NCBI RefSeq assembly: GCF_016680995.1
Contig: NZ_JAEQMG010000149.1
Span: 1-58,168 of the forward strand
Reading direction: 5' to 3'
DNA length: 58,168 nt
DNA from: Ruminococcus difficilis
GTDB lineage: Bacteria; Bacillota_A; Clostridia; Oscillospirales; Acutalibacteraceae
The position numbers and the translations under genes were made by a program. Under the pieces are notes generated by a model that saw nothing but the letters and a program-made list of their open reading frames with translations, ran no database searches and was not told where the DNA came from. This document shows positions 1 through 58,168 of the stretch, piece after piece. Within the stretch, counting starts at the first letter, position 1. Every line of letters starts with the position of its first letter.

Positions 1-41
1 CATACTGTTGTATGTGTCTATACTCTCTTGACATACAAAAT

Positions 42-90
42 CCCCCTTATGGTAGTTCTTTTTCATTCTACCATAAGGGGGTGCTTTTTT
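42..90. terminator. Probable bidirectional rho-independent terminator
   Basis: A 14-bp perfect stem (42-55 pairing with 68-81) with a 12-nt loop is followed by a T-run at 85-90 on the plus strand. On the minus strand the stem is followed by a shorter T-run (rc of 37-40). It can end the minus-strand gene at 152 and any plus-strand gene entering from the left. Confidence 0.8.
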
Positions 91-151
91 CTATTGTCCG
101 TTTTTACTGGACCTGTTCACATTGATGCTCACGCTTTTTCTTTATCGATTA

Positions 152-1252
152 TCAGGTTTTTGCTTTATTCTCCACTCTCTTCGGATGGATGAAATGGACA
201 TTGATGTGATGCAGGAGCGTCACGATACCCGCGAAGATAAAGCTGATATAGAAGTTGATACCTCTGGTGATCATCATCGTGGAATTCAGCAGTACCACAT
301 TACTGATGACCATACTGAATACGCTGTTGAAGATCGCTTCACTCGCGCCGACCGCACCGGGAAGCGGTATGCAGTAGGAGCCGAACCAGCAGAACGCCTC
401 CAGCGCGTAGATATCGATCACATTGATCTTCACACCCGCCAACTCGGGAATGTTATACAGCGCGCCGTAGAACACCAGTACACCGATGGAGATGTAGGTG
501 ATGCGCTCGGCGAAATTCAGCAGGAAGGAGCCGATCAGCGCCTTTTTGTCGTGATTGAGGAGCTTGATCGAATTCTTAAAGCGCTTGACCGACGCGTCGA
601 TGCGTCCGAGATACTCTTCCCTATCCTTGATGATGCGGAAGAATGAGCCGATCTTGACAAGCCATGTCGCGATCTTCATGACCGTTTTTTCCGAGATCAT
701 GATGATCACATACACGGAGAGGAACAAGAGCTGGACAAGCAGTCCGACGATAATACAGACCTTGACGATCCAAGAGTCGATGTTGATGAACAGATTCGGC
801 CGGACGATGAAGGTGACCAGCGCCAGCGCCATCAGCGACGCGGTATACATCAAGAGGTTCACCGAGAGGATCGCCGTGGTGTGGGAGATCGGGATATCAT
901 CCTTGACCATATAATACGCCGAGGCGGGTTGTCCGCCCGTAGCCGACGGTGTGATCGCCGAAAAATATATATCCGCCGCGGCATAGGAATAGTTCTTTGT
1001 CAGTCGCTTATTATAACCGAGCGCACGTGACAGTACGCCGATACTCATGCCCTTGAAGCCGATATTCATGAACATGCAGATAAACGCGCCGAGCAAAAAC
1101 GGCCAGTGGATCTTACTGACAAAATCCTCCAACGACCGCAGAGAAAAGCCGTCGTTGTTGTGGAAAATGATAAAGAAGGTGAATCCGATCAGCAACAACA
1201 AGAAGCCGACATTGATCAACTGCTTTTTCAAACTGGGCTTTTTTGTTTGCAT
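152..1252 (-). CDS. Lysylphosphatidylglycerol synthase/flippase-like integral membrane protein (UPF0104 family)
   Basis: A 366-residue polytopic protein with about eight hydrophobic segments. It shows the family's features: an N-terminal membrane segment, the ITPSATGGQP segment near residue 105, and a late PLPGAVGASEA motif. Relatives are the membrane half of MprF and the AglD/YbhN proteins, which move or transfer lipids across the cytoplasmic membrane. There is no C-terminal aminoacyl-transferase domain, so only a transport-like role is supported. The start was placed at 1252, where AAGGAGG sits 8 nt upstream; an in-frame ATG 9 codons earlier lacks such a site. The gene is separated from pfkB upstream by a hairpin, so it is probably its own unit. 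The substrate is unknown. Confidence 0.85.
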   Translation of the reverse strand: MQTKKPSLKKQLINVGFLLLLIGFTFFIIFHNNDGFSLRSLEDFVSKIHWPFLLGAFICMFMNIGFKGMSIGVLSRALGYNKRLTKNYSYAAADIYFSAITPSATGGQPASAYYMVKDDIPISHTTAILSVNLLMYTASLMALALVTFIVRPNLFINIDSWIVKVCIIVGLLVQLLFLSVYVIIMISEKTVMKIATWLVKIGSFFRIIKDREEYLGRIDASVKRFKNSIKLLNHDKKALIGSFLLNFAERITYISIGVLVFYGALYNIPELAGVKINVIDIYALEAFCWFGSYCIPLPGAVGASEAIFNSVFSMVISNVVLLNSTMMITRGINFYISFIFAGIVTLLHHINVHFIHPKRVENKAKT

Positions 1253-1296
1253 CTCAGACACCTCCTTTTGCAAAATCATGATGGTTTGACTGAATC

Positions 1297-1320
1297 AAAA
1301 CGCGGTGATATAACATCGCG
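1297..1320 (-). terminator. Terminator of the PfkB kinase gene
   Basis: On the minus strand a short CGCG-based stem (1301-1320, one mismatch) is followed directly by four T residues. It lies between the kinase stop codon and the ribosome site of the next gene. Confidence 0.5.
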
Positions 1321-1347
1321 GGATGATCTCGTTGAGCCCGAAAAGGA

Positions 1348-2229
1348 CTACAACAATTCGATCAGTTGATCTTCTGAAAGAAAACCCCTTGAAGCGCCGG
1401 ACTCGCCGATCTTGTACGACGCAAAGACAACTGCTTTCTTTAGCGCGTCTGTCGGATCGTTTTCCTTGAGAAAGAAATGGACGAACGCGGAGAACAACGC
1501 GTCGCCCGCTCCGACCGTATTGACGACGGGTCGTGTGGTCACAGCGGAAACAGCGGTAAACCTGTCCCGATCCGTTTCATAGAGCAGAGCGCCCCGCGCA
1601 CCCATACCGACGACAATAATCCGGCACGGATACTCAGCGGCAAGGCTCTTGACAATACTCTCTTCCCTGCCGAGGATATTCTCATTCGATAAAAACAGCA
1701 CATCCGCAGCTCTCATAAAATCCGCATTGTACGTATCGTGGATATCACTCAGACAATGCACATCACAAAATACAGGCTTGCCGTATTCCTTCGCGATTCG
1801 CAGCAGCGGACGCGAGAAGTTGATATTACACAGGCATAATGCGTCAAAGCGGTCAAGGTCGCAATATACGCTATCGGGCAGCTCCGACTCCTGAATGTTC
1901 TTTAGATCGGTATAGATACGCCGTCTGCCGTTTTCATCATACAGCACCACGCTCTGGGGCGTTTGTGTGCAGGATACAAATCGACGATCCGCGATAACCT
2001 CACTGACGGAGCGCACCGATACGCCCGCGGCGTCATCGCCGACAAAGGTGGCGAAGCTCACTTCATCGCCCAGAGCTGACAGCGCAAGGGAAACATTCAG
2101 CCCGACGCCCGAAGGAATAGAACTGATGCCGAAAAAGTTATAATCGATCGGCTGATAGTCGATCGGAAACTGTCTTACCGCGCATGAGGTCTCTACATTC
2201 GAAAGACCGGATACAAAAATTTGACTCAT
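1348..2229 (-). CDS. PfkB-family carbohydrate kinase
   Basis: A ribokinase/fructokinase-type sugar kinase of about 293 residues. It shows the N-terminal glycine-rich substrate region (SIPSGVGLNVSLALSALG) and the C-terminal PfkB signature NTVGAGDALFSAF near residue 240, whose Asp is the family's catalytic base. A start at 2229 puts GAGG about 5 nt upstream; an ATG six codons earlier (2247) is possible but has a weaker site. It is divergent from a PTS EIIA-like gene only about 70 bp away, which suggests a shared sugar-related role. The sugar cannot be named from sequence. Confidence 0.85.
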   Translation of the reverse strand: MSQIFVSGLSNVETSCAVRQFPIDYQPIDYNFFGISSIPSGVGLNVSLALSALGDEVSFATFVGDDAAGVSVRSVSEVIADRRFVSCTQTPQSVVLYDENGRRRIYTDLKNIQESELPDSVYCDLDRFDALCLCNINFSRPLLRIAKEYGKPVFCDVHCLSDIHDTYNADFMRAADVLFLSNENILGREESIVKSLAAEYPCRIIVVGMGARGALLYETDRDRFTAVSAVTTRPVVNTVGAGDALFSAFVHFFLKENDPTDALKKAVVFASYKIGESGASRGFLSEDQLIELL

Positions 2230-2301
2230 AATACCTCTGTCGCTCATAATATATCACTGTATATTTTACCCTAAAACGCCCCAAAGGTCAAGTTACAATA
2301 A

Positions 2302-2814
2302 ATGCATACCCTCATCATAACAGCGAATAATATTCATATGACGATACGGGAAATGTTGAACGAAAGCATGATCGAGCTCGGCGCGGAGCTGTATTCTAAG
2401 GGAGAAGCACTGGATGAACTGATCCGCCTGCAAAAAAGAGGCGGCATGATCGAGCATCCGAAAGCACTCAAGCGTGAGGTCATCGAGCGCGAAAATAGGG
2501 GCAATACCGCCGCGGGATGCAGGATCGCGATCTGTGACGTCATGCACAGCGGGTCGGTAAAAACAGCGGTCAGCGCGGTCACGATCAAGGACGGCGTCGA
2601 TTACGGCGCACCCGACAGGCGCAGGGTCAAGCTCATCTTCATGATCACGGGCAAAAGCGACAGCGACGAGCATATAAGGGTCAAAGCACAGCTGCAAAAG
2701 CTCTTGTCCGACCCGACATTCACTGCTCAACTGTGCGCGGCGCAAGATCAAAAAGCCTTTTTAGCATTGTTCGATCAAAAAGAAAACAGACACGTAAAAC
2801 AGCCGCCGCGGTAG
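2302..2814 (+). CDS. PTS EIIA type-2 (fructose/mannitol) domain protein, divergent active site
   Basis: A 170-residue protein. Residues ~20-135 follow the EIIA type-2 pattern: an N-terminal helix (ALDELIRLQKRGGMIEHP), the strand preceding the active site (RIAICDV), then DGVDYGAPDRRRVKLIFMITG and a final helix. In active EIIA proteins the phosphorylated His follows IAIP directly. Here that place reads ICDV and the only nearby His is three residues later (MHSG), so phosphotransfer is uncertain. A regulatory, PTS-like role is the alternative. There is no EIIB or EIIC gene in the window. AAAGG lies about 13 nt before the ATG, a poor spacing, so the start is moderately sure. Confidence 0.7.
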   Translation: MHTLIITANNIHMTIREMLNESMIELGAELYSKGEALDELIRLQKRGGMIEHPKALKREVIERENRGNTAAGCRIAICDVMHSGSVKTAVSAVTIKDGVDYGAPDRRRVKLIFMITGKSDSDEHIRVKAQLQKLLSDPTFTAQLCAAQDQKAFLALFDQKENRHVKQPPR

Positions 2815-2829
2815 ATGCCGCAGCGGCTG
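2800..2829 (+). terminator. Hairpin downstream of the EIIA-like gene
   Basis: A GC-rich interrupted stem (2800-2806 with 2823-2829, plus an inner stem) overlaps the end of the gene. It is followed by only a weak T-stretch, so termination strength is doubtful. The two flanking genes converge here. Confidence 0.4.
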
Positions 2830-2862
2830 TGCTTTGCGATAATATTCTAATATAGAAATATA

Positions 2863-3774
2863 TTAAAGTGATAAGCCGTATATTTTTTTGACATTCTCGC
2901 TGAGGATCAGCTTCATCTCGTCGTCGGTAAGTCCGAGGTTAAAGAACATCTCCAGCTCGTCCTTGGGATGCCACATCGGGTAATCCGTACCGAACAGCAC
3001 CCTGTCCGCGCCGTAACGACGAATGATCTCAGCGGTTTTGTCGAGCGGTACCCATGACATCGTAGAGGAACAGTCGACATAGAGATTCGGGGTGCCCGCC
3101 AGCTGTAAGCTCGCCTCTTCCCAAAGCGACCAGCCGCCCATGTGCGCACCGATGATGGTCAGGTTGGTATAGGTCTCCAAAATCGGGATCAGGCGATTGG
3201 TGTTGGAAAAATCATAGCGTTTATCGCCCGTGTGCATCAGGATCGGCAAGCCATATTCCTCGCACAGCTCATAGATCTTCAAACAGCGATAGTCGTCGAT
3301 CTTGAATTGCTGGATATCGGGATGGAGCTTGACGCCCTTCAAGCCTAAATCTACAAGGTGCCGAACATCCGCGCGCTGATCCTCGCTGTCGGGATGGAGC
3401 GTACCTAAACCGGTGAGCTTGCCGTTTGAGCCGGCAACAGTCTCGGCGATGAAATGATTGATCGACTGCACCTGCTTGGGCGTGGTCGCGACAGACTGCA
3501 CCAGAGAATGGTCGATGCCGACTTCCTCGTTAATCTTCAGCAGGCTGCCGGCAGTACCGTCACACTTGGCGACGGTGTCATAAAAGGTATCGGTACCCGC
3601 GACCGCCTTGGCGGCGATCTTCTCGGGATAGATATGACAGTGGGAGTCAATAATCTGAAATCTTTCGGCTCCCTTTGGGAAAGGGAGCTGTCGACCGACA
3701 CACGTGTCGAGCGACTGAGGAATTGTATCGATGTTTGAGCGTGACGAATCACGCGAGTGACCTTTTTCCATCAT
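2863..3774 (-). CDS. Amidohydrolase-family (TIM-barrel) protein with a repeat-derived N-terminus
   Basis: A 303-residue metal-dependent hydrolase of the amidohydrolase-2 type. It has the HxH metal pair in DSHCHIYP (45-47), an LMHTGD His, GAHMGGW near 210 and the late FGTDYP Asp near 263. Related enzymes hydrolyse or decarboxylate small carboxylates; the substrate here is unknown. The first ~40 residues do not look like the family, which usually begins just before the IIDSHCH strand. They are encoded by a copy of a dispersed intergenic repeat that stays in frame. The only in-frame starts (3774, 3771) overlap the stop of the upstream ligase gene as ATGA, so translation is probably coupled. It lies last in the Leu T-box operon. 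Confidence 0.8.
   Translation of the reverse strand: MMEKGHSRDSSRSNIDTIPQSLDTCVGRQLPFPKGAERFQIIDSHCHIYPEKIAAKAVAGTDTFYDTVAKCDGTAGSLLKINEEVGIDHSLVQSVATTPKQVQSINHFIAETVAGSNGKLTGLGTLHPDSEDQRADVRHLVDLGLKGVKLHPDIQQFKIDDYRCLKIYELCEEYGLPILMHTGDKRYDFSNTNRLIPILETYTNLTIIGAHMGGWSLWEEASLQLAGTPNLYVDCSSTMSWVPLDKTAEIIRRYGADRVLFGTDYPMWHPKDELEMFFNLGLTDDEMKLILSENVKKIYGLSL
3667..3765. repeat. Dispersed repeat, family A, inside coding sequence
   Basis: This carries the GGCTCCCTTTGGGAAAGGGAGC end motif followed by a block that closely matches the copy near 24560-24605 (the GATACAATTCCTCAGTCGCT block on the opposite strand). It encodes roughly residues 4-37 of the amidohydrolase. Confidence 0.75.
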
Positions 3775-6296
3775 GCCGTCACCACGCTGTTCGCTTTTTG
3801 CAGACCGAGCTTTTCGACCGCGTCCTCACGCATTTTATACTTGAGGATCTTGCCGGCGGCGTTCATCGGGAAGCTGTCGACGAAGTCGATATAACGCGGC
3901 ACCTTATGACGAGCCATGCTCGCGGCGATAAAGTCCTTCATCTCCTGCTCGGTCATAGTCTCACCCTCCTTGAGGATGACGCACGCCATGATCTCTTCGC
4001 CGTAGTTTTCATCGGGAACGCCGATGACCTGTACGTCGGAGACCTTGGGATTGGTGTAGATGAACTCTTCGATCTCCTTGGGATAGATATTCTCACCGCC
4101 GCGGATGATCATGTCCTTCAAGCGACCGGTGATCTTATAATAACCGTCCTCGGTCTTGCAGGCGAGGTCGCCGGTATGGAGCCAGCCGTCCTTGTCGATG
4201 GCTTCGGCAGTCTCCTTGGGCATTTTGTAATAGCCCTTCATGATATTATAACCGCGCGCGAGGAATTCGCCGTTGACGTTCGGAGGACATTCCTCACCCG
4301 TCTCGGGATCGACGATCTTACACTCGATCTCGGGCAGTTCCTTGCCGACGGTGTTGACGCGGACTTCGATACTGTCCTCGGTCGAGCTCATGGTACAGCC
4401 GGGAGACGCCTCGGTCTGTCCGTAGACGATGGTGATCTCAGTCATGTGCATCTTATCGACGACCTCACGCATTTTGTCGATCGGACAGGGTGATCCCGCC
4501 ATGATACCGGTGCGCATATAGGAGAAGTCGGTGTTCGGGAAATCGGGATGCTCCAAAAGAGAGATAAACATCGTGGGAACGCCGTGGAAAGCGGTGATAT
4601 GCTCATTGTTGATGCACGCAAGCGCGGGCTTGGGGCTGAAATACGGCAGGGGCAGGACGGTAGCGCCGTGGGTCATGGAGGCGGTCATCGCCAAAACCAT
4701 GCCGAAGCAATGGAACATGGGCACCTGGATCATCATGCGGTCGGCAGTGGACAGATCCATGCGGTCGCCGATATTCTTGCCGTTGTTGACGATATTATAA
4801 TGGGTCAGCATGACGCCCTTGGGGAAGCCGGTGGTACCCGAGGTGTACTGCATATTGCACACATCGTCCTTATCCACCTGCGCCGCCATGCGGTAGACCT
4901 CGCTCTTGGGTGTTTTGGTAGCGTATTCCATCGCCTTTTCCCATGACAGGCAGCCCTTCTGCTCAAAGCCGACGGTGATGACGTTTCTGAGGAACGGCAG
5001 ACGCTTTGCGTGGAGCTGTTCACCCTCCTTGACGTTCTCAAGCTCGGGACACAGACGCGCTACGATCTCGCCGTAGCTGGTATCCTTGGCGCCCTCGGTG
5101 ATGATCAGGGTATGGGTATCGCTCTGCTTCAAAAGGTACTCCGCCTCGTGGATCTTATAGGCGGTGTTGACGGTGACCAGTACCGCGCCGAGCTTGACGG
5201 TCGCCCAGAAAGCGATGTACCACTGCGGCACGTTGGAAGCCCATACCGCGACATGGGAGCCCGCCTTGACGCCCAGAGAAATCAGCACGCGGGCGAATTC
5301 ATCGACGTCGTCACGGAACTCGGTATAGGTGCGGGTATAGTCCAGCGAGGTGTATTTGAACGCGAGCTGATCGGGGAACTCCTCTACCATGCGGTCAAGC
5401 ACATCGGAGAAGGTCGCGTCGATCAGCGTCTCCTTCTTCCACACGAACTTACCGGTATGACGGTTATTCCAGTACAGCGCGCTTTCGTTCTTGGAGGTAT
5501 CGGCGAACTGCTTCATATAGCTGATAAACTGGGCGAAGATGATATCCATATCGTCCAGATCGGGCTCCCAAGTGGGATCCCATACCAGTGAGATAAAGCC
5601 GTCGTAGTTGACGGAGCGCAGTGCCTTCATGGTCTCGGTAATGGGCAGATCGCCCTCGCCGACCAGACGGTATTCGATGCCGTCAGCGGTCTTGACGCCG
5701 TCATTGAGGTGGACATGACGGACGTAAGCGCCGAGGTTGGAGATGATCTTGGCAGGGCTCTCCCCTACGGTGAAGTAGGCGGCGGACATATTCCACAGCG
5801 CCGCGACATAATCGGACGCGAAATATTCGAGCGTATCGCGCAGCAGCGCGGTATCCGCGTACAGTCCGCGGGTCTCGATCAAAAGCGAGATCTTATCCTT
5901 CTCCGCGTCGGGGAGGATGGTCTCGATCAGATGCTTTGAATTCTTGACCGCCTTTTCCACATCCTCGTGCGATTCCGCACGCAGGCGGATGTTCGGGATG
6001 CGCAGATTGGCGGCGATCCTCATACAGCGCTCGATCTCGGCGATCGCGGAATCGAACTGCTCTTCGTCCGCGATATCGTTGATCACGTCGATACACGGCA
6101 GGGTCAGGTTGCGGTCATAGAGCATGCGCATCGTCGCCGCAGAGGAATAATCCTGGAATACGCTGCTCTTCTCGGAGAACGCGGCGTTATTGATATTATG
6201 GGGCTCGATGCCCTCGAATTTGAAATATTCAGCGGCTGTACAAAATTCTTCAAAAGAAATATCATGCCAGCCCTTGGTGGAAAAGGAAAATTTCAT
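3771..6296 (-). CDS. Fusion: sugar isomerase-like TIM barrel + AMP-forming acyl-CoA synthetase
   Basis: An 841-residue two-part protein. Residues 1 to ~265 are a xylose-isomerase-like/AP-endonuclease-2-type TIM barrel with the expected acidic and His positions (LLIETRG ~150, HVHLNDG ~195). Residues ~285-841 are a complete AMP-forming ligase: YTSGTTGFPKG (~484), YGQTEASPG, HTGDLA, the hinge GRLKDMIIRGGENIYP (~725) and the catalytic-Lys motif AAGKILKYK (~812). The ligase half is closest in look to medium/short-chain fatty acyl-CoA synthetases. It lies downstream of the LeuA-like gene under the Leu T-box, separated only by a repeat. I infer that it activates isovalerate for leucine synthesis. 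What the barrel does is unknown; it could be a structural or regulatory module. The start has no strong AGGAGG. Confidence 0.85.
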   Translation of the reverse strand: MKFSFSTKGWHDISFEEFCTAAEYFKFEGIEPHNINNAAFSEKSSVFQDYSSAATMRMLYDRNLTLPCIDVINDIADEEQFDSAIAEIERCMRIAANLRIPNIRLRAESHEDVEKAVKNSKHLIETILPDAEKDKISLLIETRGLYADTALLRDTLEYFASDYVAALWNMSAAYFTVGESPAKIISNLGAYVRHVHLNDGVKTADGIEYRLVGEGDLPITETMKALRSVNYDGFISLVWDPTWEPDLDDMDIIFAQFISYMKQFADTSKNESALYWNNRHTGKFVWKKETLIDATFSDVLDRMVEEFPDQLAFKYTSLDYTRTYTEFRDDVDEFARVLISLGVKAGSHVAVWASNVPQWYIAFWATVKLGAVLVTVNTAYKIHEAEYLLKQSDTHTLIITEGAKDTSYGEIVARLCPELENVKEGEQLHAKRLPFLRNVITVGFEQKGCLSWEKAMEYATKTPKSEVYRMAAQVDKDDVCNMQYTSGTTGFPKGVMLTHYNIVNNGKNIGDRMDLSTADRMMIQVPMFHCFGMVLAMTASMTHGATVLPLPYFSPKPALACINNEHITAFHGVPTMFISLLEHPDFPNTDFSYMRTGIMAGSPCPIDKMREVVDKMHMTEITIVYGQTEASPGCTMSSTEDSIEVRVNTVGKELPEIECKIVDPETGEECPPNVNGEFLARGYNIMKGYYKMPKETAEAIDKDGWLHTGDLACKTEDGYYKITGRLKDMIIRGGENIYPKEIEEFIYTNPKVSDVQVIGVPDENYGEEIMACVILKEGETMTEQEMKDFIAASMARHKVPRYIDFVDSFPMNAAGKILKYKMREDAVEKLGLQKANSVVTA

Positions 6297-6324
6297 CGGT
6301 TTTCACATACCTTTCGTTATATTT

Positions 6325-6459
6325 AGCCTCCCTTTCCTAAGGGAGGTGGCACTTGGCACACATGCCAAGTGGCGGAGGGTTTTACAATATGAAATCATCT
6401 TTACACAGCGTATCAACCCTCAGTCGCTATGCGACAGCTCCCTTAGAAAAGGGAGCCTA
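6325..6459. repeat. Dispersed repeat, family A, full-length copy
   Basis: About 135 bp bounded by near-inverted ends (AGCCTCCCTTTCCTAAGGGAGG at the left, CTCCCTTAGAAAAGGGAGCC at the right, each itself a hairpin). The interior contains CGGAGGGTT and CAACCCTCAGTCGC blocks. It sits between the LeuA-like gene and the fusion ligase. It has no coding capacity, so it resembles a MITE or REP-type element. Confidence 0.8.
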
Positions 6460-6465
6460 TATGCC

Positions 6466-7836
6466 TTATTCCTCTTCGTAAACGATCTTGTTGACGGCGC
6501 TGATGTACGCGCGGATGGACGCGCCGATGATATCGGTGGAGAGCCCGGTACCGGAATAGATCCGTCCCGCGACACGCAGACGAACCAGCGCGTTACCCAT
6601 CGCTTCTTTCTCCTGCGTAACGGTCTGGATGGAGAAGTCATCCAGCTCAAAGCGTCTGCCGATGATCTGCTCGATCGCGTGGAACGCCGCGTCGATGGGA
6701 CCGTCGCCGATGGCGATGCCCTGTACCGTCCTGCCCTCGCGGTTCAGCGAGATCTGGGCGGAGGAGCTGATACGGTTGCCGCTGTTGATCACATAATTCT
6801 CGATGGTGTAGGTCTCGGGCACCTGCAAAGCGGAGGACGCGACGATCGCGTCGAGCTCCTTGATACCGACATTCTTCTTGCGGGCAATGCGGAGGAACTC
6901 CTCATAGACCTTTTGAATATCCTCGTCGGAGAGATCATAGCCGATCCTCTCAATGTTCTCACGAACGGTATCGACCGTGTCGTTGAGCGACAGACGCACG
7001 CCGTCATCGATGATCTCACGAGCTGTCACCGTATGCGCCTTACCGCTGATGATCCACTCGATCTGGTCGATGGTACGGAGCAGCTCGGTGGTGCGGATAT
7101 CGGAGGTGATGCCGTAGTTCTCACGGATATCCTTGATCAGCGAGCCGAACTCACGCAGCGGAGTCGCCTCGCCGCCGATAGAGGTCTTGACGCAGGCAGC
7201 GCCGTTCTTGACCGCTAAGATCGCCGCGGCAGTCGCCACGCCGTTTTTATTGTTGCATTTCACGCCGACAGGCACATCCACACCCTCGGTCACACGAACA
7301 ACGAATGACGCGAAGTCATCGGGCAGCAGGATCGCCGCGTCATCACACAGGGTAATCGCGGTCGCGCCGGCACCCACCGCCGCTCTGACGGCTTCTTTGA
7401 GGAACGCTTCTTCGGCGCGGGTCGCATCCACAGCGGTGAACTCAACGTCATCACAGACGGACTTCGCCTTCTCGACCAGCTTCGTTACATAAGCGCACAT
7501 CTTGGGCTGCTTGATGTGCAGAGAATATTCCATGATGGACGCGGTCATCGGCAGTTCCACACGGATACGCGGATGTGAAGCGGTAGACAAGGCGTCAGCC
7601 GCTCGGTCGATCGCGTCAACGGACGTCGTCGCCGCCACGGACAGGACGCTGCCCTTCACAAAGGACGCCGCCGTGCGCACCAAAAGGCTGTCGGCTTTTG
7701 AAATGCCGACCTCGGGCAGCTCTACGGCGTCCACGCCCAGCCGCTCTAATTTGCGCGCGATCTCAAGCTTCTGCTTGAAGGATAAAGTCGATTTTTCATC
7801 GGATAAGGTTGTTTCTGCAATCTTGATGTGATTCAT
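6466..7836 (-). CDS. Divergent 2-isopropylmalate synthase-like protein, catalytic residues lost
   Basis: A 456-residue protein with the LeuA layout: a DRE-TIM barrel (1 to ~300), a linker and a C-terminal LeuA dimer/leucine-binding domain (~320-455, including the IENYVINSG and ISLNREGRTVQGIAIGDGP strands). In active LeuA, Arg-Asp of LRDG, the HxH pair and an Asn of GERAGN bind metal and substrate. Here these read TLSDEKS (residues 10-16), VKCNNKNG (~194) and GGEATPLRE, so only the Asp remains. Claisen condensation is therefore unlikely. The regulatory domain is well kept. The start at 7836 follows a GGGGA site, and a Leu T-box lies directly upstream. A leucine-sensing or alternative barrel role is inferred. 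Confidence 0.8.
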   Translation of the reverse strand: MNHIKIAETTLSDEKSTLSFKQKLEIARKLERLGVDAVELPEVGISKADSLLVRTAASFVKGSVLSVAATTSVDAIDRAADALSTASHPRIRVELPMTASIMEYSLHIKQPKMCAYVTKLVEKAKSVCDDVEFTAVDATRAEEAFLKEAVRAAVGAGATAITLCDDAAILLPDDFASFVVRVTEGVDVPVGVKCNNKNGVATAAAILAVKNGAACVKTSIGGEATPLREFGSLIKDIRENYGITSDIRTTELLRTIDQIEWIISGKAHTVTAREIIDDGVRLSLNDTVDTVRENIERIGYDLSDEDIQKVYEEFLRIARKKNVGIKELDAIVASSALQVPETYTIENYVINSGNRISSSAQISLNREGRTVQGIAIGDGPIDAAFHAIEQIIGRRFELDDFSIQTVTQEKEAMGNALVRLRVAGRIYSGTGLSTDIIGASIRAYISAVNKIVYEEE

Positions 7837-7907
7837 AACAATTCCCCGTTTCTGAATAATGAACGTGAAAGATGAACTCAATAGGAATCGGGTGCGGGCA
7901 GCGCCCG

Positions 7908-7943
7908 CCATTCACCGTTCACCATTCCCCGTTCACCATTCAC
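7908..7943. repeat. Short repeat, family C (GGTGAACGG type)
   Basis: Four tandem variants of CCGTTCACCATT lie between the Leu T-box terminator and the start of the LeuA-like gene. Longer copies of the same family occupy the equivalent place downstream of the other two T-boxes. Confidence 0.6.
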
Positions 7944-7950
7944 CAAATAT

Positions 7951-8272
7951 AAAAATCCCCGAGGTCATTGACCTCAGGGACGAAGTTACTTCGCGGTACC
8001 ACCCTGCTTACCGTATAACTACGGTCACTCTAAGGCTCTGACAAGCCCTCTGCCATGATAACGGGACACTCCGTAGCCGGTTACTATTACTATCAATCGT
8101 CATTGCGAAGCCCTTTAGGGCTGTGGCAATCTCCACCGACAGCAGTTCACCGACTCTGCTCCGAAATGAGACTCGCTTCTGCTGCCCTGTTATCTCGCAC
8201 CGACCGATAACTCTCTGAAAAGACGTTTGTAAAAGCGATAATTTCATCTGCGCATTTATGTGGTTATTCAGC
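7951..8272 (-). ncRNA. T-box leader, leucine specifier (CTC)
   Basis: On the minus strand this has the T-box Stem I start (CAGAGAGTTATCGGTCGGTG), a specifier region reading CTC-ATTTCGGAG (CTC = 8168-8170), and the antiterminator core GGTGGTACCGCG (7992-8003). A terminator stem (7956-7980) with T5 (7951-7955) follows. T-boxes read the uncharged state of a tRNA and allow transcription when the amino acid is scarce. The Leu assignment is by alignment with the other two leaders in this window, where the codon immediately precedes an RCTTCTGAG-like block. A dispersed hairpin repeat is inserted between Stem I and the antiterminator. Confidence 0.9.
8092..8137. repeat. Dispersed hairpin repeat, family B, inside the Leu T-box
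   Basis: On the minus strand: GGTGGAGATTGCCACAGCCC, a short loop, GGGCTTCGCAATGACGATTG. The same GAGATTGCC...GCAATGAC palindrome recurs at many intergenic sites in the window. Confidence 0.8.
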
Positions 8273-8279
8273 TTTTAGT

Positions 8280-8308
8280 AATATAGCATAATGTCAAAGA
8301 ATTGTCAA
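8280..8308 (-). promoter_or_regulatory. Promoter of the Leu T-box operon
   Basis: On the minus strand: TTGACA (8303-8308), a 17-bp spacer, TATATT (8280-8285), about 8 bp before the T-box start. Confidence 0.85.
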
Positions 8309-8640
8309 GCGCTTTACCGCGTGAAAATATCGTTTTGTTTTTATGATACAACAGAGAGTTTTTTCACCGCAAAATTATGGTGTTTTTGACAGATTTACTA
8401 TTCAGAGATGATCAATCTTACCGTAGGGACGAGCATTGCTCGTCCGAGAATGACGGGCTCACCTTATTTCGAATAAGTATAGATAGAAAAATAACGTTTC
8501 TGCCAAGCGGATGGTCAATGACCATAGCGTAGCGTTACGGAAACATATATTTGCTTCGCTTTTGGTACGGATATATCGGAAAGGTTGCGGTACGTCGGAC
8601 ACGCGTGTCGGACGTACCCTACAAGATCTCTGTAACGCTT
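8309..8640. other. Intergenic stretch with degenerate palindromes, no gene seen
   Basis: This holds two short palindromic repeats: GGGACGAGCATTGCTCGTCC at about 8425-8446, and a GTACGTCGGACACGCGTGTC-type palindrome at about 8584-8620. A related CGGTACG...CGTACC palindrome occurs near 16577. No open frame here is credible. Confidence 0.6.
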
Positions 8641-8646
8641 CATATC

Positions 8647-8676
8647 AAAAAAGCGGCAGGGTCTCCCCTGCCGCTT
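8647..8676 (-). terminator. Terminator of the vor-ilvE operon
   Basis: A perfect 11-bp stem (8651-8661 with 8666-8676) with a 4-nt loop, followed on the minus strand by six T residues. It lies about 95 bp past the ilvE stop. Confidence 0.9.
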
Positions 8677-8720
8677 GATCAATGATGATTTGATTGAGAT
8701 TGGACGCGTGCGTCGTTTTA

Positions 8721-8769
8721 TATGGTTGAGATTGCAACACCCCGTAAACGGGGTTCGCAATGACAATCG
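8721..8769. repeat. Dispersed hairpin repeat, family B
   Basis: GGTTGAGATTGCAACACCCC, loop GTAAA, CGGGGTTCGCAATGACAATC. It lies directly after the ilvE stop codon and before the operon terminator. Confidence 0.75.
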
Positions 8770-8772
8770 ATA

Positions 8773-9837
8773 TCAAACCTCAACAATCCAGCCGAACTTA
8801 TCCTCAACCTCACCCCACTGGATGCCGGTGATGGAATCGTAGAGGTGCTGAGAGAGTTCGCCGATCTCGTTGTTGTTGATGATGTACTTGTGATCCTTAT
8901 AGCAAAGCTCGCCGATCGGAGAGATAACAGCTGCGGTGCCGCAGCCCCATGCCTCTTCCAGCGTGCCGTCGGTCATCGCCTGAGCGAGTTCTTCAACGGA
9001 GAGCAGACGCTCGGAAACCTCGATACCCTCGCTCTTCAAGAACTCAATGCAGCTCTTGCGGGTGATACCGGGCAGGATGGAACCGGTCAGCTTGGGCGTG
9101 ACGATCTCGCCGTTGATCTTGAACATGACGTTCATCGCGCCGACTTCCTCGATATACTTGCGCTCTACGCCGTCGAGCCACAGCACCTGAGAATAGCCCT
9201 GCTGCTCGGCGCGCTCGCCTGCACGGTTGGAAGCCGCGTAGTTACCGCCGCACTTCGCGTAGCCTGTACCGCCGCGTACCGCGCGGACGTCCTGATCCTC
9301 GATCATGATCTTGACGGGGTTCAGACCCTCCTTGTAGTAGGAGCCTACGGGAGATGCGATGATGATGAACTCCGCGTTGTGGACAGCATGAACGCCGAGG
9401 CTCTCGTCATTACCGAACATGAACGGACGCAAATACAGAGAAGTACCCTTATCGGAAGGCGTCCAATCCTGCTCTAAGCGGACGAATTCGACCAGCGCCT
9501 GCATCAGATCCTCTTCGGGCATCTGGGGCAGACAGAGACGCTCGGCACTGTTATTCATACGGCGGATGTTCTCGATCGGACGGAACATCTGCACCTTACC
9601 GTCGGCACGGCGATATGCCTTCAAGCCCTCAAAAATCTCGGAGCCGTAGTGCAGAACGGTAGAAGCCGGATGGATGGAAAGGTTCTCAAAGGGCACGATG
9701 CGCGGATTGTGCCAGCCCTCTTCGCTGTTCCATGTCCAGCGGAACATGTGATCGGTAAAGATCTGACCGAAACCGAGCGCGGAAGTATCGGTAGGCTTCG
9801 CCTTCGGATTCGGGTTTAATGTAACTTTGATATCCAT
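8773..9837 (-). CDS. ilvE: Branched-chain amino acid aminotransferase
   Basis: A 354-residue fold-type IV PLP enzyme of the long (eukaryote-like) BCAT type. It transfers an amino group from glutamate to the 2-oxo acids of Leu, Val and Ile in the cytosol. Visible motifs are LHYGSEIFEGLKAYR, YLRPFMFGND, the PLP-Lys region GYAKCGGNYAAS (Lys ~194), EEVGAMNVMF and the TGSILPGITRKS phosphate-binding region. The start at 9837 has AGGAGG 9 nt upstream; in-frame sequence further upstream is repeat-derived and was excluded. It is the last gene of the P-loop/vor run and is followed by a strong terminator. This places it as the final step of reductive amino acid synthesis from acyl-CoA. Confidence 0.97.
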   Translation of the reverse strand: MDIKVTLNPNPKAKPTDTSALGFGQIFTDHMFRWTWNSEEGWHNPRIVPFENLSIHPASTVLHYGSEIFEGLKAYRRADGKVQMFRPIENIRRMNNSAERLCLPQMPEEDLMQALVEFVRLEQDWTPSDKGTSLYLRPFMFGNDESLGVHAVHNAEFIIIASPVGSYYKEGLNPVKIMIEDQDVRAVRGGTGYAKCGGNYAASNRAGERAEQQGYSQVLWLDGVERKYIEEVGAMNVMFKINGEIVTPKLTGSILPGITRKSCIEFLKSEGIEVSERLLSVEELAQAMTDGTLEEAWGCGTAAVISPIGELCYKDHKYIINNNEIGELSQHLYDSITGIQWGEVEDKFGWIVEV

Positions 9838-9867
9838 GATGATTCCTCCTATACAATCTTCAATTAT

Positions 9868-10049
9868 CTTCAGGCCCCCTTTCCTAAGGTGCCCCCGTTG
9901 GGGGAATGTCCGAAGGACAAGGGGGGAGCCGTTTCCGGCGAGGAAGCTGTCTGCGTATGCAGACTGGGGGTTGCTCATTCAAACAAATGTAATATCGTGT
10001 TTACGACAACCCTCCGCCCTATCGGGCACCTCCCTTAGGAAAGGGAGGC
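9868..10049. repeat. Dispersed repeat, family A, long composite copy
   Basis: About 180 bp between ilvE and the VOR gamma gene. The left end is GGCCCCCTTTCCTAAGG with an inner GGGGGAATGTCCGAAGGACA block, and the right end is ACAACCCTCCGCCC...CACCTCCCTTAGGAAAGG. The same inner block recurs near 24640. Confidence 0.75.
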
Positions 10050-10051
10050 GA

Positions 10052-10587
10052 TTACTCAAACTCAGCGCCCATTTGGATCGCCTTGAAGTTGACGTCCTTC
10101 ATGTTGGCGCGCTTCGCGGAGATGACCTTGTCCAGAGCGGCACGGATGCCCTCCTCGGTATAGTCGCCGGTCTCCTTGAGGAGCTTGCCGACGATGATCA
10201 TGTTCGCGAGGTTGCCGAGCTTCTCATCGGAAGCCATGCGGGTCGCGGGGATGTAGAACACCTTGACGTCGTCACGCTCGACCTTGCGCTCGATCAGCGT
10301 AGAATCCGCGAAGATCATGCCGCCGGGCTTGACCTTGCTCTCGAATCTGTCCAGAGAGGGCAGGTTCATCGCGACGAGGATGTCGGGATTGCTGACGATC
10401 GGAGAGCCGACGGGCGTATCGGAAACGATGACGGAGCAGGACGCTGTACCGCCGCGCATCTCGGGACCGTAGGACGGCAGCCATGAAACTTGCTTGTCCT
10501 CGATCAGGCCCTTGTAGGCAATGAATTTGCCGGCGAAAAGGATACCCTGACCGCCGAAGCCGGAGAATAACATATTTTTAGCACTCA

Positions 10588-10588
<1 letters not shown>
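10052..10588 (-). CDS. 2-oxoacid:ferredoxin oxidoreductase (VOR type), gamma subunit
   Basis: 178 residues, the usual size of a free gamma subunit. The N-terminal GFGGQGILFAGK loop, WLPSYGPEMRGGTA and the later NMIIVGKLL segment are typical of the pyruvate/ketoacid ferredoxin oxidoreductase gamma domain. It works in a complex with the ferredoxin, alpha and beta subunits encoded just upstream. Its ATG touches the stop of the beta gene (1-nt overlap), so translation is coupled. The branched-chain assignment rests on context, since 2-oxoglutarate enzymes (KOR) share this gene order. Confidence 0.92.
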
Positions 10589-11345
<757 letters not shown>

Positions 11346-11346
<1 letters not shown>

Positions 11347-12410
11347 TACTTGATACCTCCGTTTACTTCTTTGATCGCGTTCAGCACCTGCTCGGGATCG
11401 GGGATCATACCGCCCGCGCGGTTGCACAGGGTCACGGGGCACTTACTCTCGGTGGCGAGCTGTACGTCCTCGATCATCTGACCCATGTTCAGCTCGACCG
11501 AGATGAACGCCTTCGCGTGCTCGGCAGCCTTCTTGAAGGGCGCCTTCGGGAACGGCCACAGAGTGATCGGACGGATCAGACCGACCTTGATGCCCTGCTT
11601 TCTGGCTTCATCGACCGCGTTCTTCGATACGCGCGCCGCGATACCGAACGCCGCGATCACGATGTCGGCGTCATCGACCTTGTATTCCTCATACATGGTC
11701 TCGTTCTCTTCGATGACCTTATAGCGGTCATAGCGCTTGAAATTGAGCTCCTCGAGTTCCTCGGGAACCAGAGAGAGGGAGTTGACGATATTGTGCTCAC
11801 GCTCCATCTTGGTGCCGGTGGTCGCCCACGGCTTTTCGGGAGCGGGCTTGACCTCGAGATCTTCGATGGAAACAGGCTCCATCATCTGACCCATGGTACC
11901 GTCGGCGAGGATCATGGCGGTCATGCGGTAGGTATCCGCCAGCTCAAAGCCCTTGACGGTCAGCTCCGCCATCTCCTGGACGGACGCGGGAGCGAGAACG
12001 ATCATGTGATAATCGCCGTGACCGCCGCCGCGGGTGGACTGGAAGTAGTCGGACTGGGAGGGCTGGATGCCGCCGAGTCCGGGACCGCCGCGCTGTACGT
12101 TGACGATCAGGGAGGGCAGGTCGGAGCCCGCTAAGTAGGATAAACCTTCACCCTTCAGCGATACGCCGGGAGAGGAAGAAGAAGTCATGACGCGTTTGCC
12201 CGCGGACGCCACGCCGTATACCATGTTGATCGCGGCGATCTCGGACTCAGCCTGCAGGAAGGTACCGCCGACCTTGGGCATGACCTTCGCCATGTAGGCA
12301 GCTATCTCGGTCTGAGGGGTGATCGGATAACCGAAGTAATGCATACAACCCGCCTTGATAGCGGCAGCAGCGATTGCTTCGTTACCTTTCATCAAAATCT
12401 TATCTGCCAT
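11346..12410 (-). CDS. vorB: 2-oxoacid:ferredoxin oxidoreductase (VOR type), alpha subunit
   Basis: 354 residues with the pyrimidine-binding-side features of the POR family: KGNEAIAAAAIKAG, the YPITPQTEI motif, AESEIAAINMVYGVASAG and TSSSSPGVSLKGEGLSYLAG. Length and motifs fit the proteins annotated as 3-methyl-2-oxobutanoate dehydrogenase subunit VorB. Substrates would be 2-oxoisovalerate, 2-oxoisocaproate and 3-methyl-2-oxovalerate. It sits between the ferredoxin and beta genes in the ferredoxin-alpha-beta-gamma order. KOR remains an alternative by homology alone, but ilvE downstream and the three branched-chain T-boxes nearby favour VOR. Confidence 0.9.
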
Positions 12411-12419
12411 TGTTTTTCA

Positions 12420-12626
12420 TCACCTTTCTACCTTGATAATACAATCGGGGCACATCATGTAGCAGGACGCGCAGCCGATACAGGCGTCCATATCGGTGCA
12501 CTCTGCGGGATGATGACCCTTCTTGTTGATTTTGTCTGTGGCGATCTGCAGGATCCCTTTGGGACAAGCGTCGACGCACAGTCCGCAACCCTTACAGTTG
12601 TCGGTCTTGAATGTTAGCTTTGCCAT
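12420..12626 (-). CDS. Ferredoxin-type delta subunit of the oxidoreductase (2x[4Fe-4S])
   Basis: 68 residues with two cluster motifs, CKGCGLCVDACP and CIGCASCYMMCP. It carries electrons between external ferredoxin and the TPP subunit. AAGGG lies 9 nt before the ATG at 12626; an ATG two codons earlier is too close to it. The gene is 9 bp from the alpha gene. The 5' side is a long dispersed repeat, so it may be transcribed from upstream or from its own promoter in the AT-rich 12640-12685 stretch. Confidence 0.93.
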   Translation of the reverse strand: MAKLTFKTDNCKGCGLCVDACPKGILQIATDKINKKGHHPAECTDMDACIGCASCYMMCPDCIIKVER

Positions 12627-12689
12627 ATACATTTTCCCTTCTTTATAATACTTTTATATAAATAATTAGATTATAGTGGGCAGATTATC

Positions 12690-12878
12690 AAGCCTCCCTT
12701 TGGTAAAGGGAGGTGGGGTTGTCGCAAGACAACCTCGGAGGGATTGTATCAATCGCCAATTATAATGGCAACCTTATAAAAATGGTTTCTCCCGCGACAC
12801 AGGTGTCTCGGTCGAACATTTATGCAATCCCTCACCCGCTGAACGCGGGAGCTCCCTTTCCCAAAGGGAGCCTATACC
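12690..12878. repeat. Dispersed repeat, family A, long copy with inverted ends
   Basis: About 190 bp. The left end AAGCCTCCCTTTGGTAAAGG and the right end GCTCCCTTTCCCAAAGGGAG are inverted relative to each other; internal blocks include CGGAGGGATTGTATCAATCG and GCAATCCCTCACCC. It forms the junction between the P-loop gene, whose stop codon lies in its edge, and the ferredoxin gene. Confidence 0.8.
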
Positions 12879-13534
12879 GGCTTCTTTTGCAGCTTCAAGC
12901 GGAATAATGGGCTGATTTTATCCTTGAGGTCATCATAAAGACGTTCCTCAACGGTGGTAAGCACCAGCGGCAGGCTTGTGAGCCTCGACAATTCCTCGGC
13001 GTACTTCACAGAGGAAAGAATATCATCCGCGGAGGTCTCGGTTGCTAAGTTGGAATTGTTGATGATGCCCGTGAACGGGATACCGCACGCCGCTTCGATC
13101 TCGCGCATGACCTCGATGGTGGACTCTGCGTCGGGCGTCAGGGGGCGGTATTTGTTGACGACCATCAGCATCTCATAGTCGTTTTCCGCTATGATCGCGT
13201 CACGCAGTCTGCCGAGCGCGTAGGCTCCCCTATCGTCGCCGCCGATATCCATGATCACGCTCAGGCTTTTGTCATCGGTGATCGAATACAGGTCGGCGGG
13301 CATGGAGGGCAGATCCACGTTGGAGGACGCGAAATCGGAGCAGATCAGGCGGATGCCCTTCTCTTTGAATTCATCCTCACTGTCCTTACTGCGGAAATAG
13401 GGATTGACGATATCAAGGTCGGCGATCGCGACATTGTCCCGCTTTTCGGCGAGGTCGAGCGCCATATTGACGGCGATATTGGTCTTTCCCGAACCGTAGT
13501 GACCGCATAATATAGTCAAACGTTTGTAGGTCAT
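12872..13534 (-). CDS. P-loop ATPase (MinD/ParA/CobB-like) associated with the VOR genes
   Basis: A 220-residue SIMIBI-class nucleotide-binding protein. It has a Walker A motif CGHYGSGKTN (10-19), a DLDIVNPYFRS segment, a DIGGDDRG Walker-B-like region and VVNKYRPLTPD. Similar proteins are found beside ferredoxin oxidoreductase genes in Clostridia, and a cofactor-loading or maturation role is a reasonable inference. The start at 13534 has GGAG 6 nt upstream and is preferred to an ATG four codons earlier. The last codons and the TAG stop lie at the edge of a dispersed repeat, so the C-terminus may have been trimmed or replaced. Confidence 0.85.
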   Translation of the reverse strand: MTYKRLTILCGHYGSGKTNIAVNMALDLAEKRDNVAIADLDIVNPYFRSKDSEDEFKEKGIRLICSDFASSNVDLPSMPADLYSITDDKSLSVIMDIGGDDRGAYALGRLRDAIIAENDYEMLMVVNKYRPLTPDAESTIEVMREIEAACGIPFTGIINNSNLATETSADDILSSVKYAEELSRLTSLPLVLTTVEERLYDDLKDKISPLFRLKLQKKPV

Positions 13535-13552
13535 TTTTATCTCCATTATGAT

Positions 13553-13694
13553 TGGTTAACGGTTAACGGAGAACGGTGAACGGAGAACGGTGAACGGTGA
13601 AGGTATCTCGCTTCGCTCAATCAATTCTATTAGGAATCAAAAACGCGAAGCGTTTCCCACAAACGTTAACCGTTAACCATTAACCGTTAACCAA
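13553..13694. repeat. Repeat, family C (GGTTAACGG / GGTGAACGG arrays)
   Basis: Tandem GGTTAACGG and GGTGAACGGAGAACGG units on the left and CCGTTAACCGTTAACC units on the right. They flank a core with TATCTCGCTTCGCTCAATCA and an ACGCGAAGCGTTTCCCACAA block. Two near-identical copies lie at 16029 and 18968. Confidence 0.8.
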
Positions 13695-13718
13695 ACGAAT
13701 ATACAATTATTTACCGAA

Positions 13719-16007
13719 TCACAGTAAATTTCGTTGAATCTTACCGCTGGTCGTCTTGGGCAGGCTGTCCTTGAAGACGACGATACGCGGATATTTATAC
13801 GGAGCGGTATGGGTCTTGACGTAGTCCTGGATCTCCTTCTTCAGCTCCTCGGTGCCCTCGGTACCCTTGACCAGCACGATAGAAGCCTTGACGACCTGTC
13901 CGCGGACGGGATCGGGCGCGGGAGATACGCCGCACTCAAGCACATACGGCAGCTCCATGATGACCGATTCGATCTCGAACGGTCCGATACGGTAGCCGGA
14001 GGACTTGATGACGTCATCCGCTCTGCCGACATACCAGAAGAAGCCGTCCTCATCACGCCAAGCGAGGTCGCCGGTGTGATAGTAGCCGTTGCGCCAGTTC
14101 TTGCGGGTGGAGTCGACGTCGTTGTAGTAGTACATCGCCAGACCGCAGGGCATTTTGTCGGCGATATTGATGCAGATCTCGCCGGGCTCACCGTCGGGAA
14201 CATCGTTGCCGTCCTTGTCGATCAGGTGGATGTCATAGATCGGAGAGGGCTTGCCCATCGAGCCGATCTTATGCGGCGCGCCGATCATGTTGCAGATGAT
14301 AACGGCGGTCTCGGTCTGACCGAAGCCCTCCATGATCTGTAAACCTGTCAGCTTCTCGAACTGGTTGTATACCTCGGGGTTGAGCGCCTCGCCCGCAGTG
14401 GTCATGCGCTTGACGGAGGAGAAATCGTATTTGCTGATATCCTCCTTGATCATCATGCGCAGCATGGTAGGAGGCGCGCAGAAGGTGGTGATGTGGTATT
14501 TGGCGAACATCGGCAGGATATCGTCGGCATGGAAGCGGTCGAAGTCATAGACGAACATCGGCGCTTCACACAGCCACTGTCCGTAGAGCTTGCCCCACGC
14601 CGCCTTTGCCCAACCGGTGTCGGAGATGGTGAAGTGCAGACCGTCGGGGTCGACGTTGTGCCAGAAATGCGCGGTCATAAAGTGACCGAGCGCCAGCTTA
14701 TAGCTATGCGCGGCGATCTTCGGATAACCGGAGGTACCCGAGGTGAAGTACATCAGCATGATGTCGTCGCCGCAGGGAGTGCTCTCCTTACGCTCGAAGT
14801 GAGAGGAGAACAGCTTATATTCTTCATCGAAATTGCGCCAGCCCTCGCGCACACCGTTGACCATGATGCGCTTTAACTGCGGATAATTCTCCATCGCCTT
14901 CTCGACCTCAGCGGCGGAGTAGCCGTCGCCGGTGCAGACGATCGCGGAAACGCCCGCCGCCTTGAAGCGGTATTCAAGGTCGTGAGCCTGGAGCTGGTTG
15001 GTCGCGGGGATCGCGATCGCGCCGAGCTTATGCAGACCGATGATCGCGAACCAGAACTGGTAATGACGTTTTAAGATCAGCATAACGCGGTCGCCCTTGC
15101 GGATGCCGAGCGATTTGAAATAGTTCGCGCACTGGCATGACGCGTGACGGATATCGGTAAAGGTGAAGCGATGCTCCGTTTTATCATTGGCGACATGGAT
15201 CATCGCGAGCTTATCGGGATCCTTATAGGAAATGGCGTCGATGACGTCGAAGCCGAAGTTGAATTTGTCCTCATTCTTGAAGGTGACCTTGGTGGGCGTA
15301 CCGTTCTCGTTGACCTCATAGTCGACGAACTTCTTCCAGACACGTTCCTTGGTATCGACGTTCTCTACCTTCGCGGCGGCGATCGCCTTGGTGGTGGTCA
15401 GCTCGGGAATCGGCTCACCCTTCGGGTTGAGGACGATGGCGTAGAAGATACAATCCTGCTCGCCGACTGCCATTTCACCATGAGGGGTGTTGGAATCGAA
15501 GTAGATGGTATCACCGGGGCCGAGGATCTCCTTATGCTCGCCGACCTGTACCATCAGCTGTCCCTCGATGACGATGTCGATCTCCTGACCGTCGTGGGTG
15601 GTCAGCTCCATCGGCTTTGACTGCGCCTCGGGATTGTACTTACTCTTGACATACAAGGGCTCGGCGATACGGTTCTGGAACGCATAGGCGAGGTTATAAT
15701 AGGTCATGCCGTGCGCCTGAGATACCTTCTGTCCTTGTCCGCAACGCGTCACGGTATAGGATTTCAGGTTCGGGGAGATACCCTCGATGATCTCGGTGAC
15801 GTTGACGTTCAGCGCCTGAGAGACGCGGTAGATGAACGCGAAGTTCAGATCCTGCTCGCCTGACTCACACGCGATATATTCATCCTCGGTGACGTCGGCG
15901 AACGCCGCCATTTCGGCGATCGTCTTGCCCTCAAGTTCGCGCAGCTCGCGAATTCGGGTCGCCATTTCTTTGATTTTCGTGTCCAAAGCTGTCGTGTTAT
16001 AATCCAT
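13719..16007 (-). CDS. HTH-cupin-acyl-CoA synthetase fusion under a Val T-box
   Basis: 762 residues in three parts. There is an XRE-type helix-turn-helix (~15-70, IRELRELEGKTIAEMAAFA), a cupin domain (~105-185, GQLMVQVGEHKEILGPGDTI then TPHGEMAV), and an AMP-forming acyl-CoA synthetase (~225-762). The synthetase has FTSGTSGYPK (~423), HFTISDTGWAKAAWGK, GFGQTETAV, YHTGDLAWRDEDGFFWYVGR and the end motif SGKIQRNL. The ligase half resembles medium-chain and branched-chain acyl-CoA synthetases. The start at 16007 has GAGG 6 nt upstream. A T-box with Val specifier precedes it, so I infer activation of isobutyrate to isobutyryl-CoA for valine synthesis. P-loop, vor and ilvE genes follow in the same direction with no strong terminator, so the Val T-box may drive the whole set. 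Confidence 0.9.
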   Translation of the reverse strand: MDYNTTALDTKIKEMATRIRELRELEGKTIAEMAAFADVTEDEYIACESGEQDLNFAFIYRVSQALNVNVTEIIEGISPNLKSYTVTRCGQGQKVSQAHGMTYYNLAYAFQNRIAEPLYVKSKYNPEAQSKPMELTTHDGQEIDIVIEGQLMVQVGEHKEILGPGDTIYFDSNTPHGEMAVGEQDCIFYAIVLNPKGEPIPELTTTKAIAAAKVENVDTKERVWKKFVDYEVNENGTPTKVTFKNEDKFNFGFDVIDAISYKDPDKLAMIHVANDKTEHRFTFTDIRHASCQCANYFKSLGIRKGDRVMLILKRHYQFWFAIIGLHKLGAIAIPATNQLQAHDLEYRFKAAGVSAIVCTGDGYSAAEVEKAMENYPQLKRIMVNGVREGWRNFDEEYKLFSSHFERKESTPCGDDIMLMYFTSGTSGYPKIAAHSYKLALGHFMTAHFWHNVDPDGLHFTISDTGWAKAAWGKLYGQWLCEAPMFVYDFDRFHADDILPMFAKYHITTFCAPPTMLRMMIKEDISKYDFSSVKRMTTAGEALNPEVYNQFEKLTGLQIMEGFGQTETAVIICNMIGAPHKIGSMGKPSPIYDIHLIDKDGNDVPDGEPGEICINIADKMPCGLAMYYYNDVDSTRKNWRNGYYHTGDLAWRDEDGFFWYVGRADDVIKSSGYRIGPFEIESVIMELPYVLECGVSPAPDPVRGQVVKASIVLVKGTEGTEELKKEIQDYVKTHTAPYKYPRIVVFKDSLPKTTSGKIQRNLL

Positions 16008-16028
16008 AACGCACCTCATTCTTGAATT

Positions 16029-16170
16029 CGGGAACGGAGCGGATCGGAGAACGGTGAACGGAGAACGGTGAACGGTGAAGGTATCTCGCTTCGCTCAAAC
16101 AATTCTATTAGGAATCAAAAATGCGAAGCATTTCCCACAACCGTTAACCGTTAACCGATAACCGTTAACC
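16029..16170. repeat. Repeat, family C, between the Val T-box and its gene
   Basis: Same core and GGTGAACGG / CCGTTAACC arms as the copy at 13553. It lies in the transcript between the T-box terminator T-run and the ribosome site of the synthetase. Confidence 0.8.
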
Positions 16171-16504
16171 AAAAATAGCGCCCATCCCAAAGTAATCACT
16201 TTGAGACGAGCGCATAACACCCGCGGTACCACTCAAATTGCAGGCTGATATCTCAGCACTGCCACTCTCAGGGTCTATACATCGGTTGAGATCACCACGG
16301 CACGATGTGCCTCGTGATGACAATCATCTATTAACCCCTATGCATTTACGCAGCAATCACGGAGGAGGTCTAATCATATCACAGGATACTTTCTTCTCCC
16401 CGGCTCAGAAGCTACAAACACGGAATCCATCATGGGAGCTTGCACCAACCGCTCTTTCTCTGGATGATGAGAGAACCGCGCCCTCTTCGTCATAGCCTTT
16501 AGCT
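16171..16504 (-). ncRNA. T-box leader, valine specifier (GTA)
   Basis: On the minus strand: Stem I start CCAGAGAAAGAGCGGTTGGT, specifier region TTT-GTA-GCTTCTGAGCCGGG (GTA = 16413-16415), antiterminator core GAGTGGTACCGCGGGTG (16216-16232). A terminator stem (16176-16213) then leads into T5 (16171-16175). The block immediately after the specifier is identical in the Ile leader, which makes the codon reading fairly secure. A family-B hairpin lies between Stem I and the antiterminator. Confidence 0.92.
16283..16325. repeat. Dispersed hairpin repeat, family B, inside the Val T-box
   Basis: GGTTGAGATCACCACGGCAC, loop, GTGCCTCGTGATGACAATC. The same variant is found in the Ile leader, as expected if leader and gene were duplicated together. 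Confidence 0.8.
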
Positions 16505-16510
16505 CGTCTA

Positions 16511-16539
16511 ATAATATCACATGATTCAATCTTTGTCAA
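16511..16539 (-). promoter_or_regulatory. Promoter of the Val T-box operon
   Basis: On the minus strand: TTGACA (16534-16539), a 17-bp spacer, TATTAT (16511-16516). The stretch from 16540 to the stop of the next gene at 16663 holds only a short CGGTACG...CGTACC palindrome (about 16577-16606). Confidence 0.88.
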
Positions 16540-16662
16540 CAATTAAATTGTAAAACGACATTTGTCGGAAACCTCTCGGTACGCCGCAAGCGCCGTACCC
16601 TACAGAAAACGAATCATCTGCTTCGCAATGAGGTGTCGCTTTTATCCTTCATTCTTCACCAA

Positions 16663-18927
16663 TCAGAGCTTATTGCGCTGGATCTTGCCGCTGATCGTCT
16701 TGGGCAGGCTGTCCTTGAAAACAACGATACGCGGATATTTATACGGCGCGGTATGCTTCTTGACGTAATCCTGGATCTCCTTCTTCAACGCGTCCGTGCC
16801 CTCGGTACCCTTGACCAGCACGATGGACGCCTTGACGACCTGACCGCGCACCTCGTCGGGAGCAGCGGATACACCGCACTCGAGGACATAGGGCAGCTCC
16901 ATGATGACGGATTCGATCTCGAACGGTCCGATACGGTAGCCGGAGGACTTGATAACGTCGTCGGTTCTGCCGACATACCAGAAGTAGCCGTCCTCATCGC
17001 GCCACGCGGTATCACCGGTGTGATACATGCCGTCATGCCATGCCTCTTTGGTGGCTTCTTCATTATTATAATAGCCCTTGAACAATCCGCAGGGAACGCG
17101 CTTGTCGGTGCGGATGATGATCTCGCCGGGCTCACCGTCGGGAACGGGATTGCCGTCGGGATCAACGATATCGATATCATAGCCGGGGATGGGCTTGCCC
17201 ATCGAGCCGAGCTTGGGTGTTGTGCCGAAGAGGTTGCCGATGGTGAGGGTGGTCTCGGTCTGGCCGAAGCCCTCCATGATCCTCAATCCGGTCGCCTTGC
17301 GGAACTGACGCCACACCTCGGGATTGAGCGCCTCGCCCGCGGTGGTCATATGGGTGATACTGGACAGATCGTACTTGCTCAGATCCTCCTTGATCATCAT
17401 GCGCAGCATGGTAGGCGGCGCGCAGAAGGTGGTGATATTGTACTTCTTGAACATCGGCAGGATGTCATCCGCGTGGAAGCGGTCGAAGTCATAGGTGAAT
17501 ACCGCGCCCTCGGAAAGCCACTGACCGTAGAACTTACCCCACAGCGCCTTGCCCCAGCCGGTGTCGGAGATGGTGAAGTGCAGGCCGTCGGGATCGACGC
17601 CGTGCCAGTATTTGGCGGTGACATAGTGACCCAGCGCATACTTATAGCTGTGGTTGGCGATCTTCGGATAACCTGTCGTGCCCGAGGTAAAGAACATGAC
17701 CATCGTATCGTCGCCGCAGGGCGTTTCCGTCGTGCGGTAATAGTGGGTGGAGTACATCTCAAACTCCGCGTCAAAGTCATGCCAACCCTCTCTATTGCCG
17801 CCGACCATGATCTTGGTCTGCAGGGTCGGACAGGTCGTCTGCGCCTCATCGACGGAATCGGCGACCTGACCGTCGGCAGTCGCGACGATTGCGGAAACAC
17901 CTGCGCTCTGGAAGCGATACTCGAAATCGTGCGCAAGGAGCTGGTTGGTCGCGGGGATCGCGATCGCGCCCAGCTTATGCAGCGCGAGCATACTGAACCA
18001 GAACTGATAATGGCGTTTGAGGACGAGCATGACGCGGTCGCCCTTCTTGATGCCGAGGGACTTAAAATAGTTCGCCGCCTGATTGGAACGGCGCTTCATA
18101 TCGTTGAAGGTAAAACGGCGCTCGACCTTGTTCTTGTCGACATGGAGCATGGCGAGCTTATCGGGCGTATTGTTCGCGATCGCGTCAACGCAGTCAAACG
18201 CGAAGTTGAACTTATCCTCATTGCGGAAGCTGATCGCCTTGAGGCAGCCGTTCTCGTCCTCCAATGTGCGGACAAACTGACCGGTGATAGCGGATTTCTT
18301 CTTGACATGCGCCTTCATCACCTCGTCGTCGCGCTCTTCGGTCTCTTTCTCACCCGGCAGGATGATGGCGATGAACTTGACGTTCTCGCCGCCGATCGCG
18401 ATCATGCCGTGAGGCGTGGAGGAATTGTAGTAGATGCTGTCGCCCGCGGCGAGCTCCTCAAAGTTGTTGCCGATCTGGATCTTCATCTTGCCCGACAGGA
18501 CAAAGTCGAATTCCTGTCCCGCGTGCTTGGTCAGGTGGATCGGTTTATTCTGCAAGCTCTCGTTATAATCGTACTGGCAGAAATACGGCTCGGCGATCTT
18601 GTTCTTGAACATCGGCGCGACGTTGATGATGGAGATGCCCTCCTCCTCGGCAGTCTGTCTGCCGCCGCCGCGGCGGGTCACGGTGTAGCTCTTGAGCCTT
18701 GCGGACTCACCCTCGAGGATATCGGTGATGCCCAGTCCGAACGCCAAAGCGCACTTGTGGATGAAGGTGAAGGGAAAATCCTCGGTGCCGTTCTCATACG
18801 CCTTGTACTCAGATACGGACACCTCGGTTTTCTCCGCCATTTCTTCCACGGAAAAGCCGCTGATCTCGCGCATTTCACGGATACGCTTCGCGACCTCGAT
18901 GAGTTTTTCGTTATCAACTACTGACAT
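16663..18927 (-). CDS. HTH-cupin-acyl-CoA synthetase fusion under an Ile T-box
   Basis: A 754-residue paralogue of the adjacent Val-linked synthetase with the same order. It has an XRE-type HTH (~8-70, IREMREISGFSVEEMAEKTE), a cupin (~105-190, GKMKIQIGNNFEELAAGDSI, TPHGMIAIG) and an AMP-forming synthetase (~230-754; FTSGTTGYPK ~411, GFGQTETTL, YHTGDTAWRDEDGYFWYVGR, SGKIQRNKL). The last ~120 residues are nearly identical to the paralogue while the HTH and cupin parts have diverged strongly. GGGAGG lies 7 nt before the ATG. The Ile T-box upstream suggests 2-methylbutyrate as the substrate, feeding isoleucine synthesis through VOR and IlvE. Aromatic or medium-chain acids remain possible by homology alone. 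Confidence 0.9.
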   Translation of the reverse strand: MSVVDNEKLIEVAKRIREMREISGFSVEEMAEKTEVSVSEYKAYENGTEDFPFTFIHKCALAFGLGITDILEGESARLKSYTVTRRGGGRQTAEEEGISIINVAPMFKNKIAEPYFCQYDYNESLQNKPIHLTKHAGQEFDFVLSGKMKIQIGNNFEELAAGDSIYYNSSTPHGMIAIGGENVKFIAIILPGEKETEERDDEVMKAHVKKKSAITGQFVRTLEDENGCLKAISFRNEDKFNFAFDCVDAIANNTPDKLAMLHVDKNKVERRFTFNDMKRRSNQAANYFKSLGIKKGDRVMLVLKRHYQFWFSMLALHKLGAIAIPATNQLLAHDFEYRFQSAGVSAIVATADGQVADSVDEAQTTCPTLQTKIMVGGNREGWHDFDAEFEMYSTHYYRTTETPCGDDTMVMFFTSGTTGYPKIANHSYKYALGHYVTAKYWHGVDPDGLHFTISDTGWGKALWGKFYGQWLSEGAVFTYDFDRFHADDILPMFKKYNITTFCAPPTMLRMMIKEDLSKYDLSSITHMTTAGEALNPEVWRQFRKATGLRIMEGFGQTETTLTIGNLFGTTPKLGSMGKPIPGYDIDIVDPDGNPVPDGEPGEIIIRTDKRVPCGLFKGYYNNEEATKEAWHDGMYHTGDTAWRDEDGYFWYVGRTDDVIKSSGYRIGPFEIESVIMELPYVLECGVSAAPDEVRGQVVKASIVLVKGTEGTDALKKEIQDYVKKHTAPYKYPRIVVFKDSLPKTISGKIQRNKL

Positions 18928-18967
18928 AGGATGACCTCCCTATCAAACTTTATTATTCATCTTGTTT

Positions 18968-19072
18968 CGGTGAACGGTGAAGGTATCTCGCTTCGCTCAA
19001 TCAATTCTATTAGGAATCAAAAACGCGAAGCGTTTCCCACAACCGTTAACCGTTAACCATTAACCGTTAACC
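18968..19072. repeat. Repeat, family C, between the Ile T-box and its gene
   Basis: GGTGAACGGTGAAGG, the TATCTCGCTTCGCTCAATCA core, ACGCGAAGCGTTTCCCACAA, then CCGTTAACC arms. It is nearly identical in the core to the copy at 13553. Confidence 0.8.
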
Positions 19073-19408
19073 AAAAATAAAACGCCCGTCTCAACATTGA
19101 GACGAGCGTGAAAAATCACATCCGCGGTACCACTCAATTTGCAGTATTGCTACTGCCACTCTCAGGATCGATATATCATTGATATCACCACGGCACGATG
19201 TGCCTCGTGATGACAATCTATATGAATCCCTATGCCTTTACGCAGCAATCACGGGGAGTATCTACTCAGCATACAGATGTATGACTTTTCGGGCTCCCGG
19301 CTCAGAAGCGATGGGTACTCAGGCTCATTCTGTCGGCTCACACCAGCCGCCGACTCTCTGAAAAAACAATGCCTTGACCGTCTTCGTCACAGCCTTTATC
19401 AATTGTCT
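19073..19408 (-). ncRNA. T-box leader, isoleucine specifier (ATC)
   Basis: On the minus strand: Stem I start CAGAGAGTCGGCGGCTGGTG, specifier region CCC-ATC-GCTTCTGAGCCGGG (ATC = 19310-19312), antiterminator core GAGTGGTACCGCGGATG (19119-19135). A long terminator stem (19083-19108) is followed by a T-rich run (19073-19082). A family-B hairpin sits between Stem I and the antiterminator, as in the Val leader. Confidence 0.92.
19171..19216. repeat. Dispersed hairpin repeat, family B, inside the Ile T-box
   Basis: GATATCACCACGGCACGATG then TGCCTCGTGATGACAATC, the same variant as at 16283. Confidence 0.75.
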
Positions 19409-19414
19409 GTTAAA

Positions 19415-19443
19415 AATGTATCACAATTGTTCGGAAAAGTCAA
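19415..19443 (-). promoter_or_regulatory. Promoter of the Ile T-box gene
   Basis: On the minus strand: TTGACT (19438-19443), a 17-bp spacer, TACATT (19415-19420). Confidence 0.82.
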
Positions 19444-19473
19444 TATCGGCAATTTGACGATAAAGAAAGAGTA

Positions 19474-20352
19474 TCACTCTGAATTTTTAGTGATTTTTTC
19501 TCTGCTGAGAAAATAGTTGAGGATCGCCATCGAAATGATGATGACATAGCCGACGACGCTCCAGATATCCGGCACCTGCTGAAATACGATCAGGCTCATC
19601 AGCGACGCGAAGATGATCTGGCTGAAATCGTAGACGGAGATCTCCTTGGCGGGCGCGTAGGTATACGCCGCGGTGATGGAGAACTGCGCGAGCGCCGCGG
19701 ATACACCGGCACTGAGCAGATACACCCACTGCAGCGCCGTCATCGGCACATAACCCGCGATCATGACGGGCGTGACAATCAGGGTGGACGCTGTCGAGAA
19801 GAAGAACACGATATACGGGTTGCTCTCCCCCATCAATCCGAGCTTACGCACACAGCCGTAAGCCGCTCCCGCGCATACGCCGCCCAAAAATCCTACCAAT
19901 GCCGGAATGAAAGCGGCGTTGGCAAAGCTGGGCTTGATGACAAAGATCGTGCCGAACAGCGCGCCGCCGAGGACAAGCCATTGATAGAGCTTGGGGCGTT
20001 CATGGATGAAGATGAACGAGAAGATCACCGCGAAGAACGGCGACATCTTATTGAGGATGGACGCGTCGGACAGCACCAACGTTTCGAGCGCGTAATAATT
20101 GCAGACCACGCCCGTCAAGCCGAATAACGTCCGCAATACGAGATACTTCCAGCTGCCCTTGACCGTCGGACGCAGGGGTGCTTTATTCTTTAAAAGAACG
20201 ATAAACGCGATCACGGACGCCATCGCGTTGCGAAAAAACACCTTTTGGAACACAGGCAGCTCATCGCCGCTGAGCTTGACGAACATATTCATACAGGCGA
20301 AGAAAAACGCCGATAGGATCAGAAGCAGGATTCCTTTGGTTCTGTTACTCAC
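19474..20352 (-). CDS. EamA/DMT-family transporter
   Basis: A 292-residue membrane protein with ten hydrophobic segments in two EamA repeats (about 5-140 and 150-290), the usual drug/metabolite transporter size. The second repeat ends in the QQVPDIWSVVGYVIIISMA segment. A GTG start at 20352 has GAGGG 6 nt upstream; another GTG four codons earlier is less well placed. It lies immediately upstream of the Ile T-box promoter but is probably a separate transcript. Export of an amino acid or metabolite is typical of the family; nothing here defines the substrate. Confidence 0.9.
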   Translation of the reverse strand: MSNRTKGILLLILSAFFFACMNMFVKLSGDELPVFQKVFFRNAMASVIAFIVLLKNKAPLRPTVKGSWKYLVLRTLFGLTGVVCNYYALETLVLSDASILNKMSPFFAVIFSFIFIHERPKLYQWLVLGGALFGTIFVIKPSFANAAFIPALVGFLGGVCAGAAYGCVRKLGLMGESNPYIVFFFSTASTLIVTPVMIAGYVPMTALQWVYLLSAGVSAALAQFSITAAYTYAPAKEISVYDFSQIIFASLMSLIVFQQVPDIWSVVGYVIIISMAILNYFLSREKITKNSE

Positions 20353-20452
20353 TTTATCCCTCACGAATCATACAATAATAACGGTTATCATAACCGCAAT
20401 TCATTGTAACACAAATACACGGATTTTTCAATCATAAGGAACTCTTATGATA

Positions 20453-20541
20453 TGTTGAGATTGCCACAGCCCTTGCAACCCTCCGCCCTGACGGGCACCT
20501 CCCTTAGAAAAGGGAGGCTTAAGGGCTTCGCAATGACTGTT
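20453..20541. repeat. Nested repeat: family A inserted in the loop of family B
   Basis: The family-B halves GTTGAGATTGCCACAGCCCT and AAGGGCTTCGCAATGAC are separated by about 49 bp of family-A sequence (GCAACCCTCCGCCC...ACCTCCCTTAGAAAAGGGAGG). The uninterrupted equivalent is at 8092-8137. Confidence 0.8.
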
Positions 20542-20608
20542 TTGAATAATATCGCGCCAAACTGTCAAAGATAATTGCAGAAGATACAAATTCAGGAGTG
20601 TGAAGCAA

Positions 20609-20956
20609 TTGAATATCAAACGCGGCGATATCTATTATGCCGATCTCAGTCCGGTGGTCGGATCGGAGCAGGGCGGTGTACGGCCTGTGCTGATCATCCA
20701 GAACGACGTCGGCAATCGCTACTCCCCCACCGTCATCGCGGCGGCGATCACCAGCAAGACGGATAAGACCAAGCTGCCCACGCATATCCCGATCGAAGCG
20801 CGCGACTGCGGCTTATACAAGGACAGCGTCGTTCTGCTCGAACAGGTCCGTACATTAGATAAACGCCGACTCAGAGAGAAGATGGGCAGCGTCAACGTAC
20901 AGTCGATGAAGCAGATCAATCAGGCGTTGTCCGTATCCTTCGGGCTGATCGGATAG
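20609..20956 (+). CDS. mazF: MazF/PemK-type endoribonuclease toxin
   Basis: About 115 residues, closely matching the Bacillus EndoA (NdoA) pattern: [58 protein letters not shown]. These toxins cut mRNA at short sequence-specific sites. TTG at 20609 has AGGAG 10 nt upstream and matches the usual N-terminus; a GTG three codons earlier is too near the site. No antitoxin gene (MazE/EndoAI type) precedes it: the upstream 250 bp are repeat sequence and an oppositely oriented transporter. It may be partnered elsewhere. Confidence 0.92.
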
Positions 20957-21046
20957 CCGCGCGCGGCTTTACCGATCACACCATTCAAGCCGAAAGGCAC
21001 TTTATGAACAATGATATATCATCCTAAACAAGCTTTTCCCATATAA

Positions 21047-21086
21047 CCCAAAAGCTCTGCCATCACAGCAGAGCCTTCGGGTTTTT
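21047..21086 (+). terminator. Terminator downstream of mazF
   Basis: A 14-bp stem with a minor mismatch (21047-21060 with 21068-21081), a 7-nt loop and T5 (21082-21086). The convergent membrane-protein gene ends just beyond it. Confidence 0.8.
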
Positions 21087-21106
21087 GGATATAAATGTGG
21101 GAGAGA

Positions 21107-22759
21107 TCAATTTTGAGCTGCTTTTGTCTGCGCGTTGATAACGGACGCTTCATCGGACTGCACCTTTTCGGGAATCGCGGGAGCTTTCTCGCAATCCGAG
21201 GCAGATGTTTTGCGTTCCTCACGCATCACAAGCAGGAACAATACGGGAGTGACCGGGAAGGTAAAGTAAAACAGACGGATCTCATCACCGCTCAGCACCA
21301 GCATGGTGCCGAAATTGTACATCAGCATTGACAATACCGGCAGGATCCGCTTCCATTCTGATTTCCTAGGCTTGAATCTGGCGAGTGCCGCCGTGATCAA
21401 CAGCAGGTTCATTGCGCCGACGTACCAGAAAATCCACCTCATAAAGGTATTGAGTCGGTCAAAGATGAACGAAACGACGCCCTTGGCGGTTTGATCGCCG
21501 TGGTACTTGATATTATACTGATTGCCGACGACGCCGGGTCTGACGTCGCTCCAACAGGAATCGTCACCGGATACCGTATAGACCATGTCGGTCGCGCCGA
21601 TCAAGCCGGCAAACGCCTCTTTCGGAGCTTTGGCAAAGCATTTGAACATATAGCCGATCACCTTCGGCGCACCTGCCTCAGTGATCTTGTGGTAGTTGGT
21701 ACCGGGCACGAATTTCACGGTATTGAAATTACCGATCACATAGTTCTTCGCCCAGGTCTCAGGCGGTGCGACAGAATAGATGAACTGTTTGGTTTCCTGA
21801 TCCAATGCGTTCGGATTTTTCTTGGCGACTGTTCCGATCACAGCAACCGGTACGCCGAGCATCTCTTCCGCCCTGTCGCCGGGCTGTGTCACGTTCAGCG
21901 CGGCATACAGCGGTCCTTCGATCAGGATGATCGCCGCCGCGAAGCACACAGCGGTGATGATCGCCGCCTTGCGCTTGAGATACAGCAGCATGGCGATCAG
22001 CATGGGCAAGGTGAACAGGATCGCGTTGTGACGGAATACCGTCGCCAACACCAGAACAACGATGACCGCGACGATATGACTACGCTTTTTCAGCCATTCG
22101 CCTTTGGTGAAATAGGTGTTCGCGGCATAGGATGCGGCAAGCAGCGTCATGATCGCGAACGGGATATCCTTCCACGGATAGACCGATATTGCCGCGGTGA
22201 CGGGGCTGAACAGGATAAACGCCAGCGACAGCGCCGCGTAAGGGATGTTGCTGTGACGCAGGATCGTATATGCCGCGTAAGCCGCGGCGAAAGCGAACAG
22301 GATCAGCTGGAACAATACGACCGAGCCAGCCCATCCGCCGGTGAGCGTCAAAGGCAGCTTGAAGCCTAACAGCGTATGCAAAACAGGATGCCAGTTGTTG
22401 TATTCACCGGTCATCGCCTGTGCATACTGTGTGATAGAATCCGCTGAGAACGCGCCGGGATATTCCGCGGCATAGTAAAATCCGAACACCGCGGCACTGA
22501 TCACAAAGAACACCGAAAACCAGATGATCTTATTGCGCTTGGTCGTCAGAGTCGCCTTATAGCGGATACTGAAACGGCGAAACAGGCGGATCAGCGCGGG
22601 ACACAGGATCAGCGCGCCGATCAATACGATAACGTACAGCCATGCCTTCGTCGCGTCGGTCAACTCCGATAAATAGATATCGGCGCTGAGGATGAATTGT
22701 ACATAGAGGATCAGGATGATCCCGGGGATCCCCTGTAAATATCGAAAGATTTTCTTCAT
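21107..22759 (-). CDS. Large polytopic membrane protein, DUF6020/GT-C-like
   Basis: 550 residues with about twelve hydrophobic segments. The first extracytoplasmic loop has an acidic [14 protein letters not shown] motif and [10 protein letters not shown], and there is a long extracytoplasmic section after about residue 280. This resembles clostridial DUF6020 proteins and, more loosely, GT-C glycosyltransferases that use lipid-linked sugars; function is not established. The cytoplasmic tail (~515-550) is charged. Its ATG overlaps the metK stop as ATGA, so it is co-translated with metK and should fall under the SAM-I riboswitch. Confidence 0.75.
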
Positions 22760-23937
22760 TCTGCAATTGCTCTCAACAAATCGTCAGTCTTATCGGTATC
22801 CTCCCAGCGAACGCCGAGTTCCTCGCGACCCATATGACCGTATGCGGCTAAGGGCGCGTACTTCGTGTTCAGAAGATCCAGCGTGCGGATGATCGATGCG
22901 GGACGCGCGTCAAACACCTTGTTGACGGCAGCGGCGATCTGCTCGTTGGTATACTGCGAGGTACCAAAGGTCTCGACCATGACCGACACGGGCTTTGCGA
23001 CGCCGATCGCGTAGGCGAGCTGTACCTCCGCCTTCTTCGCGATACCCGCGGCTACGATATTCTTTGCGATATAGCGCGCGAAATACGCCGCGCTCCTGTC
23101 GACCTTTGTCGGATCCTTGCCGGAGAAAGCGCCGCCTCCGTGGCGAGCATAACCGCCGTAGGTATCGACGATGATCTTTCTGCCGGTCAGACCGGAATCT
23201 CCCTCGGGACCGCCGACAACGAATCTACCGGTGGGATTGACAAATATCTTGGTATCGTCATCCATCAAGCATTCGGGGATGATGGGACGAATCACCTGCT
23301 CGATCAGATCCTCACGAATGGTCTCAAGCGGTGTATCGGCGTCATGCTGTGTCGATACGACGACGGTATCCACACGCTTTGCCTGATCGCCGTCATATTC
23401 GATGGTGACCTGCGTTTTACCGTCAGGACGAAGATAAGGCAGCGTGCCGTCCTTGCGTACCTGCGTCAGACGATACGCCATTCTCTGCGCCAGCGAGATC
23501 GCCAGCGGCATCAACTCGGGTGTTTCATCACAGGCATAACCGAACATCATGCCCTGATCGCCCGCGCCGAGCTGATTCTCGGCGGCTTCTTCACCGTCCT
23601 TGAGCTCGTAGGAAGCGTTGACGCCCATCGCGATATCGGGGCTTTGGGTGTCCAGAAAAACATTGACGTCACAGGTATGTCCGTCAAAGGTAGCCGCCTT
23701 GCTGTCGTAGCCGATATCACAGACAGCGTCACGGATGACCTGCTCATAATCGACCTTTGCGATCGTGGAGATCTCACCCATCACATTGACGCGCCCGGTG
23801 GTCGCGGTGGTCTCACACGCAACATGCGCATTTTTATCCTGCGCTAAGATCGCATCGAGGATGGAATCGGATACTCGGTCACATACTTTGTCGGGATGAC
23901 CCTCGGTGACTGATTCGGATGTAAATAAATACGACAT
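22756..23937 (-). CDS. metK: S-adenosylmethionine synthetase
   Basis: 393 residues, the full family length. It makes S-adenosylmethionine from methionine and ATP in the cytosol. Signature segments are [16 protein letters not shown] at the start, [12 protein letters not shown] (ATP loop) and [19 protein letters not shown]. The ATG at 23937 fits the conserved N-terminus, with AAAGAG about 8 nt upstream. A SAM-I riboswitch and a consensus promoter lie upstream, so the gene is repressed when SAM is plentiful. Confidence 0.98.
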
Positions 23938-24004
23938 AATAAACACTCTTTTCCATAATAAATACTAAACAACACTGACCACTAATCACTGACTACTGAC
24001 CGCT

Positions 24005-24153
24005 AAAACAAAAACTCCGCACGGCTTACCGTACGGAGTGCAAAACTCATCTCTCGGTAATACCGCAGGATTTAGCACCTTACATATGCAGGTTGCCGGA
24101 CTTCACAGGGCCTGTCCCTCAGTCGCTCTTGATAAGTGATCAGTTATTCTGCT
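24005..24153 (-). ncRNA. SAM-I (S-box) riboswitch of metK
   Basis: On the minus strand the leader runs CTTATCAAGAGCGACTGAGG, GACAGGCCC, TGAAGTCCGGCAACC, AAGGTGCTAAATCC, then GAGAGATGAG, the standard S-box order. A terminator stem (24014-24039) and T-run (24005-24014) close it. SAM binding favours termination. Confidence 0.97.
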
Positions 24154-24159
24154 GTCAAA

Positions 24160-24188
24160 ATTATAATACGTTCGACGCTATATGTCAA
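24160..24188 (-). promoter_or_regulatory. Promoter of the metK transcript
   Basis: On the minus strand: TTGACA (24183-24188), a 17-bp spacer, consensus TATAAT (24160-24165). Confidence 0.92.
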
Positions 24189-24215
24189 TAACGTATCAAT
24201 AATTACACGAAAAAG

Positions 24216-24509
24216 TTACGCAATCTCTTCCAGAGAGCAACCACAGTCGATGGAGTGCTTGACTCTGTCCTGCACCTCGGCGCGCTTCGCGTCGTTGAAA
24301 CGATCAACGGTACCTACCAGATAACCGGTGATACGGCGGATACGCTCGAAGGGAACGTTATCGTAGGTGTAGCTCATGTCGACATACTCACCGTCTACGG
24401 TGAAGGTCACGGAGGTGATCACTTTATCGGGATTCTTCTCCTTGAGCTGCTGTACATACGCGTTGATTTCTGCTTTTGAAAGGCTGCCGCCTGTGACTGT
24501 TACTGTCAT
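24216..24509 (-). CDS. Small NrdD-tail-like protein with a glycyl-radical-type motif
   Basis: 97 residues. The C-terminal half (FERIRRITGYLVGTVDRFNDAKRAEVQDRVKH, written here in parts: RRITGYLVG 58-66, DRFNDAKRAE 69-78) matches the C-terminus of anaerobic ribonucleotide reductase NrdD. There RxxGYL carries the glycyl radical (Gly62 here). The N-terminal half (SKAEINAYVQQL, a predicted helix) does not resemble the catalytic barrel. A CGC motif occurs near the end. It could be a spare-part radical domain, by analogy with YfiD for pyruvate formate-lyase, or an unrelated regulator. GAGGAG lies 8 nt before the ATG. Full-length nrdD is not in the window. Confidence 0.7.
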   Translation of the reverse strand: MTVTVTGGSLSKAEINAYVQQLKEKNPDKVITSVTFTVDGEYVDMSYTYDNVPFERIRRITGYLVGTVDRFNDAKRAEVQDRVKHSIDCGCSLEEIA

Positions 24510-24547
24510 GTTAAACTCCTCATTTCCTAAAGATTCTTTGATTTCAA

Positions 24548-24690
24548 TACAATAATATGGTTTCTCGCTGACGCTCAAGCAACGATACAATTCCTCAGTC
24601 GCTTAGCGACAGCCTCCTCGCCGGAAGCGGCTCCCCCCCTTGTCCTTCGGACATTCCCCCAACGGAGGTACCTTTCCCAAAGGGAGCCTA
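24548..24690. repeat. Dispersed repeat, family A, long copy
   Basis: GACGCTCAAGCAACGATACA, CCTCAGTCGCTTAGCGACAG, CTTGTCCTTCGGACATTCCC, then CCTTTCCCAAAGGGAGCC. It is the best reference copy for the element in the amidohydrolase gene at 3667. From 24691 to 24932 only AT-rich sequence with a short imperfect palindrome (about 24845-24862) is seen, and no gene. Confidence 0.8.
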
Positions 24691-24932
24691 GGTTAAAACA
24701 CACTTTATCTTGATTGCAATTAGAATGATAGCACAATATGTTGTGGTTTGCAAGTAACAAAAGGGTTTTTTCCAGTTACAAAGTTTTAACATATTTTGTA
24801 CTTTGCTCCGTTAGGGGCGCTATATATAGTATTGTACAGCATAAGCGCATAATTATAATGCGTTATGAGAATAATAGAATATAAATATATATTCACAATT
24901 ATCGAAAAATATGAATCCGGGGAGGGATGATA

Positions 24933-25049
24933 ATGATCAGCTTCATCATCGGGTTGATGCTCGGCGGCTTCTTTGGCGTCGCGATCATGGCGCTGATGCA
25001 GATCGCGTCGGACGCGGACGACAAAACGGGAATGCGTCACGAGCGGTAA
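24933..25049 (+). CDS. Small membrane protein, DUF3789-like
   Basis: 38 residues: one transmembrane helix rich in Gly and Phe (MISFIIGLMLGGFFGVAIMA) followed by a short charged tail ending MRHER. GGGGAGGG sits 6-8 nt before the ATG. The pattern matches the very short DUF3789 proteins often seen in mobile elements of gut Firmicutes. Function is unknown. It stands alone between repeat-rich sequence and an oppositely oriented SPFH gene. Confidence 0.7.
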   Translation: MISFIIGLMLGGFFGVAIMALMQIASDADDKTGMRHER

Positions 25050-25104
25050 CAGATTCATTCGCCGCGTAGATGGTTACTGTCAATCAGCAGAATAAATACA
25101 GCAA

Positions 25105-25130
25105 AGGAGCAGCCCGATCGGACTGCTCCT
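25105..25130. terminator. Hairpin between DUF3789-like and SPFH genes
   Basis: AGGAGCAG (25106-25113) pairs with CTGCTCCT (25123-25130). The T-stretch is weak on both strands, so it may be an inefficient terminator of the convergent genes. Confidence 0.4.
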
Positions 25131-25178
25131 GACAATCACATACGGATCCCAAAGGGAGCCCTTTGAGCCATAAGATTT

Positions 25179-26078
25179 TTACTTATCTGTCACCATTTCC
25201 TTGACGGAGGCGGCGAGAGATGCGATGTTCTGCATATCGGCGGGGATGATCAGCTTGGTTGCCTGACCGTCGGCTACCTTTGCGAGAGCTTCCAGAGATT
25301 TCAGGTCGATGACCTTCTCGCTGGGATCCGCCTCAGAGAGCATACGCAGCGCGTCGGCGTTCGCTTTCTGTACCGCTAAGATCGCCTGAGCTTCACCTTC
25401 CGCTTCACGGATCTTGGATTCCTTGATCGCGTCTGCCTTCAGAATCGCGGATTCCTTCAAGCCCTCGGCTACGAGGATCTGGGAGCGCTTCTCACCCTCT
25501 GCGTCGAGGATGCGGGCACGGCGCTCACGCTCTGCCTTCATCTGCTTTTCCATCGCGTCCTGGATCTCACGCGGAGGCAGGATGTTCTTGAGCTCTACGC
25601 GGATCACGCGGATGCCCCACGCGTCGGTAGCTTCATCAAGGATGATACGGATCTTGTCGTTGATGGTGTCGCGAGAGGTCAGGGTGGAGTCGAGCTCCAG
25701 GTCACCGATGATATTACGCAGGGTGGTGGCGGTCAGATTCTCGATCGCGCTGAGCGGACGTTCCACGCCGTAAGTGTAGAGCTTGGGATCGGTGATCTCA
25801 AAATATACGACGGTGTCGATCTGCATGGTAACGTTATCACGGGTGATGACCGGCTGGGGCGGGAAATCGACGACCTGCTCCTTAAGCGATACACGCTTGG
25901 AGATCCTGTCGATGAACGGTACTTTCAAGTGCAGACCGGTGCCCCATGTCTGATGATAAGCGCCGAGACGTTCGATGACAAAGGCGTGTGCCTGAGGCAC
26001 GATCTTGATGTTGCGTGCTACGATGATGATCACGATCAGCGCGATCACAGCAAGAACGATTAATGATACGATTGACAT
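25179..26078 (-). CDS. SPFH/band-7 (stomatin-like) membrane protein
   Basis: 299 residues: one N-terminal transmembrane helix (2-22), then the SPFH domain (VPQAHAFVIERLGAYHQTW, ITRDNVTMQIDTVVYFEITD), then a long charged coiled coil (ERERRARILDAEGEKRSQIL) and a C-terminal segment. This is the QmcA/HflC-like type that assembles into membrane scaffold rings. The start at 26078 has AGGAGAAAGGA upstream. The NfeD-type gene just upstream is its usual partner, so the two probably form one operon. Confidence 0.95.
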   Translation of the reverse strand: MSIVSLIVLAVIALIVIIIVARNIKIVPQAHAFVIERLGAYHQTWGTGLHLKVPFIDRISKRVSLKEQVVDFPPQPVITRDNVTMQIDTVVYFEITDPKLYTYGVERPLSAIENLTATTLRNIIGDLELDSTLTSRDTINDKIRIILDEATDAWGIRVIRVELKNILPPREIQDAMEKQMKAERERRARILDAEGEKRSQILVAEGLKESAILKADAIKESKIREAEGEAQAILAVQKANADALRMLSEADPSEKVIDLKSLEALAKVADGQATKLIIPADMQNIASLAASVKEMVTDK

Positions 26079-26243
26079 GATAATTTCCTTTCTCCTTTTT
26101 AACTGCGGGCTTAGCCCAAATACTTGATTATCGGGAGGAGCAAGCCCCTCCCCTACTTTTCTCAGGAGGAGCGCTGTTGCATGGGAATTGTAAGCCAAAT
26201 CACAGATTTGGACAATTCCTCAAGCCCCTCCCCTACATATTTA

Positions 26244-26675
26244 TTATACTTTGGACACGATCAGCTTGACGCCCTCGATCGCGGTAACAACCACACGATC
26301 TCCCGGTTCGATCAACTGACCGTCGGCGCTGCGAGCCGTCCACTTTTCGTTATCGACCTTGACAAGACCCTTGGCGTGATCGTTATCGATCGCCTCCACC
26401 ACAACGGCGGATTTGCCGATATAGCGGTCGGCGTTGGTCGCCTCGGGACGTTTTCGCTTGAGCTTTTTGACCAGCGGTCGGGTCACCGCCAGCGCGATCG
26501 CCGTGACGACGACGAACACGATCACCTGAATATAGATCTGATCCGTGAACAGCGAGGTGATACACGCCGCCGCGCTTCCGATCGCGAACCACACGGATAC
26601 CAGCTGGACGGTACAAGCCTCCGTCACGCCCATGACAACGGCGATGACAAGCCATATGATCGTCATTGTACTCAT
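26244..26675 (-). CDS. NfeD-family membrane protein
   Basis: 143 residues: three to four transmembrane helices in the first ~70 residues, then an OB-fold domain (IGKSAVVVEAIDNDHAKGLV, DGQLIEPGDRVVVTAIEGVK). There is no ClpP-like protease part, so it is the short NfeD type paired with SPFH proteins. A 160-bp spacer with a short palindrome (about 26190-26218, AATTGTAAGCC...) separates it from the SPFH gene. Confidence 0.9.
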   Translation of the reverse strand: MSTMTIIWLVIAVVMGVTEACTVQLVSVWFAIGSAAACITSLFTDQIYIQVIVFVVVTAIALAVTRPLVKKLKRKRPEATNADRYIGKSAVVVEAIDNDHAKGLVKVDNEKWTARSADGQLIEPGDRVVVTAIEGVKLIVSKV

Positions 26676-26678
26676 AAG

Positions 26679-26813
26679 CTACCTCCAAAAGAAGAATCCG
26701 AACGGCCCCATCGGGGGTCTGCGGTGCATGAACAGGTGTCGCCTCGGCATAAAGAACCGCGGCAGCGGCGCAAAGGGTCTGTGACACATCGGTCTGAATA
26801 GATTAAAGATCAT
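26679..26813 (-). CDS. Possible small basic proline/phenylalanine-rich protein
   Basis: A 44-codon frame (MIFNLFRPMCHRPFAPLP...GPFGFFFWR) fits between its neighbours. It overlaps the end of the upstream membrane-protein gene by 11 nt and ends 3 nt before the NfeD start. Composition is unusual (Pro, Arg, His, Phe) and no family is recognised. GGAGGC lies about 15 nt upstream, too far to be convincing. It may be a coupled small protein or just untranslated operon sequence. Confidence 0.3.
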   Translation of the reverse strand: MIFNLFRPMCHRPFAPLPRFFMPRRHLFMHRRPPMGPFGFFFWR

Positions 26814-27114
26814 GATCTTTGAATAACGCCTCCTTATTATCCTGTGTTTTTTCAACGGGAGAATTCTGTTTTTCGGCATGTTTTCCGACAAAGAACGAAA
26901 TGATCAGCATGACGAACAGCGGGATAAAGATCACCATCATCAGCCGGTTTCCGGTGAAGATCGAGATCATCATCAATATGAAGGTGATCACACTCAGCAC
27001 CGCGCTGATGGTCGTGAATGTGGATTTCTTCTGTGATCCGTACACATCCTTGTACTGGTTCGCGGAAGCCGCCACGGGTCTGTTCTTCATAAAATCGGTT
27101 TGATTGTTTTCCAT
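26803..27114 (-). CDS. Small two-helix membrane protein of unknown function
   Basis: 103 residues with two adjacent transmembrane helices (about 35-80: FTTISAVLSVITFILMMISI, VIFIPLFVMLIISFFVG) and charged polar ends. The ATG at 27114 has AGGTGAG upstream; GTG codons just before it are less likely. It lies between a DUF1836 regulator and the NfeD/SPFH genes, all in the same direction with short gaps, so co-transcription is likely. No family recognised. Confidence 0.7.
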   Translation of the reverse strand: MENNQTDFMKNRPVAASANQYKDVYGSQKKSTFTTISAVLSVITFILMMISIFTGNRLMMVIFIPLFVMLIISFFVGKHAEKQNSPVEKTQDNKEALFKDHDL

Positions 27115-27125
27115 CACTCTCACCT

Positions 27126-27671
27126 TTATTTCTGTGACTCGTCGATCACATTGATATACAATGCGTCGGCGTTCTGTTTATATCGATTTGCCATATGGGT
27201 GTTTGCCATCACCGTCAACGCCGCGGCAAGCTTTTCGGAATCGGACGTCTTGACGCTGTCATCGAGAAACGCCGCTACTCTCTGTCCGATCTGATCGGGC
27301 GGGGCGGGATCTTCCGACAGCTCCCGCGCGATATCACAGAACAGGTCATACAACGCCTCTTCGGTGATGATATCGTCGCTTTCGTCATCGGCGTCGCCGT
27401 TGACATATCGGAGCAAGCTGCCAACGCGGTCGATCTGCATACTCTCTCTGAGCTCCGAGATCAGCAGGATCCGCGCCAGATGGCGCTCCTTGTACTTCTT
27501 CCCTACCGGATGCGGAACATAGCCGCGCTTGATCCAGTTCTGGATCGTCGACGGCTCCAGTCCGCTCAAGGTGCAGACCTGACTGAGCGTTAAGCCGTCG
27601 GTCGCCCGGATCAAAGGAAGATATTCCGCTATCCTGCACGGGCTTTGAACACTTGGATTATCTATCATCAC
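27126..27671 (-). CDS. DUF1836 family protein, MerR-like helix-turn-helix
   Basis: 181 residues. The N-terminal part (GLTLSQVCTLSGLEPSTIQN, WIKRGYVPHP) is a MerR-like winged helix with the WIKRGYV wing. The rest is helical with many acidic residues (DADDESDDIITEEALYDLF). This matches DUF1836, a Firmicute family assumed to be regulators. GGAGG lies 8 nt before the ATG. It probably heads the operon with the small membrane protein, NfeD and SPFH genes. Confidence 0.8.
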   Translation of the reverse strand: MMIDNPSVQSPCRIAEYLPLIRATDGLTLSQVCTLSGLEPSTIQNWIKRGYVPHPVGKKYKERHLARILLISELRESMQIDRVGSLLRYVNGDADDESDDIITEEALYDLFCDIARELSEDPAPPDQIGQRVAAFLDDSVKTSDSEKLAAALTVMANTHMANRYKQNADALYINVIDESQK

Positions 27672-27797
27672 GCGACCTCCTCTTCAAGTTTACATGATTA
27701 TATCACAGGTTCACGTGACTGTCAATAGTTTTCGTAAGATTATTTTTGAAAAATTTTTTATTGTCAGATTGCTCCGCTCCCATAGGATCAAGCAACG

Positions 27798-27822
27798 AAA
27801 AAGCCCGCCAATCATGACGGGC
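27798..27822 (-). terminator. Terminator of the lipoprotein gene
   Basis: On the minus strand GCCCG (27818-27822) pairs with CGGGC (27803-27807), followed by T5 (27798-27802), just past the stop codon. Confidence 0.75.
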
Positions 27823-27831
27823 ATCGTGCTT

Positions 27832-28329
27832 TTATTCAAAGGTTTTTTCGGTGATGATGGCATTATCGCCGTTGCGATAGACGACCTTCACCTTGGGATT
27901 CTCAACATCAACATAGGTTTTGAGCGTACCGGCAACAGAAGTAAAGGTAGAGCCCTTTTCCTCCAACGCCTTATCCAGTCCGGATTTGAGTTCGGCAACG
28001 CCGTTCTCATCATAGGTCTGGGTGAAGAGGTAGTCATACACCAGTGTATCATCGCCCTCCGCATAGATCGACATCTCCATGTCATCGGACTTGTTGGATT
28101 CGATCGTGGAGTTGATCTGCGACTGCACCTCGGGTGTATCCAGATACTCTTTGACGGTCGCGTAACGCTTGCCGGAAGATGAAACGCTTGAAGCTTGGGC
28201 AGCGTCAGTCTGCGAGGCGGTGGAAGAAGCCGGATCGGAAGCGGGTTCGGTATTATCCTGCTTGGGTGAGCAAGCGGCTAAGCCGACACATAACAGCGCA
28301 ACAAGTAAAACACAGATGATTCTTTTCAT
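27832..28329 (-). CDS. Secreted lipoprotein, DUF4854-like
   Basis: 165 residues with a lipoprotein signal (KRIICVLLVALLCVGLAAC; the lipobox Cys is about residue 20), a Ser/Thr/Ala linker, then an alpha/beta domain (VKEYLDTPEVQSQINSTIES, DDTLVYDYLFTQTYDENGVA). This resembles the DUF4854 lipoproteins of Clostridia, whose role is unknown. It is anchored outside the cytoplasmic membrane. GGAGG lies 5 nt before the ATG at 28329. It appears monocistronic. Confidence 0.85.
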   Translation of the reverse strand: MKRIICVLLVALLCVGLAACSPKQDNTEPASDPASSTASQTDAAQASSVSSSGKRYATVKEYLDTPEVQSQINSTIESNKSDDMEMSIYAEGDDTLVYDYLFTQTYDENGVAELKSGLDKALEEKGSTFTSVAGTLKTYVDVENPKVKVVYRNGDNAIITEKTFE

Positions 28330-28411
28330 GTGATCCTCCATTGATTGAAATTATTGATTACAGCGATAGTATATCACAGATATGAGTAAGATACAAGTTA
28401 TTATATGACAA

Positions 28412-29308
28412 CTAATGATAATCGAATCCGCTGTTCTCCCCTATCGGCTGATCCAACAGCTCGGGATGGGCGCAGATATAATGAATGAGCTTTAAGCTGC
28501 GCGCGAAGTAGAAGCCGTCGCCGATGCGCTCATCGAGCGTCGCGCCGATATCGCATACCTTGCGGATCTGCTTTGAGCCGTCGGGCATGAGGCGCTCTTC
28601 CTCATGGATCGTACCGATGGTGACCATGATGCTGTTGGTGCCGTAGTTGTTCAGATGATGATAGACGGCGGGGCATTTGATCGAGCCGAGATTGGAGAGC
28701 AGGACGGTCGCGTAGTGCGGATCACCTTCGGTCAGCGCCGCGGGATTCTTGCCCCAGAAATCGAGCCATCGCACGATCTTACAGATCAGCATGACGATCG
28801 GCCGCGGGAATGCCGCTACCTTGTCGAGCAGGTCATCGACGCCCGCCTTTTGATTACCGCGTGAGCGAACCTTTTTGACCTTGTTGACGACCATCTGACT
28901 GACGTTGTCGACGGTGTCGGTATCCTTAGGGACGAAGAACAGAAGCGCTTCTTCCGCGTGATCCTCAAACGCCAGCTTCGCTACAAACGCGACGCTGATA
29001 TCAAAACGCTCATAGACGCGGCGTCCTTGCACAAAGCGGTTCATCAAAGGGCGTTCCCTGACCATCTTCGCGACTGCCGCGATCACGCAATGGAAAAATG
29101 TCGTTTTCAGATCGGGGTGCTCCGCGTTCTTTTGCTCGACATACTTCATCATTTCGGTAACGTCGATCGTATCATTCAGATACACCTCGCAGTCGGTGCG
29201 CTTCGGCCACAGACTCGCCATGATTGTCTGCAAGCCGGACACCTTGACGCGGCGGCCGTCTCGGCGATCGCCCCATCTTCTTTTATACTTGTTTTGATTC
29301 CCAGCCAT
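28412..29308 (-). CDS. 2-oxoacid dehydrogenase acyltransferase (E2)-like/CAT-like protein without lipoyl domain
   Basis: 298 residues resembling only the catalytic domain of E2 acyltransferases and chloramphenicol acetyltransferase. The DVTEMMKYVEQKN helix, LKTTFFHCVIAAVAKMVRER, GGxSxSN-like LLSNLGSIKC and a C-terminal TLDERIGDGFYFAR are visible. In active enzymes the last motif is DHRxxDG with a catalytic His; here it is DERIGDG, with Glu in place of His. There is no lipoyl or E1-binding domain. An acyl-CoA-dependent acyltransferase with a changed mechanism, or a non-catalytic protein, are both possible. GAGGAAG lies upstream of the ATG. The MBL hydrolase and ligase genes follow upstream in the same direction. 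Confidence 0.75.
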   Translation of the reverse strand: MAGNQNKYKRRWGDRRDGRRVKVSGLQTIMASLWPKRTDCEVYLNDTIDVTEMMKYVEQKNAEHPDLKTTFFHCVIAAVAKMVRERPLMNRFVQGRRVYERFDISVAFVAKLAFEDHAEEALLFFVPKDTDTVDNVSQMVVNKVKKVRSRGNQKAGVDDLLDKVAAFPRPIVMLICKIVRWLDFWGKNPAALTEGDPHYATVLLSNLGSIKCPAVYHHLNNYGTNSIMVTIGTIHEEERLMPDGSKQIRKVCDIGATLDERIGDGFYFARSLKLIHYICAHPELLDQPIGENSGFDYH

Positions 29309-29337
29309 AGTCTTCCTCTGTCTTGTATTTTTATATC

Positions 29338-30117
29338 TTATATCTCATACACCTTACCGCGCTTCAGTGCCGCGGCAGGAATACCGCTGCGTATCAGCTT
29401 CGCGGTGAATTCCACCGTATCGATATGCCTCGTCATCGGCGGGAAGGTGTTGTCATAGTGATCCAGATAGATCCGTTTCGGTTGGAGCTTATTGATGATC
29501 GGCACCACCGTGCGCGCGGGATCGGACGTCCCTTGGAACGGCAGGATCAGCACATCGGCGCCGGTCGGGTACGCGGTATTGATATCCAGCCCCATACTGC
29601 CGAGCAGCTGGATACGCTTGCCCTCCGCTTCGATCTCATAAAAGAGCGTCTCACCGTTCTCCGCGTACAGGCGGTTGAGCTTGATCAGCTCATATAGGCG
29701 CTTGGGATACAGAAAGGTATCCCACTTGAATATGGTCTTGAGCATGATGCCCAGATCAAAGCGGCAATGTCTGCCCTGATAGACGCGAATGGTAAAGTTG
29801 CCGAGCTGAAAGGTCGCACCGGGGATGATCACCCGGAGCTGTTCGCGCTCCATGCCGCGTTTCATCAAGGTTTTACAAGGAGCGCTCGTCGCGTAGATCA
29901 AGGTATCGGACTTTTGATACAATCTCGGGATGTCGAGGATATGATCAAAATGTCCGTGCGTCACCAGAACGGAATCCGCGGTGCGGTATTTGACCGCGTG
30001 CAGTTTTCTGCGGCAGGTCGTCTCATGCAGAGGGATGGTCAAAAAGGGATCGAACGCGATCCTATAGCCCTCGGATTCGAGTAGGATCGACGCGGTGCCG
30101 TGCCAGCTCAGTTTCAT
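29338..30117 (-). CDS. MBL-fold metallohydrolase (UlaG-like)
   Basis: 259 residues with the metallo-beta-lactamase fold. The N-terminal strand LSWHGTASILLESEG, the metal motif THGHFDH (~53-59), a later GxxGLD/INTAYPTGAD region and a final LDHYDN supply metal ligands. The arrangement resembles the UlaG/lactonase-like group. The substrate is unknown. Its ATG overlaps the stop of the acyl-CoA ligase gene by 4 nt, so the two are co-translated; hydrolysis of an acyl or lactone product is a possible link. Confidence 0.88.
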   Translation of the reverse strand: MKLSWHGTASILLESEGYRIAFDPFLTIPLHETTCRRKLHAVKYRTADSVLVTHGHFDHILDIPRLYQKSDTLIYATSAPCKTLMKRGMEREQLRVIIPGATFQLGNFTIRVYQGRHCRFDLGIMLKTIFKWDTFLYPKRLYELIKLNRLYAENGETLFYEIEAEGKRIQLLGSMGLDINTAYPTGADVLILPFQGTSDPARTVVPIINKLQPKRIYLDHYDNTFPPMTRHIDTVEFTAKLIRSGIPAAALKRGKVYEI

Positions 30118-31799
30118 GCTTTTGCCTCCTCTTCTGCGTTTGCTTCTTCTTCCAGCTTACGATAAGCGACCTTGCCGACCAGCGTCTTGGGCAACTCGTC
30201 ACGGAAGATGATCTCCTTGGGTAACGCGTACTTGGCGATATGCAGCTCGAGCTCATCCATGATCTTCTGTTTCAGCGCGTCCGTCGGCTCGACACCGTCG
30301 TGCAGGACGATATAGGCGCGTACCCGCTGCATACGGCGGGGATCCTTGACGCCGATGACACAGCTGTACGCCACCTCATCCACGCCGTCGATCACATTCT
30401 CGATCGCCCCGGGATAGACGTTATAGCCGTTGGTGATGATCATGCGCTTGATACGCTGTTTGAAATAGACATAACCGTCCTCGTCCATGTAGCCGAGGTC
30501 GCCGGTATAGAGCCAGATGTTGCCGTCGGCGAGTCGGCGCAGGGTCTTTGCGGTCTCTTCGGGATTTTTCAGATAGCCCTTCATCAAGGTCGGACCGCGC
30601 AGGATGATCTCGCCCTCTTCACCAAAGGGCAAAACATCGTCGGTACCGGGTCGGACAATCTGATAGACCATATCGGGGAACGGCAGTCCGATGCTGTTCT
30701 CACGATATTCATTGGTCGGGGTCAGACAGCTCGCGGTGACACATTCGGTCAGCCCGTAGCCCTCGCGCACCTGGATATGGGCGTTGTGCTCATGCAAAAA
30801 CGCATCGATTTTACGCTTGAGCTCGACGGAAAGTGAATCGCCGCCGCAGAACATCCCGAACAGATAGGACAGATCCTTCCCTTCCAGCTCGGGCAAATGC
30901 AAAAGCGCCTCGAATATCGTGGGGACCCCGGCGATGAAATTCGGCTTTTTTTGCAGCAGCGCCTTGGCGTAGGTATGTTTATTGAAGGTCGGCATCAGCA
31001 TACACAGCGCGCCGAGCACCAGACCGACATGAATGTTGATACCCAGTCCGAAGCCGTGGAACATCGGCATACAGCTGAGCAGCTTCATACCGCGCTTGGT
31101 GTCAAAGTTCAGCGCCTCAAAGCCCTGCATCGCCAATGCGTTGAAGTTGAAATCGGTCAGACAAATGCCCTTAGGCTGTCCCGAAGTACCGCCGCTGTAG
31201 AGGATGACCGAGGTGCGATCCTGTTCAAAGGGTTCATTTTCTACGGACTCGATCCGATCCGCGCCCTTGAGAAAGTCCTTATAGAGCATCCCGTAATCGG
31301 TGTTCGGGTATTTCATATAATCCTTGCCCTTTTTGACAAAATAGGCAACGGACAGGAAAAAGGGCAGTTCATCCTGCATGCGGCAGATGATCGCCTTCAC
31401 GGGATGATCGGCGTTGTCGATCGCGTTCTGGACGGTCTCGCAAAACAGGTCGATCGTGACGATCGCTTTGCTCTCGCTGAGGTTCAGATAATAGGTGATC
31501 TCATTCTGCGCGGACTGGGGATGGATCATGTTAGCGATCGCGCCGATCCGGTTCAGCGCGTAAAAGCATTCCACGGTCTGCGGCGTGTTCGGCATACACA
31601 GCGTCACCGCGTCACCCTTTCGGATGCCCAGCGCCTTGAACGCCTTGGCACAGCGCTCGATGCGTCGGATCAGCTCTCCGTAGGTGATCAGCCTGCCGTA
31701 GAACTCCAAAGCGTTATCCTTCGGATTGATATTGGCACAATTCTCCACCATCTGATACATCGTCAGGCGGGGATAATCGATTTGATACGTTTCACTCAT
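30114..31799 (-). CDS. AMP-forming long-chain acyl-CoA ligase (FadD-like)
   Basis: A 561-residue cytosolic or membrane-associated ligase that activates a carboxylic acid with ATP and CoA. Motifs in order: LYSGGTSGQPKGI, PMFHGFGLG, EGYGLTECV, LYTGDLGYMDEDGYVYFKQR, KRMIITNGYNVYPGAIE and the C-terminal LPKTLVGKVAYRKL with the catalytic Lys. The ATG at 31799 has AAGAGG 7 nt upstream. It overlaps the MBL gene. Chain length preference cannot be read from sequence; FadD-type long-chain acids are the default guess. Confidence 0.9.
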   Translation of the reverse strand: MSETYQIDYPRLTMYQMVENCANINPKDNALEFYGRLITYGELIRRIERCAKAFKALGIRKGDAVTLCMPNTPQTVECFYALNRIGAIANMIHPQSAQNEITYYLNLSESKAIVTIDLFCETVQNAIDNADHPVKAIICRMQDELPFFLSVAYFVKKGKDYMKYPNTDYGMLYKDFLKGADRIESVENEPFEQDRTSVILYSGGTSGQPKGICLTDFNFNALAMQGFEALNFDTKRGMKLLSCMPMFHGFGLGINIHVGLVLGALCMLMPTFNKHTYAKALLQKKPNFIAGVPTIFEALLHLPELEGKDLSYLFGMFCGGDSLSVELKRKIDAFLHEHNAHIQVREGYGLTECVTASCLTPTNEYRENSIGLPFPDMVYQIVRPGTDDVLPFGEEGEIILRGPTLMKGYLKNPEETAKTLRRLADGNIWLYTGDLGYMDEDGYVYFKQRIKRMIITNGYNVYPGAIENVIDGVDEVAYSCVIGVKDPRRMQRVRAYIVLHDGVEPTDALKQKIMDELELHIAKYALPKEIIFRDELPKTLVGKVAYRKLEEEANAEEEAKA

Positions 31800-31901
31800 G
31801 TATTTGCCTCTTTGCAATTGACGTTAACAGCTATATGATAAACAATATTTGAAATAATGTCAATCGATTCGACACAATCCGCTGTTGAAAACACCCTTTG
31901 C

Positions 31902-31930
31902 TTGACTTATCCGAGGGAAAGTATTATTAT
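31902..31930 (+). promoter_or_regulatory. Promoter of pncB
   Basis: TTGACT (31902-31907), a 17-bp spacer, TATTAT (31925-31930), about 50 bp before the start codon. Confidence 0.85.
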
Positions 31931-31979
31931 GTAAAAGTCGAACACTATCAATCTGATTCGGCATGAAAGGACTATTATT

Positions 31980-33176
31980 ATGAAACTCGACCCGATTGTA
32001 ATATCGCTGCTGGACACCGATCTGTATAAATTCAATATGGATCAGGTCATCTTCCATAAGCATACCGACCTGTGCGGCAAATACTATTTTAAATGCCGCA
32101 ACAAGGACGTCAAGTTCACGCAGGAAATGCTCGACGAGATCAACTCCCAGATCGACCATCTGTGTACCCTGCGATTCAGAAAGGATGAGCTGGATTATCT
32201 GCGCTCTATCCGCTTTATCAAAAACGACTATGTGGAATTCCTGCGCTTATGGCACCCGATCCGCGAGTATGTCAACGCCTCGCTGAGCAAGGACGGCGAG
32301 CTGGAGATCATCATAGACGGTCCCCTCTTCTCGGCGATGCAGTTCGAGATCCACCTGCTCGAGATCGTCAACGAGGTCTACTTCCGCATGTCATACGATT
32401 ATGACACGCTGCTAAAATCCGCCGAGGAAAAGCTCAGTGCGAAGATCGAGGCGCTGAACGACGGCACCTATACCTTCAAGTTTGCCGAATTCGGCTGTCG
32501 CAGACGCCTCTCGCGCGAGTGGCAGGACGTCGTGGTGCGCCGACTGTCCACCGAGACAGATAAATGTATCGGCACCTCCAACGTCTATCTCGCGATGAAA
32601 TACAACCTGACCCCCATCGGCACCTACGCGCATGAGTTCGTACAGATGTATCAGGGCATCGACCGCTATCCCCTCGCCTACACCAACCACTACGCGATGC
32701 GCGACTGGTACGACGAGTATGACGGCGACAACGGTACCGCCCTGACCGACACCATCACCACCGATCTGTTCCTGATGGACTTCAATCGCTCCAATGTCAA
32801 CAACTACAACGGTGTGCGCCATGATTCCGGCGATCCGTATGAATGGGGCGAGAAGATCATCAAGCACTACGAGAGCTACGGCGTCGACCCCAGGACAAAG
32901 CTGCTGCTGTTCTCCGACAGTCTGAACTTTGACCGCGCGCAAAAGCTCTTTGACTACTTCAAGGACAGAGCGAAGGTCAGCTTCGGCATCGGCACCTACT
33001 GCTCCAACGATACCTGCGTCGATCCGCTCAACATCGTCATCAAGCTGCAGTATGTCAACGGAAAGCCCGTCGCGAAGCTCAGCGACAATCCCGAGAAGAG
33101 CATGTGCCACGACGCGGATTATCTCAAATACCTCAAACGCTCCGTCGCCTTCCGTCTGAAAAGAGAAACATTGTGA
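31980..33176 (+). CDS. pncB: Nicotinate phosphoribosyltransferase
   Basis: 398 residues, the shorter enterobacterial-type NAPRTase. It makes nicotinate mononucleotide from nicotinate and PRPP in NAD salvage. Signature segments include LLDTDLYKFNMDQVIF, FAEFGCRRRLSREWQD, GTSNVYLAMKYNLTPIGTYAHE, GVRHDSGDPYEWGEK, LLFSDSLNFDRA and FGIGTYCSND. AAAGGA is about 8 nt before the ATG. It is one of few plus-strand genes and stands alone between its own promoter and a bidirectional terminator. Confidence 0.96.
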   Translation: MKLDPIVISLLDTDLYKFNMDQVIFHKHTDLCGKYYFKCRNKDVKFTQEMLDEINSQIDHLCTLRFRKDELDYLRSIRFIKNDYVEFLRLWHPIREYVNASLSKDGELEIIIDGPLFSAMQFEIHLLEIVNEVYFRMSYDYDTLLKSAEEKLSAKIEALNDGTYTFKFAEFGCRRRLSREWQDVVVRRLSTETDKCIGTSNVYLAMKYNLTPIGTYAHEFVQMYQGIDRYPLAYTNHYAMRDWYDEYDGDNGTALTDTITTDLFLMDFNRSNVNNYNGVRHDSGDPYEWGEKIIKHYESYGVDPRTKLLLFSDSLNFDRAQKLFDYFKDRAKVSFGIGTYCSNDTCVDPLNIVIKLQYVNGKPVAKLSDNPEKSMCHDADYLKYLKRSVAFRLKRETL

Positions 33177-33177
33177 T

Positions 33178-33313
33178 CGGTTGAATCTACCACAGCATGA
33201 ATACCTCGCAATGACGATGATAATAGGTTGAGATCGCCGCGGCTTGGATGCCCCGCAATGACGATGATAATAGGTTGAGATTGCCACGGCATGAATGCCT
33301 CGCAATGACGATC
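33178..33313. repeat. Three tandem family-B hairpin repeats
   Basis: Three adjacent copies (about 45-50 bp each) of GGTTGAGATTGCCACGGCAT...GCCTCGCAATGACGATGAT. The first is the most degenerate. Each copy alone can form a hairpin. Confidence 0.85.
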
Positions 33314-33326
33314 GTATACAGATGAA

Positions 33327-33362
33327 AACCCCGCCGTTCATTCATTCGGCGGGGTTCGTTTT
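33327..33362. terminator. Bidirectional terminator between pncB and the CotH gene
   Basis: A perfect 10-bp stem (33327-33336 with 33347-33356), a 10-nt loop and T-rich flanks. It ends pncB and the convergent CotH gene. Confidence 0.85.
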
Positions 33363-33369
33363 ATACCGG

Positions 33370-34971
33370 TTATTTCTCTCTCAGTTTTACCTTGACAGTA
33401 GTATCCAACTCATAAATGTTGTCCAGTGAAGCTAAATAACGCTGGATCGCGGTCGCGTCGGTGATCGAAAGTTCGTCGTCGGTCACAGCGGCACGCAGTG
33501 CCATATGACCATCCTCATTCTGAACGGAAAGACCGGCCAGCACGCGCTGGATCGTCGTCGCGTCGAGCACATCCAAAGCGCCGTTGCCGTCGGCGTCACC
33601 GCGCAGATACTCATAGCTGAACAGATCATAATGATCAAACAGCCACGAATTGCGCTCATTGAGCCAGTTCTTAAGAAAATCGAGGTTGAGCTGATAGGTC
33701 GCGAGAGGCGGCTTCTGGTAGTTATACCAATGTCTCGAGACTCTCCACACCGTCCAGTTGCGGTCAAAGATATCCTTGGATTCATTGCTCCATGTATCCA
33801 AAAGACCGTTCTCGACAAAGAGGCTCACCATATAATCATAGTTCTCCTCATACGCCTTTTTGACCTCATCGACAAACCAGCTCTTTCTGCCGATATACTT
33901 GTAGAAGTTCTTGGTATCCTGCAGAATATCGTCTGTCTTCGCGGTGTTTCTGGCGTGAGCCGAAACGAGATCGGCATTCGTATTGCCGGTGGACATATCG
34001 TAATCCCACGCGGGACCCGCATAGAGCTTGCCGTCCTTATAGAAGAAGAACACGGAGCTCTCATCAAAATCCATGGTTTTAAAGAACTCGTTGAGCAGAT
34101 AGAATTTGACGAAGGACGGAACATCGATCACTTCTTCGATCTCTTCCCTGCTGCCGTTCCTCATCGTATCGGTGACAGCGGTCAGGGTTTCGGTGATGTA
34201 ATTGAGCTGATCCTCATCCGGCTCGTCGGGATCACTCGCGATAAAGCGCAGACCGTCGACCGTAAAATAGGTCACGTCCGGTTCCAGACGCGTCCTCTCA
34301 TACTCGATCAAAAAGTCCTTTTTGCCGTCGTTGGACTCGATGTCGATATTGACGCGCTCCTTACCCTCCTGGACCGGTTCGACGAGCTCATAACAGCCGC
34401 GGTAGGAACCGTCGAGAAACACCTCGACAAAGCGGTGCTCGGAGGTATACGGCAAGCCGAGATGGTGAGCAAACTCAAAGCCCATATAATTGCGCAGCAT
34501 CGTAGGGTCAAACGTGTTCGCGAGCAGCACCCACTTTTTCCCTTTACCCATTCCGAGAACATCCTTTTTTTTCTCGAATTTGAAGGTATAGGCTTTCTTA
34601 CCGATCGCAGCCATCGCGGTGGTGTTGCCACGCACCTTAAAGGAACAGCTGTCGCTGAGCACCGAACCATCCGTATCGGTGATACTGATAGACGCGTTCT
34701 GATAGCCGTCCTCTTTTTGCAGAGTGGTTCCGTTGCCGTTTTCGGTCGTCACAACGATACGGGGAACAATGATGGGATCGTCGAGCGTCACGCCGGTCGA
34801 AGCAAGATCCGCATCGGTCTTTTTGAAACCATCGATAAAATATGTCGCGTCATCGGGCACGACGGGTTCGGGTTCACCGAAGAACAATGTGTCTTCGGCA
34901 GACGCGTGAAATGCCGCTAAAGATACTGTCATCATGACGCAAAGAAGCATCGATACAATTCTTTTCATCAT
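33370..34971 (-). CDS. Secreted CotH-family protein with C-terminal dockerin-like module
   Basis: About 533 residues. A signal peptide (RIVSMLLCVMMTVSLAAFHASA) is followed by a CotH domain (~60-440, with FKVRGNTTA, KKWVLLANTFDPTMLRNYMG, FVEVFLDGSYRGCYELVEPV, FYKDGKLYAGPAWDYDMSTG). CotH proteins are protein-kinase-like spore-coat or secreted proteins. Residues ~457-520 form a dockerin-type pair of helices: GDADGNGALDVLDATTIQRV is a good Ca-binding repeat, while the second (VTDDELSITDATAIQRYLAS) is degenerate. This suggests attachment to a cohesin-bearing scaffold, as in ruminococcal cellulosomes. The start was placed just before the signal peptide; GGTGA lies upstream. Confidence 0.88.
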   Translation of the reverse strand: MMKRIVSMLLCVMMTVSLAAFHASAEDTLFFGEPEPVVPDDATYFIDGFKKTDADLASTGVTLDDPIIVPRIVVTTENGNGTTLQKEDGYQNASISITDTDGSVLSDSCSFKVRGNTTAMAAIGKKAYTFKFEKKKDVLGMGKGKKWVLLANTFDPTMLRNYMGFEFAHHLGLPYTSEHRFVEVFLDGSYRGCYELVEPVQEGKERVNIDIESNDGKKDFLIEYERTRLEPDVTYFTVDGLRFIASDPDEPDEDQLNYITETLTAVTDTMRNGSREEIEEVIDVPSFVKFYLLNEFFKTMDFDESSVFFFYKDGKLYAGPAWDYDMSTGNTNADLVSAHARNTAKTDDILQDTKNFYKYIGRKSWFVDEVKKAYEENYDYMVSLFVENGLLDTWSNESKDIFDRNWTVWRVSRHWYNYQKPPLATYQLNLDFLKNWLNERNSWLFDHYDLFSYEYLRGDADGNGALDVLDATTIQRVLAGLSVQNEDGHMALRAAVTDDELSITDATAIQRYLASLDNIYELDTTVKVKLREK

Positions 34972-35012
34972 ACAATCACCATTTTTCAGAATACAGGTTT
35001 CGGGAACCATCA

Positions 35013-35426
35013 TTATTTAAACACTTGCTTGATACGAAAGATAACGCGTTTGAGCGGCATAAAGTCGCAATAAAGGTGCGCGTAGATACGGTTCTTGGTG
35101 CTGTACACCGAGATGGTCTCTCCGTTGCGGATGATATCTGTCAGGACGCCGATAATATGCCTGTCGGTGATGCCCGACTCTGTTCCCACGCGATTATCGC
35201 CGCAGATCAGGTAATCATCCTTACGCACCTTGAGGATGCGGTGCAGGACATACTGACCGCTGTCGCGCTTATAGAGCGGAATATCCAGCCGCTTCAGCGG
35301 AAGCTCGGGGCGTTTGATGACCAGCAGATCACGCGGTTTGATCAGCGGATACATGCTGTCACCGACATTGGTGTAAATGAGCGTGCCTTTTTCTGCGAGC
35401 ACCTCTTCAAAGGTCGACTTACTCAT
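35013..35426 (-). CDS. S24/S26-family (signal peptidase-like) peptidase
   Basis: 137 residues with the Ser motif GDSMYPLIKPRDLLVIKR (~22-39) and the later YVLHRILKVRKDDYLICGDN block typical of the S24/S26 family. There is no N-terminal membrane anchor, which differs from normal signal peptidases. It overlaps the PqqD-like gene upstream by 8 nt. This two-gene pairing is common near peptide-modification loci; its target is not in view unless it is the secreted CotH protein downstream. Confidence 0.82.
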   Translation of the reverse strand: MSKSTFEEVLAEKGTLIYTNVGDSMYPLIKPRDLLVIKRPELPLKRLDIPLYKRDSGQYVLHRILKVRKDDYLICGDNRVGTESGITDRHIIGVLTDIIRNGETISVYSTKNRIYAHLYCDFMPLKRVIFRIKQVFK

Positions 35427-35679
35427 CGATCGCTCCGATCGTGCGCAGCTTTGCGATCACATCGGCGATATCGGCGCGCATATCGGCTTCATCACCGTCA
35501 TATTTTTCTTTTAAAGCAATAAGGATCTTTTCTTCCGTCGTTTCTTCCGCCAAGCAATTCAATATCGTATCCACCGTTTTGTTGCCCTGCACCAGACCGT
35601 GAAAGTCAGCCTCGGCAGTCGGCACCAAAAGGGTCTCATCTCCGACATTGTGTACAATAAAGTCTTTTTTCAGTTTCAT
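35419..35679 (-). CDS. PqqD-family peptide-binding chaperone
   Basis: 86 residues with the PqqD/RRE winged-helix pattern: DFIVHNVGDETLLVPT, FHGLVQGNKTVDTILNCLAEE, KEKYDGDEADMRADIADVIAKL. These proteins bind leader peptides for radical-SAM or other modifying enzymes. GGAGATG lies upstream of the ATG at 35679. No radical-SAM enzyme or precursor peptide was found beside it, so the cassette is partial or acts in trans. Confidence 0.85.
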   Translation of the reverse strand: MKLKKDFIVHNVGDETLLVPTAEADFHGLVQGNKTVDTILNCLAEETTEEKILIALKEKYDGDEADMRADIADVIAKLRTIGAIDE

Positions 35680-35765
35680 TTTGTCACATCTCCGAGCATA
35701 ATATGCTACTATCATACATGATATGATACATTTTTACAAGTCTTTTTGCTGTTTCTTTTCTATAT

Positions 35766-36752
35766 TCACGATCCCAGAGCCGATCGATAAAAGCGCAGGA
35801 TCGATTGGATATACTCGTGATCGAGCAGATTGCTTTGATCGAGATCAACAGGCGTATCATCCTTGTGCGATAACCGATAGCTGAGCGCGTCCTTTGACAG
35901 CCACATGCCGGTGTGACCGCTGCGGAGCGTTTCCTCACACAGGTTGACGCTGATATTTGTTCGCTCGGATTCATCGAGCGTCGTACTCAGACGTTGGGAG
36001 CGCGGCACACGCTCATCATCCGCGCCCTCATATACGGCTACAGGCGTCGACACGCTGTTGATGCACGCGGAGGCTGTTTGACAATTGCCGAACAACAGCT
36101 GATTTTCCAATAGCAAAAACGGATATTCCACATCGGCGAGGATCCCGACATAGGAGCGTGCGGAATCCCGCATCAGCTGTACGGGATGGTCAAAGCCCGA
36201 AACAATAACCGCCGCCTTGACCCGATCGTCATCCAGACAGGTCGCCGCCGCGTATCCTCCCGCGGAATGACCGTACAACAGGATCGGCAGCTTTGATAAT
36301 CGTTCATCATCGGCAGTGAAGCGAAGCGCCGCGCGCAGATCAGCCGCGGGTTGGGATAATCCGCCCTTCCCGCTGCCCTCGCTCTCCCCTACACCGGTCG
36401 CGTCATAGCATAATACAGCGTAACCGCAGTCGACAAATTCTTTCATCTCAGACAGATGAGATGAGCCGCCGTCACCGATGCCCGCCGCGATCACAACCAG
36501 CGCTTGAGGCTCATCGGGCGCAAAGCAATAACCGATCAGGGTGTTGCTGCCGGAGGGGAAGCTGATCCGTTGATAGGAATAACCATCCGATTCCATCTGT
36601 GAATAAGAAAAGGCGAATTCACTCGGCGTATCACTGCGGGGAAACGCCGTATGGAAGAAAATCACGGTCACCGCCATGGAGAGCACAGAGAATGAGAGGA
36701 TAAAGATCAAAAGAGCAGAAAGCACCCGTTTCACATATTTATTTCGTTTCAT
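35766..36752 (-). CDS. Membrane-anchored alpha/beta hydrolase
   Basis: 328 residues: an N-terminal transmembrane helix (~10-32) and then an alpha/beta hydrolase with the nucleophile motif YGHSAGG (~160-166), an oxyanion region (VVIAAGIGDGGSS), an acidic residue in the YEGADDERVP loop and a late His (SGHTGM). It likely works at the outer face of the membrane, on esters or amides. It is one of five similarly built hydrolases in the right part of the window. No clear ribosome site is seen before the ATG. Confidence 0.85.
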   Translation of the reverse strand: MKRNKYVKRVLSALLIFILSFSVLSMAVTVIFFHTAFPRSDTPSEFAFSYSQMESDGYSYQRISFPSGSNTLIGYCFAPDEPQALVVIAAGIGDGGSSHLSEMKEFVDCGYAVLCYDATGVGESEGSGKGGLSQPAADLRAALRFTADDERLSKLPILLYGHSAGGYAAATCLDDDRVKAAVIVSGFDHPVQLMRDSARSYVGILADVEYPFLLLENQLLFGNCQTASACINSVSTPVAVYEGADDERVPRSQRLSTTLDESERTNISVNLCEETLRSGHTGMWLSKDALSYRLSHKDDTPVDLDQSNLLDHEYIQSILRFYRSALGS

Positions 36753-36827
36753 ATGTATTACTGTTTTTCAAAAAAAACCAGACATTCTTATCGGTCTGTT
36801 TTTCCGCAATACTTCGTTGTCGTCCTT

Positions 36828-36998
36828 GCTAGGCGCCAGCCTAGCGGCGTCCTTCGCCTCGTCTTGCGAAAACCATCCTCGATAATAAATATCTACTTTC
36901 TATTGAAACCAGTATATAACACTCCTCTCTGTATCATATCCGTGACTGACAGTATTATGCGCAAAAAGCAAAAACCGGGGACAAAGAATTGCCCCCGG
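36828..36998 (-). other. Intergenic hairpins, including terminator of the zinc-ribbon gene
   Basis: An 18-bp palindrome GCTAGGCGCCAGCCTAGC lies at 36828-36845. On the minus strand CCGGGG (36993-36998) pairs with CCCCGG (36975-36980), followed by TTTTTGC, giving a good terminator for the gene at 37009. No gene is seen between 36753 and 37008. Confidence 0.7.
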
Positions 36999-37008
36999 AG
37001 AATTTTGA

Positions 37009-37794
37009 TTAATAGTAATAATAGACACTGCCGGCAGCGGCGATCACAATGATCAGCCATATGACAAAGAACACCGTCAGTACGATACCCAGAATAAAAC
37101 CGATCGTACCTAAGATACTGCCGACCTTTGCGCGACCGACCAGAGGATAACTCATCATATATGTCTTTGCCTTACTTCTTGCAATAGCGCCGAAAACGAT
37201 ACCGAGGAAAGACAGATAGAAAGATGAACCAAACGCAATCGCCAAAATACCGAAGGTCAGGCAGGACTTGGACATTTCGCGCTCATTGGGATCCTCTGCC
37301 ACAGCACCCACGTTATACTGCTGCGCATACTGCGGCTGAACCGGCGGCGCAGGTTGTGCGGGCTGTGGTTGGGCATACTGCGGCTGAACCGGCGGTGCAG
37401 ATTGTGCGGGCTGCGGTTGGGCATACTGCGGTTGAACCGGCTGAGAGCTCTCATACTGCGGGCGCATCGGTTTGGGCTCGATCGGCGGCTGTACCGGTTG
37501 AGGTTGAGGCTGTACCGGCTGAGGCGGCGCAGGCTGCGGCTGCTGAACCGGCTGTGCATACTGCGGTTGAGCCGGTTGCGGCTGTTGAACCGGCTGTGCA
37601 TACTGAGGCTGAGCCGGTTGCGGTTGTTGAATTGGCTGTGCATATTGCGGCTGTGCGGGCTGATTGGCAGAATAAGGATTCTGCTGTGCGGGTTCATCGT
37701 CTACCAGCATGGTTTGGATCTCAACCTCAGCTCCGCATACAGCGCAAACCTTATCGTTGATATTGATCTCATTTCCACAATGATTACATTTCAT
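37009..37794 (-). CDS. Zinc-ribbon, Gln/Pro-rich repeat, membrane protein (paralogue 1)
   Basis: 261 residues in three parts. An N-terminal zinc ribbon (CNHCGNE...CAVCGAE, four Cys) is followed by a long low-complexity region of Pro, Gln, Ala and Tyr (units such as PAQPQYAQPVQQPQ), and then a DUF4190-like tail with two transmembrane helices (SCLTFGILAIAFGSSFYLSF, VGSILGTIGFILGIVLTVFF). Proteins of this layout are common in Ruminococcus; the function is unknown. AGGAG lies 8 nt before the ATG at 37794. Two shorter paralogues follow upstream. Confidence 0.85.
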   Translation of the reverse strand: MKCNHCGNEININDKVCAVCGAEVEIQTMLVDDEPAQQNPYSANQPAQPQYAQPIQQPQPAQPQYAQPVQQPQPAQPQYAQPVQQPQPAPPQPVQPQPQPVQPPIEPKPMRPQYESSQPVQPQYAQPQPAQSAPPVQPQYAQPQPAQPAPPVQPQYAQQYNVGAVAEDPNEREMSKSCLTFGILAIAFGSSFYLSFLGIVFGAIARSKAKTYMMSYPLVGRAKVGSILGTIGFILGIVLTVFFVIWLIIVIAAAGSVYYYY

Positions 37795-37857
37795 CTTCAT
37801 TTCTCCTATCGTACCTGATTCGTATCAATATATTGACAGAGGTTATATGTTGTGTGA

Positions 37858-38427
37858 TCAAGCCATTCCGACAAATAAAGCCAATGTCCAAAATGCCGTA
37901 ACGATAATGCTGATCACAAGTCCGATAATACCGAGTATTCTGCCTGTCTTGGCGCGTCCGGAGCCGGTGGACGCAACTCGCGCGTAATTGGAGGATTGTT
38001 TGATTGCCATCGCCCCAAAAACAATACCGATAATCGAGAAAAAGAACGGAAGCCAACAGCAACATAAGGATGTGATACCAAAGCCTAACGCCCTGCCGGC
38101 ATAACCGTTTGCCACAGGATCCGGAGCGGGATTATATGAAGCACCGTACTGAGCGGGTTGACCGTACTGCGGCTGCACAGGCTGACCGTACTGCGGCTGA
38201 GCGGGTTGACCATACTGTGACTGTACCGGCTGACCGTACTGAGGCTGTACCGGCTGACCATACTGCGGCTGTGCAGGCTGACCGTACTGCGGCTGTGTGG
38301 GCTGAGCATACTGAGGTTTCGTATCCTCGATCGGCTGACCGTTGATCGTCGCTTCATTTACCGCACCGCATACACCGCAAAACTTTGCGTTGGGTTCCAT
38401 TTCGTTTCCACAATGCTTACAAATCAT
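37858..38427 (-). CDS. Zinc-ribbon, YGQP-repeat membrane protein (paralogue 2)
   Basis: 189 residues: zinc ribbon CKHCGNE...CGVCGAVNE, then about nine units of PQYGQPAQ/PQYGQPVQ, and a DUF4190-like pair of transmembrane helices (ALGFGITSLCCCWLPFFFSI, ILGIIGLVISIIVTAFWTLA). It is almost identical to paralogue 3 over the first ~40 residues (ATINGQPIEDTKPQYAQPTQ). AGGTG precedes the ATG at 38427. Confidence 0.85.
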   Translation of the reverse strand: MICKHCGNEMEPNAKFCGVCGAVNEATINGQPIEDTKPQYAQPTQPQYGQPAQPQYGQPVQPQYGQPVQSQYGQPAQPQYGQPVQPQYGQPAQYGASYNPAPDPVANGYAGRALGFGITSLCCCWLPFFFSIIGIVFGAMAIKQSSNYARVASTGSGRAKTGRILGIIGLVISIIVTAFWTLALFVGMA

Positions 38428-38510
38428 GATTATTTCACCTTTTTCATGCAATACCGCACATTTGAATAATGCGAATCTGCCATATTCTTTTACGTCAATA
38501 TTATTATTTC

Positions 38511-39146
38511 TCAAACAGCAGAGACATAATAGAAGAATGTTATCACCATCGTCACAATACTGAGGATCAATCCCACTATTCCCAATATCCTACCGGTCTT
38601 GGCTTTTCCCTCCAAGGGATAATTCAAAGCATAATTCTTCGCTTTGCTCATTGCGATAGAGCTGAAGATAATACCTAACAACGGGATCAACATAGAGAAT
38701 ACCAGCCCGAGGATACCGAATTTCAAAACGGAGCTTGCCAGCTGATCCTGCGTATACTGACCGTACTGAGGTTGTGCAGGCTGACCATACTGCGGCTGCA
38801 CAGGCTGACCATACTGGGGTTGTACAGGCTGACCGTACTGTGACTGTACAGACTGACCGTACTGCGGCTGAGCGGGTTGACCGTACTGTGACTGTACCGG
38901 CTGACCGTACTGCGGCTGCACAGGCTGACCATACTGGGGTTGTGCAGGCTGGTCGTACTGCGGCTGAGCGGGTTGACCGTACTGTGACTGTACCGGCTGA
39001 CCGTACTGTGACTGTGTGGGCTGAGCATACTGAGGTTTAGTATCCTCGATCGGCTGACCGTTGATCGTCGCTTCATTTACCGCACCGCATACACCGCAAA
39101 ACTTTGCGTCGGGCTCCATTTCGTTTCCACAATACCTACAAATCAT
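38511..39146 (-). CDS. Zinc-ribbon, YGQP-repeat membrane protein (paralogue 3)
   Basis: 211 residues: zinc ribbon CRYCGNE...CGVCGAVNE, about thirteen YGQP units (DNA 38745-39027) and a membrane tail (LKFGILGLVFSMLIPLLGII, ILGIVGLILSIVTMVITFFY). AGGAGG lies 6 nt before the ATG at 39146; the open frame upstream of this is non-coding. Repeat number differs between paralogues, which is consistent with slippage. The 150 bp upstream to the next gene hold no recognised feature. Confidence 0.85.
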   Translation of the reverse strand: MICRYCGNEMEPDAKFCGVCGAVNEATINGQPIEDTKPQYAQPTQSQYGQPVQSQYGQPAQPQYDQPAQPQYGQPVQPQYGQPVQSQYGQPAQPQYGQSVQSQYGQPVQPQYGQPVQPQYGQPAQPQYGQYTQDQLASSVLKFGILGLVFSMLIPLLGIIFSSIAMSKAKNYALNYPLEGKAKTGRILGIVGLILSIVTMVITFFYYVSAV

Positions 39147-39299
39147 GACTAACCTCCTGAAATAGTTGATTGAACGGCGATCGAGAATCGATGCAACCTC
39201 AGCAGCCATCCAATACTGTATCATTCCGTCTTTTGCTATGCCGACACAACAACGAACCCTCAATCGGCAACAACACAAAACGGATCATTTACCTTAACA

Positions 39300-40235
39300 T
39301 TATATCTCTAATTGATCAAAAAAGTCAATAACAGTTTCGTCATATCTTCGGGTCGCGTTGATACGCACGCGCGAATGAGCGCCCTTTTCGAACCAGACCA
39401 GCTTCTTCTCGCTTTTACAGCGATCATATACCTGCTGTACCTCAGACGGCAGAGAAAAAACATCCTCCTTGCTGTGCAGGAAAAGGATCGGTTTTTTGAG
39501 CTGATCGATCCGATACAAGGGTCCGTCATGCACAACGTCGGCACCCGCGAAAATACGGATGTACAGCGTCACGAGGAAGGTCGCGGGCTGAACGGGATGA
39601 TGACCGTCGATCAGATGGTTGACAAACGAATCCTTGAAGGTGGTGAACATTCCTTCCGCCGCCATCGCCTTGAAGTAATCGGGGCAGTCGGGCGAGCATA
39701 AGGCGAACAATCCGACGCAGGATCCGATACAGATGCCGTGGATCACGATGCTTTTTTGATGAAAGCGATCATGGAGCAATTCGCCCCAACGCAGGATATC
39801 ACGGTATTCCTTGGCGCCGAGCGACAAGTACTTGCCCTCGGACAGACCGTGGGCACGGTTGTCGATCACGAGGATGTTATAACCGAGTCGGCGGTACGGC
39901 TCCGCGAAATAATAGGAGTACAACAGCGATTCCATGCGTCCCGCGATGATGATCACCGAGGTATCGGAACCGAAGTCGAAATATTCTCCGACCAGCTTGA
40001 GTCCGTCGCTGACGACCTCGACCGGCTGTTTTTGTGAATGATACTGCTTCTCCCACTCGATGCCGATATCAAACATCCTCTTATACTCCTCGTCATCGGG
40101 AATACTGCACTCTCTGCCCCATTTCTTCTTTGATGTGCGCACCAGAAGAACCGAGTAGAGATAGTAAGCGAGGATCGGCAGGGGCAGAAGCCCCAATATG
40201 ATGACCGCGATAACGATCCAAATCCAAATTGGCAT
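39300..40235 (-). CDS. Membrane-anchored alpha/beta hydrolase with Cys at the nucleophile position
   Basis: 311 residues: an N-terminal transmembrane helix (3-30) and an alpha/beta hydrolase domain. The nucleophile elbow reads HGICIGSC (~165-172), so the usual GxSxG is GxCxG with Cys in place of Ser. Other parts are present: NRAHGLSEGKYLSLG, an Asp loop (FLHSKEDVF) and the late His (KGAHSRVRI). Dienelactone hydrolases and some thiol hydrolases use Cys in this way. It is 9 bp downstream of the FakA-like gene, in the same direction. Confidence 0.85.
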   Translation of the reverse strand: MPIWIWIVIAVIILGLLPLPILAYYLYSVLLVRTSKKKWGRECSIPDDEEYKRMFDIGIEWEKQYHSQKQPVEVVSDGLKLVGEYFDFGSDTSVIIIAGRMESLLYSYYFAEPYRRLGYNILVIDNRAHGLSEGKYLSLGAKEYRDILRWGELLHDRFHQKSIVIHGICIGSCVGLFALCSPDCPDYFKAMAAEGMFTTFKDSFVNHLIDGHHPVQPATFLVTLYIRIFAGADVVHDGPLYRIDQLKKPILFLHSKEDVFSLPSEVQQVYDRCKSEKKLVWFEKGAHSRVRINATRRYDETVIDFFDQLEI

Positions 40236-40244
40236 AATCTCTCC

Positions 40245-41882
40245 TTAGGCTAAGCCGATGATCCAGTGATAGATCTCCTGACCGCCGTCGATACATTCAA
40301 AGTCCATCAGCGGATAGCGGGCTGAGAGGCTCTCGCACAGCTCATCTCCCCTATCCTCGTCAACACCCGTTCCGCGAAAGATCACACAGGTCTCTTTCTC
40401 TTCGATATCCTCGATGGCGGCAATCGCGTCGAGGATCGTTTTGGCATAGTCGGAACCGACGCTGACGATCTCACCGTCGAGCAGCGCGATCTCGTCGCCC
40501 TTGCGGCAGCTGATCTGATGATAGCTGTAATCGCGTGAGGCGACCGTCTGGCTGACGGTGGCGATATTCTCGATACCGCTCTTCATCTGTGAAACACGGA
40601 ACGGCGCGTCATCGCTGTCCGGAACATCCATCGCCATGGCAAAGTAGCCCTGCGCGACGCTTCCGGACTCGATCACGGTGATATGGCGGCGTTTGGAAAG
40701 CTCGACTGCCTGATGCGCGGCGAGGATGATATTGGGATTGTTCGGCAGGATCACGATTTCGTCGGCGTCGAGCTCATCGAACGCCTCTAAAAACTCCGCC
40801 GAGGAGGTATTCATCGTGGTACCGCCGTCGATGACGATATCACAGCCGAAATCCTCAAACAGCTTTTTCATTCCCTCACCGTTGACGACCGCGATCACCG
40901 CAAGAGCCTTGTGCTCCTTCTTCTTCGCGATCTCCAGATCATGCTCGTTGTGCTGTACCTGCATATTCTCCATCTTGAAGGTCAAAAACTCGCCGTACTG
41001 CTGTGCGAAGGCGATCACCTTGGCGGGATAGAGCGTATGGATATGCACCTTGACGCGCATACCGTTGACAACGACCGCGATCGAATTACCGAAAAAGCGC
41101 AGCTCCGAGATAAAGCTCTGTTTGTCGAACTCCTGTTTGTAGCGGGAATTCGTCAGACGCTGGAGAATGAACTCCGTGCAGTAGCCGTCCGAAAACTCGG
41201 AGGTCTCATTGAACAGCGAGAGATCGACCAAGGGCTGGTGCGTTATCGGCGCGGGCACCTCAACAGGGTCGATGACCTCGCCGTACAGGCACTTGAGCAT
41301 TCCCTCGGTGATCAGGATAAAGCCGTAGGCGCCGCTGTCGACCACGCCTGCTTCCTTGAGCACGCTGAGCATCTCGGGCGTATAGGACAGGGTCTTGCGC
41401 ATCTCGGCGATATACATCGACAGGATACTTTCGATCGAGGAGTTGCGCGTGATCTGGGTGCGGATATGCTCGATGCCCTCCCGCGCGACGGACAGGATCG
41501 TGCCCTCGACCGGATGCACGACCGCCTCATACGCGGTGCGATAGCCGCGGATCAGTCCCGCGCGCAGCTCACCGGGTCCGATGATCGGCGTACGTACCAG
41601 CTCATCCGCAAGGCCGCGGTAAAACTGCGACAGGATCACGCCGGAATTCCCGCGCGCGCCGAGCAGCATCCCGTCGGAAAGACTGCGCAGATAGGCGCCG
41701 GCGTGTTCATCGGACTCCGCGTAGCGGATGCCGTTGCCGAGGGTCAGCGCCATATTGGTGCCGGTATCGCCGTCGGGAACGGGAAAAACGTTGAGGCGAT
41801 TGACCTCCTCCTCATGCTGTTGGAGGTACGCGAGCCCGTTATTCATCATTTTTTCCAGATGGATTCCGTTGATTCTTCTCAT
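40245..41882 (-). CDS. fakA: DAK2-domain fatty acid kinase-like protein (FakA/YloV)
   Basis: 545 residues with the full FakA layout: an N-terminal DAK2/DhaL kinase domain (NVFPVPDGDTGTNMALTLGNG, LLGARGNSGVILSQFYRG), a middle domain, and a C-terminal DegV-like domain (VIDGGTTMNTSSAEFLEAFD, LPNNPNIILAAHQA). FakA phosphorylates fatty acids held by FakB, giving acyl-phosphate for phospholipid synthesis. ATG at 41882 has AAGGA 6 nt upstream. A DegV/FakB gene lies directly upstream. Confidence 0.92.
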   Translation of the reverse strand: MRRINGIHLEKMMNNGLAYLQQHEEEVNRLNVFPVPDGDTGTNMALTLGNGIRYAESDEHAGAYLRSLSDGMLLGARGNSGVILSQFYRGLADELVRTPIIGPGELRAGLIRGYRTAYEAVVHPVEGTILSVAREGIEHIRTQITRNSSIESILSMYIAEMRKTLSYTPEMLSVLKEAGVVDSGAYGFILITEGMLKCLYGEVIDPVEVPAPITHQPLVDLSLFNETSEFSDGYCTEFILQRLTNSRYKQEFDKQSFISELRFFGNSIAVVVNGMRVKVHIHTLYPAKVIAFAQQYGEFLTFKMENMQVQHNEHDLEIAKKKEHKALAVIAVVNGEGMKKLFEDFGCDIVIDGGTTMNTSSAEFLEAFDELDADEIVILPNNPNIILAAHQAVELSKRRHITVIESGSVAQGYFAMAMDVPDSDDAPFRVSQMKSGIENIATVSQTVASRDYSYHQISCRKGDEIALLDGEIVSVGSDYAKTILDAIAAIEDIEEKETCVIFRGTGVDEDRGDELCESLSARYPLMDFECIDGGQEIYHWIIGLA

Positions 41883-41920
41883 AGACATTCCTTATAAACA
41901 AGGTTTATGGACACGATAAC

Positions 41921-42856
41921 TTACTTTCCTTCGGAAATAAACTGTTCGATCAGGGCGCGTTCGGTGCTCAGATCATCGGAGATCGGTTTGCCGACATAAT
42001 ATGCCGCCATCAGTCCGGGGCCGACGTTGATACCGCAGAACGGATACACATCATTGATATAAACCGCCTTAGGGTGGAATTTGTCTTCGATCATCTTCTT
42101 ATATACCTCTGCCTGCGGATAACGGCAGGACTGGGCGATGAAGATCACCTGATCCTCGGGGTTCTCAATGGTCGCTTCGATGTATTTCAGCAGAACAGCA
42201 TACGCCGCCTTAGCGCCCTTTGCCTTACCGAGCACGGTGGTCATGCCGCCGGAATCGAATTCGCCGATAGGTTTGATACCGGCAAGGGTGCCGAAGAACG
42301 CCTTGGGATGCGTCAGTCTGCCCTTCTTGGCGACAAAGCTCAGATCATCCAGCCATCCCGCCTGATGGAAGCGATTCTTGTTCTGTTCCAGATAATCGCA
42401 GACCTCTTCAAAGCTCTTGCCCTCACTGCGCAGCATCGCCGCGTGCACGACCATCAAACCGAAGCCGGGACCGTAGCGCATGGAGTCGACCAGTCGGATC
42501 TTGGCGTCAGGGTATTGGACAAGGATGTTTTTGCGGGCAGTGGTCGCGAAGTCGAGCGAGCCGGACATCGCGCTCGAAATGGTGATGCAGATAATGGGCT
42601 TGCCGTCTTTCACGTAAGCCGTAAACGCCTTTTCATATTCCGCCGTGTTCGGGGGCGCGGTCGCGAAATCGGACGGATTCTTTTTCAGATCCGCGTAAAA
42701 ATCCTCGCGGGTCACATCCTTCCATTCCATAAAGCTGGGAACATCGCCCTTACCGGGCAGGACAAGATGTCCGTCGATGATCTTGACGTCATATTTTTTC
42801 TGGAATTCGGCGGAGAGGTCACAGCCGGCGTCCGCCATCAAAATAAAATCGTTCAT
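41921..42856 (-). CDS. fakB: DegV-family fatty acid-binding protein (FakB-like)
   Basis: 311 residues, two-domain DegV fold. Expected features are ILMADAGCDLSAEFQKKYDV, the ITISSAMSGSLDFAT loop that binds the carboxylate, RLVDSMRYGPGFGLMV and the KKGRLTHPKAFFGTLAGIKP segment. It presents a fatty acid to FakA. AGGAG lies 6-7 nt before the ATG. Its position between the lipid genes and fakA supports a role in fatty acid capture or recycling. Confidence 0.92.
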   Translation of the reverse strand: MNDFILMADAGCDLSAEFQKKYDVKIIDGHLVLPGKGDVPSFMEWKDVTREDFYADLKKNPSDFATAPPNTAEYEKAFTAYVKDGKPIICITISSAMSGSLDFATTARKNILVQYPDAKIRLVDSMRYGPGFGLMVVHAAMLRSEGKSFEEVCDYLEQNKNRFHQAGWLDDLSFVAKKGRLTHPKAFFGTLAGIKPIGEFDSGGMTTVLGKAKGAKAAYAVLLKYIEATIENPEDQVIFIAQSCRYPQAEVYKKMIEDKFHPKAVYINDVYPFCGINVGPGLMAAYYVGKPISDDLSTERALIEQFISEGK

Positions 42857-42935
42857 AAGAGTCTCCTTTGTATTTGCAGATAGAGAAATCTATCGGATTC
42901 ACGATCTTGTAAGATTGTTACATATTATATTAGTC

Positions 42936-43862
42936 TTATTTGAAATATGCCTGAAGAAAGTCAGTCATCGCCGTCGTCACCTGATTCTCATCGGTGCAAA
43001 AGGCGGTCGTATGACCCGCCCCTTCGACAACGACAAACTTCTTTTTTGAGGAACATGCCTCATAGTTTTTACGTCCCTCTTCCAGAGATACGGTCGGATC
43101 TGCCGTTCCGTGGAAAAAGAGGATCGGTTTTTTGGCGTGCCGCAGATGATCCGTCGTCTTCTCGCGGATATCGATCTTCTGCTCCTTTTGGCAGAGCCAT
43201 CGGATATACGGGATCAACAGCGGCGGCAGGTGCATACGCTTCGCGTCGCTCAAAAGCTGGTTTTCCGCGGAAATAAAGCCGCAGTCGATCATCATGCACG
43301 GCACACGATCCTCAGTCAGCGTGTCGGAGAGATACGCAAGCGTAGAGCCGCCCATCGACGTACCGTACAGCAAAACACGCTGTTTGCCGTCCCGCTTCAA
43401 CACCTCATCGAGCCATACCGCGACGTCGTCCTTTTCACGCAGCCCCATTCCGCAGCGATCTCCGCCGCTGCAGCCGTGGGCGCGCTGAAAGATCACCAGC
43501 ACGTTAAAACCCTGATCACAGAACCACCGAGCGGGCGATACCAGATTGACATAGGGATCGGCATTGAAGCCGTGTACCATGATCACGGTGCGGTCACTGC
43601 CGTTGTCATACAGATCACCGCATAGGATCACGCCGTCCTTTGCTTTCACCTGTACGCGTTCATATCCCCGATCACGCAGATAACGATAATCGCGCATCAT
43701 ACGCTCCTTAAACGGTTCGATCGCGGGCTTACTGAGCTTTTCATCATCCAGCGGCAACACACGGTGTCTGCCGAAAATCGAGCGGTAACACACGATGCCG
43801 GGCGCGATCCAGAAGATGATCACCAGCAAAATGACGGCAAGAACAATATAGAGTAGTATCAT
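42936..43862 (-). CDS. Membrane-anchored alpha/beta hydrolase
   Basis: 308 residues: transmembrane helix 2-22, then a hydrolase domain with LYGTSMGGST as nucleophile motif (Ser ~164), VMVHGFNADP oxyanion region, HGTADPTVS Asp loop and GAGHTTAF His. It is similar in build to the proteins at 39300 and 55797. The ATG overlaps the LRAT gene stop by 4 nt, so it belongs to the same operon. It may hydrolyse acyl esters at the membrane. Confidence 0.87.
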   Translation of the reverse strand: MILLYIVLAVILLVIIFWIAPGIVCYRSIFGRHRVLPLDDEKLSKPAIEPFKERMMRDYRYLRDRGYERVQVKAKDGVILCGDLYDNGSDRTVIMVHGFNADPYVNLVSPARWFCDQGFNVLVIFQRAHGCSGGDRCGMGLREKDDVAVWLDEVLKRDGKQRVLLYGTSMGGSTLAYLSDTLTEDRVPCMMIDCGFISAENQLLSDAKRMHLPPLLIPYIRWLCQKEQKIDIREKTTDHLRHAKKPILFFHGTADPTVSLEEGRKNYEACSSKKKFVVVEGAGHTTAFCTDENQVTTAMTDFLQAYFK

Positions 43863-44281
43863 AAACCTTCCTTGTTTTCATGAAAGCGCATCCATTTACG
43901 GCGCACCTCCAGCTCCTGTTCGGATATCTTTTTGCCGAACACGATCTCGTTGACAAAATGCTCGCAGTTGTTGTGGATCAAATTATAGCTGCCTTCGCCG
44001 ATCCGCGCTCGTGCGGCGGATACCGTCTTGTCGGGGCTTTGGCGCTTGCGTTTTTCATTTAATGTCAGTTGCGCTGTTTCGATCATATTACCGCAGGAAA
44101 AAACGTCGATATCGGTAGCGAGCACCTTGATATCCTGCTGATTCTTCAGATTCTCCGCTGTCGGCGGCAGTCCGAACGCGATCACCTCATCCTCTGAGGC
44201 AAAGATCCCGTAGTGATAAACGGAACCCAGCTTGACGCGGATGATGTCGCCGTACTGACACTCACGATATACCCACTTCAT
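43859..44281 (-). CDS. LRAT-domain (NlpC/P60-like) acyltransferase
   Basis: 140 residues matching the lecithin:retinol-acyltransferase-like fold. An N-terminal GDIIRVKLGSVYHYGIFAS strand pair carries the active His (His23), and a late LIHNNCEHFVNEIVFG segment carries the catalytic Cys106 in the NCEHF motif. LRAT-type proteins move acyl groups from phospholipids or thioesters through the Cys, or act as phospholipases. It overlaps the acyl carrier protein gene by 4 nt. In this setting an acyl-ACP or phospholipid donor is a reasonable guess. No signal peptide. Confidence 0.87.
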   Translation of the reverse strand: MKWVYRECQYGDIIRVKLGSVYHYGIFASEDEVIAFGLPPTAENLKNQQDIKVLATDIDVFSCGNMIETAQLTLNEKRKRQSPDKTVSAARARIGEGSYNLIHNNCEHFVNEIVFGKKISEQELEVRRKWMRFHENKEGL

Positions 44282-44532
44282 TTTAGCCTTGCCTCGATAT
44301 AACTGACGACGTCGCCGATGGTTTCAAAGTCATTCATCGACACATTGTCGAACACGATACCGAAGCTCTCTTCGATGGCGATCACCATGTAGAGCACCGA
44401 TACCGAATTAAAGCCCAGATCCGTGACGAGCTTGGTGCTCTCGTCACATTTTTCGATCACAGCCCGGTTCTTATTGTCGGCAAAAAGCAAAATCTCTTTC
44501 AGCTTTTCAAAAATCTCTGCTCTGCTCAGCAT
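44278..44532 (-). CDS. Acyl carrier protein
   Basis: 84 residues with the four-helix ACP pattern. The phosphopantetheine site is LGFNSVSVLYMVIAIEESF with Ser43, where the common DSL is NSV. The C-terminal region (FETIGDVVSYIEARL) is typical. It is acidic overall. AAGAGG lies upstream of the ATG. It overlaps the adenylating-enzyme gene upstream by 7 nt and the LRAT gene downstream by 4 nt, so it is a dedicated carrier for this pathway and not the housekeeping acpP. Confidence 0.92.
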   Translation of the reverse strand: MLSRAEIFEKLKEILLFADNKNRAVIEKCDESTKLVTDLGFNSVSVLYMVIAIEESFGIVFDNVSMNDFETIGDVVSYIEARLK

Positions 44533-46043
44533 TTTTTGTACCTCTTTATCTTCATACTGGGAGTACGTTCAAAATCGGAATCACGAATGATGATGCGTGA
44601 CACCCGCTGGAACGTCGGCAACGTGTTGTTGATCTTTTCCAGCTCAACAGTCAGGTGCTGTCCGACGTTTTCAATACCGAGTCGGGCGATCTCCGGCATA
44701 CGGGGCACGACCTCGAGCGCCAAGATATGAACGCCGTTCTCGGTCACATCCTCATACACCTGCGCGTCCTGTATCAGGCTCAGTTCAAGGAACTTGACCT
44801 CCAATTCCGCGGGAGAGATATTCTCGCCGGAGGGCAGGACGATGATCTCCTTGATACGGCCGGTGATATAGAGGAAGCCCTCCTCGTCGATCCGAACCAG
44901 ATCGCCGGTGCGGAAAAAGCCGTCCTTGTCATAGACGCCGTCTTCCTCTTCTCCGACATAGCCGGACATCATATTCCTGCCCTTTAAGAGCAGTTCGCCG
45001 TCGACGATCTTGTACTCCTGATTCGGATACATCAAGCCGACGGATTCGGGCTTGGTGAGATACGCGGGATTACCGGATACCAGATTGGCGCTTTCGGTCA
45101 AGCCGTAGCCCGGCAGCAGCATGATATCGAATTCCTTTTTGTATTCCTTGATCAAATAAGGCGGTACCGGCGCCGCGCCGCAGATGATGGCTTTGAGCGA
45201 ATCGCCGAGCATATTCTTTTTGAACTTTTTGGAAAGGTTCAGCGCCATTTCCGCCAGTGCGGGCACCGCTACCAAAATGGTCGGGCGGAACATTGCGATA
45301 TCGCGGAACATATCTTTATTGTTGCGGCAGATGAACAATGTGGAACCGGTATAGAGCGAAGTGGTCAGGTTACGGATCAAGCCGAACACATGGGATAAGG
45401 GCAGGATCAGTAAATAGCGTTGGTTGAATACATCCTGATAACCGTAACAGCCGTTCACCGTACCCTGCATGACAGCGGCGTTACTAAGCAGCGCGCCCTT
45501 ACTTTTGCCGGTCGTACCGCCGGTGAACATGATGACGCACGGCGTATCACCCGAGGGGAATACCATTTCGGACATGGTATTGCCCTGTGTATCGGACGAG
45601 ATCAGCGCCACATCGGGGCGCTTTGACGCTACGATTGCCGTATTCTCACTCAGCGACGGATGATAGATGATCGCATCCAGCGCGTACTTCATCGTACAGC
45701 CGAACACCGTCATCTGATCGAGCTGAGCGGGCAGGATCACGGCGGTATAGCCGAGTGTCGTCACCGCCAGAAACGCGCGAACAAAATCATAGGAGTTCGG
45801 GCAGTAGACGCCGACGCGCAGACTTTTATCATCATCGCTTTTGATGACTGTGCGCAGGCGGCTGACGTCCGCTTCGATATCAGCATAGGTATAGCGTTTA
45901 CCGTCATCCTCGATCGCGACAACGTCAGGATAAGCGGTTACGGAATCCCGCCACATCTCGGACACGCTGTCTTTGTCGACGATGCGGTCGAACTGCTCGG
46001 GATCGGTATATTGTTTGAAGATTTCCTTAGTCGGACTAAACAT
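44526..46043 (-). CDS. AMP-forming acyl-ACP/acyl-CoA synthetase-like enzyme
   Basis: 505 residues: MFTGGTTGKSKGALLS (ATP loop), LPLSHVFGL, PGYGLTESANLVSG, FFRTGDLVRIDEEGFLYITG, GRIKEIIVLPSGENISPAELE hinge and a C-terminal ERTPSMKIKRYK Lys. GGAGG lies 5 nt before the ATG. Since the next gene is an ACP overlapping by 7 nt, loading of a fatty acid onto that carrier is more likely than CoA ligation. Confidence 0.88.
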   Translation of the reverse strand: MFSPTKEIFKQYTDPEQFDRIVDKDSVSEMWRDSVTAYPDVVAIEDDGKRYTYADIEADVSRLRTVIKSDDDKSLRVGVYCPNSYDFVRAFLAVTTLGYTAVILPAQLDQMTVFGCTMKYALDAIIYHPSLSENTAIVASKRPDVALISSDTQGNTMSEMVFPSGDTPCVIMFTGGTTGKSKGALLSNAAVMQGTVNGCYGYQDVFNQRYLLILPLSHVFGLIRNLTTSLYTGSTLFICRNNKDMFRDIAMFRPTILVAVPALAEMALNLSKKFKKNMLGDSLKAIICGAAPVPPYLIKEYKKEFDIMLLPGYGLTESANLVSGNPAYLTKPESVGLMYPNQEYKIVDGELLLKGRNMMSGYVGEEEDGVYDKDGFFRTGDLVRIDEEGFLYITGRIKEIIVLPSGENISPAELEVKFLELSLIQDAQVYEDVTENGVHILALEVVPRMPEIARLGIENVGQHLTVELEKINNTLPTFQRVSRIIIRDSDFERTPSMKIKRYKKC

Positions 46044-46077
46044 GATTTCCTCCGTTCTTATTTATATCTTTATATCG

Positions 46078-46127
46078 GTTGAGATTGCCGCGGGGATAAA
46101 CACGCGTGTTTACCCCTCGCAATGACT
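46078..46127. repeat. Dispersed hairpin repeat, family B
   Basis: GGTTGAGATTGCCGCGGGGA, then TAAACACGCGTGTTTA and CCCCTCGCAATGACTTTT. It separates the PlsC genes from the ligase gene in an otherwise tight gene run. Confidence 0.75.
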
Positions 46128-46143
46128 TTTTTTAATCAAACGA

Positions 46144-46794
46144 TCAGTGCTGAAAGGCGATCGCTTTGAGTTCGTTTTCTTTTTCAAACAGGCGGTTGGT
46201 GATCGCTTCGATATCGGACATCGACGGACGGCCCGCGTACAGCTTATTGATATCGATCGGCTCGCCGATGACGACGCGCAGTCTGGATGAGCGAGGCTTA
46301 TGCTCACGCACATAGACGGGTACGATCGGCACCTTGGCGCGCATGGACATCAGCACCATGCCGCTTTTGAATTGGCGCATCTCGCCGGAGCCGTCGTTGA
46401 TATGACCCTCCGGAAACATCGAGACCAGATCGCCGCCGGTCAGATGATCGTTGATGACCTTCATCGTCTGAAAGCCGGTGTTCTTTGTATCGATTGGGAT
46501 ACACATGACGCGATCCAAAAACCACTTTGCCTTGGTATCGTAAAACTCTTGATTGATGATAAAATGATGGCGGCGGTACCAGATCGCCAGCATCACATAG
46601 ACGGGATCAAAGAAGCAGTTGTGGTTGGAAATAACCAGCGCGCCGCCTTTGATCTTCTGTTTTGCCGTTTCGTTCTCATACATAATCTTCGGTCGATACC
46701 ACAAGAGCGTCGGGAGCGCTCCCGTCACTCTGACAAAATCGACAAAGAAGTATTTGAGAGAAAACAGCTTTGCTTTATTCGGTTGATTGTTCAT
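46144..46794 (-). CDS. PlsC-type 1-acylglycerol-3-phosphate acyltransferase (1)
   Basis: 216 residues with the acyltransferase motifs ISNHNCFFDPVY (HX4D) and FPEGHIND, plus a PIVPVYVREH segment. It would move an acyl group onto a lysophospholipid-like acceptor at the cytoplasmic membrane face. AGGA lies 10 nt before the ATG. It overlaps the next plsC-like gene upstream by 20 nt. The FFD in place of the usual xxxD context is within family range. Confidence 0.88.
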   Translation of the reverse strand: MNNQPNKAKLFSLKYFFVDFVRVTGALPTLLWYRPKIMYENETAKQKIKGGALVISNHNCFFDPVYVMLAIWYRRHHFIINQEFYDTKAKWFLDRVMCIPIDTKNTGFQTMKVINDHLTGGDLVSMFPEGHINDGSGEMRQFKSGMVLMSMRAKVPIVPVYVREHKPRSSRLRVVIGEPIDINKLYAGRPSMSDIEAITNRLFEKENELKAIAFQH

Positions 46795-47446
46795 GCAGTA
46801 ATTTTCCTAAATTAATGGTTTTGTTCCTCATCAGGTCGGTCAGCGCAGCGATATTCTCTTTATCGCTCAGCGCGGGATCGGCGACCTGCGAGGGAATGAT
46901 CGGCGTGCCGATGATCACGCGGGCACGCTCTTTGAAATTGAAGTACAAACCGTTGGTCACCATCGGGATGATCGGCGTATCGGTCATCAGCGCGAGATAC
47001 GCCGCGCCGGTCTTGAACGGCAGCGGTCGGGGTTCATCCTTGCGCGGCAATCTGCCCTCGGGACAGATACCGATCACCCCGCCTTTACTCAGGATCTTCT
47101 CACACTTAGCCATAAAGGCAAAATCGTGGGAATCACGGTCGACATAGATACCGCCGAGCATCTTCAGGAAGGTGCCCAGTATCGGCTTCTTCATCACAAG
47201 CTCCGACATCTGGAACCGCAGGGTACGTCCGAAGAAGACGAACATCGCGACAGGATAATCGTAGACGGAAAGGTGGTTCGAGATGACGATCGCTTTTCCC
47301 TTGATGCGGCGGGATTGCACCGCCTTATTCTCATAATATATCTTCTTGCGAAAACACAGGAGCTGGATCGGCCAGCCCGTGAGCTTCACAAACCAGTTAA
47401 ACAAACAATAAAACATAATCAATAACCAGATCGGGATCGATAACAA
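46775..47446 (-). CDS. PlsC-type 1-acylglycerol-3-phosphate acyltransferase (2)
   Basis: 223 residues: an N-terminal membrane segment (PIWLLIMFYCLFNWFVKLTG), VISNHLSVYDYPV (HX4D), GGIYVDRDSHDF and ICPEGRLPRKDE. It starts with TTG at 47446 or with a later ATG (47416); no strong ribosome site, so coupling to the gene ending 5 bp upstream is likely. Two different PlsC-type proteins side by side suggest two acylation steps or two acceptors. Confidence 0.87.
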   Translation of the reverse strand: MLSIPIWLLIMFYCLFNWFVKLTGWPIQLLCFRKKIYYENKAVQSRRIKGKAIVISNHLSVYDYPVAMFVFFGRTLRFQMSELVMKKPILGTFLKMLGGIYVDRDSHDFAFMAKCEKILSKGGVIGICPEGRLPRKDEPRPLPFKTGAAYLALMTDTPIIPMVTNGLYFNFKERARVIIGTPIIPSQVADPALSDKENIAALTDLMRNKTINLGKLLHEQSTE

Positions 47447-47451
47447 ACAGC

Positions 47452-49371
47452 TTACAGTATCTCGGACAGATAACGGTGGAACGCGGCGACGGTGGACAGA
47501 TTCTGCTCCGTCGATATTTTGACGGAGAATTCAGTTTCCATCGCGGCGATCATGCCGAAATAATCGAGCGAAGTGCCGCCCAGATCGAGAAAGAAATCAG
47601 CGCTGTCGGCGATATCCTCCGCAGAGCGATCCAGCGCCGCGGCAAAGAACTCTCTGAGCCGTTTTGCCAGCGCATCCTGCAAGCCCTCATCCTTTCCAAG
47701 CGGCTTCACCTCGTGAAAACCGTTTTCTTCGAGCTGCTGCTTCAAGCGAAAACGATTGAGCTTGAATTCATCGCCGACGATCAAACTGTCGCTGACGTAG
47801 AGGATCCTTTTGATCTCTGAATTCAAGCGCATTTCTTCCAGTTGCTTTTTGAGCGAGTGATCCAGTGCGGTGAGCTTTTCTTCACTGATAAAGCGATTCA
47901 CGGACACGACCAGCGTCGGTACGGCATTGACGCCGTCAAGAGCGCCGATCAAGCAGATCTCGTTGACGTCCTTGAGCTTTAATTGCGGTTCGATCAGGTT
48001 CGGGTTCAGATTCTCGCCGGAGATGCCGACGATCAGATCGTCCTTTCGTCCGAGGATCTTATAATGACCGTTCTCGCACACCGCCAGATCGTGGGTGTTG
48101 AAGAAATCGGTATTGATGATCTTTTTTTCGCCGTCCTCGATGATATAACAGGCGATCGCCTTGCCCTTGACCTCCAACTCGCCGTCACTATTGATGCGAT
48201 ACTCCACACCGTCCATCGGCTTGCCGATATAGCCCTCATTGAGGATACTCGGCTTCTTGGACAATTCCAGCGAGGTGATACCGATCTCGCTCATACCGTA
48301 GCCGTCGGCAAGGTGGTAGCCGATGCTGTTGAAGAAGCGCATGGTTTCCTTTGAGATCGACGAGCCGCCGGTGATCATGAATCGGATGCTGTCACCAAAG
48401 AGGTTTTCTCTCACCTCTTTGAACGCGGCGCGTGTAAATAAAGCACCGAGCGCGGAATCACCGAGCTTATCGCGCAATGCCATCGCTTTCTCAAATTTTC
48501 GTTCGGTCTCCTCCCCGCGCAGACGGATCGTCTTTCGCGCCTGTGTATAGACCGTTTCCCAAAACAGCGGTACGGCAAACAGGTGGGTGACATGATGGCG
48601 CCGCACGGTGCCGGTGATGGTATCGGGCTTCATATCCTTCAACTCGACAAAGGTGCGGGAGAAGAATGAAAACCAAATATATACCGCTGCCAGTCCGAAT
48701 ACATGGTAAAACGGCAGGAAGGTCAACAGCTTCAAGCGATCCTGATAATGCCGCTTGACCGTGTCACACTCCCGAATGATGCCGTAGCTGCCTTTGATCT
48801 GATAAAAGAGCTCCTCGGCGGAATAGGCGCAGAGTTTGACATGGCGGGATGTGCCGGAGGTCATCACGATGATCTCTTTGCCGAATTCACAAGTCGTGAA
48901 CGGCTCCTCCACAGGCTCGATCTCATCACACAGGATCGTCCTGACAGAATAGGTCCGCCCGTCGGACACCACCGCCTGTACATCACAGTCGCGGATAGCG
49001 CCCTCCACCGGCTCATCTGAGAGGCGCAGGTTGATCAACAGCGGACGGAAACCGCAAAGGAGGATCGCCCAAAAGCATTCGATCCAGGAGAGAGAATTGT
49101 CCATCGACAGACCGATCACCGAGCCGGGAGCAACGTCGGAAAGGAGCTTTGATAAGGACAAAGCACGCGCCTTGATCCTTTTCTCGACCTCGCCGTAGGA
49201 AAAGCTCTCAACGCGATAACCGGCGGATCGTTCATACATGATATTCTCTTTTTCCTGAAACATCAGGGAGAAAAGCGTCTCCATCGAAAGCCCCTGTTCT
49301 TCAAAAGCACGCAGCTTTGATTGAACAAAATCCTTGATGGTTTTATGCTGACCCAGTCCCAGATCGCCCAT
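47452..49371 (-). CDS. Adenylating enzyme fused to a C-terminal acyl carrier domain
   Basis: 639 residues. Residues ~15-530 follow the AMP-forming ligase fold: LTFLPFYHVFGLAAVY, DGYGMSEIGITSLE, HDLAVCENGHYKILGRKDDL and a VGDEFKLNRFRLK C-terminal Lys. The ATP loop is unusual, IVMTSGTSRHVKLCAYS, lacking the second Gly and the PKG. Residues ~560-639 are a carrier domain with DLGGTSLDYFGMIAAME (phosphopantetheine Ser). It can thus load its own carrier. ATG at 49371 has AAAGGG 9 nt upstream. It heads the lipid gene run. Confidence 0.87.
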   Translation of the reverse strand: MGDLGLGQHKTIKDFVQSKLRAFEEQGLSMETLFSLMFQEKENIMYERSAGYRVESFSYGEVEKRIKARALSLSKLLSDVAPGSVIGLSMDNSLSWIECFWAILLCGFRPLLINLRLSDEPVEGAIRDCDVQAVVSDGRTYSVRTILCDEIEPVEEPFTTCEFGKEIIVMTSGTSRHVKLCAYSAEELFYQIKGSYGIIRECDTVKRHYQDRLKLLTFLPFYHVFGLAAVYIWFSFFSRTFVELKDMKPDTITGTVRRHHVTHLFAVPLFWETVYTQARKTIRLRGEETERKFEKAMALRDKLGDSALGALFTRAAFKEVRENLFGDSIRFMITGGSSISKETMRFFNSIGYHLADGYGMSEIGITSLELSKKPSILNEGYIGKPMDGVEYRINSDGELEVKGKAIACYIIEDGEKKIINTDFFNTHDLAVCENGHYKILGRKDDLIVGISGENLNPNLIEPQLKLKDVNEICLIGALDGVNAVPTLVVSVNRFISEEKLTALDHSLKKQLEEMRLNSEIKRILYVSDSLIVGDEFKLNRFRLKQQLEENGFHEVKPLGKDEGLQDALAKRLREFFAAALDRSAEDIADSADFFLDLGGTSLDYFGMIAAMETEFSVKISTEQNLSTVAAFHRYLSEIL

Positions 49372-49509
49372 TTGACTCAACCCTTTCGCGCAAAAAGCCG
49401 AAACTCTCCTTTATAGCATTAACAGATATCATCTTACCACAATCATCAATGAAAAGCAAGATAAATCGACTTGTATCGACATGGAAACATATACTAAATC
49501 CCTATATTC

Positions 49510-49561
49510 AGTTGAGATTGCCACAGGGCTGACCACACGTGTTTGCCCCTCGCAATGACAA
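49510..49561. repeat. Dispersed hairpin repeat, family B
   Basis: GTTGAGATTGCCACAGGGCT, ACCACACGTGTTTGC, CCCTCGCAATGACAAT. It lies upstream of the lipid operon, in the divergent intergenic region. Confidence 0.75.
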
Positions 49562-49578
49562 TTATGAATAAAAGACTA

Positions 49579-49607
49579 TTGCATTTTATGAAAAAGAGTA
49601 TTATGAT
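49579..49607 (+). promoter_or_regulatory. Promoter of the Bax-inhibitor-like gene
   Basis: TTGCAT (49579-49584), a 17-bp spacer, TATGAT (49602-49607), about 30 bp before the start codon. Confidence 0.7.
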
Positions 49608-49637
49608 ATGGGTATCAAAAACAGAAAGAGGTAATTT

Positions 49638-50486
49638 ATGGCACGTTTATCTTCCAACAACAATACCGCAACCAAAGAAAAAAGGTCGTTCTTATCCTCG
49701 AACCCGGTCATGCACCGACTGGATAAGGTAGACGAATACAGCGAGAGCGATTCCGCTACCTACGGCGGTATCGCCGCAAAGACGATATTCTTCCTGCTGT
49801 TCTCAGTTGCCGGCATCGCGGCGGAACGAGTTCTCTCACAGATGCTCAGCACCGGTCAGAGCTTTGATCTGAACATCAGGGGCTTCCATGTCACGCTTTA
49901 TATGGGAGAGATCATCGCGCTGCTCGCCAGCGTGATCCTCGCGATTGTTTTCCAGTTGCTCGCGTTCTTCGCAAAATCCACCACGCCTGTCACCGGCGCG
50001 CTGTACTGCGTCACACAGGGCTATATGATCTCCTTTTTGATCTTCAAAGTGCTCCACGGCTATGAGCACCTCGGTCTTTTGGCGCTGGCGATCACGATGA
50101 CGATCGTAATGGTCATGGCGATCCTCTACTCCACCGGGATCATCCGCGTGACCAAGAAATTCAGAACGGTGATGCTGACGCTCTTTGTCACAGTCATCGC
50201 CGTATCGCTGCTGATGCTGATCGGCTCCTTTATTCCGTTCACCAGCGAGCTGGTCATGCAGATCAGAAACAACTTTGCGATCTCGATCGGCTTCTCGGTG
50301 GTCTTCATCATCATCGCGTCACTGTTCTTGATCTGTGACTTTGCCACCATCGATCACGTGGTACAGGATAAGCTCCCCAAGAAATATGAATGGCAGGCGG
50401 CGTTCGGACTGGCGTTCACCGTACTGTGGCTCTATCTCAAGGTACTGGATCTGATCATGACGATCGCCGGCAGAAAAAATAATTAA
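49638..50486 (+). CDS. Bax inhibitor-1-like (BaxI/YccA-type) membrane protein
   Basis: 282 residues with a polar N-terminal ~45 residues (including SSNPVMHRLDKVDEYSESD) and seven hydrophobic segments. It ends with ICDFATIDHVVQDKLPKKYE, WQAAFGLAFTVLWLYLKVLD. This is the Bax1-I pattern seen in many bacteria. The family includes pH-sensitive calcium leak channels; the role here is unknown. AGAGG precedes the ATG by about 7 nt. It is monocistronic, with its own promoter and terminator. Confidence 0.9.
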   Translation: MARLSSNNNTATKEKRSFLSSNPVMHRLDKVDEYSESDSATYGGIAAKTIFFLLFSVAGIAAERVLSQMLSTGQSFDLNIRGFHVTLYMGEIIALLASVILAIVFQLLAFFAKSTTPVTGALYCVTQGYMISFLIFKVLHGYEHLGLLALAITMTIVMVMAILYSTGIIRVTKKFRTVMLTLFVTVIAVSLLMLIGSFIPFTSELVMQIRNNFAISIGFSVVFIIIASLFLICDFATIDHVVQDKLPKKYEWQAAFGLAFTVLWLYLKVLDLIMTIAGRKNN

Positions 50487-50500
50487 ACCACATAAAAGCA

Positions 50501-50535
50501 ACCGCGTACAGTCGCTGAGCTGTACGCGGTTTTTT
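50501..50535 (+). terminator. Terminator of the Bax-inhibitor-like gene
   Basis: A perfect 11-bp stem (50501-50511 with 50520-50530) with an 8-nt loop, then T6. A degenerate family-B repeat (about 50548-50582) follows. Confidence 0.92.
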
Positions 50536-50588
50536 GATTTAAATGATGAGATCGTCACGGCATGATTGCCTTGCAACGATCCGTTATA

Positions 50589-52268
50589 CTATTTTTTACC
50601 GAACATCCTGATGACGCCGATACCCAGTCCGATCACGCCCACCGCGGCTAACGCCGCCAGACCTGCCGTCTTATGCACAAAAGGCACGTTGTAGCTCATG
50701 TCTGAGTATGAGGGATTGATCATATAGCGCAGCAGCGGGAACAGAAGCTGACGCTGTTCGGACAGGACGTCCTCTTCCATATGACTGTCCTTACACAGGA
50801 TCATCGTGGCACGGTGGCGGGTATCATAACGATTCCATTTGAGATCGCCGAGCGAGGGATTACCGGTGCGGGCAAAGTTCGCCCACATGGTCATCACCTG
50901 TTCGGACAGCGCCTCGTCGCCGCGTTCACCGGTAAAGATCGTATTATGGAGATTGCCGAAAACATATGCCAGTTCGACCGCATGGCACGCGCCGCAATAC
51001 TCCTTGGCGGAAGGCTCCGTCCAGTAGTACATATAGACCTTGCCGCCGTGTTCGGAATGGCACTCCGCCTGCTTGACAGCAGGCAGTCGGAACATCATCT
51101 CGTCATAGAATTCCGACATCTTCCAGATACCGTATCCGTCGAGCCTGTGCATAAATGCCCTGACACGATTTCTGTCCTTCTTATCGAACGTTTTCATATC
51201 GTTCTCGAACTTGACGGGGATACTGAACCGATACGGCACGATGCCGCCGAGCTCCTCTACCCAATACCGCGACTCGTCGCTGTTGGTACCGATCAGCATG
51301 TCGATATGCGCCGTCTTGCCCGCCTCATACGCCTCATACGGCTTTACGGGGATCAGGCGACCGTCACGCTGGGGGAAGTTATTGTAGGCGTTCAGCTTCT
51401 CGTTCAGCTTCATCAGCTCTCTTTCGGGGAGCGCCATGAGCTTCGCCATCGAATGGATGCCGGTCTCCTCGATCAGTCGGCGGGTGAACGGCTTGCACAT
51501 CTCCTTAGAGAAGGTCAGCGCCACCGAACCGCTCTCGGAGATCACGCGGCGGAACAATCCGTTCGCCTTGGGGATGATCGGCAGCAGCGATACACTCGCG
51601 CCGCCGGCAGATTCGCCGAAAATGGTGACGTTTTTGCGGTCGCCGCCGAAGAACGCGATATTCTTCTGCACCCATCTGAGCGACTCAATCTGATCGAGGA
51701 TGCCCAGATTCGGCGCGTCGGCAAAGTTCGAGCCGTCCTTGAGCTCCGAGAAATCCACAAAGCCCATCAAGCCGACGCGATAGCCGACGGTAACGAGAAT
51801 GATATCGGGATTCTGCTTCACAAAATTCGCGCCGTCATACAGCGGGTCGGCGGTACCGCCCCAACCGAAGCTGCCGCCGTGGAAAAACACCATGACAGGC
51901 TTCTTTGCAGTGGTATCGGTACGATTCACCCAAACGTTCAGATACAGACAATCCTCACCCTGCGGATAGTAGGAGCCCTGCTCGGTCTCCCACTCCGTCT
52001 GGATCGGGCTTTTGCCGAAATAATAGGCTTCATAAACGCCGTCGTCCTGCGGCGCGGGCGCGGGACGCTTCCATCGACGGCTGCCGACAGGAGGCTTGGC
52101 GTAAGGGATCCCCCGAAAGGTAAGGATCCCCTCGTCCTGCTGTCCGACGAACGTACCGTTATAACACTTAACCGCGACAAAAGGATTATAGACGCCGTCG
52201 ATCTTACCGTTCACACCGTAAGCGGCTCTGATCCTGTCGCGTACAGATATTGAAACCGATTGTTCCAT
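50589..52268 (-). CDS. Type-B carboxylesterase/lipase with C-terminal membrane anchor
   Basis: 559 residues of the cholinesterase-like esterase family: FRGIPYAKPPVGSRRWKRP, EDCLYLNVWV, VFFHGGSFGWGG oxyanion region, nucleophile FGESAGGASVS (~217), GTNSDESRY acid, and a late CHAVELAYVFG His. The C-terminus ends in a single transmembrane helix (AGLAALAAVGVIGLGIGVIR) and a basic tail. There is no obvious signal peptide, so the active side of the membrane is uncertain. The start overlaps the mini-NRPS stop as TAATG, so translation is coupled: it may release or edit that enzyme's product. Confidence 0.9.
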   Translation of the reverse strand: MEQSVSISVRDRIRAAYGVNGKIDGVYNPFVAVKCYNGTFVGQQDEGILTFRGIPYAKPPVGSRRWKRPAPAPQDDGVYEAYYFGKSPIQTEWETEQGSYYPQGEDCLYLNVWVNRTDTTAKKPVMVFFHGGSFGWGGTADPLYDGANFVKQNPDIILVTVGYRVGLMGFVDFSELKDGSNFADAPNLGILDQIESLRWVQKNIAFFGGDRKNVTIFGESAGGASVSLLPIIPKANGLFRRVISESGSVALTFSKEMCKPFTRRLIEETGIHSMAKLMALPERELMKLNEKLNAYNNFPQRDGRLIPVKPYEAYEAGKTAHIDMLIGTNSDESRYWVEELGGIVPYRFSIPVKFENDMKTFDKKDRNRVRAFMHRLDGYGIWKMSEFYDEMMFRLPAVKQAECHSEHGGKVYMYYWTEPSAKEYCGACHAVELAYVFGNLHNTIFTGERGDEALSEQVMTMWANFARTGNPSLGDLKWNRYDTRHRATMILCKDSHMEEDVLSEQRQLLFPLLRYMINPSYSDMSYNVPFVHKTAGLAALAAVGVIGLGIGVIRMFGKK

Positions 52269-55258
52269 TACATCTTTCTCCTGAGGATGGTCTTGAGGAA
52301 ATCAAAGAAGTTGGTCTTATCCATGACCTTCTTATGGAGTTCACCGAGGGTGACGTCCTTCTGAGAATCGAATTTGACGATGGTCTGTACCAGACGGACA
52401 AAGTAGTTACGGAAGAGCTCCATGCTGCTGTCCTCATAGCGGCTGGCGGCAAAGTCGATCATCAGCATCAAGCCATCCTCGCCGTCGAGGATCTCCATAT
52501 CGAGGATCGTCTGAGACGCCGCCTGATTCTGGCGCACATCAATGGTTTCGATGTTATAATCCTCCAGTCCGCCGGTATCGCGGATATCCTGCTGATACAG
52601 GACATATGCCGCCTCACCGTCACCGATATCGCAGGTGATGTCGACATAAGGATAACAGCAGTGCTCGATGCCCTTCTGCACCTGTTCGTGGACGTCCGCG
52701 AACAGATCGCGCAGGGTCATTTTATCATTGAGATGAACGCCGACAGGCAGATCCCGGAACAGCAGTCCGACCGTATTCATCAGTTCCATCTCTTCACGAC
52801 CGTTGTAGATCCAGCTGATCTTTACATCGTACTTTCCGTTATAGATCGCGATCGCGAGCAAGCCGATGGTGATAAAGAACTCGTTGCGGCTGATCCTGTA
52901 TTTGTTCTCGATGTTTTTCAGCTGAACGGGCTCCACACCGAGCTCGGCAAAGATCTCGCCCAGCTCATTGTCGCGCGACGTCTGGTCGGTATTGGGACTG
53001 CTCGACCACTTTGTGCCGTCGTATCTGTCCTCAAAATATTTTTTGCTCTCTTTATAGAAATCAGTTTCCTGAGCGTGCTCACGCTGATGGAGCATGTAAT
53101 AATAGTAGTCCGGCTCAGGCTGAGCGCCCATATAGACCTTGCCGACATTCGCCATAAACACCTTGAACGAGGTACCGTCAAAGAGCGTATGATGTACGTC
53201 GAAGAAGATATAAACGTTCTTTTCCGTCTCAAACACGCGGCAGCGGAACAACTTGCCGCCGATGATCTTGAACGGCTGGACCAGATTATCTTTGATATTG
53301 CCGAACTCAAACTCGCTGATCTTCTCGACATGGATCTCGTCGAAGATCTCGGGAGTATAGCGCTGGATGACCTCGCCGTCCCCGTTGAAGTGGAAGGTCG
53401 TCAAGAGCGCGGGATGATGCTTGATGACGGTGCACATCGTTTCTGCCATCTTCTTCGCTTCAAAGATGGTTTTATCCATCTTCATGACGGTGAACAGATT
53501 GTACATCGTCGACTTCGGCGTATAGAGCTGATAGTCCACCATATACAGCATCTCCGCTGTCAGCGGATGATCCTGTGTGAGAGATTTCTCCTGGATCATA
53601 TCGGGAGAATCATCGCCCGCGTTCGCGCGTCTTTCCGTATAGATCTCAGCGATCTTCTCGGGAGTTCTGCCGCGGAAGACGTCGCCCGCGTTGAGTCCGG
53701 GCAAGCCGCTCTCGGTGATCAGGCGGATGGAGGTCAGCGAATCGCCGCCCATCTCATAAAAATCATCATGAATACCGACCTGATCGAGCTTGAGCACGGT
53801 CTCCATCGCGTGACAGAGCTTCTCCTGCGTTTCATTCTCGGGAGCGACATACTCGGTTTTGAAGTCGTCGGCTTCCGGTTCGGGCAGCGCCTTGCGGTCC
53901 ATCTTGCCGTTGGGCTTCAAGGGAACCTTATCGATCTTGATATAATAGGCGGGGATCATGTAATACGGCAGACGCTTGGAGAGCTCCGCCCTCAGCTTCT
54001 CGGTATCGATCTCGATATCATCGATGTAATACGCGCAAAGGAAGCTCTTGCCGCTTTCTTCAAAGCCGCGTGCCGCCGCCCACTCGATACCGAGCGCCTG
54101 CTTGACAGCCGCCTCGATCTCAGCGGGTTCGATACGGTTACCGTTGATCTTGATCATATCATTGGATCTGCCGAGCAGGACATAGCCGTTCTTCGCGTCG
54201 CGGCGCGCTAAATCGCCGGTATGATAGATACCGTCCGTAAACGCCTTGGCGGTCTCTTCAGGCAGATTCAGATAGCCGCGCACATAGGGGTTCTCGATGC
54301 AAAGCTCACCGACCTCTCCCTCAGCGACTTCATTGCCGTCCTCATCCAGCAGCGTGATCTTGCCGTCGATCTCGGGCACGCCGATCGGACAGGTCTCATA
54401 CGCTTGATCGATGAGAAAGACGCCGATCGCGAATCCGCTCTCGGAAGCCGCGTAGATATTGATCAGATCCAGATTCTTATTATACAGGTTATTCGCCGGT
54501 TCACTGCCGACAAACAACATTCTCAAAAACGGTCCTGTGGTATTGCCGAGCATACGGACATAAGAAGGCGTCAGGAAGGTGACGGTGATGCGCTTTTCGA
54601 TAAAGAAGGTCTTGAGCGCGATCGGGTTCTTGATGGTCGCGTAGCTGACGACAAAGAGCTTGCCGCACTCGACGCTCAGCACCTCTAAGATCACGATGAC
54701 CGAAGCGACAAAGTTCATCGGCGCGAGCAGCGCTGCGCGATCCTTGCCGTTGAACGGATTCTCGCCTTTGATGCGGATCGACTCGATCGCGCGGCTGAGG
54801 TTGCCGAATTCGTGCAGTACGCCCTTGGGGTTGCCTGTGGTACCGGAGGTATAGATCGCGTATGCCGCGTCATGCAGATCGGTCTTTTCGTGTCCCGACA
54901 ACGAATCAAGCTTCATGATATCGTCCCAGTTATCGGAATTCAGCTCTGCCTTACAGCCGCAATCCTTGCGGATATAGTCGATACGCTCGGGCGCGTAGGT
55001 ATCCTCGACCAGCGCCCATGCGGCGCCCGCTTTCCAAATGCCGATCATTGCGACGATCGGCAGGACTCCGCGGGGAAGCTTGATCAATACAAAATCCTCT
55101 TTCCCTATTCCCTGCTGTTTCAGATAAGCGTAAACACGTCCGCTCATGTCATCGAGCTTGGAATAGGTAATGCCCCTCGAGTGAGCGTCATCGTACAGGA
55201 TGGCGGCCTGAGGGTTGTTTTGGGTATACTGTTCAATCAATTGGATTATATCGATCAT
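52268..55258 (-). CDS. Mini-NRPS: adenylation-carrier-condensation (A-T-C) protein
   Basis: 996 residues. The A domain (~1-480) shows YTSGTTGNPKG (136-146), NIYAASESGF, IYHTGDLARRD, GRSNDMIKINGNRIEPAEIE and NGKMDRKAL. The carrier (~485-555) has YEMGGDSLTSIRL with Ser ~505. The condensation-like domain (~580-960) has HHTLFDGTS (HHxxxDG, ~689) and a later GREEMELMNTVGLLFRDLPV segment. The order A-T-C with a C-terminal condensation domain suggests that the loaded residue is joined to a free acceptor, such as an amine or another carrier. No thioesterase domain. The start at 55258 has GGAG upstream. Specificity residues were not decoded. Confidence 0.92.
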   Translation of the reverse strand: MIDIIQLIEQYTQNNPQAAILYDDAHSRGITYSKLDDMSGRVYAYLKQQGIGKEDFVLIKLPRGVLPIVAMIGIWKAGAAWALVEDTYAPERIDYIRKDCGCKAELNSDNWDDIMKLDSLSGHEKTDLHDAAYAIYTSGTTGNPKGVLHEFGNLSRAIESIRIKGENPFNGKDRAALLAPMNFVASVIVILEVLSVECGKLFVVSYATIKNPIALKTFFIEKRITVTFLTPSYVRMLGNTTGPFLRMLFVGSEPANNLYNKNLDLINIYAASESGFAIGVFLIDQAYETCPIGVPEIDGKITLLDEDGNEVAEGEVGELCIENPYVRGYLNLPEETAKAFTDGIYHTGDLARRDAKNGYVLLGRSNDMIKINGNRIEPAEIEAAVKQALGIEWAAARGFEESGKSFLCAYYIDDIEIDTEKLRAELSKRLPYYMIPAYYIKIDKVPLKPNGKMDRKALPEPEADDFKTEYVAPENETQEKLCHAMETVLKLDQVGIHDDFYEMGGDSLTSIRLITESGLPGLNAGDVFRGRTPEKIAEIYTERRANAGDDSPDMIQEKSLTQDHPLTAEMLYMVDYQLYTPKSTMYNLFTVMKMDKTIFEAKKMAETMCTVIKHHPALLTTFHFNGDGEVIQRYTPEIFDEIHVEKISEFEFGNIKDNLVQPFKIIGGKLFRCRVFETEKNVYIFFDVHHTLFDGTSFKVFMANVGKVYMGAQPEPDYYYYMLHQREHAQETDFYKESKKYFEDRYDGTKWSSSPNTDQTSRDNELGEIFAELGVEPVQLKNIENKYRISRNEFFITIGLLAIAIYNGKYDVKISWIYNGREEMELMNTVGLLFRDLPVGVHLNDKMTLRDLFADVHEQVQKGIEHCCYPYVDITCDIGDGEAAYVLYQQDIRDTGGLEDYNIETIDVRQNQAASQTILDMEILDGEDGLMLMIDFAASRYEDSSMELFRNYFVRLVQTIVKFDSQKDVTLGELHKKVMDKTNFFDFLKTILRRKM

Positions 55259-55269
55259 TGCGGGGCTCC

Positions 55270-55566
55270 TTATTCGACAGTCAATACATCAGAAAAACCG
55301 GTTACTTCAAAAATCTCTTTGACGATCGCGTTAGCGTTAAGGATCTTCATGGAACCCTGCGCGTTCATCTTCTTCTGCAGCATCAGCAGCAGACGAAGAC
55401 CTGCGGAAGAGATGTAATCGAGCTGCTTGAAGTCAAGGATCAGTTCGGTCACGTTATCAAGGCTGCCTGCCAGTTCCTTTTCCGCCTCGGGGGTGGTGTT
55501 GGTGTCCAGACGGCCCTCGATCGTTGCGGTCAGTTTGGTGCCTTCAAGTTTTTTTGTTACAGTCAT
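55270..55566 (-). CDS. STAS-domain anti-anti-sigma factor-like protein
   Basis: 98 residues of the SpoIIAA/RsbV type: ATIEGRLDTNTTPEAEKEL, LILDFKQLDYISSAGLRLLL with the phosphorylatable Ser in the SSAG loop (~55), and MKILNANAIVKEIFEVTGFS. Such proteins free a sigma factor by binding its anti-sigma factor, or act in lipid/transport regulation. AAGGAGAAG precedes the ATG. It lies 11 bp upstream of the mini-NRPS gene. No anti-sigma kinase is encoded in the window. Confidence 0.93.
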   Translation of the reverse strand: MTVTKKLEGTKLTATIEGRLDTNTTPEAEKELAGSLDNVTELILDFKQLDYISSAGLRLLLMLQKKMNAQGSMKILNANAIVKEIFEVTGFSDVLTVE

Positions 55567-55705
55567 AATAATCTTCTCCTTTGTTTTTGTAATGATATAA
55601 TCACATTATTAGCAGTATTGTAACACAGTTTCCAAAAAAATGCACTACTTATTAGAAATATTTTCACATTTTTATCAATAAAAAAAGCTCACAAACCGGA
55701 ATTGA

Positions 55706-55734
55706 TTGCATTCACCTGTCGGATATGGTAGAAT
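55706..55734 (+). promoter_or_regulatory. Possible promoter of the hydrolase at 55797
   Basis: TTGCAT (55706-55711), a 17-bp spacer, TAGAAT (55729-55734) with an upstream TGG that fits an extended -10. Confidence 0.6.
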
Positions 55735-55796
55735 AATACTATAAGAGTGCCCCCAGTTGACCGGCCTCTCAATAACTTTCCATTTCAGGTGATATT

Positions 55797-56720
55797 ATGA
55801 TTCTCGCGATCATCCTCGCCGTGGTACTGATAGGACTGTTGATCGTTCTGTTCGCGGCGTATTATAAAACATTTTATTATCCGATCAAGAACATTTCCGA
55901 AACAAAGGGTCCGATCACCAAATCGAAGCACCCTTATCGGGACGAGGCGCGGGTGAAGGTCAAAGAGCTCGCCGCTCTTCCGTGTGAATTTATCACGACG
56001 CGATCCTATGACGGGCTCAAGCTCAGCGCGCGATACTATCAGGGTGATGAATCCAAGCCACTGTTCCTCTGCTTTCACGGCTACCACGGCTCCGCGCTGC
56101 GCGACTATTCGGGCGTGGGATTATCACTGATCCGACAGGGTTACCCCGTCATCATGGTGGATGAACGAGCCCACTGGCGCTCACAGGGTCACACCATCAC
56201 CTTCGGTATGCGCGAGCGATTTGACGTACTGTCATGGATTGATTACGCATGTAAACGCTTCGGCACAGACCGCCCCATCTATCTGCACGGTATCTCGATG
56301 GGCGGCGGCACGGTGCTGATGGCGTCGGGACAAGAGCTGCCCGATAACGTCAAAGGCATTATCTCCGATTGTCCCTTCAACGACGCCGAGAAGATCATCC
56401 GCCATGTCTGTCAGCTGGTCGGTCTCAACGTCGATCTGTGCTGGCCTGTCATCAAGCTCTCCGGGTTGATCTACGGACGGTTCAACGTCAGCAAAACCAC
56501 CGCGGCAAAGGAGGTCAAAAAGGCGACCGTTCCGATCATGATCATCCACGGTGACGGCGATGATTTTGTCCCCGCGCCCATGAGCGAAGAGATACAAAAG
56601 GCGAATCCCGAAATGATCGAGCGCTATCTGATCGCAGACGCGGGTCACGGACTTGCCTATTATTACGATCCGCAGCGCTATGAAGCGCTCGTCGATGAAT
56701 TCGTCCGAAAAACAAGCTGA
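55797..56720 (+). CDS. Membrane-anchored alpha/beta hydrolase
   Basis: 307 residues: transmembrane helix 2-22, then a hydrolase domain with LFLCFHGYHG oxyanion region, LHGISMGGGTVLMASG nucleophile motif (Ser ~166), IIHGDGDDFVP Asp loop and DAGHGLAYY His. It is clearly related to the proteins at 42936 and 39300, here on the plus strand. It is likely a membrane-associated esterase or acylamidase. Monocistronic with its own promoter and terminator. Confidence 0.88.
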   Translation: MILAIILAVVLIGLLIVLFAAYYKTFYYPIKNISETKGPITKSKHPYRDEARVKVKELAALPCEFITTRSYDGLKLSARYYQGDESKPLFLCFHGYHGSALRDYSGVGLSLIRQGYPVIMVDERAHWRSQGHTITFGMRERFDVLSWIDYACKRFGTDRPIYLHGISMGGGTVLMASGQELPDNVKGIISDCPFNDAEKIIRHVCQLVGLNVDLCWPVIKLSGLIYGRFNVSKTTAAKEVKKATVPIMIIHGDGDDFVPAPMSEEIQKANPEMIERYLIADAGHGLAYYYDPQRYEALVDEFVRKTS

Positions 56721-56723
56721 ATG

Positions 56724-56763
56724 TCACCGCGTAAGAGTCGATCTCCTGCGCGGTGATTCTTTT
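56724..56763 (+). terminator. Terminator of the hydrolase at 55797
   Basis: An 8-bp stem (56724-56731 with 56749-56756), followed by TTCTTTT. Confidence 0.8.
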
Positions 56764-56784
56764 GCGATTCTTGATGGGATACCG

Positions 56785-56813
56785 TTGATTTTTACTACAG
56801 GCAATGATATAAT
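56785..56813 (+). promoter_or_regulatory. Promoter of the esterase at 56848
   Basis: TTGATT (56785-56790), a 17-bp spacer, consensus TATAAT (56808-56813). Confidence 0.88.
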
Positions 56814-56847
56814 GGAATACACCTAAACAGAAAAGAGGAGGATCATC

Positions 56848-57645
56848 ATGATAGAAGAAAAGATCATACCTTTATATATACCGTACCCCGACAGCAACGA
56901 AGAACGTTTAGTACGAGTATTCATCCCCGAGCATGAAGCGGGAGAAACCTTTCCCGTCATCTATATGACCGACGGACAGAATCTGTTTGAAGATAACCAT
57001 GTCGAATTCGGCTGTTGGTATACGCGTGAAACGATCCGCGACGAGAAAAAGGCTACCGGCAAGGCGGCGATCATCGTCGGCATCCACAACGACGGCGATC
57101 CGATGGAGCGCACCAATGAACTCACCCCCCTCACCATCGGAGAACTCGCCTGCCCCGAGGAACTGAAATTACAGATCACTCCGCAGGGCGAGATCTTCGA
57201 CGACTTTGTCGTCAACCGTGTCATGCCTGTCATCGAAAAAGATTTCCCGGTAGAACTCGGCAGGAACGCTACCGCGATCTGCGGCAGTTCATCGGGCGGC
57301 TTACAGGCGTTCTTCACCGCGCTGAACCACCCCGATCTGTTTTGCGCCGCGGGCGTCCTCTCCCCCGCTTTCGTCATCTACACTCCCGAGGATATGCGGG
57401 ATTGGATCCACTCCAAATTACAACCTGTCCTGCCGTATCTTTACATCTATTCCGGCGCTGGCGATGATCAGGAAAAGCTGATCTATCAGAGCACGGAATG
57501 GACGTATGAGATCTTAGAGGAATGTTATCCGCCCGAAAAGCTCAACGAGGTGATCCTCTTTGAAATGCCCCATCACGAGACCGCATGGGAGCAGATTTTC
57601 AAAGACTTTCTGCACATCTTTCTCGAGCGCAGAGCAGAATTCTGA
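56848..57645 (+). CDS. Esterase D/enterochelin esterase-like alpha/beta hydrolase
   Basis: 265 residues of the PF00756 putative-esterase type: FPVIYMTDGQNLFEDN, AIIVGIHNDGDPMERTNELT, nucleophile ICGSSSGGLQAFFTAL (~150-156), and a late EMPHHETAWEQIF with the His. There is no signal peptide, so it is likely cytosolic. GAGGAGG lies 7 nt before the ATG. It may act on siderophore, acyl or sugar esters; the substrate is unknown. Confidence 0.9.
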   Translation: MIEEKIIPLYIPYPDSNEERLVRVFIPEHEAGETFPVIYMTDGQNLFEDNHVEFGCWYTRETIRDEKKATGKAAIIVGIHNDGDPMERTNELTPLTIGELACPEELKLQITPQGEIFDDFVVNRVMPVIEKDFPVELGRNATAICGSSSGGLQAFFTALNHPDLFCAAGVLSPAFVIYTPEDMRDWIHSKLQPVLPYLYIYSGAGDDQEKLIYQSTEWTYEILEECYPPEKLNEVILFEMPHHETAWEQIFKDFLHIFLERRAEF

Positions 57646-57684
57646 ATCCCCGAGATAATTCTGATCAGGCTTGATCCCGAAACA

Positions 57685-57714
57685 GAGCTGACCGCATGGT
57701 CGGCTCTTTCTTTT
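57685..57714 (+). terminator. Terminator of the esterase at 56848
   Basis: A 9-bp stem with a G-T wobble (57685-57693 with 57698-57706), a 4-nt loop and TTTCTTTT. Confidence 0.85.
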
Positions 57715-57740
57715 ATGCGGCAGAACGGCTGTTATAAAGA

Positions 57741-57783
57741 TAAAAAAGAGTGTTGATAACATAAGTCCGTTATCAACACTCTT
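57741..57783 (-). terminator. Minus-strand terminator for a gene beyond the window
   Basis: A perfect 15-bp stem (57746-57760 with 57769-57783), an 8-nt loop and, on the minus strand, a T6 run. It would end a transcript entering from the right edge. Confidence 0.8.
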
Positions 57784-57786
57784 ACC

Positions 57787-58168
57787 GGCAGGAGCAGAAT
57801 ACGTTTATTTGGAAGAGAATCGCTGCCTCGCTTGTTGCCGTTCTACAAAGCGAAAAAGACATAAACGCTACGCCCTAAAAACAGTCCGCCGGACTGTTTT
57901 CTTTACGGGCTTTCAAGTCCTTCTGCGATATATTCTTTAACAATGCAAAAGACTGTCGTACCTTATCGATACAACAGCCTTTGTATGGCAGGGGCAGAAT
58001 ACGTTTATTTGGAAGAGAATAGCTGCCTCGCTTGTTGCCGTTCTACGATGCGAAAAAGACATAAACGCTACGCCCTAAAAACAGTCCACCGGACTGTTTT
58101 CTTTACGGGCTTTCAAGTCCTTCTGCGATATATTCTTTAACAATGCAAAAGACTGTCGTACCTTATCG
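57787..58168. repeat. Two copies of a 200-bp-period direct repeat
   Basis: Copy 1 (57787-57986) and copy 2 (57987 to the window end at 58168) are offset by exactly 200 bp and differ at only a few positions. Each contains the palindrome ACAGTCCGCCGGACTGT (ACAGTCCACCGGACTGT in copy 2) followed by a T-rich stretch, and a TGGAAGAGAATCGCTGCC block. No credible gene is seen. The array may continue beyond the edge. Confidence 0.9.

Follow-up and report, generated by a model that had tools for sequence, protein, structure and literature searches.

Why should one bacterial locus hold three acyl-CoA synthetase genes, each in a group headed by a T-box leader with the specifier codon of a different branched-chain amino acid? 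Rumen bacteria convert isovalerate to leucine, isobutyrate to valine and 2-methylbutyrate to isoleucine (Allison and co-workers 1966, 1971, as cited in the section of PMC7356843 consulted). The process has been known since the 1960s, and the genes and the discrimination among the three acids are set out in no paper found. The window, i.e., the whole stretch of DNA analysed (58,168 nucleotides), carries every part of the locus on the minus strand, as follows:

19095..19399, minus: T-box leader Ile, specifier AUC, heading ACS1 (RF00230 78.5 bits; conservation; covariation)
16663..18927, minus: ACS1, HTH(XRE)-cupin-AMP-forming acyl-CoA synthetase, 754 aa (Pfam/NCBIfam; PDB 3etc_A 629 bits)
16199..16502, minus: T-box leader Val, specifier GUA, heading ACS2-VOR-ilvE (RF00230 66.8 bits; hairpin; conservation)
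13719..16019, minus: ACS2, HTH-cupin-acyl-CoA synthetase, 766 aa (Pfam/NCBIfam; PDB 3etc_A 601 bits; clade; pocket Ala)
12872..13546, minus: P-loop (CbiA/MinD-like) protein, adjoining the VOR genes (Pfam)
12420..12632, minus: 4Fe-4S ferredoxin-like VOR subunit (Pfam)
11346..12410, minus: VOR alpha subunit, VorB-type (NF005507 549 bits, cut-off 399)
10588..11346, minus: VOR beta subunit, TPP (Pfam/NCBIfam; start codon checked)
10052..10588, minus: VOR gamma subunit (PF01558)
8773..9978, minus: ilvE, branched-chain aminotransferase (TIGR01123 and NF009897 above cut-off)
7973..8259, minus: T-box leader Leu, specifier CUC, heading LeuA-like and ACS3 (RF00230 108.9 bits; hairpin; covariation)
6466..7836, minus: LeuA-like pseudo-2-isopropylmalate synthase, 456 aa (LeuA_dimer present, without the catalytic residues; start as in homologues)
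3771..6296, minus: ACS3, fusion of a xylose-isomerase-like TIM barrel and an acyl-CoA synthetase, 841 aa (Pfam/NCBIfam)
2863..3774, minus: Amidohydro_2 protein (amidohydrolase), downstream of ACS3 (Pfam)

The preliminary description had reported three synthetases in groups headed by Ile, Val and Leu T-boxes, together with a VOR, a P-loop protein and ilvE, and this content was confirmed by RF00230, the specifiers and Pfam/NCBIfam. ACS3 was rightly placed behind the Leu T-box, but the LeuA-like gene, the first gene there, had been overlooked, as had the extra N-terminal domains of the synthetases (HTH-cupin in ACS1 and ACS2, a TIM-barrel fusion in ACS3). The ferredoxin, alpha, beta and gamma genes of VOR, ilvE and ACS2 lie in the gene group behind the Val leader. 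Among 80 relative loci selected by likeness to ACS1/ACS2, some of them cut by contig ends, 59 have VOR genes, 53 have ACS2 and 33 have the LeuA-like gene; the P-loop gene occurs in 58 of the 59 loci with vorA, and the Amidohydro_2 gene in 15 of the 34 with ACS3. At L206 (genome G137), a locus fetched together with the 13 LeuA-like ones at class level, VOR genes are present and a LeuA-like gene is absent.

It is considered very probable, from sequence and its comparison, that the locus makes isoleucine, valine and leucine from 2-methylbutyrate, isobutyrate and isovalerate via the three T-box-headed synthetase groups, one VOR and IlvE, with a LeuA-like sensor layer proposed in addition. One synthetase per acid would form the acyl-CoA, VOR would carboxylate it with ferredoxin to the 2-oxo acid, and IlvE would transaminate this to the amino acid. 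When an amino acid is short, its uncharged tRNA would keep transcription from terminating in the corresponding leader, so that more of the corresponding synthetase is made. VOR and IlvE, behind the Val leader, would be shared by all three acids. Co-transcription within the gene groups, the substrate of each synthetase and T-box function are what we infer here. One synthetase per acid under a matching T-box, with shared VOR and IlvE, had already been put forward, and comparison supported it through codon pairing, ilv/leu absence and the 3etc kinship of two synthetases. A further proposal, which we hold to be evenly balanced between right and wrong, is that each branch has two controls, a T-box specific to the codon and a sensor protein fused to the synthetase or lying beside it. 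In this second layer, the dead 2-isopropylmalate synthase heading the Leu group would sense leucine for ACS3 as a regulatory subunit of the isovaleryl-CoA synthetase, ACS1 and ACS2, bearing their own HTH-cupin domains, would act as regulators in their own right, and the choice between 2-methylbutyrate and isobutyrate would be set by one pocket residue, Gly or Ala.

The LeuA-like protein matches PF08502 (LeuA_dimer) with 104 bits. In a set of 40 homologues (45 frames, with 3 repeats and 2 truncated ones dropped), the catalytic Arg-Asp and HxH motif of LeuA is kept by 12%, 0%, 0% and 3%, and it is absent in the window protein. These columns are variable, not merely changed. Both the GERAGN and the GIHQHG loop have been deleted, and constraint now falls on the regulatory domain, where 7 of 10 canonical-invariant LeuA_dimer columns are kept by at least 90% of the homologues. 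In addition, the gene occurs in same-genus carriers that, among those tested, hold no leuB or leuC above cut-off. A working leucine synthase was ruled out by the lost catalytic residues together with the lack of leuB/leuC above cut-off. The protein is probably a leucine sensor. That it is instead a true enzyme with an altered active site, catalyzing a novel step of a Leu route (condensation, lyase or isomerase) with no sensor role, is possible but rather unlikely, since variable catalytic columns, two deleted catalytic loops and a constraint shifted onto the regulatory domain all argue against catalysis.

The partner of this putative sensor, ACS3, is predicted to be an isovaleryl-CoA synthetase. 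Since the PDB search gave no characterised close relative of ACS3, the assignment of isovalerate is drawn from the Leu leader, the partner and exclusion. Its TIM barrel was compared in 36 of 46 ACS3-like frames, those above 700 bits; each of five candidate metal positions is conserved in 17 to 29 of the 36 homologues, and the window protein keeps two of the five.

For ACS1 and ACS2, the nearest solved relative is PDB 3etc (MacsMa), whose preferred substrate is given as 2-methylbutyrate in the part of PMC10455477 consulted. The best NCBIfam match of both is MbcS (NF047394), at 449 and 422 bits, the cut-off of 850 not being reached; by sequence they are kin of MbcS and are not called MbcS orthologues. 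Six acyl-pocket residues of MacsMa are invariant in both the Ile and Val clades. Between two of these lies a position (Gly459 in ACS1) that is Gly in 73/73 Ile-type and Ala in 41/41 Val-type synthetases. ACS1 is predicted to be a 2-methylbutyryl-CoA synthetase and ACS2 an isobutyryl-CoA synthetase. MbcS is named after a methylbutyrate synthetase that provides Listeria with primers for its membrane lipids, and this would favor a role of the synthetases in feeding branched-chain lipids (iso/anteiso primers), amino-acid synthesis being secondary. Such a role is quite improbable, since it would give no part to the matching leader codons, to the loss of ilv/leu genes or to VOR and ilvE being in the same gene group.

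The gene content of relatives fits amino-acid synthesis from the three acids. In nine same-genus carriers of the locus (G001, G005, G012, G013, G015, G017, G018, G024 and G021, the last with a rearranged form), ilvC and ilvD were found in 0/9, as were leuB and leuC above cut-off. The suggested check for absence of ilvCD in relatives was thus borne out in these nine, and ilvD is also rare with ACS2: among 120 same-genus genomes, it is present in 3/33 with ACS2 vs. 73/87 without (Fisher p 2e-14). Since those three (G057, G128 and G131) hold both ACS2 and ilvD, the locus is not in every case a replacement for de novo synthesis. Of the genomes without ACS2, 14/87 also lack ilvD. One genome without ACS2 (G038) has ilvC and ilvD, with leuB/leuC not above cut-off, and another (G011), in which ACS1 is the sole synthetase of the three found, keeps ilvC, ilvD, leuB and leuC. 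At class level, leuB occurs in 3/14 carriers vs. 44/65 others (p 0.002) and ilvC in 3/14 vs. 40/65 (p 0.008), with 3/14 carriers keeping both.

The four-subunit gene set of VOR is present, the alpha subunit scoring above the NF005507 cut-off and gamma, beta and ferredoxin being recognized by Pfam, with beta and gamma below the NCBIfam cut-offs. VOR enzymes are reversible and best known as oxidative, and ilvE is reversible too, so the locus might degrade Leu, Ile and Val: VOR would make acyl-CoA by oxidizing branched 2-oxo acids, and the synthetases would work in reverse or recycle acids. This catabolic direction is very unlikely: T-boxes switch expression up when the amino acid is scarce, AMP-forming synthetases spend ATP making acyl-CoA, and the nine same-genus carriers without ilvC, ilvD and above-cut-off leuB/leuC would be left without any known way of making these amino acids. 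We infer that VOR acts in the carboxylating direction in vivo.

Concerning the leaders, the Leu one (E 1.5e-23) scores above the RF00230 gathering score of 93, and the Ile (E 1e-15) and Val (E 1e-12) ones score below it. A terminator-like hairpin and T run follow each of the three T-boxes, with predicted segment energies of −21.5, −25.7 and −25.7 kcal/mol. Folded singly, the Stem I sequences of the window leaders gave energies no better than those of shuffles (z 0.13, 0.93 and 0.29), and the evidence for leader structure is therefore the covariance model and covariation. In sets chosen from leaders whose expected codon had been read beforehand, covariation was found at 12/21 pairs for Ile (29 of 77 leaders) and 15/17 pairs for Leu (25 of 29).

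Specifiers were read at a set offset of one base on the 5' side of the basal helix, ambiguous rows being settled afterwards by rule or by eye; two earlier readers were discarded with many codons unread or wrong. The relatives counted are not independent and many assemblies are incomplete. Before ACS1, 79 of 82 distinct leaders read AUC (78 by rule; L038 as second candidate). Of the remaining three, one reads GUA and stands in the ACS2 slot (L092), and two were unread by the script, L044 being AUC by eye and L119 being cut by a contig end. Before ACS2, 47/49 are Val (43 GUA, 4 GUC), and the two unread by the script are GUA and GUC by eye. Before the LeuA-like gene, 30/30 are Leu (25 CUC, 5 CUG). 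Variants within each class are synonymous third-base changes. Class-level genomes gave 9/9 Leu, 6/6 Ile and 1/1 Val among leaders read. A tree was made of 139 fusion synthetases, of which 114 had a codon (Ile, Val or Leu candidates being preferred where a leader offered several), and it shows a single codon change; 22/139 had no T-box core found upstream and 3 had an unread core. The T-box/synthetase pairing thus recurs across genera and families, as the leaders and tree indicate, in answer to the search of related genomes suggested earlier. That the codons are fortuitous, with T-boxes recruited without specificity, can hardly be credited: two window T-boxes fall below the Rfam gathering score, but codon class tracks protein clade, changing once among the 114 rows read.

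The reading of specifiers was also controlled outside the locus. Three near-complete relatives (G013, G017, G018) gave 26 T-box matches, 9 in the locus and 17 outside, and no other Ile, Val or Leu T-box was found among these 26 (E ≤ 0.001), L232 being unread. A slightly looser reader was used for the outside leaders. It read 8/17, and 6/8 match the downstream gene (Cys three times, Phe three times; for L207, cysS starts 679 bases downstream). The two misread by the script, L225 (thrS) and L231 (trpB-like), are ACC and UGG by eye, both matching. Of the 9 unread, 7 fit by eye: Ala at L214–L216 (GCU, GCC, GCU), Trp at L218 and L221, and Thr at L227 and L229. In addition, L228 reads UGG before a gene without a family match. 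Of the 17 control genes, 10 were searched in NCBIfam and 9 named, while 6 of the other 7 resemble searched ones in sequence. With the control reader, the first candidate for the ACS1 leader L219 (AAU) is wrong and the second is AUC.

No such gene system was found in the open-access literature searched, and within that literature the earlier view of the locus as undescribed holds. The codon-matched synthetase per acid offers a gene-level, testable answer to how the three acids are told apart, and the pocket Gly/Ala a one-residue hypothesis for substrate choice. Loss of ilv/leu genes with the locus would mark, at the genome level, a predicted dependence on branched acids. These short-chain acids would come from neighbors of the bacterium, and the locus is of relevance to cross-feeding and to isoacid feeding of livestock. 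The LeuA-like protein is an apparent case of a dead biosynthetic enzyme retained as a sensor.

Compared with known systems, the locus would perform the same three acid-to-amino-acid conversions as rumen branched-chain volatile fatty acid carboxylation; that is a physiological pathway, whereas what is described here is a gene cluster in which each acid has its own predicted synthetase, the RNA control is matched by codon and the loss of ilv/leu genes is linked to it. As in T-box amino-acid biosynthesis operons (RF00230), Stem I with a specifier, a T-box core and a terminator-like hairpin precede biosynthetic genes, but acid activation and VOR would be controlled here instead of ilv/leu genes, and one cluster holds three cognate leaders. 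ACS1 and ACS2 belong to the synthetase family of MacsMa (Methanosarcina acetivorans) and Listeria MbcS and keep the pocket residues, differing in the HTH-cupin N-terminal fusion and in having a Val-type clade whose pocket contains Ala. The LeuA-like protein shares with 2-isopropylmalate synthase LeuA the fold, the LeuA_dimer regulatory domain and a leucine leader, but not the catalytic Arg/Asp/HxH or the two loops, and the same-genus carriers tested lack leuB/leuC above cut-off (0/9). HisZ, a catalytically dead HisRS paralogue, regulates HisG. If the sensor reading is right, the LeuA-like protein would likewise be a dead metabolic enzyme kept as an amino-acid sensor beside its target, with the difference that its role is a proposal from sequence in which interaction and leucine binding are putative.

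The locus occupies the minus strand and is organized in the following gene groups, each read in the direction of transcription.

Whole locus, 19.4 kb down to 2.9 kb, minus strand: three T-box-headed gene groups
Group 1, minus strand: Ile T-box, ACS1 (AMP-forming acyl-CoA synthetase)
Group 2, minus strand: Val T-box, ACS2 (second synthetase), P-loop protein, ferredoxin, VOR (2-oxo acid:ferredoxin oxidoreductase) alpha, beta and gamma, ilvE
Group 3, minus strand: Leu T-box, LeuA-like gene (pseudo-2-isopropylmalate synthase, a probable leucine sensor), ACS3 (third synthetase), amidohydrolase

ACS1 and ACS2 are fusions of HTH, cupin and AMP-forming synthetase domains. In ACS3 the synthetase belongs to a different subfamily and is joined to a xylose-isomerase-like TIM barrel; the top NCBIfam match of ACS3, PRK12583, scores under its cut-off. 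The P-loop CbiA/MinD-like protein (13546-12872) gave weak NCBIfam matches, far under cut-off. The Amidohydro_2 protein (3774-2863), 3' of ACS3, was seen in 15 of the 34 ACS3-holding loci among the best 80 matches described below, with variable adjacency, and the model gives it no part. A terminator-like hairpin is predicted 3' of every T-box, and short tandem GGTTAAC/GGTGAAY-type repeats directly follow all three hairpins (about 19075-19035, 16170-16137 and 7945-7907). Elsewhere in the window, a SAM riboswitch (24138-24044) lies 5' of an S-adenosylmethionine synthetase gene (23946-22756), and several adenylation-type genes at 44526-55258, one with a carrier domain and one with a condensation domain, resemble a small NRPS-like group.

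It is established physiology that three branched acids, isovalerate, isobutyrate and 2-methylbutyrate, serve rumen microbes as sources of Leu, Val and Ile (PMC7356843). In the proposed mechanism, shortage of one of these amino acids would leave its tRNA uncharged, which would cause read-through in the matching leader and raise the level of the matching synthetase. The acyl-CoA formed would then be carboxylated by VOR using reduced ferredoxin and aminated by IlvE. Anatomy, codons, conservation and gene loss are observations; the steps beyond them are inferred.

Specifier codons were called by one fixed rule, and the codon/synthetase pairing recurs in related genomes, as the preliminary description had proposed to check. 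ACS1 leaders read AUC in 79 of 82 cases; one reads GUA, and its gene occupies the ACS2 slot. The rule left the remaining two unread, of which one is AUC by eye and the other is truncated. Among 49 ACS2 leaders, 43 carry GUA and 4 GUC, the other two being unread by the rule and Val by eye, while all 30 LeuA-like leaders are Leu (25 CUC, 5 CUG). Thirteen further class-level loci gave readable leaders in nine, with Leu in 9/9, Ile in 6/6 and Val in 1/1. In a FastTree tree of 139 fusion synthetases, whose rows are related to one another (73 with an Ile leader, 41 with a Val leader, 25 without leader or unread), a single codon change suffices; for leaders with several candidates, an Ile, Val or Leu candidate was favoured. 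Stem I pairs show covariation, and single-sequence folding energies of Stem I do not stand out. For 17 control leaders outside the locus, the script gave eight readings, six agreeing with the gene and two misread; by eye, both misread leaders and seven of the nine unread ones fit their gene. No other Ile, Val or Leu T-box was found in three near-complete relatives among 26 matches at E ≤ 0.001, 25 of them read.

Gene content was surveyed in stretches from 27 related genomes, out of 39, and at 80 loci, the best of at least 592 pattern matches obtained in GTDB genomes with ACS1 as query; contig ends interrupt many of these 80 loci. Match titles include uncultured Ruminococcus, Oscillospiraceae and Clostridia, and often name rumen, caecum, colon or rectum. 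ACS1 is present in 80/80 loci, as expected for the query, ACS2 in 53 and vorA (VOR alpha) in 59; the vorA loci also hold the P-loop gene (58), ferredoxin (59) and ilvE (42). The LeuA-like gene occurs in 33 loci, with ACS3 immediately next in 32, and the 33rd locus stops there. ACS1, ACS2, ACS3, vorA and the LeuA-like gene are found together in 25/80. In one relative (G015, L041:1224-3496), the ACS2 gene is broken across two frames and its Val T-box is intact. In a class-level relative (L199), Val-, Leu- and Ile-type T-box groups are consecutive, with no VOR within the 15.5 kb fetched. Three loci (L067, L068, L069) hold HTH-cupin and synthetase as separate adjoining genes, which hints at the origin of the fusion.

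The absence of ilvC and ilvD, also put forward earlier as a check, holds in same-genus carriers: ilvC, ilvD, and leuB and leuC above cut-off were found in 0/9 (three of them 99-100% complete; G021 carrying a rearranged form). Four same-genus genomes in which the fusion synthetase was not found (G002, G003, G008, G016) have all four genes, and a fifth (G010) has three of them, lacking ilvD. G038 has the Ile and Leu branches, lacks ACS2, and keeps ilvC and ilvD with leuB/leuC not above cut-off, as the model predicts. G011, where ACS1 is the sole synthetase found of the three, keeps all four genes. Over 120 same-genus genomes, ilvD occurs in 3/33 with an ACS2 orthologue (≥65% identity) vs 73/87 without (Fisher p 2e-14, uncorrected for kinship); the exceptions (G057, G128, G131) indicate that some species retain ilvD too. 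Among 79 class-level genomes, at least 14 of which carry the LeuA-like/ACS3 pair among the matches listed, so that some of the 65 others may be carriers, leuB is above cut-off in 3/14 carriers vs 44/65 others (p 0.002) and ilvC is present in 3/14 vs 40/65 (p 0.008), both uncorrected for kinship.

The closest PDB match for ACS1 (629 bits) and ACS2 (601 bits) is 3etc, MacsMa of Methanosarcina acetivorans. Six residues, which we take to be those of the MacsMa acyl pocket, with numbering fitted by spacing in the ACS1-3etc alignment, are invariant across the Ile-type and Val-type clades. ACS1 position 459, flanked by two of them, is the only one in the synthetase domain that differs between the two clades and is invariant within each: Gly in 73/73 Ile-type and Ala in 41/41 Val-type sequences. 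MacsMa has Gly at the matching position, like the Ile-type clade, and 2-methylbutyrate is its preferred substrate (PMC10455477). Judging from sequence, Ala in the Val-type clade may make a smaller pocket suiting the smaller acid, isobutyrate. ACS3 is predicted to use isovalerate, because of its Leu leader and by exclusion.

The preliminary description held that such a locus seemed undescribed, and no paper on one turned up in searches of an open-access library. The individual parts belong to known kinds. What is new, as far as those searches show, is the way they are combined, the fused synthetases and the apparent dead-LeuA sensor.
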